Origin: Xanthostigma xanthostigma
Taxonomy: Eukaryota > Arthropoda > Insecta > Raphidioptera > Raphidiidae
Reading direction: 5' to 3'
Length of the DNA stretch: 64,000 nucleotides
NCBI GenBank assembly: GCA_963575645.1
Contig: OY754464.1
Location: 76,358,948-76,422,947, forward strand
Below the pieces are notes generated by a model. It was not told the DNA's origin and searched no databases. It saw only the letters and a program-made list of their open reading frames with translations. The position numbers were made by a program, and so were the translations under genes. Below, one piece after another: positions 1 through 64,000 of the stretch (position 1 is its first letter; each line of letters begins with the position of its first letter).

Positions 1-169
1 AAGAGGAGAAAATTTTACATAGATTTCGTATAACAGAATTTGCCTAAACAGTTTTTTTATACAAATTTTTTGGCACGCTCCGTTAAAGTTAAAGTTTTTA
101 TCTTTTATCATAATTACTTTCTTTTTAAATAAATAAAAAGTGACAATCGGGCACTATTAAATAGCAAAT

Positions 170-1099
170 ATGCCTGAAACTCGGTTAGCATCACGCGACA
201 ACGAAAATATGAGGGCTTTACTCAGTGAATTAGTGCAAAACAGTGAGTTCAAAAATGAAATAAGGAAAGTTATAGAGGATCAAATGAAAATAGTGTTGGA
301 TACACAAGTATCTAAGCTAAATAATGAAATTGGTGATCTTAAAAAACAGAACTTAAATATAATACAAAAATTAGATGAAACTCTGCATTCTCTATCTAAA
401 CTAAGTGAAATGTTCTTAAAGAATAAGGACAATAGTAATGGGATTAATGAGGATGTGAAAGCGGAAAAAAAGTTAAAAGGTACAAAAATGAAGGAAACTA
501 ATAAGAAACCTAATTTAGATTCTGCAAAAATAACAATACCTTTAAACGATGACACAAAACGTGACGTTAAGAAAAATCAAGTTTCAAATAGCACTATTTT
601 AGATGATAATATTAATAATACAATCGATATAGCTGATCCTAAAGTTATTAGAGACAATCCAGCTTTAGAAAAAAAGGATGAATACATGAAATTAAGCAAT
701 AATGAAACTGACACAGATGAATCAGAATCAGACTTTACAGAAGTAGTAAATCGACGCAGAAGAAATAGAAAACGAGGGACTGTAGGATCAGCAAAAAGTA
801 ACGAACTTCAAGGAGGAAACAGAATGATGTGGCTTCATATCAGTAGAGTGAAGCAAGGAACAAGTGAAGAGGAGGTTAAGTCCTATCTACTAAATAAGTT
901 TCCAAATGAAACATTCATTTGTGAAAAACTCCCAGTTCGAGGTATAAATTGTTCTTTTAAAGTTGGAGCAAGTTTTCATTTATATGAAAAAATAAATAAC
1001 CCTGATTTCTGGCCCGAAAATATTGTTTTCAAACGCTTTCAGTTTTTTCGAGCACAATTTTCGGGTCACAAATCAGCAAATTTTAACCAAGGAAAATAA
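170..1099 (+). CDS. LINE ORF1 protein (coiled coil plus RRM-like C-terminus)
   Basis: A 309-residue nucleic-acid-binding ORF1 protein, presumed to coat the LINE RNA. Residues 1-85 are rich in Leu, Ile, Lys and Glu and look like a coiled coil (trimerisation is known for related ORF1 proteins). Residues 86-200 are a low-complexity Lys/Asn/Asp linker with an acidic patch and then a basic RRRRNRKR stretch near 195-203. Residues 220-300 match the ORF1 C-terminal domain seen in many insect Jockey/CR1 elements: MWLHISRV, a SFKVGASF core and FWPENIVFKRF. No CCHC zinc knuckles are present. Its last 77 bases overlap the ORF2 start. The start at 170 is the first Met of the frame. Confidence 0.85.
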   Translation: MPETRLASRDNENMRALLSELVQNSEFKNEIRKVIEDQMKIVLDTQVSKLNNEIGDLKKQNLNIIQKLDETLHSLSKLSEMFLKNKDNSNGINEDVKAEKKLKGTKMKETNKKPNLDSAKITIPLNDDTKRDVKKNQVSNSTILDDNINNTIDIADPKVIRDNPALEKKDEYMKLSNNETDTDESESDFTEVVNRRRRNRKRGTVGSAKSNELQGGNRMMWLHISRVKQGTSEEEVKSYLLNKFPNETFICEKLPVRGINCSFKVGASFHLYEKINNPDFWPENIVFKRFQFFRAQFSGHKSANFNQGK

Positions 1100-3953
1100 A
1101 AACTTAAATGTAGAAATATTGTGCCACTTAAATATTAGAAGTGTAATTTCTAAAATAGATGAAATAGAAGTATTCATAAATCTAGAAAAAATTGATATAT
1201 TGTGTTTATCAGAACATTGGGTTCAAAATGGGTTACTGTCCCACATATGTATTTCGGGCTTTAAACTAGTCACTCACTTCTCTAGACAACACTACCTCCA
1301 TGGAGGTGTGGCAATTTTTATTAAAGATAGTCTATCTAGCACTGAAATCAAAAATATTAATAATATCTCAGTTGAAAGGATCGCTGAATTAAGCGCTATT
1401 CGTTACAAAAATGTCATTATAATTACAATTTATCGACCGCCTAATGATAATTATAAACAATTCTTTGATATAATTACTCAAGCAATAGACATTGCCTTAA
1501 GTAAAGCTGAATATTTGATACTTTGTGGAGATATAAATATAAACTGGGAAAATGGTGATATAAATTGTAAATCACTGAAAGATATCTTTGAGTCTTTCAA
1601 TTTAACTGTTACCACAAATGAGCCCACGCATTTTTATGGTCTGAATGGTTCAAGCATAATAGACTATGTTGTGACTAATTTGCCCAAAGAGAAATACATA
1701 TGTAAGGTGACAAACCCAGGTCTTTCAGATCACGCTGCTCACTTGATGAGCTTGAGAGACATTCTATATGATAAAGCAGAACATACTGTGAATAAAACAA
1801 ATCAAAATTGTAAAAACCAAAAAATACAAAAACGAACTTGTAATGAATTGAATTATAATTATATGTCATATTGGTTGAAAAAAGTGGATTGGCAAGAATT
1901 TTATCAAACTAACCAGGTAAATAAAATGTATGAAATATTTTGGGAGAATTTTAAATATTGTTTTAATCTTTGCTTTCCGAAAGAGGAAACGAAAATAAGG
2001 CAAAAACAAAACAAATGGATAAATAACGAAATCATTGAACGCAGTTATAAAATAAAGGAATTATGGGAACTCAAAAAAACATTAAAGGACATTGGGCTAG
2101 AGAATTATCATAAAGAATTAAAAAGAATACAAAAGTTAGAAATTAAGAAAGCTAAATGTAATTATATTAAAAACAAAATTGATCATTCAAAAAATAAAAA
2201 TAGGGAAACTTGGAAAATAATAAATGAACTAGGAAACAGAAAACAGTTTTCAGAAAAAAATAACGATATCATACTAAAAAAGGGGGATGATGAAAAAATT
2301 TACTCAGATTTAGAAATAGCTAACTATTTTAATAATCACTTTTCACAAACAGCTGGTAAAAAATTGCATACAGCCTATGATAACATATTGGCCACTGAGT
2401 GTACTCTAGGTACGAAAAACGATAACTGTGTTTTCCTGTATCCAACTAACAGGGATGAATTGATTTTAGCAATTAAGAAGTTGCCAAACAAGAAATCCTA
2501 CGGGTTTGATGAAATATCGAATTATTTAATAAAAATATTAGGTGATGAAATTAGCGACAAACTGGTTAAAATGATCAACTTAATGCTAGAAAAAACAGTT
2601 TTTCCGGAACAGTTAAAATTAGCAATAATTAAACCTTTGCATAAAAAGGGTGATTGTTCGAGAGTAGAAAATTATAGACCGGTGTCTTTGTTATCAAATT
2701 TCTCAAAACTACACGAAAAAATAATTTATAATAGACTAGAATCTTTCTTAACGAAAAATCAATTAATCCACTCGTGCCAGCATGGATACAGGAGAAACAA
2801 ATCAACGACCACTGCCATTTTTGAAATTCATAAGTTTATAACAAAAAAATTAGATGAAGGAGAGTATGTTATCAGTATATTTTTTGATTTAAGTGCTGCT
2901 TTCGACACAGTTAATCATGATTTTTTAATGCAGAAATTAGAACAACTAGGGATAAGAGGGGCAGCTAACGATTTATTAAAATCTTATCTAAAGGACAGAC
3001 AGACCAAAGTAAAAATAAATAATACGCACTCGAATGTTAATATGGTTGAAACGGGCTTACCACAAGGGAGTGTGCTTTCGACATTATTATTTATGTGTTA
3101 CGTGAACGACCTACCAAATTGCATAAAAGCAGACAATATAATTATGTTTGCAGATGATATAACTGTGTCGATAGCAGCACCATCCCTAAAAGAATTGAAT
3201 GATAAACTTAAAAAAGTTTTCCAAGACTTTATAAAGTGGTGCGAAAAAAATCATTTGGTGATCAATATTGATAAGACAGCCATCCTACGCTTTAGATTGA
3301 AAAGGGATAGCTCATTAAGTGATGCGTATTTTACTGTGAATAATGCAGCAATAAAGGAACAAAACAAAACAAAAATATTAGGTTTGCTTATAGATAATAC
3401 CTTAAAATGGGATGAACATGTAGATACTGTATGCAAGAAACTAAATTCTCTACATTTCCAAATCAGAAATCTTAAACGAAATTTAGATCAACAAACTCTA
3501 TTGAGTGTTTATTATTCTTTAGTATTATCCACGGTAAAATACGGCATTATTTTTTGGGCAAACAGCACAAACAGTGCTAGAGTCTTTATAGCCCAGAAAA
3601 GAATAATAAGGCTAATTTTCAACTTAAAGCCTAGAGAAAGCTGTAAAGCAATTTTTAAAAATAAAAATATCTTAACTTTCTGGGGAGTTTACATCTATGA
3701 GCTTATAACGTTTCTTTACGATTCGAATTTATTGCTAACCAACAAAAATGAAGTTAAAAACTATAGTACAAGACACAATAATTTGTCTATAAAACATAGA
3801 ACATCCTTTTACGAAAAATGTCCAATATATAAAGGCAATAAACTATATGAAAAACTTCCTCAAAATTTGAGGAAATGTACAAATATAAATTCTCTAAAAA
3901 ACGGCCTAAAAAAATTCCTGCTCGGAACTGCACCATACAAAAATGATTTGTAA
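1023..3953 (+). CDS. LINE ORF2: AP endonuclease and reverse transcriptase
   Basis: A 976-residue replicase. Endonuclease, about residues 28-240: NIRS (36-39), SEHW (63-66), GGVAIFI, YRPP, GDININ (about 168), SIIDYV (about 211) and LSDH (about 233) cover the expected catalytic set. Reverse transcriptase, about 490-770: IIKPLHKKGD, NYRPVSLLSN, QHGYRRNKST, DLSAAFDTVNH (about 621-631), GLPQGSVLS (678 on) and FADD (709-712, the catalytic Asp pair). The C-terminal 200 residues are the usual LINE thumb and tail with no RNase H. It overlaps ORF1 in another frame, so translation probably needs reinitiation or the upstream ATG at 1023; no other Met precedes the endonuclease. It is uninterrupted. Confidence 0.93.
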   Translation: MFSNAFSFFEHNFRVTNQQILTKENKNLNVEILCHLNIRSVISKIDEIEVFINLEKIDILCLSEHWVQNGLLSHICISGFKLVTHFSRQHYLHGGVAIFIKDSLSSTEIKNINNISVERIAELSAIRYKNVIIITIYRPPNDNYKQFFDIITQAIDIALSKAEYLILCGDININWENGDINCKSLKDIFESFNLTVTTNEPTHFYGLNGSSIIDYVVTNLPKEKYICKVTNPGLSDHAAHLMSLRDILYDKAEHTVNKTNQNCKNQKIQKRTCNELNYNYMSYWLKKVDWQEFYQTNQVNKMYEIFWENFKYCFNLCFPKEETKIRQKQNKWINNEIIERSYKIKELWELKKTLKDIGLENYHKELKRIQKLEIKKAKCNYIKNKIDHSKNKNRETWKIINELGNRKQFSEKNNDIILKKGDDEKIYSDLEIANYFNNHFSQTAGKKLHTAYDNILATECTLGTKNDNCVFLYPTNRDELILAIKKLPNKKSYGFDEISNYLIKILGDEISDKLVKMINLMLEKTVFPEQLKLAIIKPLHKKGDCSRVENYRPVSLLSNFSKLHEKIIYNRLESFLTKNQLIHSCQHGYRRNKSTTTAIFEIHKFITKKLDEGEYVISIFFDLSAAFDTVNHDFLMQKLEQLGIRGAANDLLKSYLKDRQTKVKINNTHSNVNMVETGLPQGSVLSTLLFMCYVNDLPNCIKADNIIMFADDITVSIAAPSLKELNDKLKKVFQDFIKWCEKNHLVINIDKTAILRFRLKRDSSLSDAYFTVNNAAIKEQNKTKILGLLIDNTLKWDEHVDTVCKKLNSLHFQIRNLKRNLDQQTLLSVYYSLVLSTVKYGIIFWANSTNSARVFIAQKRIIRLIFNLKPRESCKAIFKNKNILTFWGVYIYELITFLYDSNLLLTNKNEVKNYSTRHNNLSIKHRTSFYEKCPIYKGNKLYEKLPQNLRKCTNINSLKNGLKKFLLGTAPYKNDL

Positions 3954-4013
3954 ACCAATCGATTGTATTTGACGTTTGTAACCGATTTTAATTATTGGAT
4001 CAGCAATAAATTA

Positions 4014-4037
4014 TTATCTATCTATCTATCTATCTAT
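4014..4037 (+). repeat. LINE 3' tail, (TATC)n
   Basis: About five copies of TATC directly follow the AATAAA-containing 3' UTR (AGCAATAAATT near 4003). Tandem tetranucleotides in place of poly(A) are usual in CR1/L2-type LINEs and mark the priming end. Confidence 0.8.
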
Positions 4038-4311
4038 AGAAAAATAGTTGTATAAATGCAATGTTGTCTAATGCATGGCGCGACGCGGTCGGTCGTCTTT
4101 GTTTGCCGTACATGGAAATTAGAAAATAACGTATGTCTTGTCTTAACATGAAAACGGCTGCATTTCTAATGTTTAATTCAATTTTTTGACATTAGTATTT
4201 TGTGAAATGCAACGCCTTCTAAGTTAAGTATTGGAATAACTAATTATTATTAGAACATAATACTTTGACAGTTGCAAACGTCACTTTTGACATTTCTTAT
4301 CATTCCGACAC
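4038..4311. other. Spacer, no feature seen
   Basis: AT-rich sequence with one GC-rich patch near 4076-4100. I see no ORF or repeat that I can name. Confidence 0.5.
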
Positions 4312-6372
4312 AAAGGATAAGCGGATTGAAACCAAATTTTGGGAGGATGTTTGATATGCAAATATGAAGTGGCCTATTGTTTTTGGGGAACATCGGCGCA
4401 TGCGTAAAAGAATATATCTCTTATAATGATGTTTTATATAATAATAATATAGTTTTTAAAACGGTTTTTACTCTATCTATTTTTAAGAAATTTTTGTAAA
4501 TTTTTTGGGGAAAATCGGCGCATGCGCAAAAGAGATACATGCCATAGTTGTTTTTTATATAATAATAGTGTACTTTTTATAGTGTTTTATTATTCTACTT
4601 AATAAAATTTACCTATATTTGAAGCGAAAGATGCAATATCATAGATTCGAATTATTATAATTATTATATAAATTTAGGTTATGTATTACGGAATACGTTA
4701 TCACGTAAAACTATCGTCCGTAAACCGACTTTACAGACAACCAATTTTTTTATTTCAAGAAAGTTTCGTTAAATTTTCTTTTCTAAACTTTACAGTTTCG
4801 AAAATATTTTGAGAATAAAAAAAATCAGCAGCTCTTTTGTTTTATGGATCTGTCAGAAATAAACTAGTTCGGCGTGCTTTGATTAATTTTTACATGACGT
4901 GGAACATATTATGTAGGTAACCATGGCAGCGAATAGCAAATATCATATTGAATACTAGCCATTACCTGACGCGATATTAGAAATTTTATTCTCTTTATTA
5001 TACTATATCATATTTCAATATTTTTGAAGTTGGAGTGGTCCCGTTGCCCAATTGGCTGGATTTTTTTTTTAAATTTTATTACACAATTGTAAGGCGGTTC
5101 ACAGAGGACACCCGCTTGTAAAATTTCATGAGAATCGATGGAAAGATGGCGGAGTTATAAACAATGTTCCCTCTAATGTTTTCGCTGGCCGTGCGATACA
5201 AAAGTATATGGGAGCAGAAATGTTCAAGACGTATGTAAAAGTGTGCAATATTTTACTTTTTAAATATTAAATTTTATTCTACGTTTTTCCTTAAAATATA
5301 CTATCATTGTAAACTGCTTAAATATGAATTATTTCTAAAAGTGTGGTATTCTCTGAAAATCATAAGAATAGCAAATATCATATTGAATACTAGCCATTAC
5401 CCGCGTCACCTCACGCGATATCAGAAATTTAATTTTCTTTATTATAAACAAATGTCAACATTTTTTAAGTTGGAATGGTCGCGTCGCTCAATTGGCTGGT
5501 GTTTTTATTTATAATAGAAATTATTGAAAATTTATATTATAAATTGGGCGACGGGACCATTAAACTTCAAAAATGTTGACATTTGATTATAATAAAGAAA
5601 ATAAAATTTCTGATATTGCGTGAGGTGACGCGGGTAATGGCTAGTATTCAATATGATATTTGCTATTAGTTACCACGGTTACCGACATAATATGTTCCAC
5701 GTCATGTAAAAATTAATCAAAGCATGCTTAACTAGTTTATTTCTGACAGATCTATAAACACAAAAAACAGCTGATTTTTTTTTAATTTCAAAATATTGCC
5801 GAAACTAGAGTTTAGAAAAATGTCTTTTTAAAGAAACTGTCTTGAAAAAATAAATAGAATAATAAGCCGTTATAAAAAGTATACCATTATTATATAAAAA
5901 CATCGTTATAGCATATATATCTTTAACTTTTACGCATGCGCCAATTTTCCTCAAAAACAATAGGGCTCTTCATAACATTTGCAAACCAAACATCCTCCCA
6001 AAATTTGGTTTCAATCCGTTCATCCGTTTAACCTGTATCGTGCTCACAGAAACAGACAAACAGACGCACAGTTTTTACAAAAATATATTTTTTGGATTTG
6101 GGGACCTCAAAACGAAAATATATTGTAAAATTTTAAAAATTGATTTAATATGATCGAAACTAGTACCATTCCCCACTTGCAAAAAACATATTTTTGGATT
6201 CAGAGGACCTCAAAACGAAAAAATATTGTAAAATTTTGAAAAGCTAATTTTGACCTAGTCTAGTACCATTTGGAATGGTAAAAAAAATTGGTTGTCTGTA
6301 AAGTCGGTTTACGGACGATAGTTTTACGTGATAACGTATTCCGCTCGAATATCATATTTAATAATACATAAC
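4312..6372. repeat. Head-to-head pair of GCATGCGC-family repeats
   Basis: Two copies of a moderately repeated element lie in inverted orientation around about 5500. Shared landmarks are the phrase GGTTTCAATCCG (reverse at about 4323, forward at about 6007), the palindrome GCGCATGCGC or its variants (4399, 4519, 5935), TGCTATT/ATATGATATT blocks and the phrase ACGTGATAACGTATTCCG (6328, complement at 4690). The left copy is rearranged, because the ACGTGATAACG end sits inside it rather than at its edge. Further copies lie at 15990-16640 and 26560-26860. No coding capacity is visible. Confidence 0.75.
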
Positions 6373-6903
6373 CTAAATTTTAGTAGCTGTCAGGCGGAAC
6401 GTGACACATTTCGGACCGTGACACTTTTTCGTGCATGCAGCCGGTGTTTCATCAATTTATAAGACGTTATCATGTCAAAATAGTCATTTTTTATTTAATA
6501 CCTATATCAAGAACATTTATATTCGAATAAACTTTTGCACTGGTGACTATAATAATTTTCGAACCTACTGTAAAATGTGTAACGAAGCACGCGCATTCCT
6601 TGTTATTACGCGAACACGAAAATAAATTATTCAATAAATAGAGGACCTTTCTGTGTCACCATGTCAACTAAAATTTTGCTTGTCAACACTCAACATGTTA
6701 CAAACATAATATCAAATTTATTCGACAAAATATATTACCTTAGCCTCGCGTGTGTCCTAACTCTTGAATAATAACACGGCTGACATTATTATTTACTGAG
6801 TGGCCTTAAAAAACTGTAATTACAAAGTGGATAATGGTTAACGAAGCTACAATAATTTTTGTGTTATTATGGCTTTAGTCATGCACGAAGGGCGTCAACG
6901 TTA
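6373..6903. other. Unassigned AT-rich DNA
   Basis: No recognisable gene. A 64-codon open frame at 6431 has no family signature and no neighbours that support it. Confidence 0.5.
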
Positions 6904-7029
6904 AGGCCTAGCACACATGAAGAGCGTTCAACGCGCGTTGGCCCAACGCGCGTTATCATATAAACAGTTCTATACAATTGTATAGAAATTGTAAACGCGC
7001 GTTGAACGCTCTTCATGTGTGCTAGGCCT
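6904..7029. mobile_element. Palindromic MITE rich in GCGCGTT
   Basis: A nearly perfect palindrome of 126 bp whose arms run AGGCCTAGCACACATGAAG, then AGCGTTCAACGCGCGTT, with a central TATACAATTGTATA. A second, duplicated version lies at 17253-17463. It has no coding capacity. The flanks suggest a short target site, but the duplication is not clear. Confidence 0.85.
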
Positions 7030-7329
7030 AATGGCCAGTATGCAGTGGCGTGAACAGATAATAAAGGCGACGCTACACTATTCGCTATGTGCAGCTGCTT
7101 GGAAGAGAGGCGCTGAACGACCATGCGCGCTTAGCGGCGAAGGCTGGCATTTTTACGGCATATATAAGTACTGATATGAAATCAACTTTCAAACCGAGGT
7201 CATTGGATTACAGAGGTTGCCTTGTTCCATTTGATCAATCAGCATAAGCCCAGCAATGACGTTAGCTTGCAATATCAAAAATGTTATTTATATTTAACTA
7301 GAACTATGCAAATTCAATTAATTGCAAAT
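7030..7329. other. Unassigned DNA
   Basis: Nothing recognisable. A TATA-like TATATAAG lies at 7160-7167 after a GC-richer patch (7070-7150), but no coding frame follows. Confidence 0.4.
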
Positions 7330-7341
7330 GATATCAATATT

Positions 7342-7832
7342 ATAAATAAAAAGTCGCAGGATTGGGGACAAATATTAGATTTATTAATTGTACGACGTTT
7401 CGTCTATAAATTTAGACTTTTTCAAGTACAAGTTGAAAATTATTAAAACAATAATTATGAAATATGTTTTATTAGAAAAAACAATTCTATTAATTATAGA
7501 ACAGACACTCAAAATTTAAGTGGTCAGTACAACTATATTATGAAATTGAACTAACTTTCGAATTTTTAATTAATTTTTATTTTTATTGTTTAAAAAATTT
7601 ATACATTACTTGTTGCCATGTTTTTGTCTTATGTACCTTAACTTTTGTTAATTGCTATGGTTAGTAATAATTTAATGTTTATTTTCATAATTATTGTTTT
7701 AATAATTTTCAACTTGTACTTGAAAAAGTCTAAATTTATAGACGAAACGTCGTACAATTAATAAATCTAATATTTGTCCACAATCCTGCGATTTTTTATT
7801 TATAATTATCTCGATGGACACGATATCTAATA
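7342..7832 (+). mobile_element. Hammerhead-like palindromic retroelement, copy A
   Basis: An insertion of 491 bp flanked by a perfect 12-bp duplication GATATCAATATT (7330-7341 and 7833-7844). Inverted arms of about 110 bp (about 7342-7462 and 7685-7808) surround a unique centre. Each arm holds a hammerhead-like core. Past the right arm, a short tail TCGATGGACACGATATC reaches the duplication; similar TGGATC-ACA tails end the related insertions at 51.6 and 61.9 kb. The long, variable target duplication argues for retroposition of the Penelope type rather than a cut-and-paste MITE. Confidence 0.75.
7714..7757 (+). ncRNA. Hammerhead-like core, degenerate (copy A, right arm)
   Basis: Stem I is TTGTAC paired with GTACAA. 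The first core box reads TTGAAAA, so it departs from CTGANGA at C3 and G8. Stem II is GTCTA/TAGAC, followed by GAA, a self-complementary ACGT and C. The order and spacing are those of a hammerhead ribozyme whose stem III forms between two copies. The complementary arm repeats it at 7389-7431 on the minus strand. The core changes make activity unlikely. Confidence 0.5.
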
Positions 7833-7844
7833 GATATCAATATT

Positions 7845-8594
7845 CTGCCTTTTGATTTCTTTGACATTTGTTAAATACTTTCATTGAAGTTTATAAACAA
7901 CAGTCGCTGCCACGCAATGAATTGACAGTTCCACCGGGTGACGTCATCTCCTCGTACTATCCAACGGAACGAGGTAACCTCTGTAATCTACTGACCTTGA
8001 TTTAAACAACATTTTTACATTTTATTATAAAATAAACATTATTTTATAGAAATGTCTGTTAATAATTTATAGTTGCGTAATAGTTTCCCATTAAGGTCAG
8101 TTAATAATTAATTTGTCTTTGATGAGTCAGTAACTCTTTGTGCGCGCACTGAATGCTAATATAAAAATGTTTTATTTTTAAACATTTTAAAACTCTAAAA
8201 ATCCTGTGATAATAACTAAATTAATAACATTTGATTTAAATTAAACTAAGTGATACACGAGATATTAAATAATTTCTGTTAAATCTACTTCGCTAAAAAC
8301 TTGATTTTGAAGTGCACAGACAATTAGATGCTGCTATGGTGAAACATTTAAAAGCTTTAAAATATTCCTTAAACTTAACTCAAATAATTTTTTAACGCTC
8401 TTTATATTGTCATTTTAATCTTAAAAGTTGAGCTTTAGTGTAGAGGATAATGAAGAAGTGTTTGGGTTCTAGCGAACGATGTGTGATTAGTCATCAAGAG
8501 TCAGTTTAATTTTTTAAAACATTGGCATTTTCAAAAAGGTAATTTTCACTTGTACTGAAATATGTATTTTCGATAGATATTTTTTCTACTATAG
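7845..8594. other. Unassigned AT-rich DNA
   Basis: About 750 bp with no named repeat and no credible coding frame. Confidence 0.5.
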
Positions 8595-8954
8595 GGAAGG
8601 ATTAGCCCAAACAAAAAAAAGTTTATTTTTAATCGGAGAAATCATTAAGCTAATAGAAAATTGGGGTTGCCATTTAAAATTTTCAAGTTACCCCCACCCC
8701 CCGCTAGAGGGTGAAGGGGTGGTTTTTGTATGAAAACGATCCTTCCTTCAAAACCAAACAACTTTTGTTCCAAACATTTTTTTATTCGAGGCAGAGAAAA
8801 AGAGTTATTCCTTTTTCAACACCTTGTATCAGAAAAATGCTTAATATATAAAAAAATACTCGGGTATGAATAAAAGACACACTATTTAAATTTGATAAAC
8901 GATTACAACTTTTGTCCCAAATATTTTTTTATTCTAGGCACAGAAAAAGAGTTA

Positions 8955-9298
8955 CAGTAGAACCCCGATTATCCGAGGTAACATGGGGAACACCCTACTT
9001 GGATAACTGAAATCTTGGATAATCCGGTTTTATTTTTTATTTATTAAAAAAATAAACACAAATGTACTTTAAACGGTTTATAAACGTTTTTACCATGTAA
9101 ATATTTTTATTAATAAATTATTTTATCGCTTCGACGATTTTAAATGGAAATATTTACATTACATACTATATTTTAGAAGCTCGGTTTACGGATATTGGGT
9201 CTTTAGTGGCTCGATTAATCCGGATCATAGACGCATTAGATTGGCTCGGTTAATCCAGAACTCGGATAATTGCGACTCGGATAATCGAGGTTCTACTG
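8955..9298. mobile_element. pogo/Tigger-like MITE (344 bp)
   Basis: The termini are CAGTAGAACCCCGATTATCC and its near complement (GGATAATCGAGGTTCTACTG), flanked by TA on both sides. CAGTnGAnCCYCGATTATCCG ends are typical of the pogo/Tigger branch of Tc1/mariner elements. The uninterrupted sister unit at about 8810 reads GAGTTATTCC, which is the exact expected empty site. It is non-autonomous. Confidence 0.9.
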
Positions 9299-9391
9299 TA
9301 TTCCTTTTTCAACACCTTGTATCAGAAAAATGCTTATTATATAAAAAAATACTCGGGTATGAATAAAACAGACAAACTATTTAAATTTGAT

Positions 9392-9516
9392 TCTAGGCTT
9401 TTTCAAAAGCCTTATAACCTCGCTCAGGAATAAACCAATCAGGGCCACACAATAGATCTACTAAGGTCGCGGTGTTGACGAGGCGTGCCTCATACCTTCT
9501 ATCTAATCTAATCTAA
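9392..9516 (+). mobile_element. Short retroposed fragment with TCTAA tail
   Basis: A 125-bp insertion flanked by a 13-bp duplication ATTTAAATTTGAT (9379-9391 and 9517-9529) and ending in three TCTAA repeats. This is the profile of a severely 5'-truncated LINE or a SINE copied by target-primed reverse transcription. It does not match the 3' end of the LINE at the start of the window. Confidence 0.75.
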
Positions 9517-9590
9517 ATTTAAATTTGATAAACAATTACAGCTTTTGTCCCAAACATTTTTTTATTCGAGGCCAAGAAAAAGAGTTAATC

Positions 9591-10312
9591 CGAAGTACCG
9601 TATGTATTAAAAACAATTTTTATGGATAGAAAAAATAATGTACTAGACGTGTGCGGTGATTTATTAGATTAACTCCTCTTCAATATCTCTCTTTGACAAA
9701 AAATAAAATAAATACAAATGGTTCAAACAGCGTTAGATAAAATACTTCTATCCCGGTTTTTCATCGTCACTTAAATAATAATACCAGCATAAGAGAGAAC
9801 TGTACGTTTAACTGCAACGGTGAATGGATGAAAGACGCAATCGGCTTCTTCTTTCCTGGTTATCACTTAAACAAATGTCACTACATTTAAACGGATACGG
9901 AAACTAAAGATTCCTGCTGGACATACATATAAAAAAAGAGAGAAGACGAGAAGTAAAGCAAAACGGCGTCCCTTGGTTGGTGTTATTTGTTGGCATTAAA
10001 GAACTAAAGTTTTTCTGACTGACCAGCTCTTAATGCTGACTGTGTTGTCTATTCAGCGCACTACAGTTGGTTTCACATAAACAGGAATTAGTGTTGATGT
10101 TTCTCTATAAAATACAAAATACAGTTCGAATCCCGTTGACGAAAATCGTAAATGCGTGGTCAGAGACGTTATACGTAGTTGTTGCAAACAAATGCAAATA
10201 ATACACCGTAGATCCGTACATACAGTATGCAAACACGTAATGGACTCAGAGCTGGCTACGGAGAAAATGGGTGACTCGGTGCAGAGCTGAAAATTTGCAG
10301 AATAATAGGAGA
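9591..10312. other. Unassigned DNA
   Basis: No gene seen. A CAGTATGCAAACACG phrase at about 10221 resembles the terminus of the neighbouring Tc1-like MITE and may be a relic. Confidence 0.4.
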
Positions 10313-10313
10313 T

Positions 10314-10434
10314 AGTATAAGTAAGTAGGGAAAAAATTGCCAGAAGGCTAGGCGGAAGATAAAGAGCCGCCAGAAGGCGCTAATGTTGCGAAAAATCAGT
10401 GTACTTCTGGCAATTTCTATACTTATTCTGTAAT
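10314..10434. repeat. Small imperfect inverted repeat
   Basis: AGTATAAGTAAG...ATTGCCAGAAG on the left matches CTTCTGGCAAT...ATACTTATTCT on the right, leaving a loop of about 60 bp. It is probably a short MITE; no target duplication is clear. Confidence 0.45.
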
Positions 10435-10457
10435 TCAAAACTAGATTATATATTATA

Positions 10458-11032
10458 CAGTATGTAAACACGTAAAGTGCACTTAGGGAAATTAACATTG
10501 GGAAAAAAAATGACTGGATCAGAGTGAGCCTTGAAATCTTGTTTTTCAATTTGACAGATAATATTCTTTTGCAAAATGAATGTGTATACTACCGAAGAAA
10601 ATATTCAAATGATTACAACATAATCGGACTTTTTTTATTAATGGGACTTTAAATTCCCAAAAATACTTAAATATGGTGCGAGATCGAATATCTCCGCCTA
10701 TTCGTGTTGAGCCTAAAGACATTGGGTCACTGATTTACCAACGCGCATACGTCATACCAGTCAGACAATTTTTGAATGAAATGTTTCCAAACAGATGGAG
10801 TTGTTTTTTTGTTTTATTTTTGTACAAACAAATTAAAATAATGAATTATAAAAGCTTTTTATTATTAAAAAAGCCAAGTAAAATAAAAATAAATCAAAAT
10901 AAAATAGAAATCCTCAAGATTACCACGATATTTCAATAGAAATAACAATTAATGCAGTCATGGCTAACTCTGATCCAAGTATTTTTTCCCAATGCTAATT
11001 TCCCTATGTGCACCTTACGCGTTTACATACTG
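10458..11032 (+). mobile_element. Tc1/mariner-like element, internally deleted, copy 1
   Basis: The ends are CAGTATGTAAACACGTAAAG and the matching complement (CGTTTACATACTG), flanked by TA. The terminal inverted repeat runs for more than 50 bp (GGGAAATTARCATTGGGAAA). The middle keeps a piece of transposase. Copies 2 and 3 are at 32527-32965 and 62680-63233. Confidence 0.85.
10673..10825 (+). pseudogene. Remnant of Tc1/mariner transposase
   Basis: The frame reads VIPVRQFLNEMFPNRW, which resembles the segment of mariner-family transposases (ALPVRnFLNetFPNkW) that precedes the last part of the catalytic domain. Only about 50 residues are similar; the rest of the open frame runs into AT-rich non-coding sequence. 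The two other copies carry the same segment on the opposite strand. No catalytic Asp triad remains. Confidence 0.6.
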
Positions 11033-11062
11033 TACCTATATGCATTTCATAACACGTTTGGG

Positions 11063-11230
11063 GTTCTGTAGTCAAATGGCAAAAAACGGAAACGTTTTAA
11101 TTTTGTCATGTCCGTCCGTCCGTCAGTTCACGCGTCTGTCCGTGCGTCATAGCGTTATAACTGCGCCATTTTTCTATCATATCAATTACAACTCTGCAAT
11201 TAAATTGCTAAAAAAAAATATTTAAGGGTC
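11063..11230 (+). repeat. GTCCGTCC-containing dispersed repeat fragment
   Basis: GGGGTTCTGTAGTCAAATGG, then GTCCGTCCGTC and GTCTGTCCGTGC. This wording recurs in interspersed repeats of many insects. Only a fragment is present and the parent element is not visible. Confidence 0.5.
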
Positions 11231-11274
11231 GATATCCATACATCTGCTATTTCTGTATAGTCAATGCAAGAATA

Positions 11275-11797
11275 ATAGTACGCACTACACAAGAGTGCAA
11301 GACTGAAGATGTGTGAACTATCATCATGCATGCTCAGGAGTCACGTAGCATTGGACAGCACAATACACATACTCAGCTCTGAGCTCATTTTAATGTGATT
11401 CTGATCTTATATTATTCGCATTTCGGATAAACTATAAAGTATAATAAAAGCTTAACAATAATAATGTTTATTGTTACAATATTATGACTTTGTCAACGAC
11501 GTCAATGTGAATGGTTTAAGTCACTGTAAGCTTAGTACTATTACACTTATAGTGTGTCATTCAACATTAAATGACTCAGCAAAGATAACTCCGTACGTGC
11601 AAAATTCACTAGTGCCTCTATGACCTGTGCTGTGTGCGCTCTGTAAATGTGCGAATGCAACAGTACAGAATAGCTTAGCACAGAGCAATGGCGCTCCGAG
11701 TGAGTCATTCTCAAAAAAAAGAGCGACTCGCTCCGCTCCGAGAAAGGAGTCGTTCATTATGAACGACTCGCTCAGGAGCGACACATCACTAGTGTGA
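11275..11797 (-). mobile_element. GAGCGACTCG-family hAT-like MITE, copy 1
   Basis: Reverse copy of a repeat whose intact end reads TAGTGATGTGTCGCTCC, a hAT-style terminus. Landmarks are multiple GAGCGACTCG motifs, a CTGTGCTAAG stretch and a TTGACGTCG region. Copies 2 and 3 are at 25739-26333 and 51091-51375. A frame of about 75 codons is open in all three copies, but it resembles no protein I know. Confidence 0.75.
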
Positions 11798-11960
11798 AGC
11801 GAATGCATAAAAGTTATCACTAAATCCAACGCCATAGCATACTAGACACCTAACGGCCAAATCTGGCAAGGAATCTAGCGGCAAAAGAAGCCACGTGTAC
11901 AGCGGCCTTTAGATTAGGGCTTCTATCCGTGTTGTTACAATTCGCCTGTAGTACTATGTA
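11798..11960. repeat. Short dispersed fragment (CAGCGGCCTTT)
   Basis: The phrase pair GGCCAAATCTGGCAAGGA and ACAGCGGCCTTTAGATTA recurs at about 37387-37435 and in weaker form at about 38620-38645. It may be a decayed repeat. Confidence 0.4.
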
Positions 11961-12618
11961 AAGGTACGTCCAAGATGCAAGCTGGTAGTCAGGTAGTCAG
12001 ACGCTGGTTTTCTGAGTCAGACAGTCGGCGTGCATAAAATCCTTTGTTGCTAAATCAAACTGGCCATAATGCACCAGCGCGCAGTTTTCCGGCGCACCAG
12101 CTCTCTGACTCAGATATTTTACCAGTATGAATTGTACATTCTGGTTTCAGACAACCTGCGTCTGACAGTGTTGTTTTTAGGTGCTATAAAATATGGATAT
12201 CGAGGATTTTATTTCAAAAGGGGGTTTTGTGGAAATTCGCCCAGTTCTTCGCAAGCCTGTGTTCAATTTTTGACAAAATAAAGTAAAAAGTATCCGGACT
12301 CATTCGGAAATATTAAAAAAATCGGTTTTCGACGGCAAGTAATTGCGGAAAAAGGTGTTTGTACTCCCTGTAAATCGACCTTAATTTATTAATTGGATGT
12401 ATTTCACTTTTAACAGGTTTTAATTTAGATGTAACATTGTCACCAAGCAGCAACAAAGCTGCAATCGGTACTGTTCGCTCCATAATTATTTAATATGAAT
12501 TCTCTGTTTGCGCCGATAACCAGCTTTCATATTGGCCACACCCAACGCCGCTCGGAGTCAGACAGTCAGATGCCGAAAATCTGAATCTGACTACCAGCTT
12601 GCATCTTGGACGTACCTT
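11961..12618. mobile_element. MITE with perfect 32-bp inverted ends
   Basis: Both ends read AAGGTACGTCCAAGATGCAA then GCTGGTAGTCAG. The interior repeats GTCAGAC and CTCAGA motifs. It has no transposase. I could not read a target duplication, so the superfamily is open. Confidence 0.8.
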
Positions 12619-12632
12619 AAGAACGTATAGTT

Positions 12633-13155
12633 CAGTGATTCCCAAAGTGGTCTATATCGACCCCCAGGGGTCAACGACAACTTGCAAGGGGTCCATGTCA
12701 GCGGGAAAAAAAATTGGGGGTCAATGAAATGAAAATGGGGGTCAACGATAGAGAATCTCCTAACAACAAAAGAAACAAACTGGACATCGTTAACCGAAGA
12801 GATTTAAGATTAAATCTAACTAAATTGATGCCAAATGTTGAAAATTTATTATTAAAGCATCAGATTCATCCCTCACACCAAAAGCATTTATTTTTCGCTT
12901 AGTTATTTTATGTAACAGAAAGTAAATTTTAATTTGAATCTAATTAATAAATGTATAAAACTAAACATTTCACACTACATTTTACTACCGTTATAAATTT
13001 AAATCGTTCAAAGTGAGTAGCACTATACCGATTGTCAAAAATACATTTGAAATTAATGAATTTGCAAAAAATCAATATCAGATAAGCAGGGGATCTACCC
13101 AAAACCGAAAAATATGGCAAGTGGTCTACGAAACAAAAAAGGTTGAGGAACTCTG
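12633..13155 (+). mobile_element. hAT element, deletion derivative
   Basis: The ends CAGTGATTCCCAAAGTGGTC and complement of CAGAGTTCCTCAACC are flanked by a perfect 8-bp duplication GTATAGTT (12625-12632, 13156-13163). Both the 8-bp site and the terminus are diagnostic of hAT. It keeps a piece of the 3' coding region. Confidence 0.9.
12750..12902 (+). pseudogene. C-terminal remnant of hAT transposase
   Basis: About 50 codons ending at 12902 read DLRLNLTKLMPNVENLLLKH then QIHPSH. This is the extreme C-terminus typical of ZBED/SCAND3-like hAT transposases (the LRL-LT-I-P-I-L family tail). Everything upstream has been deleted. The strand agrees with a transposase reading toward the right terminus. 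Confidence 0.65.
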
Positions 13156-13163
13156 GTATAGTT

Positions 13164-13623
13164 GAACATGCTATTACATATAATATACCCATGTCACTCG
13201 TTCCCGCTATCAGCTATGACCGATCTCCTCTTCACAGATTTGGTTTTTAGCCACCGCTATGAGTCGTATGTTTTCATTGTTCTTCTATATCCCCTTTGTC
13301 AGTTCCTGCTGGTACGTCTGTCTCTTGTGCAGGAAGACGATTTCTGATTTTACAGTATCCTCTTCATTGATGTCTACCAGCACTTCATTGTTAATTTCGC
13401 ATTCATTCATTACTGTGTTAGTATGAGTGCTAATCTGATCAGGAAAACTGAAAATATCAATTTATAATTTCATTTTAATCTAACCTGAAACTTTTGATTA
13501 AACAATACATGTCTGTTTTTAATATCAAATCATTAAAAAAGAACTTTAGAACGTTTAATTATTTCTGCTTGACAACAAACTACATACGAGAAATATTATT
13601 GTATTTTAAAGAAAATGAAAAAT
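13164..13623. other. Unassigned DNA
   Basis: No repeat family or gene recognised between the hAT element and the foldback. Confidence 0.4.
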
Positions 13624-13627
13624 TTAA

Positions 13628-14724
13628 GGTAGTAGGTACGAGCACCAAGGCAATTTTAAATAAAAGGCTTGATTCTTTTTTTATATGAAGTTGGCCTAAA
13701 TCCTAAACCAATTCTGAAAATTTTAGAGGGGGTTGCCCGATTATTTAAATAAATAAATGACTTCAAAAGTAGACATATTTAACATTGGGCTTTATGGTAA
13801 AACGGTAGATGGATGATATGTTTTCATTGATTTCTCCAAAACTAGTCGGTGGAAATTAAAAAAAAACTATTTAAATTAAAGTTAAAACCTTAACAAATTA
13901 TTGAAAACAAAAAAAAACCCGTGATGCCCGACTAATTAAAAAGATATTTAATTAAATTAAATTAAATATCTTTTTAATTAGTCGGGCACAACGGTTTTTT
14001 TTTTTGTTTTCAATAATTTGTTAAGTTTTTAACTTTAATTTAAATAGTTTTTTTTTTAATTTCCACCGACTAGTTTTGGAGAAATCAATGAAAACATATT
14101 ATCATCCATCTACCGAAATTACTGATGTGCCGGATATCCGTATCCGTATCCGCGGATATCCGAGGGAGAAGAAAGATCCGTATCCGTATCCGTTAGTTTT
14201 TGGCGGATGTTTTACGGATCTTTTACCTTATTAATTTTCAATTCATAGATGAAATTTTATATAGCTATATAAGTGATTAGGTAATAATGAAAACCTGTTA
14301 AATTCCATTCAGATTATTTTTTATATTTTTAAATCGTATTTGGCACATTTATATTGCAAACATTTATCGTAGTGAGTACCGTACTAATAGTACATAACTC
14401 AAAGGTACTAAATCAACTATCTTTATAATGAGATATTGCACATCGATTTTTGGAAAGAGACAATCTGGTATGAGAGTTAACTCTTAAAGAGGTCAATAAC
14501 TTTTTCCCATGACAGATAGTCTTTTTCCAAAGGTCGTGTGTAATATTTACCGCCGCGTACTCTAAGAAAGTTAAGATCCGTATCCGCAGATCTTGAAACC
14601 AAAAATCCGTATTCAGATCCGTATCCGCGGATATGCATTTTTAACGATCCGGCACATCACTAACCGAAATATATAAAAAAAAATCAAGCCTTTTATTTAA
14701 AGTTGCCTTGGTGCTCGTACTACC
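13628..14724. mobile_element. TTAA-flanked foldback element
   Basis: GGTAGTA...TACTACC ends are flanked by TTAA (13624-13627, 14725-14728). Long arms fold back around about 13955 (ATTAAAAAGATATTTAATT on both sides, TAGTCGGGCA, CCATCTACCG, AGGCTTGATT). The left arm has about 100 bp extra. A hAT element interrupts the right arm. A TTAA target is used by piggyBac and Sola3-like elements; without transposase the superfamily is not settled. Confidence 0.8.
14120..14662. mobile_element. hAT MITE nested in the foldback
   Basis: TACTGATGTGCCGGAT at the left pairs with ATCCGGCACATCACTA at the right, flanked by a perfect 8-bp duplication ACCGAAAT (14112-14119, 14663-14670). GGATCCGTATCCG-like motifs repeat inside both ends. 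Its insertion postdates the foldback. Confidence 0.93.
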
Positions 14725-14737
14725 TTAAGTAATCGAA

Positions 14738-14911
14738 ATGTATACTTTTAGTCAGAGTCCCCGTCGGCAAAAATTTTACAGACACAAACTCTCCCCAAAC
14801 TTTGTATATGGCTTCATTAGGCCTAGTCTGACATCTATTTCCTCTATGACTGTTCTTGATTTTGGGGCGTTTTCCTTCTAAATTTTCCGAAAGATGTCGT
14901 TTTGACGACAT
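14738..14911 (-). CDS. Small conserved ORF of an unknown element, copy 1
   Basis: It begins MSSKRHLSENLEGKRPKIK and continues CQTRPNEAIYKVWGEFVS; about 54 codons are shared with the plus-strand copy at 40476. By my count the two copies differ at about 12 bases, roughly 5 silent and 7 replacing, fewer replacements than neutrality would give. Basic and without membrane segments. Homology ends just after TLT in both copies, so this may be the first exon or a truncated start of a longer transposon gene. I do not recognise the protein. A hairpin region lies upstream (15002-15075). Confidence 0.45.
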
Positions 14912-15075
14912 GTAAAAATTTATAGATACTGTTTGTTTTTTTAATTGGATAGCTTAAAAACTTCAACCAAAACGCTAAAATAATGTTCTCTGACAAATAA
15001 CATGAACCATTTAAACTGTCTGACACCTCGAATATGTCGACATATTCGAGGTGTCAGACATTTTAAATGGTTCAT
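14912..15075. repeat. Leader and hairpin upstream of the small ORF, copy 1
   Basis: The leader (ATTGGATAGCTTAAAAACTT, CAACCAAAACGCTAAA, GTTCTCTGACAAATAAC) is the same as at 40210-40310. Its far end is a palindrome centred at about 15038 with arms AACCATTTAAA...GACACCTCGAATATGTCGA. In the 40-kb copy the palindrome extends through the whole leader. Confidence 0.8.
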
Positions 15076-15989
15076 GTATGTTTATTATTTGATTATAACT
15101 TTAAAGACATGTCAGCATTTAGGAATGCCCATTTTCTATTTTTTATCCGCCGTCAAGTTTCCGCTTAACAATAAATTCAGTTACCAAAACAAAAACTCGT
15201 GCCAGTTTAAATTAAAACAAAGCTTACAGCTGATTATTAAGCTGCTACTTTTTACTTAATACTATCCTCCTCAGCAGCCGCCAACCTACTATTTTTGCTA
15301 CCCAGTTTAATTTTTATCCCTAATTCAGATTAATTTGTCGCCGCGTTAAATACAAGCCTAATTAATTACACTACTTTCATATTTTAAGTCTAAAGATAAT
15401 TGAAAAGCTAGCGATGTTTTTCTTCATCACAGGCACCAATCGATTGCACATTTTGGTTATAATTCAGACTCGTCTTCTTAACGTCAAATAGACAACCAAA
15501 AACCAAAACTGTGATATCATATCATCATGCAATATTTTATGTACTTTTTACTGTAATCTTGTTCACGTACGTAAAATATTTCACTTTTGATCTCAACAGC
15601 TTTTTTGTTTTATTATATCATACTCTAGCTAGCATGCCTACCTATACTTTGAGAATTTCATCGTCGGTCGTGATATTTAGCACGTCTTTTTTCTTCATAC
15701 ACCTTTCGGCGTCATTTTTATCACGTACGCCATTTTCGGGGGCACACCAAGGCTTCTCTATTCTTCTGCATCCGCTGTACCAATTAAGACGCTGCTATAA
15801 CATTCTCTGGTGTCCCATTAAGATCAGTGATATACAACGTTTTCTCTTAAACACCAGCCTGTCTAAAAAAAAGATTCAATCGATTTACTAAACGAAGAGT
15901 AAAAAGCTATTTACTTCAGAGAAATAATTTACATTACGTCAGATTTTATATCCTGCAAACTAGACCAGTCTATTACAAAGTGAAATATA
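15076..15989. other. Unassigned DNA with one 126-codon frame
   Basis: The frame at 15511-15891 (+) is hydrophobic, AT-driven and without family signature; I do not annotate it as a gene. No repeat recognised. Confidence 0.4.
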
Positions 15990-16640
15990 AAAATTCCAGC
16001 CAATTGGGCGACGGGACCATTCCAACTTCAAAAATGTTGACATTTGATTATAATAAAGAAAATAAAATTTATGATATCGCGTGAGGTGACGCAGGTAATG
16101 GCTAGTATTCAATATGATATTTGCTATTCGTTGCCATGATAATATGTTCCACGTCATGTAAAAATTAATCAAAGCATGCCTAACTAGTTTATTTCTGACA
16201 GATCCATAAAACAAAAGAGCGGCTGATTTTTTTTTATTTTCAAAATATTTCCGAAACTATAATGTTTAGAAAAAAAAAACTTAAACAAAACTTTCGTGAA
16301 TAAATAAATAGAATAATAATCTGTTATGAAAAGTATACCATTATTATATAAAAAACACCGTTCTAGCATATATCTCTTCTGCGCATGCGTCGATTTTCCC
16401 CAAAAACAGTAGGGCTCTTCATATTTGCATACCAAACATCCTCCCAAAATTTGGTTTCAATCCGCTCAACCGTTTGACCTGTATCGTGTTCACAGACTAA
16501 CAGACGCACAGAGTTTTTACAAAAATATGTTTTTTTTGGGTTCGGGGGACCTCAAAACGGAAAAATAATGTTAACTTTTTGAAAAGTGATTTTTGACCTA
16601 AACTAGTATACCATTCCCCACTTGTGGGTTGGAATGGTAA
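15990..16640 (+). repeat. GCATGCGC-family repeat, third copy
   Basis: It opens with GGGCGACGGGACCATTCC, contains TGCGCATGCGTCG, GGTTTCAATCCG, CGTATCGTG-type wording and closes at ACTTGTGGGTTGGAATGG, whose complement resembles the opening (ACCATTCCAAC at both ends). This is the best-bounded copy and suggests an 11-bp terminal inverted repeat. It is non-coding. Confidence 0.75.
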
Positions 16641-17252
16641 AAGTAATTGGATAAAGTTCTGATTAAAGGACACCTCCGATTGAAATGAAACTTTGAGCAA
16701 TTTTAGACTTTGGTGGCCCATGAAAAACTCCCATGGGATTTTTGGCGCAAATGTCCCAATACGTTTTTCTGGGGGTTTAAAGATTTTACCATTTTTAGCC
16801 ATCTATTTGTAAGTATTTTGTTTGGTTGGAAATAAATCGAAAAGAATTTTGCATTTTAACAAAAAGGTTATTGCAAACGGTTATAATTACAAGATATGAA
16901 ATAGTTATTTATATCAAGAGAAATGTTTAAAAATTAAAAAAAATGTTTCTATCTCTCTTGTGCTTGGGAAACTTAAATTGAACGATCGTTTCTCTCGCTC
17001 CCACCTGTACGTTTGAGTTTTTAATATTTTTTTGAAATAAAAATACTAAAATGAAATGATTACTTGAAGAAATATGTATAAATGATGTCGAAGATTTTAG
17101 CCCGTTACAAAGACTGTAGGTAATTGTTGTTTAAATTAAATTGAAATTGATAAAATACAACCATTAAAAAATTATTCCTTGTAAATACAGACGTAGAGTT
17201 AGGTATTTAAAAAAACTTCCTATCATTACGACAATCATTCTAGACACAATAA
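16641..17252. other. Unassigned DNA
   Basis: No recognisable feature. A GGTGGCCCATGAAAAACTCC patch near 16710 is less AT-rich than its surroundings but is not open for long. Confidence 0.4.
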
Positions 17253-17463
17253 GGGTAAGGCCACATGAAGAGCGTTCAACGCGCGTTAGCCTAACGCGCG
17301 TTTACAATTTCTATACAATTGTATAGAATAGTTTATATATAACGCGCGTTGGTGGCGCGTTGAACACGCGTTATCATATAAATAGTTCTATACAATTGTA
17401 TAGAAATTGTAAACGCGCGTTAAGCTAACGCGCGTTGAACGCTCTTCATGTGGCCTTACCCTT
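17253..17463. mobile_element. Palindromic GCGCGTT MITE, second copy
   Basis: The ends are AGGGTAAGGCCACATGAAG and its complement. The arms carry AGCGTTCAACGCGCGTTAG and the central TATACAATTGTATAG hairpin occurs twice, so the copy looks like an internal duplication of the 6904-7029 type. The flanks fit a TA target. Confidence 0.85.
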
Positions 17464-17925
17464 ATAATATGTATTTTATTAAGCAGACAAAAATAAATTT
17501 ATATAAAATAGACGATTGTTGCTTTGATTGAATTTGTGATATTCCGATAACGAAAGATAATTATTTTTATCAACAAAGAAAACTTTATGAAGTACTTTGT
17601 TATAGTTTTCTTGTTCTCGTTTGTTCGTTACAATATTTAATTGGATTGTCTAGAGACCGATAGGCATCTTATTTATGGAAAGAATCGAAAAAAACATCAA
17701 TTTATAATATATCTGTGTAACTTTCCAACACTAACAAATAGAATGTTTCGATATTAGATTGCCAGTTCGAGAATAAACTTCAACATCTGAAAATAATTAT
17801 ACCTAATTATACATTCCTCCTCGCGCACGTCTTTTAAATAAATCAAAAGGGACTGTGTATTTTACACTATACACTACAGAAGTTATACTGGTAACACACA
17901 CACATAAACGCCTGCAAACATGCCA
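17464..17925. other. Unassigned DNA
   Basis: AT-rich, no ORF or named repeat. Confidence 0.4.
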
Positions 17926-18118
17926 ACATGAATATTATTTAATTCAACACATTTATTAACGTAAGTTTTGTAACATGAATATTATTTAATTCAACATATT
18001 TATTAACGTAAGTGTTTTAACATGAATATTATTTAATTCAACACATTTATTAATTCAAGTTTTTTAACATGAATATTATTTAATTCAACACATTTATTAA
18101 TTTAAGTTTTTTAACATG
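17926..18118. repeat. 47-bp minisatellite, four units
   Basis: Units beginning ACATGAATATTATTTAATTC start at 17926, 17973, 18020 and 18067, a constant period of 47 bp; a fifth is broken off after 18114. The units differ at a few bases only. Confidence 0.92.
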
Positions 18119-18682
18119 AACACTACTTCCTAGTTCATACGCTCCGCTGCCATCTTGCCTCTGTTTTTCTACATTACCACCAGAGTACACCAGTGGCGGC
18201 GTGGCTTTTTAAAACGTGGTGTTACAATATTTTTTAACAGATCGATGGTTGAAAATCACTTCTCAATAAATGACCACAATAAAATTGTTTTCTATAAGTT
18301 GTGGCATATACACCCAACTTTACCAACTTCCGTTATACATATATTCATTCATTACAGTTTTCCGTCACAATCTTTAATTGGATTGTTCTACGAGAACGAT
18401 CATAACTACCGTGAGAACTAGGAGCTGTTCAAAGTTCTTATGTTATCACAAGACGATAGAGACGCTGAGCATAAGTTCAGTGTTTCTACGAGCATAAATA
18501 GAAAAGGGGAGAAATTGCACCGATATTCAGTGGTGATTTGTGGATCCCAAGGTTGGTGAAGTGCTAGGAGAAGATTTGTTCTTAAACCTTAAAATTTTAT
18601 TAAGAAGAGACAGAAATATGAAAATTATATTGACGTCTATTTATTTTCAAAAATACCTGTGAAATTGATTTACGAACTTTAT
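18119..18682. other. Unassigned DNA
   Basis: No supported gene. An 88-codon frame at 18155 lacks any signature. Confidence 0.4.
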
Positions 18683-18686
18683 TTAA

Positions 18687-19684
18687 GGAAGTACCCTCGA
18701 TAAATAAATTGACAAACAGAAAATTACGAAAATTTGCAGATATGTTGAAACCTTTTCAAAAATGACTCAGTTAAATTTTTGTGATCTTTGGTTGACTTTG
18801 AAAAAAGATATTGATAATTTTATTTCGCTGCACTTAACATGAGTCTTATGGGAATCTGTGATTTTGACCACTCCATCATTTATTACGTTGGAATTGACAA
18901 ACAGATTTTGATTAAATTTTGAGGAAATATAAACGAATATTCTATGACCATTTTTCTTTTTCCAAAACGTATAAAGCTTGCGTGTGTTAATAGAAATAAC
19001 TAAAACAAAGCCGAGATTTTGTAGCAGTTCATGAACATGGCAACACCGCAATATTATAGGTTATGGCGCTTCACTTAAAGGTAAGTTACGAAACTGCAGC
19101 AGTTTCGATAACGTAAGAACATACGTAAATTGAGTAAATGCTAAATGCTATCGTACACTTTTTTAGAAACTTTCTTCCCTTCCAGTAATATGTCTTTTCG
19201 CTCATTTTCATAAATTAATGCGAATTTTACGAATATATACGGACACCGCGTGCTGACTATTCTATGCTGCGTACATACTATACTTGTACGTGAACAGTCT
19301 AGCTTTGCCAGACGTCCGATTTTGGCGGGATGTTCCGATTTTTAAATCAAAATTAAATGTTCCGCGCGGGACAGGCTCAGTCCCGCTTTTCGGCTTTTTG
19401 CTATCTATTGTCACGTAAACGTAATTTTAATTCAAATAAAAAGATAAATATTTGAAAACTTCTGATTATCTATATACTTTTTTTTACTATGTCCCGCTTT
19501 CGACGAAAGAATCCCGCTGTTGTCACTCAAAGAGTTCCAAAATCCCGACTTGGCAAAAAAAAAAACTGGCAACGCTGGTGAGCACGTACACTACTTCAAG
19601 GAATGCGGAATGTCAAATTATATACTGCGTTACTCAAATAGTAGACTGAAATTCTTTGACTTACTGCGTACCGAGGGTACTTCC
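18687..19684. mobile_element. TTAA-flanked element with GGAAGTACCCTCG ends
   Basis: GGAAGTACCCTCG at the left and CGAGGGTACTTCC at the right are directly flanked by TTAA (18683-18686, 19685-19688). It is about 1 kb, including a nested hAT-like insertion. A 94-codon minus frame (18767-19051) lies inside, with no similarity that I recognise. Confidence 0.85.
19298..19576. mobile_element. hAT-like MITE nested in the TTAA element
   Basis: The left end TCTAGCTTTGCCAG and right end CTGGCAACGCTG are roughly complementary. Flanks GTGAACAG and GTGAGCAC agree at six of eight positions. Inside, GGCGGGAT, TCCCGC and CCCGACTTGGCA repeat symmetrically. Confidence 0.6.
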
Positions 19685-19883
19685 TTAAACCAACCCGATA
19701 TCAACCATGTAACTTACTGAGGGCGTAGTTACCAGGATCATATAATATTTAATTTTTAAATACTGTTTCCGAAGTTAACGTAACATTGCCAGTTGATAAA
19801 TTTTATCACCTTGCAATTTTTGCATATGCCTTTGGGATTAAAGAACAAATCGCCTAGCACTTCAAAAACAATCCCATAAAATA
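19685..19883. other. Spacer, nothing seen
   Basis: Short AT-rich interval between two elements. Confidence 0.4.
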
Positions 19884-20508
19884 TCTATACTGATATATAA
19901 AGCTAGAGTTTGTTTGTTTGTTTGCTTGTTTGTTTGAATGCGCTAATCTCAGGAACTACTGGATCAAATTGAAAAAAAAAAATTTGTTGGATAGCCCATT
20001 TCTCGAGGAAAGCTATAGGCTATATAATATTACGCTACGACCATTAGGAGCGGAGCTTTAATGAAAAATGTTGCAAAATGTATCTCAAAAACAAGCTTCT
20101 ATTCATGTGAAATGCATTAACTATATATACTCAAATTAGCGTTGTGAGAACACAACCTCAGGTAGATCAATCGGTAGAGCATGCGACTGTCAATATCAGG
20201 GTTGTTGGTTCGAGCCCCACGTTGGGCGAATGTATATATATATATTTTTTTTATTTTCTACATTGCTTTCTTCTAAGGCTTAAATTTAAATTTATTTTAG
20301 TTTTATATAATTACTTAAAAAAAATTATTAGTTAAAAAAAGTTTAAATACTGCTTTTTATCGACAAAAACGTTTGAACGGTAACTCCGATCATCATGAAA
20401 TTTGGACACAACATTCATCTCGGTAAACTAAGATTAATGTGTGTACTCATGTTCCTCCCTTCCCCATTCGTTCTTTTACACCCGGGTGAAACCGGACGAG
20501 ACCGCTAG
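19884..20508 (+). mobile_element. tRNA-bearing non-autonomous Helitron, copy 1
   Basis: It starts TCTATACTGATATATAAAGC after an A and ends GAGACCGCTAG before a T, the A|TC...CTAG|T rule of Helitrons. A CCCGGGTGAAACCGG hairpin region lies just before the 3' end. Constant blocks are TCTCAGGAACTACTGG, GATAGCCCATT, GGCTATATAATATTACGC and GAAATTTGGACACAAC. It has no Rep/helicase gene. A tRNA-derived block lies in the middle. Confidence 0.9.
20156..20228 (+). pseudogene. tRNA-Lys-derived sequence in Helitron 1
   Basis: It has an A-box-like TCAATCGGTAGAGC and a B box GGTTCGAGCCCC. The anticodon loop now reads CTGTCAA (GTC) and the anticodon stem is mismatched, so it is not a working tRNA. TTTTTT after the element body could end pol III transcription. 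Confidence 0.75.
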
Positions 20509-21080
20509 TACTTAATATAGGTACTTCCTTTTATCGCATTGCTTTTTAAACTCTGGCTACGTCTTTGCATATTAAGGTGTTCGTTATTTCCCAAGTTGTT
20601 TTTTTTACGACCCCCCCTAAATTTTTAGTTTTTTACTTAAAAAAAGTATCAGACTAAAAAAAGTTTCTGTTCTCGTGTGTTTTCTGCAAGTACTCATTAT
20701 TGGATTGAAACGAGTAGTTCCTCCTGTTGGTTTTTTTCTCGCAAGGTAGGGTAGTTGCGGCGGTGATCTGTGCTCGACCAGAGAAAGGGCTAGACAAATA
20801 GACAAGGCGCTATCATATCGACCAACCGACAAGGCAGCCTACAACCACATCCACATTCTACGATCACTTTATACTTTCCTGCTGGTTTCGCTAAAATTGA
20901 TGAGCACGATAACAGAGTTCATTTATAAAATACATAAAGTAGTCACATAAACTAAAAAAAGAATAATTTTTAAAAAAGTAAATACCCGCATACGCAAACT
21001 TTGTTTTTACCACTCTGACTTTTTGGAAAATATTCACAAATTAAACCACTAGTAAATTAAATTACGTTGGCAATGCTTAT
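20509..21080. other. Unassigned DNA
   Basis: Nothing recognised; the minus frame at 20617-20832 has no signature. Confidence 0.4.
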
Positions 21081-21084
21081 TGGT

Positions 21085-21268
21085 GTGCGTCCGTAGCTAT
21101 GTTTCACCTTTCGTTCAAGATAGTTTTGAAACCGCTATCTGTTAGTCGATGCCTTTAAATAACGGAAATCGATCACAAAATTGGTTTACGTCCATAGCTA
21201 TGTTTCACCTATCATTCATATGTTTTCACGTCGCCATCTATCAGTTGATGCCCTTAAATAACAGAAAC
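21085..21268. repeat. Imperfect tandem duplication, about 100 bp
   Basis: CGTCCGTAGCTATGTTTCAC (21087) and CGTCCATAGCTATGTTTCAC (21189) head two related units that both end with GATGCCYTTAAATAAC. The units differ by substitutions and small gaps. Confidence 0.75.
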
Positions 21269-21302
21269 TGTAATTTTCAATAATTATTGAAAAAAAAAAG
21301 AA

Positions 21303-21515
21303 ACCCGACTGCACAAAAATGAAACTAACTAATAACTGAAAGGAAGAAAACAATTCGGAAAATCTCATCACGCATTAGGTGGGGACCTATTTTGTCCCTT
21401 CGTTTTATTTTTGATCGAGTTCTCACCTGCGACGCGCGGAAGTTGAAGCTTTTTACGAGTTATTTTCTACTTTTAAGTTAAGTATTAGTTAGTTTTATTT
21501 TTGTGCAGTCGGGCT
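21303..21515. mobile_element. MITE with CCCGACTGCACAAAAAT ends
   Basis: ACCCGACTGCACAAAAATG plus AAACTAACTAATA at the left mirrors TATTAGTTAGTTTTATTTT and TGTGCAGTCGGGC at the right. It is 213 bp with no coding frame. Confidence 0.8.
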
Positions 21516-21696
21516 TAAATATATATATTTTTTGTAATTAGTTCAAGATCGATATGAAACCAATGAAATGACAGACACTCCTCAATGACTGGCAGTTTAT
21601 GCTCAGACTGGAGTTATATAGACCTCAGTTGTTATTTCTGACAAGCTCAATCCTTGGTCGGTATCCATTTGTTACGGCGGTATACTTCTCTTATGC

Positions 21697-22447
21697 CCAT
21701 ATTCACCGAACACTATTAAAGATAGAAGTTACTAATCTTGGAACAAATTTATTCGTTAGATAAAAATTCACTTTCAATTCACCAAGCAAATCATCAAGTA
21801 GAAAAGTTAGTTAAAGGATGAATATACACTGCACTTTTTGTTGAATATTTTGACGTTCACCCAAAAATCCGACCGATGGCGTTAGTGTAAACGTCAAAAA
21901 AAAGAGTTTCAAAAAAACAATAATGTTTTATCCTAACCCAATTGCACACAAAACTTTCACTAACTTTAATGTTTTACAACTATACACTTCACAAAAGGTA
22001 AATAAACAACACATAAATAAATTCACAAGAGCAATCTGTAGATATAATACTTCATGTTTATAGGTTAGATATTATGATCTATGTGGCGGCCATTACTATT
22101 TTATCAGACGAATCAATATTTATACCCTGAAAGTTAACTTTAATGTTTTACAACTATACACTTCACAAAAGGTAAATAAATAACACATAAATAAATTCAC
22201 AAGAGCAAACTGTAGATATAGTACTTCATGTTTATAGGTTAGGTATTATGATGTATGTGGCGGCCATTATTATTTTATTAGACGAATAAAAATGTCTACC
22301 CTGGAAATAAGAATAAGAATAGATTTATACCTGCAGTAAACATAAAATTATGTTTGGTGAGTTGAATTATCGCTATTTATTCGGAGGAATAGGTATCTGA
22401 AGAACAAATGAACCGAATAAACAACTACTTACGTTCGGCGAATATGG
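21697..22447. mobile_element. Probable DNA transposon derivative with CCATATTCRCCGAAC ends
   Basis: CCATATTCACCGAAC on the left matches GTTCGGCGAATATGG on the right with one mismatch. The inner subterminal sequence is also loosely symmetrical (TCACCAAGC / TTTGGTGAG). A 174-bp tandem duplication lies inside. The target duplication is not clear. Confidence 0.55.
21962..22309. repeat. 174-bp tandem duplication
   Basis: Two units starting AACTTTAATGTTTTACAAC at 21962 and 22136, nearly identical across 174 bp (CACTTCACAAAAGGTAAATA, TATGTGGCGGCCATTA). High similarity suggests a recent duplication. Confidence 0.92.
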
Positions 22448-22673
22448 ACATTATCCAATCACTCAAACTCTAGCCATATCGTTCCGGCATACTCCGGTTA
22501 CGTTATGAACACTGGAGTGTGAGACAGACGAGTTGGTCTGTTATTTATACTGATAACTCCGTTACATGGCAACGGTTTTGTTGCCACTGCTTCTTTGCTA
22601 AAGAAATCACAGCTGAATAACTTAATTTTAAATTTACAGCAAATTGGGCACATTTGTTGAAATTTGTTTTTAA

Positions 22674-23362
22674 GGAGGTTTACCGAAGATAATGAATAAA
22701 ATCTGAAATGTTTTTTTAATAGATTTTTTTATGACATGTTTTTCTGTACTAAATCCAAAATCATTAGGAGATTTATCAAGTTAAAAATTAAAAAAAACTT
22801 TTACATGTAGTCTTATGGAAAACGTCAACCTAGCATGCAAACGGTACATTTTAATTTTTTGCAAATAACCAAATAATGTCAGCAGTTCCGAAAACTAACT
22901 ATGTAAAGCATCGATGTCTTACGCATATTTTAATATTTTTTCCAATTTAATTAGGAGACTTTTAATCAATAAAAAAAATATTAAACCTTAGCACTTTTCG
23001 ATTATGGACTTTTATTCTTGACAAAAACAATTTTAACTGAATTTTCAACTTTTTAATGATTTAATTTTAATTTTTATTACTTCTAATTTCTTTTTTTAAT
23101 TATTTACTAAAAAATATGTAAAATACAGATATTTACATAAATTTATTTTTTCTAACCTTACTTTGTACAAAAAATTCAAAAGCGAGTCCATTAAGTAAAA
23201 TATTGAAATTAAAAATTAATATTAAAAAAAATATTTATTTATGCCTTTATGACAATAATTTGTTAGTATTATCGACTTATAACCTTTTGCAAAAATTTAT
23301 TATGGAAAAGTTCCCATTTAGAATTCGACTTACTTTTGATTGGGACTGTAACGCATCACTTT
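22674..23362 (+). mobile_element. TTAA-flanked GGAGGTT element, copy 1
   Basis: It starts GGAGGTTTACC after TTAA and matches 37859-38562 over nearly its whole length (AAATCATTAGGAGATTTATC, GTCAGCAGTTCCGAAAAC, TTGGGACTGTAACGCATCA). The last bases of the right terminus differ from the 38-kb copy; TTAA follows at 23361-23364. No coding frame. Confidence 0.8.
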
Positions 23363-23364
23363 AA

Positions 23365-24590
23365 CATAGTACGTGATTTTTTCTTGGTCAAAACTCACAC
23401 TTCATGTATTCTAAAGTTTTTAGGCATCGAATTACTAAATTAATGAAAACACAATTGAGCTTCGTAGTATATTCGTACAAATGAAATAATAAACTCTATA
23501 TAGCGACACTCAAGGGACTGTGCACTTTGTGGCGTTATTGAGAGTTGTCGTTAAACGGAGAGGAGAACTAATCCATTAATATATTTTTTCCAAAGCATCT
23601 TCCAACATCACTTATCTTTTTTGCCGCCTCTTAACTGTAACACGCGTACACACTAGAACCTCGTTACTGTATCACACATGTTACGGTTACAGCTCGCTAA
23701 TGAGTACCCGGCTTATTGCGCGTTCTAATAAAACCTTTTCCTCAATACACAAATATTTTCTTTTATTCGCCGCATAACAGTTTGCAAGATTGTGGGAAAC
23801 TACGAATATCGATAAGTAGCCTAGCTAAACATATGAAAGATAATCCCAACGCACAAAAAAATGAATTTCTTAGAATCCTCGGTCCGCATGATGCCGACAA
23901 CAAAGCAACAAAGTAACAAACAAGTACTGTTTATTGCTTAATGATGACGTATTGTTGCCGTGATTTAGAGTGGATGTGTCGTTATTTAGAATGTATCATT
24001 GCATGAGCAACAAGGTAAACCAACTAGAGTTAAGTAATTTCGACGTTTTAGGGAGTTTGTCGTTATAGCGAGTGACGTTAGTGACGCTAGTTAGTGCTGT
24101 ACAACGAGTTGCACATAGTCCATAACTGACTGACCTTTATATTTAAATTATACTGTATTTCAGAATACAAAAATTTAATGCTAAAGATATTTCATAAAAC
24201 CGAAGTGTAGTACCTAATAAAGATATTATTACACGTTTTTTTGCTTTTCCAATTTGCCTTTTCGGTTTCAAATCCCTTTAATATTTAAATTTAAGCACGT
24301 TATATGCTCTCAACTAATATTGTTCTATGATATGATTATAATTATAACGTTTTAGCCACAGAACCGTGTTCATTCAAAGCTCTTATTATAGAGATATATA
24401 AATATTCATAATGTTCACATTCACATTATATGGAAATGATACAGGCTGATCCAAGAATCTAGTAGAAAATTTAAGTGTGTATGTGTTACGGTCTATACCC
24501 GAATTCAGTCAATGACCGAAATAAATGCGCAAAACTAGTTTTGACCAACGAATATTGCCCAAACCCGAAATCTGATGCCGGCACTTCACA
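23365..24590. other. Unassigned DNA
   Basis: About 1.2 kb with no repeat family or gene that I can name. A 66-codon frame at 23716 is unsupported. Confidence 0.4.
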
Positions 24591-24594
24591 TGGC

Positions 24595-25040
24595 TATTTG
24601 TATTTGTGTATTTGGCAAACAATTACCATGTGTGGACAGTCTATTTGACAAAGTGTTGGCCTTATTTGCCTATTTGACAAATAAGGCCAATACCAAATAC
24701 GCGTTACCGTGCGCTTGTCGGTTTTTCTAGGCACATCAAAGGAGTCAAATAGACAAATACGCAAATAAACCGTCCACACAATGGCCATATTCAAAAGCGC
24801 ACGCGCCGTGAACCTGTACGGACGTGCAGTATTTTTGTGTCTGTGCTGTGAGCGAGAAATGGAACAATTTCTATTGAAAATGAATTGGGACAATGAAACA
24901 GTGCTAAAATTCCTGGAATTTTGAACCTGCGTTCTGCTGCCAAATGTTTGTGTGTTTGCTATTTGACTGCCATGTGTGGATGGTCGTATTTGCCTCTATT
25001 TGCATGTTTGTCTTGAACGTCATATATTTTGCCAAATACA
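24595..25040. mobile_element. PIF/Harbinger-derived MITE
   Basis: Inverted subterminal blocks (GGCAAACAATTACCATG and, at the right, TGCCATGTGTGGATGG, GTATTTGCC) and several copies of GTGTGGA/TCCACAC surround the beginning of a MADF-type gene. Boundaries are approximate, and no 3-bp duplication could be fixed. Confidence 0.5.
24859..24924 (+). pseudogene. First 21 codons of a Harbinger MADF protein
   Basis: MEQFLLKMNWDNETVLKFLE then F and a stop. The WDNE-V-KFLEFY opening is how the MADF/Myb-like partner protein of many insect PIF/Harbinger elements begins. The frame stops where the element has been deleted, so this marks the parent family rather than a working gene. Confidence 0.55.
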
Positions 25041-25730
25041 ACATATCACATTATCAAAGGCGATGTGGCAGCGAACAAAGTGTTCTTCTAGGCGGCTCAC
25101 ACGAGGCTGGTTTTGGCGCTGAATTTCATGATGGGAGAACACCAGTCATCGACACTCTAAATCGAACTAAAAATAAATAAGTTATGAAGCCTTAAACTTC
25201 ATCAAAATTTTACGATGACCTTTTTTTTGCACCCGAGTGTAGATAGCTACGACCCTTGTCAGTTGAATTTCGTGGTTTTTATGTTGTTTTTGTAGCAGCT
25301 TCTATATACTCTTTAATTTCATAGTCTGTATAACATCGGTGTATTTATATATGGTACCATAATATTATATACTTAAATAAAGGTACACAATCTCCAGAAT
25401 AAAATTTGTTTGGCAGAGAACGGAGCTACTGTAAAATCAAGCATTCATTCATCTTCCATATATTATGTATAAAATTCGACATGAATGAATAATACGAACT
25501 TCACAATGAATATTAGGTGTTTAATACGCCTTTGAAAAACATAATTTAATTTCACGCTAGTTGTTACTAGAAATGAAATCCCATTTGATTTTTGTGTGGA
25601 AAAAAATACACACACAATGGTTTGTTCTAAAAAAGTTTCCAAAATTTCAATTTAAAATAATGATGTATCTACTGAAACAAGCATGGTATGCTTTGGCATG
25701 CTTATGACACGATTCTTTTACCTCCGTTAG
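25041..25730. other. Unassigned DNA
   Basis: No supported feature. Confidence 0.4.
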
Positions 25731-25738
25731 ATTTTGTT

Positions 25739-26333
25739 ATATAGTGATGTGTCGCTCCTGAGCCAGTCGTTCATAATGAACGACTCCTTTCTCGGAGCGG
25801 AGCGAGTCGCTCATTTTTTTGTGAATGACTCATCTCGAGCGCCATTGCTCTGTGCTGAGCTATTCTGTACTGTTGCATTCGCACATTTGCAGAGCGCAGA
25901 CAGCACAGTGCACAGAGACACTAGTGAACTTTGCACGTATGGAGTTATCTTTGCTGAGTCGTTTAATGTTGAATGACACACTGTTTACAGTGACTTAAAC
26001 CATTCACATTGACGTCGTTGACAAAGATGTAATATTGTAACAATAAACATTATTATTGTTAAGCTTTTATTATACATTATAGTTTATCCGAAATGCGAAT
26101 AATATAAGATCAGAATCATATTAAAATGAGCTCAGAGCTGAGCATGTGTATTGTGCTGTGCAATGCTAACTGACTCCTGAGCATGCATGATGACAGTTCA
26201 TACCTCTGCAGTCTGTAGTGTAGTTCGTACTGTCTAGTGTCGCTCCTTTGAACGACTCGCTCTGAGCGACTCTTTTTAGTGAGCGGAGCGCACGGAGCCA
26301 GCTCCCAATAAAGAGTCATGTGGACACATTACT
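25739..26333 (+). mobile_element. GAGCGACTCG-family hAT-like MITE, copy 2
   Basis: The most complete copy. The left end TAGTGATGTGTCGCTCC and the right end GTGGACACATTACT are roughly complementary; the flanks ATTTTGTT (25731-25738) and ATTTTGTC (26334-26341) could be an 8-bp target duplication with one mismatch. GAGCGACTCG-type motifs occur near both ends. Confidence 0.7.
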
Positions 26334-26559
26334 ATTTTGTCAGATTTATACAGCGCTGTTAATTTTTTGTCACTTTCTAACAAAATTATATAATTTCAAA
26401 TGAGACAGAAATTTAATTGCGCTGTATAAATCGAACAGAGGTGACAAAAACGCGCCATTTTTTAAATTTATTCAGTTTACGTTGTAATAAAATCTTGTAT
26501 CTCAAAATATTTTGATTTTAAGATGTGTACAGTTTTAATTTAATCAAGGACGGATCTAG

Positions 26560-26862
26560 GTTTTTCCAATTATTATATAAAAAACGTTATATCTCCTTTG
26601 CTCATGCGCCGATTTCTCTCAAAAACAATAGAGCATATCAATATGTACATATCAAACATTCTCCCAAAATTTAGTTTCAATCGGTTCATCCGTTTGGCCT
26701 GTATCGTGCTCACATTCAAACGGAAGACTTTTTCCAAAAATATGTTTTTTTTGGTTTCGTGGGCGGTGGGACCAAAAAACGATAAAATATTGTAAATTTT
26801 TGCAAAGTGAATTTTTACTTAAATTAGTATCATTCCCCACTTGTGTTGGAACGGTAAAAAAT
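26560..26862 (+). repeat. GCATGCGC-family repeat, fragment
   Basis: It shares TTATATCTCC...GCTCATGCGCCGATTT, TTTAGTTTCAATCGG and CATTCCCCACTTGTGTTGG with the copies at 4.3-6.4 and 16 kb. It is shorter and more diverged. Confidence 0.75.
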
Positions 26863-26879
26863 ACTAGAAAATAACTCCT

Positions 26880-27030
26880 TTGAGTTGCTAAAAGTCAAAA
26901 TTCATCTAAAAACCTGTTAAAATTCACTCAAAACATTTTCAAAATTTACTCTAAATTTTATCAAAATTCATCAAAAATTGTCAATATTCACCCAAAACAC
27001 TCTGAATTCACTCAAAAAACACTCACTCAT
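26880..27030. repeat. Degenerate short-period repeat
   Basis: AAAATTCAYYCAAAA-like units recur about eight times with irregular spacing of about 17-22 bp. Confidence 0.55.
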
Positions 27031-27199
27031 GACAATGATAATAATTAATATTTACCATTTTTTTGCTGTACAATAAGTGCTTATTCGAAAAAGTATTAAA
27101 CATTTATCATAATAAATCAATTTTTGTGGGCCCTTGACACCTTGGGGCCTAGGGATTATGACCTATTAGTCCCTATGTAGATCCAGCCCTGAATTTAAT

Positions 27200-27765
27200 A
27201 GTTATTTGTTTCATATTAAAAAAAAACAATTATTAATAGCGTATTTCTTGATGTTTTGGTTATTATGCTTACCATTTAAAAGACCATTATAACAGAAAAT
27301 AGTTTTATCTATATAGCTATACCCACAGAGTTTTTTAACTATTTTTTTTTTGAACTAGCTTTAGTAAATTTTTGCTTTATATGAAAGTTTCTGATATATG
27401 TATTACGATTTATGACAATTTTTAATGCGAGCAATAATACTAAATATGAAAGTTGAAAATTTATTGCATATTTCGAGCATAAAATAACAATTTAAATTTT
27501 ATAATGTAAGTCATAAATTCACTTACATTAAATCTCAGATAGATTTGCATACTGCAAATACATACGTGTCTGCAGGTCATACATTTTTATACTTCGAGGA
27601 ATTTGAGGGCAAAAAACTACAGTTGGTATAGTCAAATACGCAGTCATAATTGCCTTTTTTTATTGTACTCTTGCATTGTCACATATCTTATTATTTTACC
27701 CTCGAGTGTACTTTATTTTACTATTTTAATAAAAATATGTGTTATTGTAGCCATCTGAGCTTAAA
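27200..27765. other. Unassigned AT-rich DNA
   Basis: No feature seen. Confidence 0.4.
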
Positions 27766-28497
27766 TCTATACTAATATATAAACCTGAAGAGTTTGTTTG
27801 TTTGGTTGGTTGGTTGAACGCGCTAATCTCAGAAACTACTGGTTCGAATTGAATTTTTGTTGGATAGCCCATTTATCGAGGAAGGCTATAGGCTGTATAA
27901 TATTACGCTATGACCAATAATTTGGAGCGGAACATCAATGAAAAATGTTGCAGATGTATCTTCAAAATTAGTCCGTCCGACAAATATTATCAGGTGAAAT
28001 GCCTTAACTAGATATTGCAATATTAGCGCGTGAAGTTTACAAGCCCGGATAGCTATATCGGTAGAGCGTAAGACTCTTAATACCAGGGTCTAGGGTTCAA
28101 GCCCCACGTCGGCGAATATATTTCTATTTATTTTCTACATTGCTTTCTTCTAAGGCATAAATTTCAATTTTTTTAAATTTTATTACGACTAATTAAAATT
28201 AAATAAATTTAATTAATAGCTCATTTGAAAACTGTTACAACTATAGGCACCTATATATAAAAATAATTTTCCTACAGTGTTTTCAATTAAATATTTATTA
28301 TATTAAAAGAAATTTATTACTTAAAGAAAGTATAAATACTGCTTTTTAACGAAAAAAACTTTTGAACGGTAACGTCGATCATTATGAAGTTTGGACACAA
28401 CATTCATCTCGGTAAACTAAGATGAATGTGCGTACTCATGTCCCTTCCTTCCCCATTCGTTCTTTTGCACCCGGGTGAAACTGGGCGGAACCGCTAG
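27766..28497 (+). mobile_element. tRNA-bearing Helitron, copy 2
   Basis: A|TCTATACTAATATATAAAC start and GCGGAACCGCTAG|T end, with the same internal blocks as copy 1. It is longer because of an extra AT-rich segment after the tRNA block that copy 5 shares. Confidence 0.9.
28043..28114 (+). pseudogene. tRNA-Lys(CTT)-derived sequence in Helitron 2
   Basis: It opens GCCCGGATAGCT and keeps a CTCTTAA anticodon loop, i.e. anticodon CTT, which identifies the source as tRNA-Lys(CTT). B box GGTTCAAGCCCC. The anticodon stem is mismatched and one base is missing in the 3' acceptor strand, so it is not functional. Confidence 0.8.
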
Positions 28498-29383
28498 TAA
28501 TGTTATAAAAAGTATTAACAGTTGTAGAAATAAACATGCAGGAACATTAGTGAAAAATATTCATTATTCAAGTTCAAATTGTTTGAAATCTATAGGTATG
28601 CTTTTAGATTATTTTTTATGTTTTATGCAGTAAATGTTCCTCTATTAGTTAAAACGGTGACAGAAATGGTCAAGGAGCACGTGGTGGCAGAAATGCTCTC
28701 TTTCGTGTAGTCTGAGTCCCCCTCTACAAATCCGCTTAGTGGAGTAGGGGTCTAGCGCGTTGCGATATGACGCTGTGGCACTTTAAAAAAAATACGGAAA
28801 TATTCAAAATGCCTCTACTAAATGGCAGAAAATGACTGAAAGGCATCTGGGGGGCCCTCTTAATTGAAGAAAAAAATTTTCTGCCAATTTACTCTCTTTA
28901 TTTATTTATTTGTCTGAGAAATTGGTCGATAATTTTATTTATTGAAGAGTTCTAATCAGACGCTAATCAAAGATTAGAGCAACTTTTGTTCAGTATTCCC
29001 AGTTCGCTTTCTGATTGTAATTTATTAATTTCTACATTTTCTAGCTTGATATTTCAGAAATTGAACAAAGTATGGTAGGTATGCTGACAGCTTGAAATTG
29101 GTACATCAAAAAAGTTGTTTAATCAACCTGATTTTTAAAATAATAAAAGAAAAGTTTAGTAGAGCAGATAGCAGGTACACTTAGATCTCAGTTTTACGGT
29201 TTAGAAATTGCAAATGAATGTTTTCTAGGTAAAACTCGCTAGGCAGTCGTTTTACCATACCTAATGTCACACTGCGTCATTAAATAATAATTCTCGCACT
29301 TGATACATAACTTACTAACTTACTTGATAACGATATCTCCACGCAAATAGCCTTAGCTGCTGAACGTATTAAAATAAAATAAT
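28498..29383. other. Unassigned DNA with a short dispersed fragment
   Basis: About 28907-28970 (ATTGGTCGATAATTTTATTT) recurs at about 49910-49970. The rest shows nothing recognisable. Confidence 0.45.
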
Positions 29384-30000
29384 AAAAAGCGAGTGTGTTT
29401 TAGACTACACGACTGAAGTAAAACTTCTTTGTGCCATAATGATTTTAAATATATTTATTAAGAATAATGCGTAAATTCCTCAAATTTGCTCATGTTATTC
29501 ATAAACGAACAATAATATGCAGTCGGTTCGTCTCAAAGTTTATCGAACATAATATAACCTCACTCTACATAGACGAAATGTTTAAAATATAATTTTTGAT
29601 TAATTAATAGGCAAAATATGTATATATATTTATTAGCATAATTTATAATACATTTAAAAGGATTTATTAACTAACCTACATTATTTCCCGTTACAAAATG
29701 CAGCCAAATTCGATGAAATGTATTTTTGATAAAAAAAAACAATTGTTTTCATTTCGAACGTCAAATAGTTGTATTAATGTCTTTGTCGCACTCACTAACT
29801 TATATCTCTCTCAACTTCCAATATACGAAACGTAACTCTCTCTCTCTTACTATCTTCACTAACTTATATCTCCCTCTCAACTCCGTTCGCCTCGAACGAT
29901 CACGCACCGTCGCGATGATGCACTTCCGTAAACGATTTCGTCAGGCATTTACCAGCTTACTCCCCAAGTCAAGCGTGCCTAAAGAAGTTTTATTTCAAAA
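29384..30000 (+). mobile_element. Repeat with TGAAGTAAAACTTCTT ends, copy 1
   Basis: It opens GCGAGTGTGTTTTAGACTAC then TGAAGTAAAACTTCTT, and closes AAAGAAGTTTTATTTCAAAA, so the ends are imperfect inverted repeats. The 3' part (ACTTATATCTCCCTCTCAAC, ACTCCCCAAGTCAAGCGTG) matches 50560-50705. Other copies are at 35372 (5' part) and 50142. Confidence 0.75.
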
Positions 30001-30691
30001 ACAAAACAAATATAATGAAATTCAATTTATTATTAACTACATTCGTTCGTACGGAACCCTCGGTGTGAGAGTTGCACTCAAACTTTACAGTTTTTTTTAA
30101 TACTGTAGAGTGCGAAAATAAAATAATAGGTCTTAAAAACTCGTCCAAAAACCTTTATTTGATCAAGTTTGCCGACAAGTTGATATCATTATCAGGACAG
30201 AAGACTGTTGGTTTACAATTGTATTTTTTTTGTTATGTCGGCTATATTTATTAAAATATACGTATCAAAAGAATTGTGAAAATTCACCTCTGTATATGTT
30301 ATTTTTTTTTTAAACATAGCATCGTCGATATAAATATAACGACATTATGGTCTTTTAAGGCAACTACTTTCTCCACAGTAAACTTTAAAAATAATGTATT
30401 TTGACTGTCAAAGAACATGAAATATTATTAATATTTCATAACGTAGATCCGTTTCTTCTATCGAATACCGTTCTTTAGACACAAAATTAACTCAATTTCA
30501 TTGCATTATCGAAGTTCTCTATTCCAAACTTTTTATAGAAGATACATAATAGAGAAAAACAAACAAATTATACTCTCCTATCGATCATTTCAATATTTCA
30601 TCACTTGATCTTATAGCCAACACTATAGTCTAAGATCCCGATTTGGCTCGATCTTCACCCATCGATTTTCTAATGAAATTTTATAATATAA
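30001..30691. other. Unassigned DNA
   Basis: No supported feature. Confidence 0.4.
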
Positions 30692-31030
30692 TCTATACTA
30701 ATTATATAAAGCTGAAGAGTTTGTTTGGTTGAACGTGCTAATCTCAGGAACTACTATTTCGACTTGAAAATGTTTTTTTTTTTTGTTGGATAACCTATTT
30801 ATCGAGGAAGGCTATATAACATCACGCTACGACCAATAGGAGCGGAGCATCAATTAAACATGTTGCAAAATGTAACTCAAAATTTGGTCGTCGGACAAAA
30901 ACTTTTGAATGGTAACTCCGATCATTATGAAATTTGGACACAACATTCATCTCGGCAAACTAAGATGAATGTGCAATGTGCATACTTATGTCCCTTCCCC
31001 CATCCGGGTGAAACCGGACGGGACCGCTAC
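30692..31030 (+). mobile_element. Helitron copy 3, lacking the tRNA block
   Basis: Same 5' start (A|TCTATACTAATTATATAAAG) and 3' body (AACTCCGATCATTATGAAAT, CCGGGTGAAACCGG) as the others, but about 290 bp including the tRNA-derived block are absent. The terminal CTAG reads CTAC. Confidence 0.85.
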
Positions 31031-31293
31031 GTATTAATAAAGAAAAATTGGTTTGGTTGCCATTCAATTTCCTGGGGTCCGGCTTTTTACGGTCGTGTCC
31101 GACCAAATGTACTTCTAATTATAGACTTTTTGATATTTTTCAGGACTTTGAAATTGTTATTTTTTAATAAAGGTCTTTTTAGTTTTATCCAAAACAATGG
31201 ATATTTTTTTGATTTAGTTAACGAAAACTTTTAGTTTTTTGTATTGTTTTAAAAGAGAGGTATATATTTGTTTGTTATTGTTGCTTTTTTTTA

Positions 31294-31744
31294 TAGGCTA
31301 GACGGCGAGGAGTTTTGGGTGTATTTTTCGGGCATAGGCGAGATTATTTTTGGAATCATTTTTGAGAATTTTCAGCCATCTATGTGCGGTCATTTTTTAG
31401 TAAAAAAATAGTGAAAAAAACGGGTTTTTTAACTTGGGCTATTTGCAAGTTAACAATTGCACTTAGCGACCTCTGTTAGTGCTCATTTTTTAGGAAATTT
31501 CATAAAGAACAACTTTCTCAATGCATATGCTATACTAAAAGTCAAGAGGAACGGAGATATTAAAGGAAATAGAGAAAAAAACACTATTTTCGTCACTAAT
31601 TGTTAATTATAAAATCAAGCACACCAACAATTTGTAAGCAAACTTAGGGGGTTGAACTACACCCTAAAACGATTCCAACAATAATCTCGCCTGTGCCCGA
31701 ATAATACACTTTTTAATGTTTTTGCCTCCTCGCCGTCTAGCCTA
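31294..31744. mobile_element. MITE with TAGGCTAGACGGCGAGGAG ends
   Basis: Perfect terminal repeats of 19 bp, continued by CGGGCAnAGGCGAGATTATT on both sides, flanked by TTA (31291-31293, 31745-31747). A 3-bp TTA target fits PIF/Harbinger. No coding frame. Confidence 0.85.
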
Positions 31745-31904
31745 TTAATTTATCTACTAATAGTCTAGTCTACAGAAGATTGAACATTTTTCACTTCATC
31801 AATATCAAATGATAATAATAATAAGTAGGTAAGACTGTTAATTTTGTAACAAAACATACAACTTTAATAGGAACCCAACAGATTTTTTTTTATTATAAAT
31901 GTGA

Positions 31905-32012
31905 TATCCGGCTTTAAAAAGGTATGTTTGGCTTTTAAAAAAAATATGTCCGGCTTTAAGGGCTAAATGTCCGGCGTGATACAGCGCCGAGTCCGGCTTT
32001 TTAGGGCCTGTA
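31905..32012. repeat. Repeated GTCCGGCTTT motif
   Basis: Four or five copies of TCCGGCTTTAA or close variants within 110 bp, on an AT-rich background. Possibly the subterminal repeat of a decayed transposon. Confidence 0.5.
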
Positions 32013-32063
32013 TGCCCTTTTAGACAGTACAAATTGAATTTATGTTGATATTATTGGCCTTCT

Positions 32064-32555
32064 TTGACACGCAGTTTTTCTATAGCAAAACGTATACATT
32101 GCACTGACATCAAACATGAAATGTTATTAAATTTTCATAAGTCGGTTCTGTTTTCCCTGTTGAATATCTTTGCTTGTGGCAACATGTGTTTTACCTTTTG
32201 CTCTAGAGCTGTAATGTTTCCTTTACAGAAACAGTTTCGTTTTCCACGTAATGCGCATTATGTTTGTTCACAAAGTACAAGTACAGCTGTGCTTTTTGAC
32301 TGTCTTATTGATCCGTTTTCATTTTCGTGTCACGTTTCCAGTATTCTTTTTTACATTAGTGAGCAATCTGTAGTTACTGCGTTCAAGATACAATCAGCCC
32401 GCAGTAGGTTTGTCGCTGAGAACAAAACTACGTATTTTATGAACAGTATGTTCCAAGACGTTTTCCAGTGGATGTTCTTGTATAATCCGATCACTATGAT
32501 TAGGTGTTACCGTAAATTCGTTTTTACAGTATGTAAACGCGTAAGGTGCACATAG
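32064..32555 (+). other. Unassigned 163-codon open frame
   Basis: Open from 32064 to 32555; the last 9-10 codons lie in the terminal repeat of the following Tc1-like element. Composition is Phe/Cys/Ser-rich and shows no domain. The minus strand has scattered coding-like pieces with stops between them. This could be a decayed transposase or chance. I do not assign a function. Confidence 0.2.
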
Positions 32556-32965
32556 GGAAATTAGCATTGGGAAAAAATACTTGGATCAGAGTTAGCCATG
32601 ACTGCATTAATTGTTATTTCTATTAAATTATCGTGGTAATCTTGAGGATTTCTGTTTTATTTTGATTTATTTTTATTTTACTTGGATTTTTTAATAATAA
32701 AAAGCTCTTATAAAACATTATTTGAATTTTTTTGTACAAAAATAAAACAAAAAAAAACAACTCCATCTGTTTGGAAACATTTCATTCAAAAATTGTCTGA
32801 CTGGTATGACGTATGCGCATTGGTAAATCAGTGACCCAACGTCTTTAGGTTCAACACGAATAGGCGTAGATATTTGATCTCGCACCATATTTAAGTATTT
32901 TTGGGAATAATGTCCCATTAATAAAAAAGTCCGATTATGTTGTAATCATTATATTTTCTTTCTAA
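32527..32965 (-). mobile_element. Tc1/mariner-like element, copy 2 (truncated)
   Basis: It starts CAGTATGTAAACGCGTAAGG after TA and matches the complement of copy 1, including the transposase remnant (minus strand, about 32735-32888), then stops abruptly near 32965 without the second terminus. Confidence 0.8.
32735..32888 (-). pseudogene. Remnant of Tc1/mariner transposase, copy 2
   Basis: The minus frame reads MVRDQISTPIRVEPKDVGSL then YVIPVRQFLNEMFPNRW, nearly the same as in copy 1. Changes between copies are few, in keeping with amplification of an already deleted master. Confidence 0.6.
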
Positions 32966-33264
32966 TTTCTTATTCTGTAAAGAAATTTAGCCAAAATAAA
33001 TGGATGAAACAAATGAACTTATAACTGCGAAACAGTACATAAAAATAAATTTTAACGGGTTGGCAACAGTAAAATATATCCTGACGTAGGTGGGTTAAAG
33101 TACGCGCATGTAATAATATGTGTCACTGTGTTTGAAATGGCTTGAATATAATATTATGTTTTCTCGTTTAGTGCTGTAATACCAGTGCCGCATCTGTGAC
33201 ATAACTTACACTAAATATTTACTTTTAAACGAGCGTAAAATGATAATTATCGATTATTTAATCA

Positions 33265-33872
33265 TCTATACTAATATATAAAGCTGAAGAGTTTGTTTGT
33301 TTGTTTGAACGCTCTAATCTCAGGAACTACTGGTTCAAATTGAAAAAAAAATTTGTTGGATAGCCCATTTATCGAGGAAGGCTATAGGCTATATAATATC
33401 ACGCTACGACCATTAGGAGCGGAGCATTAATGAAAAATGTTGCAAAATGTGTCTCAAAAATAAGCTTCTATTCAGGTGAAATGCACTTACTAAATATACT
33501 CATATTAGCGTTATGAGTACACAACGTCGATTGGCTCAATCGGTAGAGCATACGACTGTCAATATCAGGGTCGTGGATTCGAGCCCCACATTGGGCGAAT
33601 ATATTTTTTTTTCTTTTATTTTCTACATTGCTTTCTTCTAAGGCTTACATTTAAATTTATTTGAATTTTATTTAATTAATTAAAAAAAAAAATAGTTTAA
33701 AAAAGTATAAATACTGCTTTTTATCGACAAAAACTTTTGAACGGTAACTCCGAACATCATGAAATTTGGACACAACATTCATCTCGGTAAACTAAGATGA
33801 ATGTCTGTACTCATGTTCCTCCCTTCCCCATTCGTTCTTTTACACCCGGGTTTAACCGGACGGGACCGCTAG
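33265..33872 (+). mobile_element. tRNA-bearing Helitron, copy 4
   Basis: A|TCTATACTAATATATAAAGC start, GACGGGACCGCTAG|T end, complete set of internal blocks. A second Helitron type abuts its 3' end. Confidence 0.92.
33524..33597 (+). pseudogene. tRNA-Lys-derived sequence in Helitron 4
   Basis: GGCTCAATCGGTAGAGCAT (A box) and GATTCGAGCCCCAC (B box) with the 3' half TTGGGCG of tRNA-Lys. The loop reads CTGTCAA. The acceptor 5' strand has decayed. Confidence 0.75.
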
Positions 33873-33873
33873 T

Positions 33874-34031
33874 TATATATAAAATTCTCGTGTCACAATT
33901 TTGACCGCGCTAATCTTCGAAACCACGGAATCAATTTTAATAAAATAGTCCAGCAGACAGTGAAGATTTTCGCTACTTATTTTGCAGAATTATATCTATC
34001 GCACCCGGGTGAAACCGGGACAGACCGCTAG
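33874..34031 (+). mobile_element. Short Helitron of another subfamily
   Basis: TATATATAAAATTCTCGTGT opening and CACCCGGGTGAAACCGGGAC then AGACCGCTAG|T close. The opening is a common Helitron 5' wording in insects. Its first bases were lost or displaced where Helitron 4 abuts. 158 bp, non-coding. Confidence 0.75.
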
Positions 34032-34356
34032 TAATTCAGTAAAATCGGTATCATAGAGAATATCGAAACTCAAGTCATGGAATAGGGTTTAAACTTTATA
34101 GAATCTTTTTATTACATGGAATATGCATCATTAGTTTTTGCCACTACATCGCTAATGTATATCCTTCGTTGACGATGCGGATTCGCTATGTTTAGTGGGT
34201 ATAGATATCATAAATATTAAACAATACGATCAATTGATATATAGTGCATTATTCAAATTATTAATTCCACACAAGCAGTATGTCTTCATACATGCGTCCA
34301 TAATTCATAAAATTATGTAGGTGCCTACTACACATATGCAGTATATACATATTATA
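34032..34356. other. Unassigned DNA
   Basis: No feature seen. Confidence 0.4.
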
Positions 34357-34358
34357 TA

Positions 34359-35236
34359 CAGTGGACCCCCGGTAATCCGACAAACATTTTGCAGGGCAGT
34401 GTCGGACTCTCGAATTTGTCGGATTATAGAGTACTACCTAAGAATATCACATTTTTCTTTAATTAGGCTTTTGAAAAAAAAAATTATCGTTTTTTTTATT
34501 GTATTTTAAAACTTTATTATAAATAATATTGATAATCGATGCGAAAAACTTTCAAAAAACTTTTTTTAAATTAATTATAAGCAATTTAAAATTGAAAAAA
34601 TATTTTAAAAAATCACGTGACTGCAAACGCACTAAAATTGTTTTTGACAGTTGTGACGTCATAATGGTAAAATGTATAGACGCAGTATACTATCAATGGC
34701 TTCTACATGTGTATTGACTAAAACATTATGACGTCACATTATGTTCGGGAAATGTCGGCGCGTTCTCGGAACTGGGTACAAAAATTTATTTTTAATTTGA
34801 TATAACTTTTGAATTATAACGAAAATAAAAAAAAGAAAAATAGTTTTGTTATAAAACTTATATACGATCTTTCCATTTATGACAAAAATAATTTTCATTC
34901 AAAAGCCCAATTGTCAGTGTTTTGTGCTTTCGCTTCTGAGCTTGTGGCGACATTACTAGGTACGAATACGCAATACACAATGAATAAACAGTAAACAATA
35001 AACACACGCTAAACCGCACCGCTATCTTCTTCAAACTTCAAATTCAAACTAAGCAATCAGAATCAAAACAATACCCTACGCGTCGAGCACAAAAGTGGTG
35101 GTGCGTACAAGTTATAACTTGTTCAATCATGCATTAGCGAAGATTGTCAAAAAAATATTCAATAATAAATAATAGACCATATCGGATTACAGGGGGTGTC
35201 GGATTAGACAAGTGCTGGATTACCGGGGGTCCACTG
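34359..35236. mobile_element. pogo/Tigger-like element, non-autonomous (878 bp)
   Basis: CAGTGGACCCCCGGTAATCC at the left, matching complement at the right, TA on both sides, and inner ATCCGACA/TGTCGGAT symmetry. These are textbook pogo/Tigger ends. Three 61-62-codon frames inside show no transposase motif. Confidence 0.92.
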
Positions 35237-35371
35237 TATTATTATATTTCTGTGAGTACTGGGTGTTTCGAAACGGCTTGAAATATTTTAGTAAGTGATA
35301 AAAAATTAGAACTATCTCTGAGTCCAAAATAATCGTAGGGCAGTATTGCGTACGATGTTTAAAAAAACTCA

Positions 35372-35695
35372 GAAAAAAACGAGTGTGTTTTAGACCACAC
35401 GACTGAAGTAAAACTTCTTCCTGCCATAATTTGTTATTATTTAACCGAAAATTCACAAAATATGAACTTTAAATTGAATTTACAATTTTATTCACTTTAA
35501 ACGTAGAATATTTAAAGTATTGAACAAAATATTAATTTATAAAATTGTTCAAGAACGAAATGAACAGTCTGATGTAAGAAGAAAGAAATTAAACATAAAG
35601 ATAATGAAAACAAAAGTAATACATTGCAATTACTTAGCTCTCGTTGGATTTTAAGCGTAAATCTTTATGAAATATTATTACTTATTAATTACCTA
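35372..35695 (+). mobile_element. TGAAGTAAAACTTCTT repeat, 5' part (copy 2)
   Basis: It matches 50142-50440 closely (ACGAGTGTGTTTTAGACCAC, AAATATGAACTTTAAA, GAACGAAATGAACAGTCT) and ends where that copy continues into its 3' half. Confidence 0.8.
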
Positions 35696-35933
35696 TATTG
35701 AACTTATCAACAAGTTAGTACAATTATTAAACTGATAAAAAAATTAATATTAAAACAAAATTATTTATTATAACATTTTATAATAATTCTGGCGACTGGT
35801 GGTCAGAATTTTATATTAAAAAATGTTACATTATTGATTGCTAATATTAAACTAGTTTTAAAATTTTTATAATTTAGAATTTTACTATTGAAAGTAATGA
35901 TGCTGGGCACTTAAATAACTAAATAATGACTAG
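35696..35933. other. Spacer, AT-rich
   Basis: No feature seen. Confidence 0.4.
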
Positions 35934-36525
35934 ACCTGTGCGAATCATTCGCACTAAATAAGTATAATAATTATCACTTTACAAAATTATTTTTTAAATA
36001 TGATTGCAAGTATTCAATTCGTTTCTAATTTTGCACACTGCTTATTACGTTCTTCTTTTTGTTGTATTACATTATGAAGCTCAGATGACAGATCGAAGAA
36101 ATATTTTACTAAAATTGTCATATAGAGGCGCAAGTAGCAAAAGCGTTGAGCTAAGCCGTCAGATGGCATCATGCAGCATTGCTGTGATGTTGTTCAGCGT
36201 TGCTCGCTGTTTCAAAATTAAAGCCGTCTGATGGCAGTATGCAGTATTGTGTCTGTTGTATTACAATATGAAGGTCAGATGACAGATCGAAGTGTTGACG
36301 TTGTTTCAAAATTAAAGCCGTCAGATGGCAGACGTTGTTCAGCGTTGCTGTATTTTAATTAATTTACAAAAACAAAAGCAATAATAAATTTTTTAGTTGT
36401 CGATCTCAGTAGAGCAAGCAATTATCTGTAAAATGATATAATAATTTATGTGGAGAAATTGTGAGGTTTTTTCTAAAAAGGGAGACGAACATCTTTAACC
36501 TTAGCGTATTAATATATATATGATT
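35934..36525 (+). repeat. 600-bp dispersed repeat, copy 1
   Basis: Closely matches 59761-60339 in the same orientation, from CCTGTGYGAAT to CTTAGCGTATTAATATAT. Inside, CAGATGACAGATCGAAG occurs twice and GTCAGATGGCA-type motifs four times. CCTGTGC at the left and GCACAGG at 36551-36557 could be terminal repeats of a DNA element. No coding frame. Confidence 0.8.
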
Positions 36526-36824
36526 TGTAATAAAATGAAATTATGTCACTGCACAGGGCCGGCATCGTTACAATATACACTCGTTATATCATTCATGCTT
36601 AGTCTATATATGCTAGATTATATGTGAGACCATATCTGGGGCCTTAAGGCAAAACGACTTAAGTGAAATTTCCACTAAATTAATTAAATTAATGCTGATT
36701 TAATCATCCAGGGCAGAAACTCTATTTACTACACATTAGACAATAGTAATGGCGCCTTTCATTTTGTTGTTACTTAATGTACTAATGTACGGGTCTTTTT
36801 AATGATCTGCATCTTTGCATCTGG
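36526..36824. other. Unassigned DNA
   Basis: CAGGGCCGGCATC at about 36555 looks like a hAT terminus, but no partner was found. Confidence 0.35.
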
Positions 36825-37308
36825 ATCCCGTATGTGAGCCGGCTCCCTGAACCGGTTCAAAAAGAGCCGAGTTCTGAATATGTTATTCGAGTCAACTGAG
36901 CCACTGAGTTAGTTGAGTCAATCATATCACGTAATATTATGCCAGTGACTGACTCACATATTATAAGGCGGGGTTTTACAGGTTGCTACTTGCTATGTTA
37001 CAGAAAGCATATTACAATATGCAATACAATACCTTAAATAGTTGTGACTTAAGTAAAACACCGTAATAACTGTACCGTCTGTGCGTAGTGTGTACAGTTT
37101 TGTTGATTATATAATATATACCTAGCCAGACATATGATGCATGAGTTATTTGAGCTGACAGATACTTATTGCTTCTGTGTGTTAAGTGTTTCACTGAGTT
37201 ATGCGGATCCGTTGATCCGTCGGCTCATGAAAAAGTGAGTCAGCTCTCACGGATCTTCTGTCAGAGCCGGCTCTTTGAACCGGTTCAGATCTGAGTTACC
37301 CAACCCTA
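36825..37308 (-). mobile_element. hAT-like MITE with GAACCGGTTC motifs, copy 1
   Basis: The right end, read on the minus strand, is TAGGGTTGGGTAACTCAG then TGAACCGGTTCAAAGAGCC; the left side has GAGCCGGCTCCCTGAACC. A plus-strand copy starts at 47253. No target duplication read. Confidence 0.6.
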
Positions 37309-37694
37309 TAATGTACTGATCTGTTCAATCACCAGACATCTATATGCGCAGGCAAATTGCCACAGCACGCTTGAAACCTGGCAGCCAAATCTTGCAAGGA
37401 TTAAGGCATAACCAGCCTTCTGTGCAGCGGCCTTTCGATTATTTATTTGACATAATCAGTTTTGTCTTGTGATATATAGACGTAGTTGTACATGCGGCAA
37501 TGTAATTTGTACACGATGCTAATATTATGCATGTATGTATTATGCATTATAAATTGTCGATAATAAATCTGTTTGTAAATAGTACAAGCGTACATCACAT
37601 TGGTCCTAGCACTTATATCTTGTAAGGATGGTCAAACAAGGATTACGATTTGCATTGTGAAAGCAGAAGACAAATTGTTAATTTTTATTTTAAA
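37309..37694. repeat. Spacer with short dispersed fragment
   Basis: CCTGGCAGCCAAATCTTGCA at about 37377 recurs in part at 11.85, 38.6 and 57.7 kb. Otherwise nothing seen. Confidence 0.4.
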
Positions 37695-37854
37695 CTAGCG
37701 GTACTTCCCGGTTTCACCCGGGTGCAAAAAAACGAATGGGGGGGGGACATGAGTACGCAAGTTCATCTTAGTTTACCGAGATGAATGTTGTCTCTAAATT
37801 TCATGATGATCGGAGTTACCGTTCAAAAGTTTTTGTCGGACGGACAAATTTTTA
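37695..37854 (-). mobile_element. Helitron 3' end fragment (copy 6)
   Basis: Minus-strand copy of the family end: CTAGCGGT, the CCGGTTTCACCCGGGTGC hairpin, then GGAGTTACCGTTCAAAAG. Only about 160 bp remain; a TTAA-type element begins directly after. Confidence 0.85.
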
Positions 37855-37858
37855 TTAA

Positions 37859-38562
37859 GGAGGTTGAGGCATTAAACGAAGATAATGAAAAAAATCTGAA
37901 ATAAAGTTTTTTTGATAGATTTTTATATGACAAATTTTTCTGTAAAAATTCCAAAATCATTAGGAGATTTATAAAGTTAAAAATTAAAAAAAACTTTAAC
38001 ATGTAGTCTTATGGAAAATATGTCAACCTAGCAAACTGTACATTTTAATTTTTTGCAAATAACCAAATAATGTCAGCAGTTCCGAAAACTAACTGGGTAA
38101 AGCATCGATGTCTTACAAATATTTTAAATTTTTTTCTAATTTAATTAGGAGACTTAATCAATAAAAAAAATTATTAGACATTAGCAATTTTTGATTATGG
38201 ATTTTTATTTTTGACAATTTTAACAATTTTAACTGAATTTTCAACTTTTTAATGACTTAATTTTAATTTTCATTACTTCTAATTTCTTTTTTTAATTATT
38301 TACTGCAAAAAATATGTAAAATACAGATATTTACGTACATTTATTTTTCCTAACCTAACTTTGTACAAAAAATTCAAAAGTTAGTCCATTAAGTAAAATA
38401 CTAAAATAATTAATTAATAATAAAAAAATGATTTATTTATGCCTTTATGACAATAATTTATTGGTATCATCGACTTATAACCTTTTGTAAAAATTAATTC
38501 TGAAAAAGTTCCGATTTAGAATTCGACTTACTTTTTATTGGGACTGTAACGCATCAACCTCC
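37859..38562 (+). mobile_element. TTAA-flanked GGAGGTTGA element, copy 2
   Basis: GGAGGTTGA...TCAACCTCC ends with TTAA on both sides (37855-37858, 38563-38566). 704 bp, matching 22674-23362. The interior is AT-rich and non-coding. TTAA targets and short inverted ends fit a piggyBac- or Sola-type mobiliser. Confidence 0.9.
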
Positions 38563-38566
38563 TTAA

Positions 38567-39018
38567 GTGAAGTGAACACCTAAAAGCCCTCACGAAACGT
38601 CACAGCAGTCTTGAAACCTAGCAGCCAAATCGTGTGCATCGGCCTTTACTTCATCGTTATGTGATTTGACAATTATTCCCAGAAATTTCAATATTGTTCA
38701 AAAGACGGCATTAATTTGGTCGATTCGCATAATTGCTATTAATGGCAACGTGTAATTAACTTGAGATTAAGTGAGTATTAACAGGCCTTTACAAAGCCAC
38801 TCATCCTTTGTTTATGAAATATTCATGGCATACATTTATGGTCACAGAAGGTACTGGATGCCTAATAGAATCAATAATGTACACATTTGTGTACGTCTGT
38901 TTCTATGCCATATTGCAATTACCACTATAGGTGGGAAATTTGATTCTGTTGGATGATTCGTACGTTTAGTATACAAAACCTTATCATTAGTTTCAGATTT
39001 CTGCTGTCTAATCCATAT
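38567..39018. other. Unassigned DNA
   Basis: No feature seen apart from the short fragment at about 38607-38645 (see 37309). Confidence 0.4.
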
Positions 39019-39984
39019 GTTACGCTCAAAGATCGAAAACGCTCAGTGAGCGAAAAAATAGCTCACAACGCGTTGTGGTCACAGTAAAACATCCACATCG
39101 CGAAATTCGTGTTATGGCTCTAATAAAAACGCGCACGACGCGTTGTGGCAATCACAGAAAGACCAAATAGCGAAATTCGTGTCGTGACTGACATGCTATT
39201 CGATCTCAATGCGTTGTGGCTATAAAGAAAAGCCATGACGCGTATGGAATATTATTTGATTACGACGCACACTACTTTCCGATATGGATCCTACTAGGCC
39301 TAGGCTGGAAACGTTTTGGTAGATGTCCTTAGGAAATATTTTTTATTTTATAAAATCACTGCATAACGTGTTTGTCATTATTAAATATGTTATATAATTA
39401 TATAAATTAAAATAAAACGATATTTATTATTTGTTATTTATTGAGATTACTTTATATTTAAAAAAAATCAACGTATGAATTAATAAATTACTGAACACAA
39501 AATATTAATCATTATTTTGTAAATTACTTATAATTCACTTAAAATAATTAGGGATTTTAATTTTCATACAGGACATTATTTATGCTGGATTTTTTTCATG
39601 CTGGAGATTTTATTACTGGATATTATGGTACTGGATATTATGGTACTGGATATCTTGGTACTGGATATTGATACCGGTAACCTTTTCTCTGTATATACCC
39701 TTAAAATCATAGTTCTGATTCTGTCCGTCGTGATATGGTTAAAACAATGAATGCTCAGAACGCGTCATGGCTTTTCTTCATTGCCACAACGCGTTGAGAT
39801 CGAATAGCATGTCAGCCACGACACGAATTTCGCTATTTGGTCTTTCTGTGGTTGCCACAACGCGTCGTGCGCGTTTTTATTAGAGCCATAACACGAATTT
39901 CGCGATGTGGATGTTTTACTGTGACCACAACGCGTTGTGAGCTATTTTTTCGCTCACTGAGCGTTTTCGATCTTTGAGCGTAAC
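39019..39984. mobile_element. Long-TIR foldback with CGCGTTGTGG subterminal repeats
   Basis: Arms of about 240 bp (39019-39255 and 39750-39984) begin GTTACGCTCAAAGATCGAAA and mirror each other almost perfectly. Each arm repeats ACGCGTTGTGG three times and GCGAAATTCGTGT twice. The flanks CATAT/CATAT hint at a target duplication. The centre is AT-rich with a 15-bp minisatellite. Confidence 0.9.
39609..39671. repeat. 15-bp minisatellite
   Basis: ACTGGATATTATGGT repeats about four times with small changes. Confidence 0.85.
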
Positions 39985-40209
39985 ACATATATTTAATTCC
40001 CGTTATATTGCTAGCAAAGATCGGGAGAAAGACTTAAACACTACGGTGCAGACATATATATACGTCTGTCTCGCTTATTATACTCTGAGTCTCATGCGCA
40101 TGTCCGTGAATGGATGCGCGTCAGTTGCAGTGTCAGTTTACTGTGAAAGGGAGATAGTTTGCTCTGTTCCACTTATTAATTGCCCCACTACAGATGCAAC
40201 ACTTGTAAG
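39985..40209. other. Spacer
   Basis: No feature seen; an 83-codon frame at 39974 is unsupported. Confidence 0.35.
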
Positions 40210-40478
40210 ATGTAAAAATTTATAGATACTGTTTGTTTTTTTTAATTGGATAGCTTAAAAACTTCAACCAAAACGCTAAAATAATGTTCTCTGACAAATA
40301 ACATGAACCATTTAAAATGTCTAACACCTCAAATATGAATGTCGAACATATTCGAGGTGTCGGACATTTTAAACGGTTCATATTATTTGTCAGAGAACAT
40401 TATTTTAGTGTTTTGGTTGAAGTTTTTGAGCTATCCAATTAAAAAAACAAACAGTACCTATCTATAAATTTTTACATG
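40210..40478. repeat. Large hairpin ending at the small-ORF start, copy 2
   Basis: Two arms of about 127 bp (about 40212-40338 and 40352-40478) fold around ATGTCGAAC. They contain ATTGGATAGCTTAAAAACTT, ACGCTAAAATAATG and GGTTCATGTTATTTG-like wording. The right arm ends exactly at the ATG of the ORF. Confidence 0.9.
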
Positions 40479-40670
40479 TCGTCAAAACGACATCTTTCGG
40501 AAAACTTAGAGGGAAAAAGTCCCAAAATCAAGAAAAGTCATAGAGAAAATAGGTGTCAGACTAGGCCTAATGAAGCCATACACAAAGTTTGGGGAGAGTA
40601 TGTGTCAATAAAATTTTTGCCGACGGGCACTCTGACTAATCCGGCTGATGTACTAAAAACTAGAGAATAA
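40476..40670 (+). CDS. Small conserved ORF of an unknown element, copy 2
   Basis: 64 codons, opening MSSKRHLSENLEGKSPKIK, then CQTRPNEAIHKVWGEYVSIK and FLPTGTLT; the last 10 codons (NPADVLKTRE) are not shared with the 14.7-kb copy. Basic, no membrane segment, no family I recognise. The shared 54 codons evolve with fewer replacement changes than expected. The gene may be the 5' exon of a larger transposon gene, since both copies lose similarity at the same codon. Confidence 0.45.
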   Translation: MSSKRHLSENLEGKSPKIKKSHRENRCQTRPNEAIHKVWGEYVSIKFLPTGTLTNPADVLKTRE

Positions 40671-41293
40671 TTATTATGATTCACCATATTAGTTTTTGAT
40701 TAAACTAAAATAAAATCGTGGTAGGCACTTATAGTTGCATTATGGTCGAAGAAGACAGTCGAAAGGTAAAAACGATTTCCAAAACAAACAAATGAAAGTT
40801 TTCTACTAAATGCGCCCCACGATTTTATTTTAGTTTAATCAAAACCCCCTATTCTATTTCTGTCCCTGTCAAAAACAAAACCTATCACAATCTTTCAATT
40901 ACCACTATCATTCTCCCCATTTTATTTTTATCCTCTTAACTTTTTTAATTAAAATTTATTCATATATTTAAATACTTCGTCTAAATTGTATTTATTGCAC
41001 TAAATAGCTCCTGTTTATTAAAATGTTTTGTACATTTTACAAAAATTGTGTAACAAGTCTTAATTATACATGTATATAGCGTCTGAAGTCCTGCAGCCTT
41101 TAGCATTGCACAGTTTAATGTTCAGATTACCCAGTTCATCTAAGAGCTAGGTCATAATGTTGAAATATTACTTTTTTTTGTCCACTGGCGCTTCTTATAT
41201 TACACAGCACACAGTGTATTCTAATATACAGGCTGATTTCGAAACGTACTGTTAAAGTATATTGTTGTTTTCATATCAAACATGTTAAAATAT
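40671..41293. other. Unassigned DNA with a short inverted repeat
   Basis: TTAAACTAAAATAAAATCGTG at about 40703 is mirrored by CGATTTTATTTTAGTTTAAT at about 40819, a 140-bp foldback. Nothing else seen. Confidence 0.5.
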
Positions 41294-41575
41294 TGTAACG
41301 AAACGCCACTGGAGACGGCGGCAGTGCATTGTTGTCAGAGCCGCGTAAACAACAATACTATACCGTTGTTGAGCGAAGCGCATAGACAACAATGTGCGTA
41401 AACAACATTCATTGTCATCGTAACCGCATAGAACAATGCCGAAGATTGTTCGAGAACACGGCTGAGATCATATATAAACAGCGCTAGCGTGGAAGGCAAG
41501 GCAGTCAGTGTGAGTGATAATGAACAGTGCGCGATATAAATAAATAAGTGTTCTAAATAAATATAGAGATAAATA
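41294..41575 (+). mobile_element. LTR fossil (partial), TGTAACGAAACG type
   Basis: Start TGTAACGAAACGCC, TATA box ATATATAAAC, a GCAGTCAGTGTGAGTG initiator-like region and AATAAATA. It is related to the LTR at 56195-56835. Partial and old. The superfamily cannot be told from the LTR alone. Confidence 0.65.
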
Positions 41576-41583
41576 GACATCTG

Positions 41584-41975
41584 CTAAAAAAATATTCAAG
41601 GTCAAAGGTTAAAAGTGTCGGGTTTTTGCATTTTTCTCGTAAACGGTAAATGTTATCTAAAAATAGGTCAGACAAAAGTTGTAGACCATGCAATTGTCTA
41701 CAAGAATTGTTCTTATACTTTTTTGTCTTACGAGTCACCGTTCTTTTGAAATGGTGAATTATTAAACGTTATTTTTGATAAATACGTTCAGTACTTACGT
41801 AGATATTTTGGTCTCAGATCTCAGGAATAGTGATTCGCAGGAAAAAAATATAAGAAAAGTTTTTGTAAACAATTCATGATCTACAACTTTTGTCTGAATT
41901 TTTTTTGGATAACATTTACCGTTTGTGAGAAAAGTGCAAAACACCGATACTTTTGACCTTTGACCTTGAATACAT
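41584..41975. mobile_element. Foldback MITE (AAGGTCAAAGG arms)
   Basis: ATATTCAAGGTCAAAGGT...ACGGTAAATGTTATC...CAAAAGTTGTAGA on the left mirrors TCTACAACTTTTG...GATAACATTTACCGT...CCTTTGACCTTGAATA on the right. The arms are about 125 bp. No target duplication found. Confidence 0.8.
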
Positions 41976-42137
41976 TTTGAAGCAGATGAAGGATCGGTGG
42001 GGATTTTTGATATTTTATTTGTAATAGTGTACCAATTTTCAGCTCTTTGCGAACTATAGTAAATTGAAATGTTTATTTTGACTGGACTATATACGCATTA
42101 ATGCAAAAATGTTGCTATTGCAGATTTTTGAAAATAT

Positions 42138-42724
42138 TGTAACAAAACTGCTGTAGTCCGTGGTGGAAATTATTTATTTACAATAATAAATGTTTAACAA
42201 AACAGTAAAACACACAAACGAAAGCGTACTTCTTTAACTTAACAGAAATAATAACGTTAACAGAAACAAAACTAATCGTTCTAAATAATAAAAATAAAAG
42301 ACTAAGTAACAGAGAATATACACTCACTAAATTAAATACTTAAAATGTTTACAACACAGGAACACAACACAAAGTTTATCAGCACACTTGTCTATTAACT
42401 ATAAATCATTTATATAAAACCACTTACTAAAGTTTATTTATTTTCACAGTATAACTGAATAATTTATGTAGTAATGCCAGAGCACTGTGTCAACACATGA
42501 ACAACACGTATTACTGACTGACTGCCTTGCCCACTCTGCTCGCCTTTTATAGTTTCGGCTCGTGCTCTAGAATGTTCTCCACGCATCGAGATCCCTTCCT
42601 TTACATGTATTGGCTTCTCTCCAAGCGATTGTCTGCAGGTCGGATGTTTTTACCTGTTTTCCATTGTTGTCGTTTCTAGTAGTTTCTACAGATTCCAGAG
42701 TCGTCCCATCAAGGGGCACGCAAT
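42138..42724 (-). mobile_element. Solo LTR fossil
   Basis: Minus orientation: from ATTGCGTGCCCC at the right to TTTTGTTACA at the left, with TATAAAAGG and an AGTCAGTCAGTAAT initiator-like region. AATAT on each side is a possible 5-bp duplication. No internal region remains, so this is a recombination product. Related to 43832-44502. Confidence 0.8.
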
Positions 42725-43521
42725 AATATGTATATTTTTATTACTATGATCATTAGCATCATGAAAATAATTCTACAGATCATCAATTATTGTTAATGAA
42801 CAGAAATGTAAAAATATATGTTGTTATAATTAATTTTATGAATACAAACGCGTACAGTTTTATTCCAGTTATTTCAACGTTATAACATTTTAATAGAAAC
42901 TCCCTTTATATAGTCGCCACTCTACACAAATATTGTAGTTAATATTCCAGACATCTCTTCAGTTTGATAATGAAACAATATACGTAGTAAATGCATTAAC
43001 TGCCTTAATTGTAAGGTATTTTTTGTATTGTTTAAAATGTAGTTTTCAACGCGACGAAAACGACAAAATATACTAAGTCACTAGGATTTCACATGTTGCT
43101 AGTGGAAATATCATTATTAAATTATCAACATGCTACATTATAATATACTATGCCTGTCCTTTTCTGCACTATGTGATAGGGGTTAAATTTTGACTGGTAG
43201 GTCGGGAGAGTGAATGTACCCTTGTCAAGACCCCAGCTTTAATTTGTCTGCCATAACACATACACATACATAGAAATAGGTACCGTATAGACAACAAGCA
43301 CTGTTGCGTTGGTTTAATTCACGGTTCAGAATTATGTGCTGTTGTCACTGTATGAACGTCGTGACGTCAGTCAATTTACACGGGCGTCAGTGTTGTCGAA
43401 TCTTAGATTAAGGTTTTCACTGTCAGTCTTTTTAAACTCATTAATTCCGCGTACAATATCTTGACACACATATTCTTATATTGTGTGAAACAGATCCATT
43501 GTGATAATATATCTAATTCAG
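42725..43521. other. Unassigned DNA
   Basis: No feature recognised. Confidence 0.4.
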
Positions 43522-43667
43522 GTGACATTTCAGCTTCTAGTAATAGAGCCCGCCAAAAAACAAAGAGCCGAGTTCGATACAAGGAACAAGTGGGCTAACC
43601 GGCTTTGCCGAAAACGAGTAGTGAGATCTAAGAAGGTGCCAAAGTTCCACTTGGCAAATTTATATAG
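43522..43667 (+). other. Candidate exon (weak)
   Basis: A less AT-rich 146-bp patch bounded by TCTAATTCAG (acceptor-like) and TATATAG|GTATAT (donor-like). One frame is open throughout and reads EPAKKQRAEFDTRNKWANRL then CRKRVVRSKKVPKFHLANLY. It is basic and has no domain I recognise. It could be an exon of an unseen host gene or part of a decayed repeat. Only splice-site context and composition support it. Confidence 0.22.
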
Positions 43668-43831
43668 GTATATGTTACGGTCTATTTTATTTAGTTTTAT
43701 ACTGAATATACCTTAATTATATCCTAAATAAGCCCAACACCCTAAAAAATAGTGTTTGTTAAAAATATAAAATTCAGATCCGAAGGGTTTAAATTTATAC
43801 CAATATTTATGAGTAAAAAGTGGATTCGTAT
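43668..43831. other. Spacer
   Basis: No feature seen. Confidence 0.4.
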
Positions 43832-44502
43832 TGTAACAAAACTGTCCTAATTCGTGGTGGAAATTATTTATTTACTACAATAATAAATGTTTAACAAAAC
43901 AGTTAAACACACAACGAAAGCGTACATCTTTAACAAACAGTAATAATAACGTTAACAGAACAAAACTAATAGTTCTAAATAATAAAATAGAAAACTAAGT
44001 AACAAAAGAATATAAAGTCCTAATTATGTACACAAAATATTTACAACACACAAACACACCAAAGTTTATCTAGTACACTTATTTGCACTTGTCTATTAAC
44101 TATGTTCACACGATTATTTACAACACAGAAGCTATTTATGTAGAACCAGATTTATATAATTGCACTAAATGGTTTACACGGCTCACTTATCTTCTATCCT
44201 AGCAGCTACCTCGGACATGCTGTACCGACGCTGAACAATTTATTTCACAGCTGTCTGTAATCCACTGTACGTACGCGCTGCAACTAACCAACTGACTGAC
44301 TTGCCAACCACTCCGCTCGCATTTTATAGCTTCGTCCCCCGCCTGTCGAATGTACTTGAAGCATCTCAACCTTTCTTTACATGCATTGCTTTCTCCAGGC
44401 AATTGTATGAAGGCCGGGTTTTTTACCTGCTTTCCATTGTTGTTGTTGTGGTCTGGAACATTCTATGGAACACATTATCATCCCAACAGGGAGCGCGCAA
44501 CA
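43832..44502 (-). mobile_element. Solo LTR fossil
   Basis: Minus orientation, from TGTTGCGCGCTCCC at the right to TTTTGTTACA at the left, with TATAAAATGCGAGCG and a repeated CAGTCAG/GTTGGTTAG region downstream. Same family as 42138-42724 and 52575-53050. No internal region is attached. Confidence 0.82.
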
Positions 44503-45039
44503 TTATGTTATCAGAAAGGAAGGCTCCTACTATAATTGAAACCGTCGTATGCCTATCTTAAAGTATTTTTAAAAAACGTTGCGTAAATAAATTTGCTCGA
44601 TTTTAGAACAGGACGGCTAATTACAAGTATTATTCATATGCGAAAGATGTTCAGAACATTCTGAACTTTTTGATTTGTAAAACCGATAGTAGTTCTGTGT
44701 CTCACAAACTGCTCGACATAACATATTGCACAATATAGTATGTCTGCATGTAGTATTGTAAATACGACCTTACTTTATAGCGTGACATCCTGGAATTCCC
44801 AGCTTATAATTACACTCAAGTTATGCGTTCAGTGCTGCTGGTTGTAATCTAGGATCTAGGTATCTGCGCAGGCGATATACTCATCCCTGAATTCCGTTTC
44901 TACAATCAACAGATTAACATGTACCTAATTGTCAGAACTAAAAACTAATTAAAGAGTAAACTATTCTATTTTATTCTTATTAAAACATCGGCATTGCTTA
45001 CGATGACGCAAACTATCTACTATATCTAACGTTTTATTT
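44503..45039. other. Unassigned DNA
   Basis: No feature seen. Confidence 0.4.
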
Positions 45040-45356
45040 GGAACTAAACCTCTACTGTCCGTCCGTCCGTCTGTTTGTCAGCGGGCTGTATCTCATTAAC
45101 CCTAGTAATAGGCAGAGAGTTGAAATTTTCACAGAGTGTGTATTTCTATTGCCGCTATATCAACAAAAAATAATGACAAACCAAGATGGCGAATTTCTAA
45201 ATGGCCGCTCTGCAAATTAGAAAAAAGATCTCCGATTTAGCTGATATTGAACATTGTCTTGTAAAGTGGATCTACTGTACGGTGGAGGCAAAGGCTCCAG
45301 TACTGTTATCTCCGCGTTACTCCATCTCGATCGTGTTCGAAGCCGCGGAAAGTAGC
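45040..45356 (+). mobile_element. Helitron-like repeat fragment (GTCCGTCCGTCTG type)
   Basis: GTCCGTCCGTCCGTCTG, GGGCTGTATCTCATTAACCC, GTGGATCTACTGTACGG and a close at GCCGCGGAAAGTAGCTAG|T. The CTAG|T end suggests a Helitron subfamily. The 5' boundary is not clear. Confidence 0.5.
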
Positions 45357-45880
45357 TAGTATATACTAAACTAAATTATAGAATGTATTATATTAACGAT
45401 TTTTTTTGTTACAGGTAAGAAAACATTGTTTGCTGATTGGTAAGAGAAAATTTTATTTTCTTTAAAGAATAGTTCCTTGCTTTTTGATGTGTAACTATCC
45501 TAGCTCTCGCTCCACGATATGGGGTAAATGAGAAATCGACTATCAGACATATAGGTAACCTGTAACTAGCCGCGTGAGGTGTTCATGGTACCAGGCAATT
45601 TATCTAGCTTAACTGCTCCTTACCGAGGCGAGTTTTGTTTTTCTGGTAGTTATGGAAAACATCCATATTTTTATAGCTGCCACTTCATGTGAGTTCGGCT
45701 TGCAGTTGACCGATTTTTTTATTTATTTATAACCTTTCTTGCAATTTAAATCTGCCTTGTGTTCCCTTAAACAAGTCCAAGCCAACTTTTGATTGAACAT
45801 AGTCCTTATAGAAAACACCGTTGAGAATGTGTAGGTATTTCCCATGTACCTAAACACTTCGCTTGCATCTGTATAATATA
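45357..45880. other. Unassigned DNA
   Basis: No feature seen. Confidence 0.4.
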
Positions 45881-46731
45881 CAGGATGATGGGTAATTGCT
45901 CGTATTCCTCTCGGGAGAAGAAACTATGACTAATTTGGAATGATTTAACCTCTATCACCTGGTTGTCGGAAGTGCGTCATTTTCAAAAAATGTACTTTGG
46001 TTTTCTTTTTACAAAAATCCGAATTTTGGGAGTTAAAAATTAAAAAACAAAAATTCTCACTTTTTGACCTGAATTTTTCCATGACTAATTAAATAAAATA
46101 TTTTTAACAAAAAAATTGAACCGACTTCAAAAAAGGCACTAAAAAGTAAAAAATAATTGCGTATTGAAATGTTTTGGAGTCGGTGTAGTTCTCGGAATAG
46201 ATTTTATTTTGGCTGACACCGACGCCAAAACATTTCAATACGCAATTATTTTTTACTTTTTAGTGCCTTTTTTGAAGTCGGTTCAATTTTTTTGTTAAAA
46301 ATATTTTATTTTTCTCTTTTTAGTGTTAATCTAACACTAAAAATCGATGAACATACATAAAAAACATTATGCATGCCTTTGAAATTTGAGAGTTTCCCTC
46401 GATTTCTCCGGGATCCACCATCAGATCCTGACTTGGTTCCGATGGGACCACCTCGGAAGTGCACTCTTTCGAATAAAAAAAAAAATTGAAAATCGGTCCA
46501 TAATTGACGGAGAAATCGGTGAACATACATAAAAAAAAAATATACAGACGAACATAGAACCTCCTCCTTTTTGTTGAAGTCGGTTAAAAAATACAATAAG
46601 AATTCTTCACAGAAGTGTCATTATCTTAAAAAATGACGCATTTCCAACCCCCAAGTGATAAGGTTAATTCACTCCAAAATAGTCATAGTTTCTTGTCTCG
46701 AGAGGAACACGAGCAATTACCGGTCACTCTG
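45881..46731. mobile_element. TA-flanked MITE with GGTAATTGCTCG ends, copy 1
   Basis: CAGGATGATGGGTAATTGCT at the left mirrors AGCAATTACCGGTCACTCTG at the right, inside flanking TA; about 90 bp of subterminal symmetry follow (AAGAAACTATGACTA / TAGTCATAGTTTCTT). A TA target and CAG-like ends fit Tc1/mariner. Another repeat (46089-46597) lies inside. Confidence 0.82.
46089..46597 (-). repeat. ACCGACTTCAAAAAAGG repeat, nested copy
   Basis: Bounded by AATTGAACCGACTTCAAAA on one side and GTTGAAGTCGGTTAAAAAAT on the other, with an internal hairpin (TTGCGTATTGAAATGTTTTG and complement at 46155-46250). Shares CTCCTCCTTTTTG and CACTCTTTCGAATAAAAAA with the opposite-strand copy at 53051-53600. This is a widespread insect repeat wording. 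Confidence 0.8.
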
Positions 46732-46739
46732 TATATGAT

Positions 46740-47250
46740 AGTCATAAAAACCGTATTGTGTAACTAGTTCGAAAAAAGCACGATTACCTACGAGTTTAGT
46801 GAAGTGTCGCTCGAGCGGCAGGGCCTTGGTGTATTATCACACGCCCAACGCTGTATATGCAATGGAGAATGTATTCGACAGTAAAAATCGCATCGTTTGT
46901 TATAGCTCTAAAAACGATGACTGCAATTACACTTACAATTTCAACTTTTTCTGTCCACAGTTTATTTCGTACAGGGTAGTAATAATGTGGCTCACATAAA
47001 ACATAAAATTAAGTGGGGTGATAATATTATGCGTCGTTAGCTTGTTACAACTCCTTATTAATAATTCATGGCCGAGAAACAAAGCGAAAAAATTATATAA
47101 CAACGCTGTTCTCTTTACCCTTGTTAAAAATGTGCTGCAATTAACTTCTCAACGCGCGTTAGTTTGGTCAATTGTATAAGACGCAGGGATGCGAAATTAC
47201 CGTTCTATGAATCGAGCTGCTGTCACTTGAACCGTGATTTTAAATGGCAT
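46740..47250. other. Unassigned DNA
   Basis: No feature seen. Confidence 0.4.
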
Positions 47251-47252
47251 AG

Positions 47253-47510
47253 GGTTGGTAACTCAGTTCTGAACCGGTTCAAAGATCAGACTCTCCGACA
47301 GAAGATCCATGGGAGCCGACTCACTTTTGACCCTACGCAGTGAAACGCTAGAAACAGAGACGCATTCTCTATACACATGACACTTCTGTAGCAGATCCAG
47401 AACAGCTCTATAGACTTTTGATGAGTCAGTCCTTACTTGCTTGCATCATTCTCTCTGTAGTATCCGGTACAATCCTGTGCATTGTAATGTGTCTCTGTTC
47501 TAAGTAGTAT
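47253..47510 (+). mobile_element. hAT-like MITE with GAACCGGTTC motifs, copy 2
   Basis: TAGGGTTGGTAACTCAG, CTGAACCGGTTCAAAGATC and GACAGAAGATCCATGG match the minus strand of 36825-37308. The right terminus is not identified. Confidence 0.6.
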
Positions 47511-47547
47511 TGTGCAAAGTACGTCTTGAAATAAAATTATATAAGAA

Positions 47548-47995
47548 AAAATTGCAAAATTATAAACATTACAGTAAAAAAAGAAGAGAGGTTTTGTCTA
47601 GAATCACAAAGAATATTCCGAAAGGGCAAGAAATTTCCTACAAAAAAAGTTCCACCTCCCTAAACTCTACCACCAATATTTCTAATTTTAATTTAATAAG
47701 GGCTAAAGTTTTTTTCTCTATTATTTATGTAATTTTCAATATTTTCATGTTTTTTAGCTTGTCGCATAAAAAAGAGAAAACAAATGTTTTACCCCTATTT
47801 TCATTTCTAAATTAAAATTAGTAATATTGGCGGTAAAGTTCCGGGAGGTGAGACTTTTTTGTAGGAAATTTCCTGCTCTTTCAGAATCATCTTTGTGATT
47901 TCAGATATCTGCAATAGTTTTGGAGATATTCGCGAAAAACCAAACCCTTCTTCTTTTATTACTAAAATGTTTATAACTTTTGCAATTTTTTCGTC
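47548..47995. repeat. Imperfect inverted repeat
   Basis: AAATTGCAAAATTATAAACAT, GAAATTTCCTACAAAAAAAG and CAATATTTCTAATTTTAATT on the left mirror the sequence at 47812-47990. The right arm overlaps the start of the next tandem repeat. Confidence 0.7.
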
Positions 47996-48351
47996 CCCCA
48001 CTTTAATTTTTCCAAAAAGTTTCTAGATGTCATTCCGAATCGAATGACACCATGATCATAATTTTCGGTGAAGGAGGATTGGAATTCAACAAAAAGGGAC
48101 ATGTGAGCTTGCCTAGAGGGATGCTGACGTAACGTTTCCACAGCTGCCTAGGCAGTCGGTAAATCTTTACCAGATTTTGAATTGGGATTTCTGAATGATC
48201 TGACCACAATCTTTCAATAAAAACCCAATCCCTTCTTCTTTTTGTACTAAAATGTTTATAACTTTTGCAATTTTTTCGTTCCCCACTTCAATTTTTCCAA
48301 AAAGTTTCTAAATGTCATTCCGAATCGAATGACACCATAATCATAAATTTT

Positions 48352-48732
48352 TAAGTGTGTGAGATCCTGGATGATGATATAGTAAGTTGTCGTTTTTAGA
48401 GGAAGAAGGATCATAGAAAACTATCAAGACGAAATTTTTATTTTTCGCAACGTTTCGTGTTGTAATTAACACTTCATCAGGCGATCTACAAACATTAATA
48501 CTAATGGATCTCACAAATAAATACAAAATTATTACAACCTTATCTTAACCTTACCATAAAATACTAGATCTTGACATAGTCAAAATAAAATTATTATTGT
48601 CATATCGTAATGTAAGTTGAAATAATGTTAGACAAAATTCTTGCATCAATAAAATAATAAATTAAAACCAATCTTCAATCGTGTTTTAGAACATAAAAAT
48701 ATATAATGATCTCTTGCTAGAATATATCAATT
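48352..48732 (-). mobile_element. Hammerhead-like retroelement, copy B
   Basis: A 381-bp insertion in the tandem unit, flanked by a perfect 12-bp duplication ATCATAAATTTT (48340-48351, 48733-48744); unit 1 shows the empty site. On the minus strand it ends CCAGGATCTCACACACTTAA, like the GGATC-CACA tails of copies C and D. A second GGATCTCACA lies at 48504. It carries the best-conserved hammerhead-like core of the window. Confidence 0.8.
48445..48484 (-). ncRNA. Hammerhead-like core, best conserved
   Basis: Minus strand: stem I TCGC, then CTGATGA (exact C3-A9 core), one unpaired A, stem II GTGTT/AACAC with a six-base loop, GAA, self-complementary ACGT for stem III, U as the H17 position, then GCGA closing stem I. 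The single extra A before stem II differs from classical hammerheads. With a 4-base stem III, pairing between two copies would be needed. Confidence 0.6.
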
Positions 48733-48912
48733 ATCATAAATTTTGGTGAAGGAGGATTGGAATTCATCAAATTCATCAAAAAGGGACATGTGAACTTGCC
48801 TAGAGGGATGCTGACGTAATGTTTCCACAGCTGTCTAGGCACTCGGTAAACCTTTACTAGACTTCTAAATTGGGATTTCTGAACGGTCTTTTAAGAAAAA
48901 CCCAATCCCTTA

Positions 48913-49252
48913 TATTGGCACCAATTCACGCGGACATAATAATTATAACAGTGTTCTGACTAGCACGTTGTAATAATATACTACAATGAATATCGCACTT
49001 CAGACAAACAACAGAGGCGTTATTGTCGATTTTTCACGTTTCTTTGCGTGAGAATAATACAAAGCTGCCAAGAACATACAACAGATAATATCTATACCTT
49101 GTTTGTTTTCCATAAAAATCTATTGATACTCTTTGTCGTCAGAATTAACGATAATGTTTAAAAATGATCACTTTTATTAAAAGAAACTTTTTTGCTATTG
49201 TCTTCATTGGTTCGCAATATTGCAACCTTACGTTTGGAGTCGAGAACAGGGC
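48913..49252. other. Unassigned DNA
   Basis: No feature seen. Confidence 0.4.
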
Positions 49253-49737
49253 CAGGGCCGGATTAACCCAGTCCGGGCCCCTAGGCAATGCAATCAGGTC
49301 TTTTCAAGTTGATGAAGGGATATGAGTAACTTGTAGATGATCAGCTCCAGGCATCCTGTTACTTCAATGTCTTATGTGATATTGTAACAACATGATTACT
49401 TTGACTAGATGCTGTAGCATCGCCTTACCTGACTCGTTAGCTTTATTGAAATGGTCTTAATGAATAGGTTATAGATAATTGATGATCCAGGTTTTTTGAT
49501 GGGCCAGGAAAGAGAAGTGAGACGTGACGTAGTTATTTTAAATTTTATTTTGTTAAATGCAATAAATTACAATAAACAACGAAAGAAAATAATATAGTTG
49601 TTGGGAAATTTCTTACAATTTTTCAAATAAAATTTTCATTCAATGAATAGTTTTTTTCTTCGTGCGTGCACGGGCCCCTAGTCGATGCGGGGACCCTAGG
49701 CAGTTGCCTACTCTGCCTAATGAGTAATCCGACACTG
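49253..49737. mobile_element. hAT MITE with CAGGGCCGGATTA ends
   Basis: CAGGGCCGGATTA...GGGCCCCTAGGCAATGC on the left, and TAATCCGACACTG preceded by GGACCCTAGGCAGTTGCC on the right. These are hAT-type ends with strong subterminal symmetry. The 8-bp flanks agree only in part, so the duplication has decayed. Confidence 0.75.
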
Positions 49738-50141
49738 CTCACGGCAATATTAGGATTTTTTTTATCTTATACCGGATGTAAAATACTTCAAAATATAAAA
49801 AAAATAATTTTGATATTTTTTAGCTGAATTCTTAATAAGGTCCAAACCCGGATCGAAACGTTTATTGATTGAATTATAATTATATATTTTGTTAATATAT
49901 TGTCTGAAAAATTGGTCGATAATTTTATTTATTGAAGAGTAATCAGACGTTAATCAAAGATTTGTAGTATTTTTTTGTTAAGTGATTTTCCGAGGTTAGA
50001 GAAACAGGTGTTAAATCAACTGATTTTATTTATGTCCAACCTTTCGTAATAATATTTTATAAAACGTTCCACATAAGTAAATACTAGGCTTAAACACGAA
50101 TTCCTCGGAAAACTATTTAACATTGAAATCATAAGAATTGG
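49738..50141. other. Spacer with short dispersed fragment
   Basis: About 49910-49970 repeats a 60-bp piece of about 28907-28970. Otherwise nothing seen. Confidence 0.45.
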
Positions 50142-50705
50142 AAAAAAACGAGTGTGCTTTAAACAACACGACTGAAGTAAAACTTCTTCCTGCCATAATT
50201 TGTTATTATTCACCCGAAAATTTACAAAATATGAACTTTAAAACGATTTTACAATTTTATTCACTTTAAACGTAGAATTTTTAATGTATTGAACAAAATA
50301 TTAGTTTATAAAATTGTTCAAGAACGAAATGAACAGTCTAATGTAAGAAGAAAGAAATATAAACATAAACAAAAGTAATACATTGCAATTACTTAGCTCT
50401 CGTTGGATTTTAAGCGTAATTCTTTATGAAATATTATTTAAAGTAGGTTTACAAAACTTTTTTCTGTCACCCGATAGCGCCACTGGCAAGTAAATTATGT
50501 GTCATTCTATTGTTAGTACTGCTTATATTTTCGGCCATCTGTTGGCGCCACTAGCCAGTGAAGTATTTGTCATCCTCTTTCTATCTTCATTAACTTATAT
50601 CTCCCTCTCAACTTCCGTTCGCCGTGACTTCCGTAAATCTATCGTCACGCATTCAACAGATTACTCCCCAAGTCAAGCGTGTGCAAAGAAGTTTTACTTC
50701 AAAAA
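50142..50705 (+). mobile_element. TGAAGTAAAACTTCTT repeat, complete copy 3
   Basis: Starts AACGAGTGTGCTTTAAACAA and ends CAAAGAAGTTTTACTTCAAAA-like wording, joining the 5' half seen at 35372 with the 3' half seen at 29384. It has TGAAGTAAAACTTCTT at the 5' end and its complement at the 3' end. Non-coding. Confidence 0.8.
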
Positions 50706-51090
50706 TTGATGAAAAATATTATTTTTTTACTGCTTGAAGTGCTTTCTTTGAAATCAAATAAACAGTAACTACAAGTCGGTAATTTTTTTCAATCGTAAAT
50801 TAATATATATTGTCAGAGTACAGCCTAAAATAAATCTAAAATCAAATCCGTGAAATCAAAACGAAAGCAAATAAATGAAATGTAAAGAAATCGATTATAT
50901 CGATACAGTGATTCTAAAAAGAACAAAAACATTATTCACTCTGTACCGTACTGAATTATTGTCACAGGTGAACTGAAAACCTTTAAGACTGAAAACGTCG
51001 AGCTTTCTACGAAAAATATTGATGTGATATCACAGTTAAACTCCATTTTAAATTATTCCTTTGTTAATAATATTACGTCTGAACCAGTCG
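50706..51090. other. Unassigned DNA
   Basis: No feature seen. Confidence 0.4.
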
Positions 51091-51375
51091 AATAGTGATG
51101 TGTGGCTCCTGAGCGACTCGTTCCTAATGAACGGCTCTTTTCTTGGAGCGGAGCGAGTCGCTCTTTTTTTTGTGAATGACTCACTCCGAGCGTCATTGCT
51201 CTGTGCTGAGCTGTTCTGTACTGTTGCATTCGCACATTTACAGAGCGCACACAGCACAGGCCACAGAGGCACTAGTGAATTTTGCACGTACGGAGTTATC
51301 TTTGTTGAGTCATTTAATGTTGAATAACACAATAAACAGTATTATTGTTAAGCTTTTATTATACTGTATATTCTA
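51091..51375 (+). mobile_element. GAGCGACTCG-family MITE, copy 3 (3'-truncated)
   Basis: Starts TAGTGATGTGTGGCTCC and matches copy 2 to about TTATTATTGTTAAGCTTTTA, lacking the middle TTGACGTCG block and the right terminus. Confidence 0.75.
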
Positions 51376-51591
51376 AGATATTCAGACATTGCGGAACTTT
51401 TTGAACATCTGTATACATACATAAATATAGATTATTTTATACAATCTACTTCGGTTGTCTTCTTACAAAAATCCGAATTTTGGGAATTAAAAATAAAAAA
51501 AAAATATATTCTCACTTTTTGACCTGAATTTTTCCATGATCTGATAGCTTACTAATTGGTTAACCTTCCTAAAGCTAAAGCTAAAGATTTT

Positions 51592-51868
51592 ATGGATGAG
51601 TATTTGGAAAGAATTCCGTGGCATAAGGATCGAAAATGAAGCAATACTGAGATTTCTTTAAACTTGCATTTAATATTAACGTTTCGATACGTTTTGTATC
51701 ATCTTCAGAGTACAAAACGTATCGAAACGTTAGTATTAAATGCAAGTTTAAAAAAATCTCAGTATTGCTTCATTTTCGATCCTTATGCCACGGAATTCTT
51801 TCCAAATACTCATTATTAACTTCAATGGATCACAGTTACTCTATTTATTGAATAGAGTCAATCTTCAT
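51592..51868 (+). mobile_element. Hammerhead-like retroelement, copy C
   Basis: A 277-bp insertion flanked by a perfect 11-bp duplication CTAAAGATTTT (51581-51591, 51869-51879). Nearly perfect palindrome (about 51597-51812) followed by a unique tail TCAATGGATCACAGTTACTC. The tail matches in style the ends of copies A and D. Confidence 0.8.
51673..51713 (-). ncRNA. Hammerhead-like core in copy C
   Basis: Minus strand: CTGAAGA (fits CTGANGA), one extra T, stem II GATAC/GTATC with a five-base loop, GAA, ACGT, U. Stem I pairing is weak here (alternating matches), so this copy is probably decayed. Confidence 0.5.
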
Positions 51869-52006
51869 CTAAAGATTTTTGTTGTGTGTTAAGTAGATTT
51901 TTTCAAAAATGACGCATCCGACACCCAAGTCATAGAAGTTAAATCATTGCAAAATTTCATAGTTTCTTCTCCCGAGAAGAATGCAAGCAATTACCGGTCA
52001 CCTGTA

Positions 52007-52574
52007 TATATCAATTTATTTGGTGTACAGACACACAAAAATGTCCATTTTTCCAGCCTCCAGATTTCATATCAAATAAATAATAGATACAAATGACTCA
52101 TTTCATTTCATGGTAAACACAAGTCGTTTTTCGGAAAACAATTTCTGTAACACATGAAAATATATTTTTCGAAACGTTGGCCACAAGCGATACTCCGGTA
52201 CAGCTTATTTTTCAATTGTTCCTCAGCCAAATAAATCTCCTTCAATACATATTTTTGGAACTTCTATATTACAAAGCCAATTCTGATTGTCAGAATTACT
52301 TCCTAAACAAAAAAAAACTTTTGAACTTTTTAAACTGAATATATATGAAAATACTAAGAATATCAAAATGTGATTTGTAACATCACTCAACTAAAGTTTG
52401 CATACTGTTTAAAAGATTGCTGATGGGGCATCTCACTTTGACACTTTAGAATAATATTATTTTCACTTTGATATTCAAGTTTTCATATTATATACTGACT
52501 GAAATGCCCACTTAACGAAAACTTTCAGTACTTCTGAAATAATGACGACGAAGCATGTAAATAGTTATACATAT
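52007..52574. repeat. Spacer holding a hammerhead-like fragment
   Basis: 52145-52195 reads TGAAAATATATTTTTCGAAA then CGTTGGCCAC, the stem II and 3' core of copy D, with the 5' core box lost. No complete element or duplication was found around it. Confidence 0.5.
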
Positions 52575-53050
52575 TGTTGCGCGCTCCCCGTTGGGACGCC
52601 TATGCTTTCTGTCGAATGTTCTCGCAAACAGCAACAACGACTGCAGGTAGCATGTCTTTGTAAAGCAGGTAGCCAAATCCCGACCTTCATATAATTGCTT
52701 GGAGAAGGCAATGCAAGAGAAGGAGGGTTCTCGGCCCAGCGAGATGTTTCTAGAACATTCGACGAGGCGGGGGTCGAAGCCATAAATACGACGCGCGCCA
52801 GGAAGTCAGTCAGTCAGTTAAATAGACACAGCGCGTAAACAGCGAGTGGTACGTACAGTGGGTTTCAAATAGCTGTGTGAAATAAATTGTCTGGTTGGTA
52901 CAGTAGGACCGAGGTAACTGTGAATAAATAAATATGAACTGTGTAAATACTAGTGCAGTGCGTTTTAATAAACCATTAAGTGCAGTTATATAAATCTGGT
53001 TTAACATAAATAACTTCTGTAAATATTCGTGTCTTTATAGTTAATTTTTG
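52575..53050 (+). mobile_element. LTR fossil (3'-truncated)
   Basis: Starts TGTTGCGCGCTCCCCG, with CATAAATACGACG as TATA region and AGTCAGTCAGTCAGTTAA downstream. Same family as the solo LTR at 43832-44502. It ends where an ACCGACTTC repeat begins. Confidence 0.8.
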
Positions 53051-53600
53051 ACATGTTTTAACTGACTTCAAAAAAGGAGGAGGTTCTATGTTCGACTGTA
53101 TATATTTTTTTCCTTTTTTTTATGTATGTTCACCGATTTCTCCGTCAATTATGGACCGATTTTCAAATTTTTTTTTATTCGAAAGAGTGCACTTCCGAAG
53201 TGGTCCCATCGGAACCAAGTCAGGATCTGATGCGGTGGAATCCGGAGAAATCGAAGGAAACTCTCAAATTTTACCCATTGCAATACTTCATAATAAAATA
53301 ACTGCATAATTTATTGAGTAAATATCTAACACTAAAAAGAGAAAAATAAAATATTTTTAACAAAAAAATTGAACCGACTTCAAAATATGCACTAAAAAGT
53401 GAAAAATAATAATTATTGTTTGGTGTCAGCCAAAATGAAATCTATTCCGAGAACTAGAGACATGTAAGATTTAAATTGCTACTTTCGAATTCCGATGTGA
53501 CACCGACTCCAAAACATTTCAATACGCGATTATTTTTTACTTTTTAGTGCATATTTTGAAGTCGGTTCAATTTTTTTGGTAAAAATATTTTATTATCCTC
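53051..53600 (+). repeat. ACCGACTTCAAAAAAGG repeat, plus copy
   Basis: TTTTAACTGACTTCAAAAAA, GGAGGAGGTTCTATG, TCCGTCAATTATGGACCG and a close at AAGTCGGTTCAATTTTTTTG. It contains the same inner foldback as 46089-46597 in opposite orientation. Confidence 0.8.
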
Positions 53601-54184
53601 TTTGTCTTAAAATGGGTCCAGATTCCGCCTATATATCATATAAGAAAAAATGCTCTAAATTACTTAAATAGCTTATGTACCAGGCGGCAGAAAGTTGAGA
53701 CGACATATTTTTTTTGCGCGTCAGGTCCCGAACTACAGCTCTAGTTTTAACATAATGTCACGTCTCGTACATAAAATAATGCGTTACAATCTTGATACAT
53801 AAATAACTATCTCTTGTATTTAATATAAAACCTATTCAGTAGGAAATAGTTGAAAGCCATTACTTTTTCCTATCCCGGCACGCACAAGCTATTTGCTTCT
53901 GTATAAACGTCAAATGGCCCCTTAAAGAAACTGTCCACGCTATAAACAGAAAAACCCTCGAGGATGGAACCTAATAAAATACACGCACATACATCACCTT
54001 GAAAAGTCTATGTACCTAGTACATAAAACCTGATTTTGTTTTGTTAAACAAGAGAACTGAAGCTAACAAAACAACGTCGCTATGTTGAAAAATAAAAGCA
54101 AACAACTGAAAACGTAATGTAAATCATACGCATTAGGACTTTGGAAATGGTTCAATTTTTTCTCGTGTGCTTTACATTTATACT
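53601..54184. other. Unassigned DNA
   Basis: No feature seen. Confidence 0.4.
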
Positions 54185-54412
54185 ACCGTAAAAAGGCAAA
54201 AGGCAGTAAGTGACCAACTTATGACTTTGAGTAAATCAAGATTTACTAAAAATGTATTGACCGTCCAGAATTTTTGATTATGTAAACTAAAACATGGGGG
54301 AAACATTTTTTAAAGACAATAAAATTATTGTTGCAGCACTTACTGCTGTCGTTGGTTTCAGTATTGTCAACAAATGTCATTTACTGCCCTTTGCCTTTTT
54401 AGGGCAGTATAA
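54185..54412. mobile_element. Small MITE with AAAAAGGCAAAAGGCAGT ends
   Basis: ATACTACCGTAAAAAGGC then AAAAGGCAGTAAGTGA on the left mirrors TCATTTACTGCCCTTTGCC then TTTTTAGGGCAGTAT on the right. About 228 bp, non-coding. Confidence 0.75.
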
Positions 54413-54455
54413 GGAAACAGTGTTTTTGAAGTAAAAATTCATTGGCGCGACTTAA

Positions 54456-54987
54456 GCCTCTTGTTAACGACAACGGATAACGGCCCGATTTTTATAACGG
54501 GCGACGGGCCGACGCGCAGTGTTCAATAGGTTAGTGTGGGTGGTTTGTTAACGCGACGGGCATGTAACCGTTGCAACAAAACTCAACGTATACCCGCACG
54601 TCGCCCCTCGGCGCGACGGCGGTCGGTCCGATGCAGTGGACCACGTAATTTCATAGAAGTCTGTTGACGACGACAGATGTGCGCGCACGTTTTTACCTAT
54701 ACCTACCTACCTACCTTGTGCTGCTCATTGTGAATATGGAGTTTAAAATTGATATTGATATGGATTTATTAATTAGCCTTGTTCATAATAGGCTAGTGTT
54801 AAGACAAGACTTTAGAAAATTACAAAAATAAACAAGCTAGACATAACGTGCATTTTTTCGCCTTTCAAGTGTAGAACTGATATCGATAACAACGAACGCG
54901 CTCACGTATTAACGGATCGTGTACAAAGGTAACCGTTACGCGTCGGCCCGTTACCCGTTGACTAAAACGATCGTTAACAAGAGCCCT
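54456..54987 (+). mobile_element. PIF/Harbinger-like element, copy 1
   Basis: GCCTCTTGTTAACGA and TCGTTAACAAGAGCCC ends with TAA flanks (54453-54455, 54988-54990). Subterminal ACGGGCnACGGGCCGACGCG is repeated at both sides. A short open frame remains inside. The 3-bp target fits PIF/Harbinger. Confidence 0.82.
54736..54831 (+). pseudogene. 31-codon leader of a Harbinger partner protein
   Basis: Reads MEFKIDIDMDLLISLVHNRL then VLRQDFRKLQK and a stop. The DLLI-LVHNRPVL pattern resembles the start of MADF/Myb-like proteins. Copy 2 keeps the same codons (minus strand, about 57112-57180). The gene body is deleted. Confidence 0.45.
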
Positions 54988-55054
54988 TAAGAGTAATTTG
55001 CATCTTTTTTCGGACGGAAATTAGTACATGTTTCCGCAGTCTTTGTAGATTCTA

Positions 55055-55290
55055 GTTGCTAAATTTCGCCCTGTAACTGAATTCGCCCTGTCATGTACCG
55101 AAATTCTAAATTTCGTCCTGATATCTGACCAATTTTAGTAGGTAACTAAATTTCGCCTTATCATCTAATAAAATTCTAATATTTAAATTTCGCCCTGTAT
55201 CTGAATTTCACCTTGTCGTTTAACGAGACTCTAGTAATTAAATTTCGCCCTGTAATCTAACGAAATTCTAGTAAGTAAATTAAATGTATT
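55055..55290. repeat. Irregular repeat of AAATTTCGCCCTG
   Basis: AAATTTCGCCCTG or near variants start at about 55061, 55108, 55148, 55185 and 55240, separated by CTAACGAAATTCTAGTA-like spacers. The period varies between 37 and 55 bp. Confidence 0.75.
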
Positions 55291-56194
55291 AACCACCGCC
55301 ATGTTCGCCACTCCAACACACACACACACAACAAGTAGTTCAACGCATACACACAGCAAGCGCAAACGAAACATAACACGTCCCGTGAACAGCGTCGCGC
55401 CAGTTGCTTGGCATTAGATGTTTCACATTCTTTTTCTTAGGAAACTAATACAAAATAATCCAGAGTTCATTGCTCTGTTTGGAAATTAAATTACAAGAAA
55501 ATCTAAACGTTTAATAATTTATTAATTGTTGTTTTCAGTAATTAAATATTATGCATATACGAGTATTTCCGACAGTTTCAATCTTAACGTTTTCGAAACG
55601 AACTCCAACTTATCGAAACATCAATGTCTATGTTATATCAACTTCATTAAGTGGAATTAAAAGCATTTGTATGTTAGGAATTGAATTAACTTTATATATA
55701 TGACTAATTAATAAGTAAGGTAGTCAATTTACGTTATACAGGTGTATTCAAGTACACACAATCAAAGGATGATGGGGGCACGTAAAGACAAGAAATAAAT
55801 ATGTTTAGTGTGGACACAATATTATTTATTGGCATAATAAATAAAGTCATTTTCCAGAGAGAAATTACTTGTTTCTTATTACCTATATTTTGTCGGTACA
55901 AAGATAATGAATGTACCTAACATTACTCAAATCGTGTACATTTTTTTTTAATTTATTTTTGTGTGCTGACAGGACTGTCATTGACCAGTAGTGTACATTA
56001 TAACAATAATAATTTTTTTTTATTTTTTCATATTCAATTTTACGTGATATTATGTTACAAACTGTTGAGGATTTCCTGCCCAACTTGGTAAAATTACTGA
56101 AAAACATTAAAAATCTTTTTGACTTAAACATTTGACACATAATTTATACAATGATCGTTTTACGCAATTGCGTCTGGAATGAAATGGTAATATA
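55291..56194. other. Unassigned DNA with a CA microsatellite
   Basis: (CA)n at about 55318-55330. No gene seen; the minus frame at 55883-56140 has no signature. Confidence 0.4.
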
Positions 56195-56835
56195 TTGTAA
56201 CAAAACTGTTGTTTATTGGTGGGATGAATATTTATTTACAAAAATAAACGTTAACCAAAACAAACTAATAAGTACTGCTCTAATAATAATGAAATAATAA
56301 AAAAACAAACAAATTCTAGAGAAACTATAACAACACTGAACTACTATAATAATAATAATAATAATAATAATAATTTTATTCGTTTCAGAAAAGCTCTGTT
56401 GAGCATGTGTAGTGAACATACATAATTTAACATAATTTTAACATACATACATAATTTAACCTACTTATTATACTACATAACTCAAAAAGAACCTGAACAA
56501 CCACCAACAATACACGTTAAACACAGAATAATTATATCATAGTTCTTCTATTTATCTCTATATTTATTTAGAACGCTCGTTTATTTATGTCGATCGTGGA
56601 CTGTCACTGACACTGACTGACTGCCCCACTGACTCGCTACGCGTTGCTTATATACCTCACTAGTCGCGTACTCGAACATTTCACGACATTCTAAAAGCTT
56701 CGATATGCTTCTATGCGGTATAACAATGCGTAACAATACGCGCATTCTTGTCTATGCGGTTCCGACGACAACAACGCGAGTATTGTTGTCTACGCGGCCT
56801 GACAAAAATGCAGTGCCCCCTCCCAGTGGCGTCAC
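56195..56835 (-). mobile_element. LTR fossil, minus orientation
   Basis: From TGACGCCACTGGGAGG at the right to CAGTTTTGTTACA at the left, with TATATAAGCAACGCG and GCAGTCAGTCAGTGTCAGTG. Related to 41294-41575. A TAA microsatellite lies within. No internal region attached. Age cannot be set without its partner. Confidence 0.75.
56348..56376. repeat. (TAA)n microsatellite
   Basis: About ten TAA/AAT units inside the LTR fossil. Confidence 0.9.
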
Positions 56836-56932
56836 ATCATTCTTCGCATAAATACGTCACAGATTCATCTGCACATAAAGTATTTATTTATTTATCAGTG
56901 CCTAGCCGATTTCAACGGGAATGATTGCGTAA

Positions 56933-57495
56933 GGGCTCTTGTTAACGCCTGTTTTAGTCAGCCGACGCTAAACGGTTAACTTTGTACTCGATCCGCTAAT
57001 ATATGTGAGCGCGTCCGTTGTTTTCGATATCAGTTCTATACTTGAAGTGCGAAAAAGTACGTTATGTCTTGCTTGTTTATTTTTGTAATTTTCTAAAGTC
57101 TTCTCCCAACACTGGCCTATTATGAACAAGGCTAATTAATAAATCCATATCAATATCAATTTTAAACTCCCTATTCAATATGAGCACAACAAGGTAGGTA
57201 GGTAGGTATAGGTAAAAACGTGCGCGCACATCTGTCGTCGTCAACAGACTTTTATGAAATTACGTGGTCCACTGCATCGAACCGACCTCCGTCGCGCCGA
57301 GGGGCGACGTGCGGGTATTCACAATGAGCAGTACAAAGTAGATAGGTATAGGTAAAAACGTGCGCGCACATCTACCGTCGTCAACAGATTTCTATGAAAT
57401 TACGTGGTCCACTGCACAAACACCCACATTAACCTACTACCCGTCACCCGTCATAAAAATCGGGCCGTTATCCGTTGTTCGTTAAGAAGAGGCCA
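56933..57495 (-). mobile_element. PIF/Harbinger-like element, copy 2
   Basis: GGGCTCTTGTTAACG at the left, AAGAGGCCA at the right, TAA on both sides (56930-56932, 57496-57498). Opposite orientation to copy 1. It holds a direct duplication of about 110 bp: GTAGGTATAGGTAAAAACG-type starts at about 57202 and 57340, each followed by GTGCGCGCACATCT. Confidence 0.85.
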
Positions 57496-57498
57496 TAA

Positions 57499-57974
57499 GC
57501 GTTGGTTACATGTTTAACTTTCTAGGTTATATTTCTTTAGGAAACTCTGTATAATAGTTGAGTCACGACACCCTGTATGTAATTCACAGTCTAGTATTTC
57601 TGAATCTGAAATAGTGTTCCCGCTTTAACAAAAGAACATCCCCGCAATCTAATTGCCAACAACATGAATCGTAAAGCAGTTTGAACCGGTGATTGCGCGC
57701 GTGTAAAAACAAAGCGAGCAAAGTGAAACCTGGCAGCGATTCTTCTGCAGTTGTAGATATCATGGAAAGCGAAGTACAAGCACTTGAATAAAATATTAGG
57801 TATGCGCATTTCACGTAGCCTCTCGCGGATTTTAATTCATTCGAGAAGATATAAAGAATTACTTAACTGAATTAAACACAGACAGTGCACAGTATAAAGC
57901 AACCTAACATCCTCAATATTTTTGTTGAAAAATATTGTCTTGCTTCTCAGATATTTGAGCTTCTGTTCAATATT
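57499..57974. other. Unassigned DNA
   Basis: No feature seen beyond AAACCTGGCAGCGA (57727), a short phrase also found at 37.4 kb. Confidence 0.4.
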
Positions 57975-58700
57975 TCTACTAATATATAAAGCTGAAGAGT
58001 TTGTTTGTTTGTTTGATTGGTTGAACGCGCTAATACCAGGAACTACTGGTTCAAATTGAAAAAAAAAACAGTTTATTGTTGGATAGCCCATTTATCGAAT
58101 AAAGCTATAGGCTATATAATATCACACTACGACCAATAGGAGTGGAGCATCAATGAAAAATGTTGCAAAATGTATCTCAAAAATAACTTCTTTTCAGGTG
58201 AAATGCCGTAACTACATATATCAATATTAGGTCGTACATTCACAAGCCCGGGTAGGTCAGTCGGTAGAGCATGCGACTGTTAATATCAGGGTCGTGGGTT
58301 CGAGCCCCTCGCTGGGCGAATATATTTTTATATTTTTTTTATTTTCTACATTGCTTTCTTCTAAGGCTTACATTTTTTATTTTAGATTTATTTAGGACTA
58401 ATTAAAATTAAATAAATCTAATTAATAGCTCATTTGAAAACTGTTATAACTATAGGTACCTATATAAAAATAATTATGCTACAGTGTTTTCAAATAAATA
58501 TTTATTATATTTTATTAATTACAGTAATTATAGTATAAATACTGCTTTTTATCGACAAAAACTTTTGAACGGTAATTCCGATCATCATGAAATTTGGACA
58601 CAACATTCATCTCTGTAAACTAAGATGAATGTGCATACTCATGTTCCTCCCTTCTCCATTCGTTCTTTTGCACCCGGGTGAAACCGTACGGGACCGCTAG
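57975..58700 (+). mobile_element. tRNA-bearing Helitron, copy 5
   Basis: TCTACTAATATATAAAGCTG start and GTACGGGACCGCTAG|T end, full set of internal blocks, and the extra AT-rich segment shared with copy 2. Confidence 0.9.
58246..58318 (+). pseudogene. tRNA-Lys-derived sequence in Helitron 5
   Basis: The best-kept tRNA shape: acceptor GCCCGGG against GCTGGGC, A box GGTCAGTCGGTAGAGC, B box GGTTCGAGCCCC, 73 nt. The loop is CTGTTAA (GTT), but the anticodon stem has two mismatches. Pol III promoter boxes look intact. Confidence 0.8.
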
Positions 58701-58734
58701 TTGTTTATATAGAGAAAGCTTTTTAATGCTTATT

Positions 58735-59400
58735 AGTAGTACTTTTTAAGTATTGATTATTAAATTTAAATAGTTTAACTCTTTTATTTATACCCGAATA
58801 TTTTTTATACGTATATTCAGCATTTTTATTATACAGGATTTTGAAAAAATCCCGGTATCTTGGAATAACTCTTCTTCTATGACTCGAATTAAAAAATGTT
58901 TGGAGCAAAACTAGTTTAGTTTTAATGGAAGGATCGTTTGCGCACAAAACCATCCCTGACCCCTTCACCCCCTCGCAAGGGATGGTCGTAACTTGGAAAT
59001 TTCAAATGTCATCCCCTATTTTTTATTAGCTTAATAACTTCACCGATTAAAAATAAACATCTTTTGCCCGAAACTTGTTTTTATTCGGGCTAATCTTTCC
59101 CCACGAATCAGCTTGTGTGTCTACGTAACTCCATGAGAAAGGATTAGCCCAAACAAAAAAAAATTTCGAGAAAAAGATGTTTTGTTTTAATCGAAGACGT
59201 CAATAAGCTAATAAAAAATAGGGGTTGCCGTTTGAACTTTTCAAATCACCCCCACACCCGCGAGGGGGTAAAGGGTTAAAAGGTGGTTTTGTATATGTAA
59301 ACGATCCTTCCTTCAAAATCAAACAACTTTTGTCCCAAACATTTTTTTATTCGAGGCTAAGAAAAAGAGTTATTCCGGGATACCGAAACTTTTTCAACAC
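58735..59400. repeat. Inverted pair of the CTTTTGTCCCAAAC repeat
   Basis: The repeat described at 8595-9590 occurs here twice, reverse (to about 59095) and forward (from about 59138), sharing CGATCCTTCC, AGCTAATAnAAAA and GGATTAGCCCAAAC. Confidence 0.8.
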
Positions 59401-59407
59401 CCTACAC

Positions 59408-59709
59408 CAGAGGTCGGCAACCTTTTGAAACGGAAGAGCCAAAAGTTACAATTTACAATATTTCCCAGTTTTTAAGAGCCACTAAACATTTTCGTTTCAG
59501 TATTATAGTATTTGCTTATATAGGTATAATATAATATATATCCGAGGACGACACGTCGCGACGGGGGCGGTGCGGGTGAGCCGCGAGTGGAAATGGCTGA
59601 CAGATAGACATAGTAATCATGGATCGATTAGACTATTTTTAAGGGTTTATATATTAAAATAATTATTTTTTGCGTATGGAACTGGAGAGTCGCAGGTTCC
59701 TGACCCCTG
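59408..59709. mobile_element. hAT MITE (302 bp)
   Basis: CAGAGGTCGGCAACC and GGTTCCTGACCCCTG ends, flanked by CCCTACAC and CCCTATGC, an 8-bp duplication with two changes. Inside, AAGAGCC occurs twice. Terminus and target length are those of hAT. Confidence 0.88.
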
Positions 59710-59760
59710 CCCTATGCATCTTTCTTGTAGTGTTATTATTATTATTTTTAAAACTAGTGT

Positions 59761-60339
59761 GACCTGTGTGAATTATTCGCACTAAATAAGTATAATAATT
59801 ATCACTTTACAAAATTATTTTTTAAATATGATTGCAGGTATTCAATTCGTTTCTAATTTTGCACACTGCTTATAACGTTCTTCTTTTTGTTGTATTACAA
59901 TATGAAGCTCAGATGACAGATCGAAGAAATATTTTTAAAATTGTCATATAGAGGCGCAAATAGCAAAAGCGTTGAGCTAAGCCAGATGGCATCATGCAGC
60001 ATTGCTGTGACGTTGTTCAGCGTTGCTCGCTGTTTCAAAATTAAAACCGTCAGATGGCAGTATGCAGTATTGTGTCTGCTGTATTACAATATGAAGGTCA
60101 GATGACAGATCGAAGTGTTGACGTTGTTTCAAAATTAAAGTCGTCAGATGGCAGACGTTGTTCAGCGTTGCTGTATTTTAATTAATTTACAAAAACAAAA
60201 GCAATACATTTTTTAGTTGTCGATGTCAGTAGACCAAGCAATTATCTGTAAAATGATATATAATTTATGTGGAGAAATTGTGAGTTTTTTTCTAAAAAGG
60301 GAGGCAAACATCTTTAACCTTAGCGTATTAATATATATG
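59761..60339 (+). repeat. 600-bp dispersed repeat, copy 2
   Basis: Same as 35934-36525, with few substitutions and small gaps. The high identity between loci about 24 kb apart suggests recent amplification. Confidence 0.85.
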
Positions 60340-60779
60340 ATATTACTGTTAAATTTTCATTGGTCAATACAAGATTTGCTTATGTTTTTGTCAACACAAT
60401 ATTGATTTTCATACTTTCACTAAACTTTGTTTTGATAATTTACATTTGAAGTTAGACATATGGGAAGCATCTTGTTAATGTAGCGAGGGTGAAATTAACC
60501 TGGAATTGAAACAGAAACTAGGGTGCGTGGAAATCAGCTTTCTTACAATATGAGGAGATACATACTCGTAGTTAATTTAGCCCCATTCGCCTAATTGCAT
60601 GTTTGCCTATAAAACAAGTGTTCAGATAATCTTACTTTGCATCTATAAATAGGAAATCAATAATCATATGTCTTGTATGGGTTTTCCTAAGCAAAAATCA
60701 TCATATGTTTTGATTTTTGCTTAGGAAAACCCATACTATACTTTCTGTAGAATAAAACCCATACTATACTTTTATTCTA
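60340..60779. other. Spacer with a small palindrome
   Basis: About 60673-60735: GTATGGGTTTTCCTAAGC and its complement with a short loop. ACCCATACTATACTT occurs twice right before the next element. Confidence 0.6.
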
Positions 60780-61015
60780 CAGATTGTATCAAATCAAAAC
60801 GGTCCATAGAACTGTGTGTAAGACAGAGACGATATATAAAGCAGTAAGTAAGAATGAGATAAATGATCGCTAATAGTTACTGTGGTTACGTAAATAAATA
60901 ATTACGTACACTGTAAATCTTTTTACCAATTTATCAATTAAAACAACTAAAATGTAATATTAACTCGTATTATTATTTATATCTGGTACAAAAGTTTTAA
61001 CAATACTTTTAATAA

Positions 61016-61228
61016 TTAATTTATTAAATGTTCAAAAAGACGTTCTGCCAAACAATATCCTAATCGATTATAAATATTTTCCCTCACATTGGCTGACATC
61101 TCATGGTCAACGGACTGACATGCATTGGAAATCTGTATTTTCAATTCGTTCAAATTATTAGCTCTAATTTCTTGAAAACCATAAATTTTGGATTTTACAA
61201 ATCCCCATAAAAAAAAAATTCGGAGATA
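61016..61228 (-). pseudogene. C-terminal part of the same transposase
   Basis: Frame reading FFLWGFVKSKIYGFQEIRAN then NLNELKIQISNAC. FFLWG-LKSKVY is the block that follows the last part of the DDE domain in this family. It overlaps the previous remnant in another frame, showing an internal deletion near 61220. Confidence 0.75.
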
Positions 61229-61397
61229 GGCAACCATTTGATTCAAATTCTCGTATGACACTGCGAATTGTTATTTTAGACGGAGACAGTCTGTTTTCAA
61301 AGGCAGCTACAAATAAATTTATTATATCGGCGGTTGAATTACCACAATAAAACCATTTAATTATTTGGATTTTTTCCCGAACAGTATAAATAGGCAT
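61218..61397 (-). pseudogene. N-terminal part of DUF4817-type transposase
   Basis: MPIYTVREKIQIIKWFYCGN then STADIINLFVAAF and SPSKITIRSVIREFESNGCL. This helix-turn-helix opening (YT..E...I...Y) is the DUF4817 domain found in front of many arthropod Tc1/IS630-type transposases. The DDE centre is missing. Confidence 0.75.
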
Positions 61398-61606
61398 TTT
61401 ATCAATAATAATCACTAGTGAATACTGACATTTGATAAAATTGTGATTTTTACTGTAGAAAACAAAGACGATACTATCAGATTGTATAACCACAGTAACT
61501 AGCTATTAGCGATCATTTATCTCATTCCTACTTATTGCTTTATATAATAACGTCTCAGTCTTACACACATAATGTTCTATGGACTGTTTTGATTTGATAC
61601 AATCTG

Positions 61607-61909
61607 TATACTAAGCATAGGAATAAAATCGCAATCAAAATATTACTTAGGGTGCAAACAAATACTTCTAAAATTTTAAGAAAACGTTAGTTTGCAGACA
61701 TGGATTTACTTAGTGAAGAGTGAATTTAATTTGCTAAATTGATAGTAATATTGAAATTAAGAAAAAAATATTATTTTAAGGGATGTATTAATGGGTTAAA
61801 ATTTTTATTTTGTTCAAAAACAAAAGGGTTTTAATTCACATATAAAGCCACACTGTCTATATTAGAAAATACACTATAATGTCGGCAGGGTTTCGCACTG
61901 CGACCCGAG
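61607..61909. other. Unassigned DNA
   Basis: No feature seen. Confidence 0.4.
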
Positions 61910-61919
61910 TTTTTATTTA

Positions 61920-62186
61920 TTACGATGAAGGAAGGTTTTGGTTGAGGATCATAAATAAGCTTTACCAATGTTATGCTAGTGGCCAACGTTTCGAAAAATT
62001 TATTTTCATCTTCACAGTCTCAAGCTGGTCAAAAGGTGTTAAAGCTTGAGGCCCTAAAGATGAAAATAAATTTTTCGAAATGTTGGTCACTAGCGTAACA
62101 TTGCTAAAGCTTATTTATGATCCTCAACCAAAACCTTCCTTCATCGTAACATTCTATTGGATCGACACTACTTTATGCTGAAGACA
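61920..62186 (+). mobile_element. Hammerhead-like retroelement, copy D
   Basis: A 267-bp insertion flanked by a perfect 10-bp duplication TTTTTATTTA (61910-61919, 62187-62196). Long palindrome (to about 62150; TTACGATGAAGGAAGGTTTT at the outer edge), then tail TATTGGATCGACACTACTTT. Both arms hold the core. Confidence 0.8.
62050..62088 (+). ncRNA. Hammerhead-like core in copy D
   Basis: Stem I GGCC with GGTC; core CTAAAGA (one change from CTGAAGA); extra T; stem II GAAAAT/TTTTTC; GAA; ATGT; U. The minus-strand arm at 61981-62016 shows GAAACGTTGGCC and a GTGAAGA core. Between the two arms every consensus base is present once. Confidence 0.5.
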
Positions 62187-62196
62187 TTTTTATTTA

Positions 62197-62679
62197 CCTA
62201 TATAGATCTTGATTCTGCACATTGTACTAACTGTACTATCTTTGCAGTGTTTATATTATGTATTACATTTATAACTATAGCCGTCACATCTCGCATGTGA
62301 TGATTAACAAGAGTTTCCAGAATTCCCCCAGGAATATTCACCCAAAGGAGTATTCAGTCAGTCAAATGATCTGACAGATTCTGCCTACTCAGTAGGTATA
62401 TAGATACCTACTTGAGGTTTATATATACTTAGAAATGATACATGATGAATGATCCTTAATATTATTCCCTAATTTCTGCTAAACATGTTGGTATTATGGA
62501 TATGCGTCGACATACTTTTGTGCAATGTATTCAATTCAGTTCAAACTTTATTAGTCAAAAACACAGTTAAAATTGTACAGACATTGTCAATAAAAAAGTG
62601 ATACCGAAATATAGAAATGATACAGAATTACAGTAAATTTGGATATATTTTTTTAAAACTTTGTGTCATATTGCACATA
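62197..62679. other. Unassigned DNA
   Basis: No feature seen. Confidence 0.4.
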
Positions 62680-63233
62680 CAGTTGTAAACGCGTAAGGTG
62701 CACATAAGGAAATTAGCATTGGGAAAAAATACTTGCATTAATTGTTATTTCTATTGAATTATCGTGGTAATATTGAGGATTTCTATTTTATTTTGATTTA
62801 TTTTTATTTTACTTGGCTTTTTTAATAATAAAAAGCTCTTATAAATCATTATTTTAATTTTTTTGTACAAAAATAAAACAAAAAAAAAAACAACTCAATC
62901 TGTTTGGAAACATTTCATTCAAAAATTGTCTGACTGGTATGACGTATGCGCGTTGGTAAATCAGTGACCCAATGTCTTTAGGTGCAACACGAATAGGCGG
63001 AGATATTTGATCTCGCACTATATTTAAGTATTTTTGGGAATTTAATGTCCCATTAATAAAAAAAGTCCGATTATGTTGTAATCATTTGAATATTTTCTTC
63101 GGTAGTATACACATTCATTTTGCAAATGAATATTATCTGTCAAATTGAAAAACAAGATTTCAAGGCTCACTCTGATCCAGACATTTTTTCCCAATGTTAA
63201 TTTCCCTATGTGCATCTTACGTGTTTACATAGT
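62680..63233 (-). mobile_element. Tc1/mariner-like element, copy 3
   Basis: CAGTTGTAAACGCGTAAGG start after TA and a GTTTACATAG end; same inner sequence as copy 1 on the opposite strand, with a small deletion after the left terminus. The transposase remnant reads on the minus strand, roughly 62890-63030. Confidence 0.82.
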
Positions 63234-63431
63234 ATAATATTCGTCAAAACTGTAAAATGGTTCTAAGGTCAAAAATTGCTGTGAATTTTTTTAAATATTT
63301 AAAAGAAAGTCCTTTTATTTCCTCCGGTAAAAAGGTAAAAAGTTTATGTCCCATGAAGTCTGGGCTTTGCTGACCAATTTTTAAGCGGTGATACATCACA
63401 AGAACTTCATTTTTGCTTCTATGGTATCATG

Positions 63432-63705
63432 CAGGCGCGGTCGCAGCCTGAAATTTTGGAGGGGGTCACTCACTACAGTAATAAAAAATAGGTATCTGGA
63501 ATAAAATAAACATTATTGCACAAGACACAATTTTATTTTATACATTACATATAAAACAAATGGAAACTATAAATTTATCGCTGTTAGGGGATAGCTAAAA
63601 ATTTCCTTTTATTATTTGGCAATTTTTTGAGATTTTTCAATTTGACCTTAGATTTTGGGGGGGTCATGTCCCCTGTGACCCCCCCCCCCATTCAGACCGC
63701 GCCTG
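63432..63705. mobile_element. hAT MITE (274 bp)
   Basis: CAGGCGCGGTC and GACCGCGCCTG ends flanked by GTATCATG and GTATCATA (seven of eight). Subterminal GGGGGTCAC/GTGACCCCC. Non-coding. Confidence 0.9.
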
Positions 63706-63713
63706 GTATCATA

Positions 63714-64000
63714 GTTATGAAGATCGGCACCGGTTGATAAATTATTATCAATATTTGCTTTAAAGTAACACAATACGTTGAAGATATACAAGTTAAAGAC
63801 AGTCATAATACGTAATTCAGTAAAAAGTGGTTTACAATGAGCATCATAAGTAGCACCCGAAATATGGCCTTTTTTACACGCTTTATATTAATTTCACTTG
63901 TAAGTATGTATGTATGTTTGTTTGTAACCTTCGTTTGGACTACAGCAAGTGGTTTATTACTGTAGTATAATATGCCAGCACTGTAACTACAGTGGTTAGC
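63714..64000. other. Unassigned DNA
   Basis: No feature seen to the window end; a short GTATGTATGTATG run at about 63904. Confidence 0.4.

What the first reader, a model, noticed from the sequence alone, without database searches (positions are those of the whole stretch)
7342..62186. A family of palindromic insertions carrying hammerhead-ribozyme-like cores, with 10-12 bp target duplications
Seen: four insertions (7342-7832, 48352-48732, 51592-51868, 61920-62186) have perfect duplications of 12, 12, 11 and 10 bp, long inverted arms, and end in a TGGATC-ACA-like tail. Each arm or loop holds the ordered set CTGANGA-like box, one extra base, hairpin, GAA, ACGT, U/C; stem I encloses the set in copies A, B and D and is weak in C. 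Copy B (48445-48484, minus) keeps CTGATGA, stem II GTGTT/AACAC and stem I TCGC/GCGA exactly. Hairpin sequences differ between loci while pairing is kept, which is covariation. Known: Penelope-like elements and retrozymes carry hammerheads, and Penelope insertions have variable duplications. Inference: these are small Penelope- or retrozyme-like elements with a self-complementary ACGU stem III that would work as dimers.
Basis: partly seen in the sequence, partly recalled or inferred. Interest (0 to 1): 0.82.

Follow-up and report, generated by a model that had tools for sequence, protein, structure and literature searches.

The report
Penelope retroelement ends carrying hammerhead motifs
The short insertions are leftover ends of Penelope-type jumping genes that carry small hammerhead-ribozyme motifs, a known kind of element; one family has an unusual change in the ribozyme's active centre that could help test whether the ribozyme matters for jumping.

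Summary
The four insertions are real, with exact 12, 12, 11 and 10 bp target duplications. Long inverted arms are present in A, C and D, not in B. Two further decayed copies lie in the window. They are solo, mostly head-to-head pseudo-LTRs (pLTRs) of Penelope-like elements (PLEs). Copy A matches the pLTR of an 840-aa PLE family over 324 nt, including its start-codon tail; D matches a second family; B and C are tied to PLEs only by motif and anatomy. One core pattern occurs 1,856 times genome-wide against 8 for its reverse; 28 of 30 windows beside PLE ORFs carry the core in sense. Stems I and II covary. Stem II forms only with one extra base after CUGANGA. No Rfam hammerhead model matched the copies searched. 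Minimal PLE hammerheads that cleave as dimers are already published, so the class is known. Further details: three different self-complementary stem III sequences, and an amplified family (A) with U3-A8 in place of the C3-G8 core pair in 23 of 23 windows. Published mutagenesis predicts that to be weak: a natural test of whether PLEs need the ribozyme. No cleavage was tested.

The parts
7330..7341 (.). target duplication of copy A, left (12 bp)
7342..7832 (+). copy A: head-to-head inverted solo pLTRs of the 840-aa PLE family; inverted arms 7339-7462 and 7683-7806
   Evidence: 324 nt, 89% to the flank of a PLE ORF
7386..7433 (-). copy A hammerhead motif, left arm (core UUGAAAA: U3, A8)
7712..7759 (+). 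copy A hammerhead motif, right arm (same core)
7807..7832 (+). copy A tail, ends in letters that match the first codons of the PLE ORF (ATGGACACGATATCTAAT = MDTISN)
7833..7844 (.). target duplication of copy A, right
48340..48351 (.). target duplication of copy B, left (12 bp)
48352..48732 (-). copy B: single-direction solo pLTR, no long inverted arm
   Evidence: matches solo genomic copies only
48441..48488 (-). copy B hammerhead motif, full core CUGAUGA-A-GUGUU/AACAC-GAA-ACGU-U-GCGA
48733..48744 (.). target duplication of copy B, right
51581..51591 (.). target duplication of copy C, left (11 bp)
51592..51868 (+). copy C: palindromic insertion, arms 51596-51698 and 51711-51813, tail about 51814-51868
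51670..51716 (-). copy C hammerhead motif (only the left arm has the whole core; the right arm starts inside it, by eye)
   Evidence: 43.1 bits
51869..51879 (.). target duplication of copy C, right
61910..61919 (.). target duplication of copy D, left (10 bp)
61920..62186 (+). copy D: palindromic insertion of the D-type pLTR family, arms 61920-62026 and 62043-62149, tail about 62150-62186
61977..62023 (-). copy D hammerhead motif, left arm (decayed: C3 to G)
62046..62092 (+). copy D hammerhead motif, right arm (decayed: G5 to A, stem III AUGU)
62187..62196 (.). target duplication of copy D, right
52154..52261 (+). copy E: decayed single D-type pLTR arm, not in the finding (94% over 108 nt to L108, beside the 888-aa PLE frame)
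49803..49964 (+). copy F: decayed pLTR of another PLE clade with hammerhead relic at 49823-49870, not in the finding

Best explanation
The insertions are short, 5'-truncated Penelope-like retroelement copies: one or two pLTRs, usually joined head to head. Mechanism (inferred): a PLE protein, known for the anole element to cut and extend both target strands in vitro, nicks an AT-rich site with about a 10-12 bp stagger and starts reverse transcription at one of two internal sites near the start of the ORF. Synthesis from both strands back across the ribozyme region gives two inverted arms; the two start sites explain why only one end carries the tail (about 25-55 bp here); fill-in gives the duplication. 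The arms carry the PLE's minimal type I hammerhead (one extra base before stem II, stem III a short self-complementary sequence), which would be expected to cleave mainly as a dimer in tandem PLE transcripts. Shown: anatomy, PLE linkage (A, D), covariation. Inferred: cleavage, dimer action, bidirectional priming.
For: Exact duplications. Genome-wide 923+933 matches to CTGATGAN{0,16}CGAAACGT against 5+3 for the reversed pattern. An 804-aa ORF with RVT_1 and GIY-YIG has cores on both sides; an 840-aa and an 888-aa frame have a core upstream and downstream (L116, L108). Of 30 windows fetched beside PLE ORFs, 20 have the core by descriptor and 8 more by covariance model, all 28 on the ORF's strand; 2 have none. 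Copy A aligns to six flanks of its family, best 324 nt at 89%, E 1e-115; D aligns best to L121 (91% over 96 nt) and to L108 (84% over 82 nt), E to L108 (94% over 108 nt), F to L134 (87% over 165 nt). D-type copies: 12 distinct head-to-head pairs, tail at exactly one end in 10, at neither in 2, at both in 0; flank repeat of 9 bp or more in 9 of 12. Unfiltered pairing over 34 distinct segments: stem I 84 of 102 cells (permutation mean 43.2), stem II 119 of 136 (74.2).
Against: No cleavage, RNA or circular-RNA data. B and C were not found next to an ORF, and B is not palindromic. No Rfam hammerhead model scored at E<=10 in B, C, D or 20 genomic loci (copy A was searched only at gathering level). 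Copies A and D have altered cores and are probably weak or dead. 12 of 34 distinct core segments do not form 3 uninterrupted stem II pairs. 3 of 12 D-type pairs show a flank repeat of 7 bp or less. In a further set of 12 small windows around PLE ORFs, 6 had no core.
Confidence: 0.93

Rival explanations
1. Non-autonomous retrozymes: small elements that spread as hammerhead-processed circular RNAs, mobilised by another retroelement.
For: Small size (267-491 bp), type I-like hammerheads, and PLEs present in the same genome, as proposed for animal retrozymes (PMC7229834, abstract and passages). One listed pair of same-strand cores lies 193 bp apart (C1:19594134 and 19594327), a tandem that I did not follow up.
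Against: Animal retrozymes are described as tandem repeats giving 170-400 nt RNAs, with canonical hammerheads having loop-loop contacts; the four window insertions hold no tandem monomers. A and D align to pLTRs beside PLE ORFs and D-type copies end at a one-sided tail.
Confidence: 0.04
2. MITEs or foldback DNA transposons that merely contain hammerhead-like letters.
For: The window has 31 inverted-repeat pairs of 40 nt or more within 1.5 kb, so palindromes are common here; terminal inverted arms plus duplications are MITE-like.
Against: The tail is on one end only, duplication length varies from 10 to 12 bp, and the same sequence flanks PLE ORFs. No search for a transposase with these termini was made.
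Confidence: 0.01
3. The PLE hammerhead is under no selection in the A family: U3/A8 is plain decay hitch-hiking in a family that transposes without ribozyme activity.
For: In vitro pairwise mutagenesis of a type III hammerhead found strong rescue only for the C-to-G/G-to-C swap at the pair numbered C20-G25 there (I take it as C3-G8), all other changes in that region being low (PMC9901934, passages). Ribozyme mutants did not affect insertion by the anole PLE in vitro (PMC11167929, main text).
Against: Both changes hit the one core base pair and keep it Watson-Crick while the other core letters, stem I (6 bp) and stem II (5 bp) are kept; 23 of 23 windows from 21 PLE copies share it. Copy A shows 0 of 44 mismatches in the motif in each arm against 15 of 260 and 9 of 76 outside (gaps not counted, arms not independent).
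Confidence: 0.6

Closest known systems
Penelope/Poseidon-type PLEs with hammerheads (anole PAc element, PMC11167929, main text read)
   Same: GIY-YIG plus RT ORF, tandem pLTRs, hammerhead at the pLTR/ORF junction, internal start of reverse transcription, tail defined by two start sites, AT-rich targets
   Different: here the motif lies about 70 to 125 nt before the first ATG in the two families read instead of overlapping the start codon; solo head-to-head pLTRs are the form studied here
Bdelloid rotifer Penelope families (PMC3846280, passages)
   Same: inverted pLTRs, 31-bp tail optionally at one inverted pLTR, 8-10 bp duplications, palindromes at the junction, pLTR reaching into the ORF start
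   Different: the word hammerhead does not occur in that main text; there the palindromes were read as self-priming on an antisense template
Small hammerhead variants of PLEs that cleave as dimers (Lunse, Weinberg and Breaker 2017; title seen in reference lists, paper not held)
   Same: PLE association, small hammerheads, dimer model (from the title and from citing reviews)
   Different: could not check whether that set has the extra base before stem II or any U3-A8 core
Animal retrozymes (PMC7229834, abstract and passages)
   Same: type I-like hammerheads, small size
   Different: direct PLE homology here; no tandem monomers in the window insertions; circles not testable

Membership tests
Penelope-like element | ORF with reverse transcriptase and GIY-YIG endonuclease | tested here: met
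   804-aa ORF: RVT_1 3e-11 and GIY-YIG 1e-5. 888-aa frame: GIY-YIG 2e-4, just below its cut-off, no RVT_1 hit; 840-aa frame: no Pfam hit at 1e-3 and no RT or GIY-YIG hit at E<=1. Both are nevertheless homologous (5e-170 to each other, 840-aa to the 804-aa ORF 2e-57) with YVDD and YVGQT motifs (meaning of the motifs recalled)
Penelope-like element | pLTRs around the ORF, tandem or inverted | tested here: met
   head-to-head solo copies
Penelope-like element | optional tail at one end and variable target duplication | tested here: met
   tail at exactly one end in 10 of 12 D-type pairs, flank repeat 9 bp or more in 9 of 12; window 10-12 bp
Penelope-like element | direct homology of each window copy to an ORF-bearing PLE | tested here: inconclusive
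   met for A and D (and E, F); B and C matched only solo copies; the genome search with copy C did not complete
Hammerhead ribozyme (minimal type I) | conserved core C3 U4 G5 A6 N7 G8 A9 / G12 A13 A14 / A15.1-U16.1 / H17 (numbering recalled) | tested here: met
   B and C intact; D one change per arm (left C3, right G5) plus a stem III change in the right arm; A has U3 and A8
Hammerhead ribozyme (minimal type I) | stems I and II supported by covariation | tested here: met
   34 distinct segments, no filter on pairing; 22 sequences picked by me, mostly well paired
Hammerhead ribozyme (minimal type I) | match to a curated Rfam hammerhead model | tested here: not met
   no hammerhead at E<=10 in B, C, D or in 20 genomic loci, none at gathering level in the window; the models expect a longer stem III (recalled)
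Hammerhead ribozyme (minimal type I) | self-cleavage at H17 | not testable with these tools
   needs RNA
Retrozyme | tandem monomers with one hammerhead each, giving 170-400 nt circular RNAs | tested here: inconclusive
   no tandem monomers within the four window insertions; genomic loci were not scanned for tandems, and one listed same-strand pair 193 bp apart was not followed up; circles not testable

The most novel reading that the evidence does not exclude
The A-family hammerhead is a natural, selected swap of the catalytic-core base pair C3-G8 to U3-A8 in an amplified PLE lineage, active as a stem-III-paired dimer or with its protein; together with the regular extra base before stem II and the differing but self-complementary stem III (ACGU, ACAUGU, ACUAGU), this is a distinct dimeric hammerhead subclass that Rfam misses.
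Probability: 0.25. Interest if true: 0.7.

Novelty: new member of a known kind. Interest (0 to 1): 0.45.

Why it matters
The in vivo role of hammerheads in PLEs is called a mystery in a 2020 review (PMC7761336, passages). This genome holds, side by side, amplified PLE families with an intact core and one with a U3-A8 core. That makes the question 'do PLEs need the ribozyme?' directly testable. The curated model library missed these motifs in the copies searched; a simple covariance model built here finds them.

Tried and rejected
Rfam: at gathering level only a tRNA in the window; at E<=10 no hammerhead, but many long-hairpin matches to microRNA families below their cut-offs, a by-product of the palindromes, and a few other sub-threshold families. 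Viral contigs: 6 pattern hits, lying in long open frames that look phage-like by eye (no family search), judged chance. MITE and retrozyme readings: see rivals. I first read copy A's core as random decay; dropped when 23 of 23 windows (21 PLE copies) of its family showed the same letters. A hand-typed table had at least one wrong row (L015); it is replaced by scripted extraction and not used. Dropped rows: two descriptor matches (one in L121, one in L125) and two overlapping ones in L102 were set aside as wrong by eye; for the alignment, 12 of the 33 segments printed were left out, mostly those with poorly pairing stem II, so overstates pairing and one search is the fair count. Not answered in spite of repeats: genome counts of cores without the extra base and of position 3/8 genotypes in the A family. 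So the regular extra base rests and on the rows listed, none of which reads CTGATGAG but which are only a part of the 1,856. A search with copy C DNA did not complete. Planned but not run: whether D-type copies stop at the predicted cleavage site; a transposase search.
Full report
What was checked. The window is 64 kb of a 623,323,696-base genome in 28 contigs. The 9 listed relatives of its PLE protein that name an organism are insects or a springtail (120 of 799 matches listed). The four insertions have exact flanking duplications of 12, 12, 11 and 10 bp; 10 bp or more by chance has a rate of about 1.7e-5 (1 in 60,000 trials). A, C and D are palindromic; B is not. Core descriptors with one extra base find 2, 3 and 4 hits as mismatches are allowed, against shuffle means of 0, 0 and 0.03 in 60 shuffles.

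The motif in the genome. The pattern CTGATGAN{0,16}CGAAACGT occurs 923 + 933 times; the reversed control 5 + 3. Close minus/plus pairs show head-to-head copies; one listed pair is same-strand, 193 bp apart. I fetched 30 loci around the first hits on contig 1 and 18 further stretches, chosen by me mainly for differing hairpins. Over L007-L137 and the window, one search found 97 exact cores (overlapping loci count twice) with 34 distinct middle segments, taken without any filter on pairing. The first base after the core is T in 17, A in 16, G in 1; the second is G in 32 of 34. An uninterrupted stem II of 3 bp or more forms in 22 of 34, always in the register with one extra base, never with none or two; 12 of 34 do not form it. 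Stem I (3 bp): 84 of 102 cells pair against a permutation mean of 43.2 (maximum 63 in 3,000); stem II (4 bp): 119 of 136 against 74.2 (maximum 91). On 22 sequences that I picked, mostly well paired, 88.2% of cells pair against 50.3% shuffled and 27-45% slid; covariation score 0.859 against 0.193. That set is biased towards pairing; one search is the fairer count.

Link to Penelope-like elements. A GIY-YIG search gave 37 matches. An 804-aa RT/GIY-YIG ORF has a core just upstream, one downstream, and an inverted copy beyond. Of 30 windows fetched beside PLE ORFs, 20 have the core by descriptor (two further matches dropped as wrong by eye) and 8 more by the covariance model; L120 and L123 have none. 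L126 lies in the same tandem array as L108, L123 extends L096, and many windows belong to the same families, so the 30 are not independent. In an earlier set of 12 smaller windows on either side of ORFs, 6 had a core by descriptor and the other 6 none by model either. An 840-aa frame (A family) and an 888-aa frame (D family) have the core upstream in sense. Copy A aligns over 324 nt at 89% to the flank of its family; D best to L121 (91% over 96 nt), beside an ORF 75% identical to the D-family ORF, and to L108 beside the 888-aa frame (84% over 82 nt); E to L108, F to a third clade; B and C match only solo copies. The end of copy A matches the ORF's own start, ATGGACACGATATCTAAT.

Anatomy of solo copies. 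In D-type loci the sense end is either ...AAATCTCCTTCA or about 25-35 bp further on, near ...CTACTAACAA. In 12 distinct head-to-head pairs among the 30 loci, the longer form sits at exactly one end in 10, neither in 2, both in 0; of the 2, L012 shows a partial tail that the script missed. Flank repeats are 9 bp or more in 9 of 12 (9-16 bp; the script takes the longest match and may include letters of the element's end; one lies in a simple repeat) and 7 bp or less in 3. This matches the published tail as the stretch between two internal start sites of reverse transcription, in an element whose protein cuts and extends both strands (PMC11167929, main text read), and the one-sided tail and inverted pLTRs in rotifers (PMC3846280, passages). 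Bidirectional priming from both target strands is my inference; the rotifer paper preferred self-priming on an antisense template.

The ribozyme variant. [quoted passage not shown] here it is the rule in what I saw. Stem III is ACGU in most families (partly by choice of pattern); ACAUGU (L092) and ACUAGU (L124, L125, L089) in others, each self-complementary, which fits the dimer model; L085 has AUGU. Nothing here tests dimers.

The A family. Its core is UUGAAAA instead of CUGANGA: U3 and A8 in place of the C3-G8 pair, the rest kept. This holds in 23 of 23 windows from 21 PLE copies and in both arms of window copy A, where the 44-nt motif has no mismatch while flanks have 15 of 260 and 9 of 76 (suggestive only). 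A modified-guanosine study calls the G8-C3 pair necessary (PMC9217987, passages). Mutagenesis of another hammerhead found strong rescue only for the G-C swap (PMC9901934, passages; equating its C20-G25 with C3-G8 is mine), and ribozyme mutants did not affect anole PLE insertion in vitro. So either this pair change is tolerated here, or an amplified PLE family does without an efficient hammerhead. I lean to the second.

Verdict. It is a known kind: solo pLTRs of PLEs with minimal hammerheads. Searches for prior reports; the two key papers (2014, 2017) are not held, so I cannot say whether the extra base or a U3-A8 core is in print.

Noticed in passing
window 161-3953: Two long overlapping open frames (312 and 985 aa) that read as a non-LTR retrotransposon; the longer has reverse-transcriptase-like motifs (by eye; not searched).
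   Followed up: no
window 58246-58318: tRNA-Asn (GTT) gene found by both ARAGORN and Rfam.
   Followed up: no
window 39010-39993, 4817-5782, 46091-46311 and others: 31 inverted-repeat pairs of 40 nt or more; several have 90-250 nt arms and were not examined; they may be other foldback elements or MITEs.
   Followed up: no
window 48352-48367 and about 48500-48514: Copy B has a GGATCTCACA-like tail in opposite directions at its end and in its middle, though it has no long inverted arm; unexplained.
   Followed up: no
L085 (G000:C4:23140500-23150000): PLE in mixed tandem and inverted arrangement with three identical core segments, one truncated copy facing its mirror image.
   Followed up: partly
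L027 and L042: A-type pLTR sequence lies close to other pLTR insertions (by eye), so PLE ends may nest in one another.
   Followed up: no
G000:C3:18458401-18468643: Tandem array of D-family PLE copies, three hits in frames of 871-888 aa at about 3-kb spacing.
   Followed up: partly
G000:C1:19594134-19594356: Two same-strand D-type cores 193 bp apart, a possible tandem.
   Followed up: no
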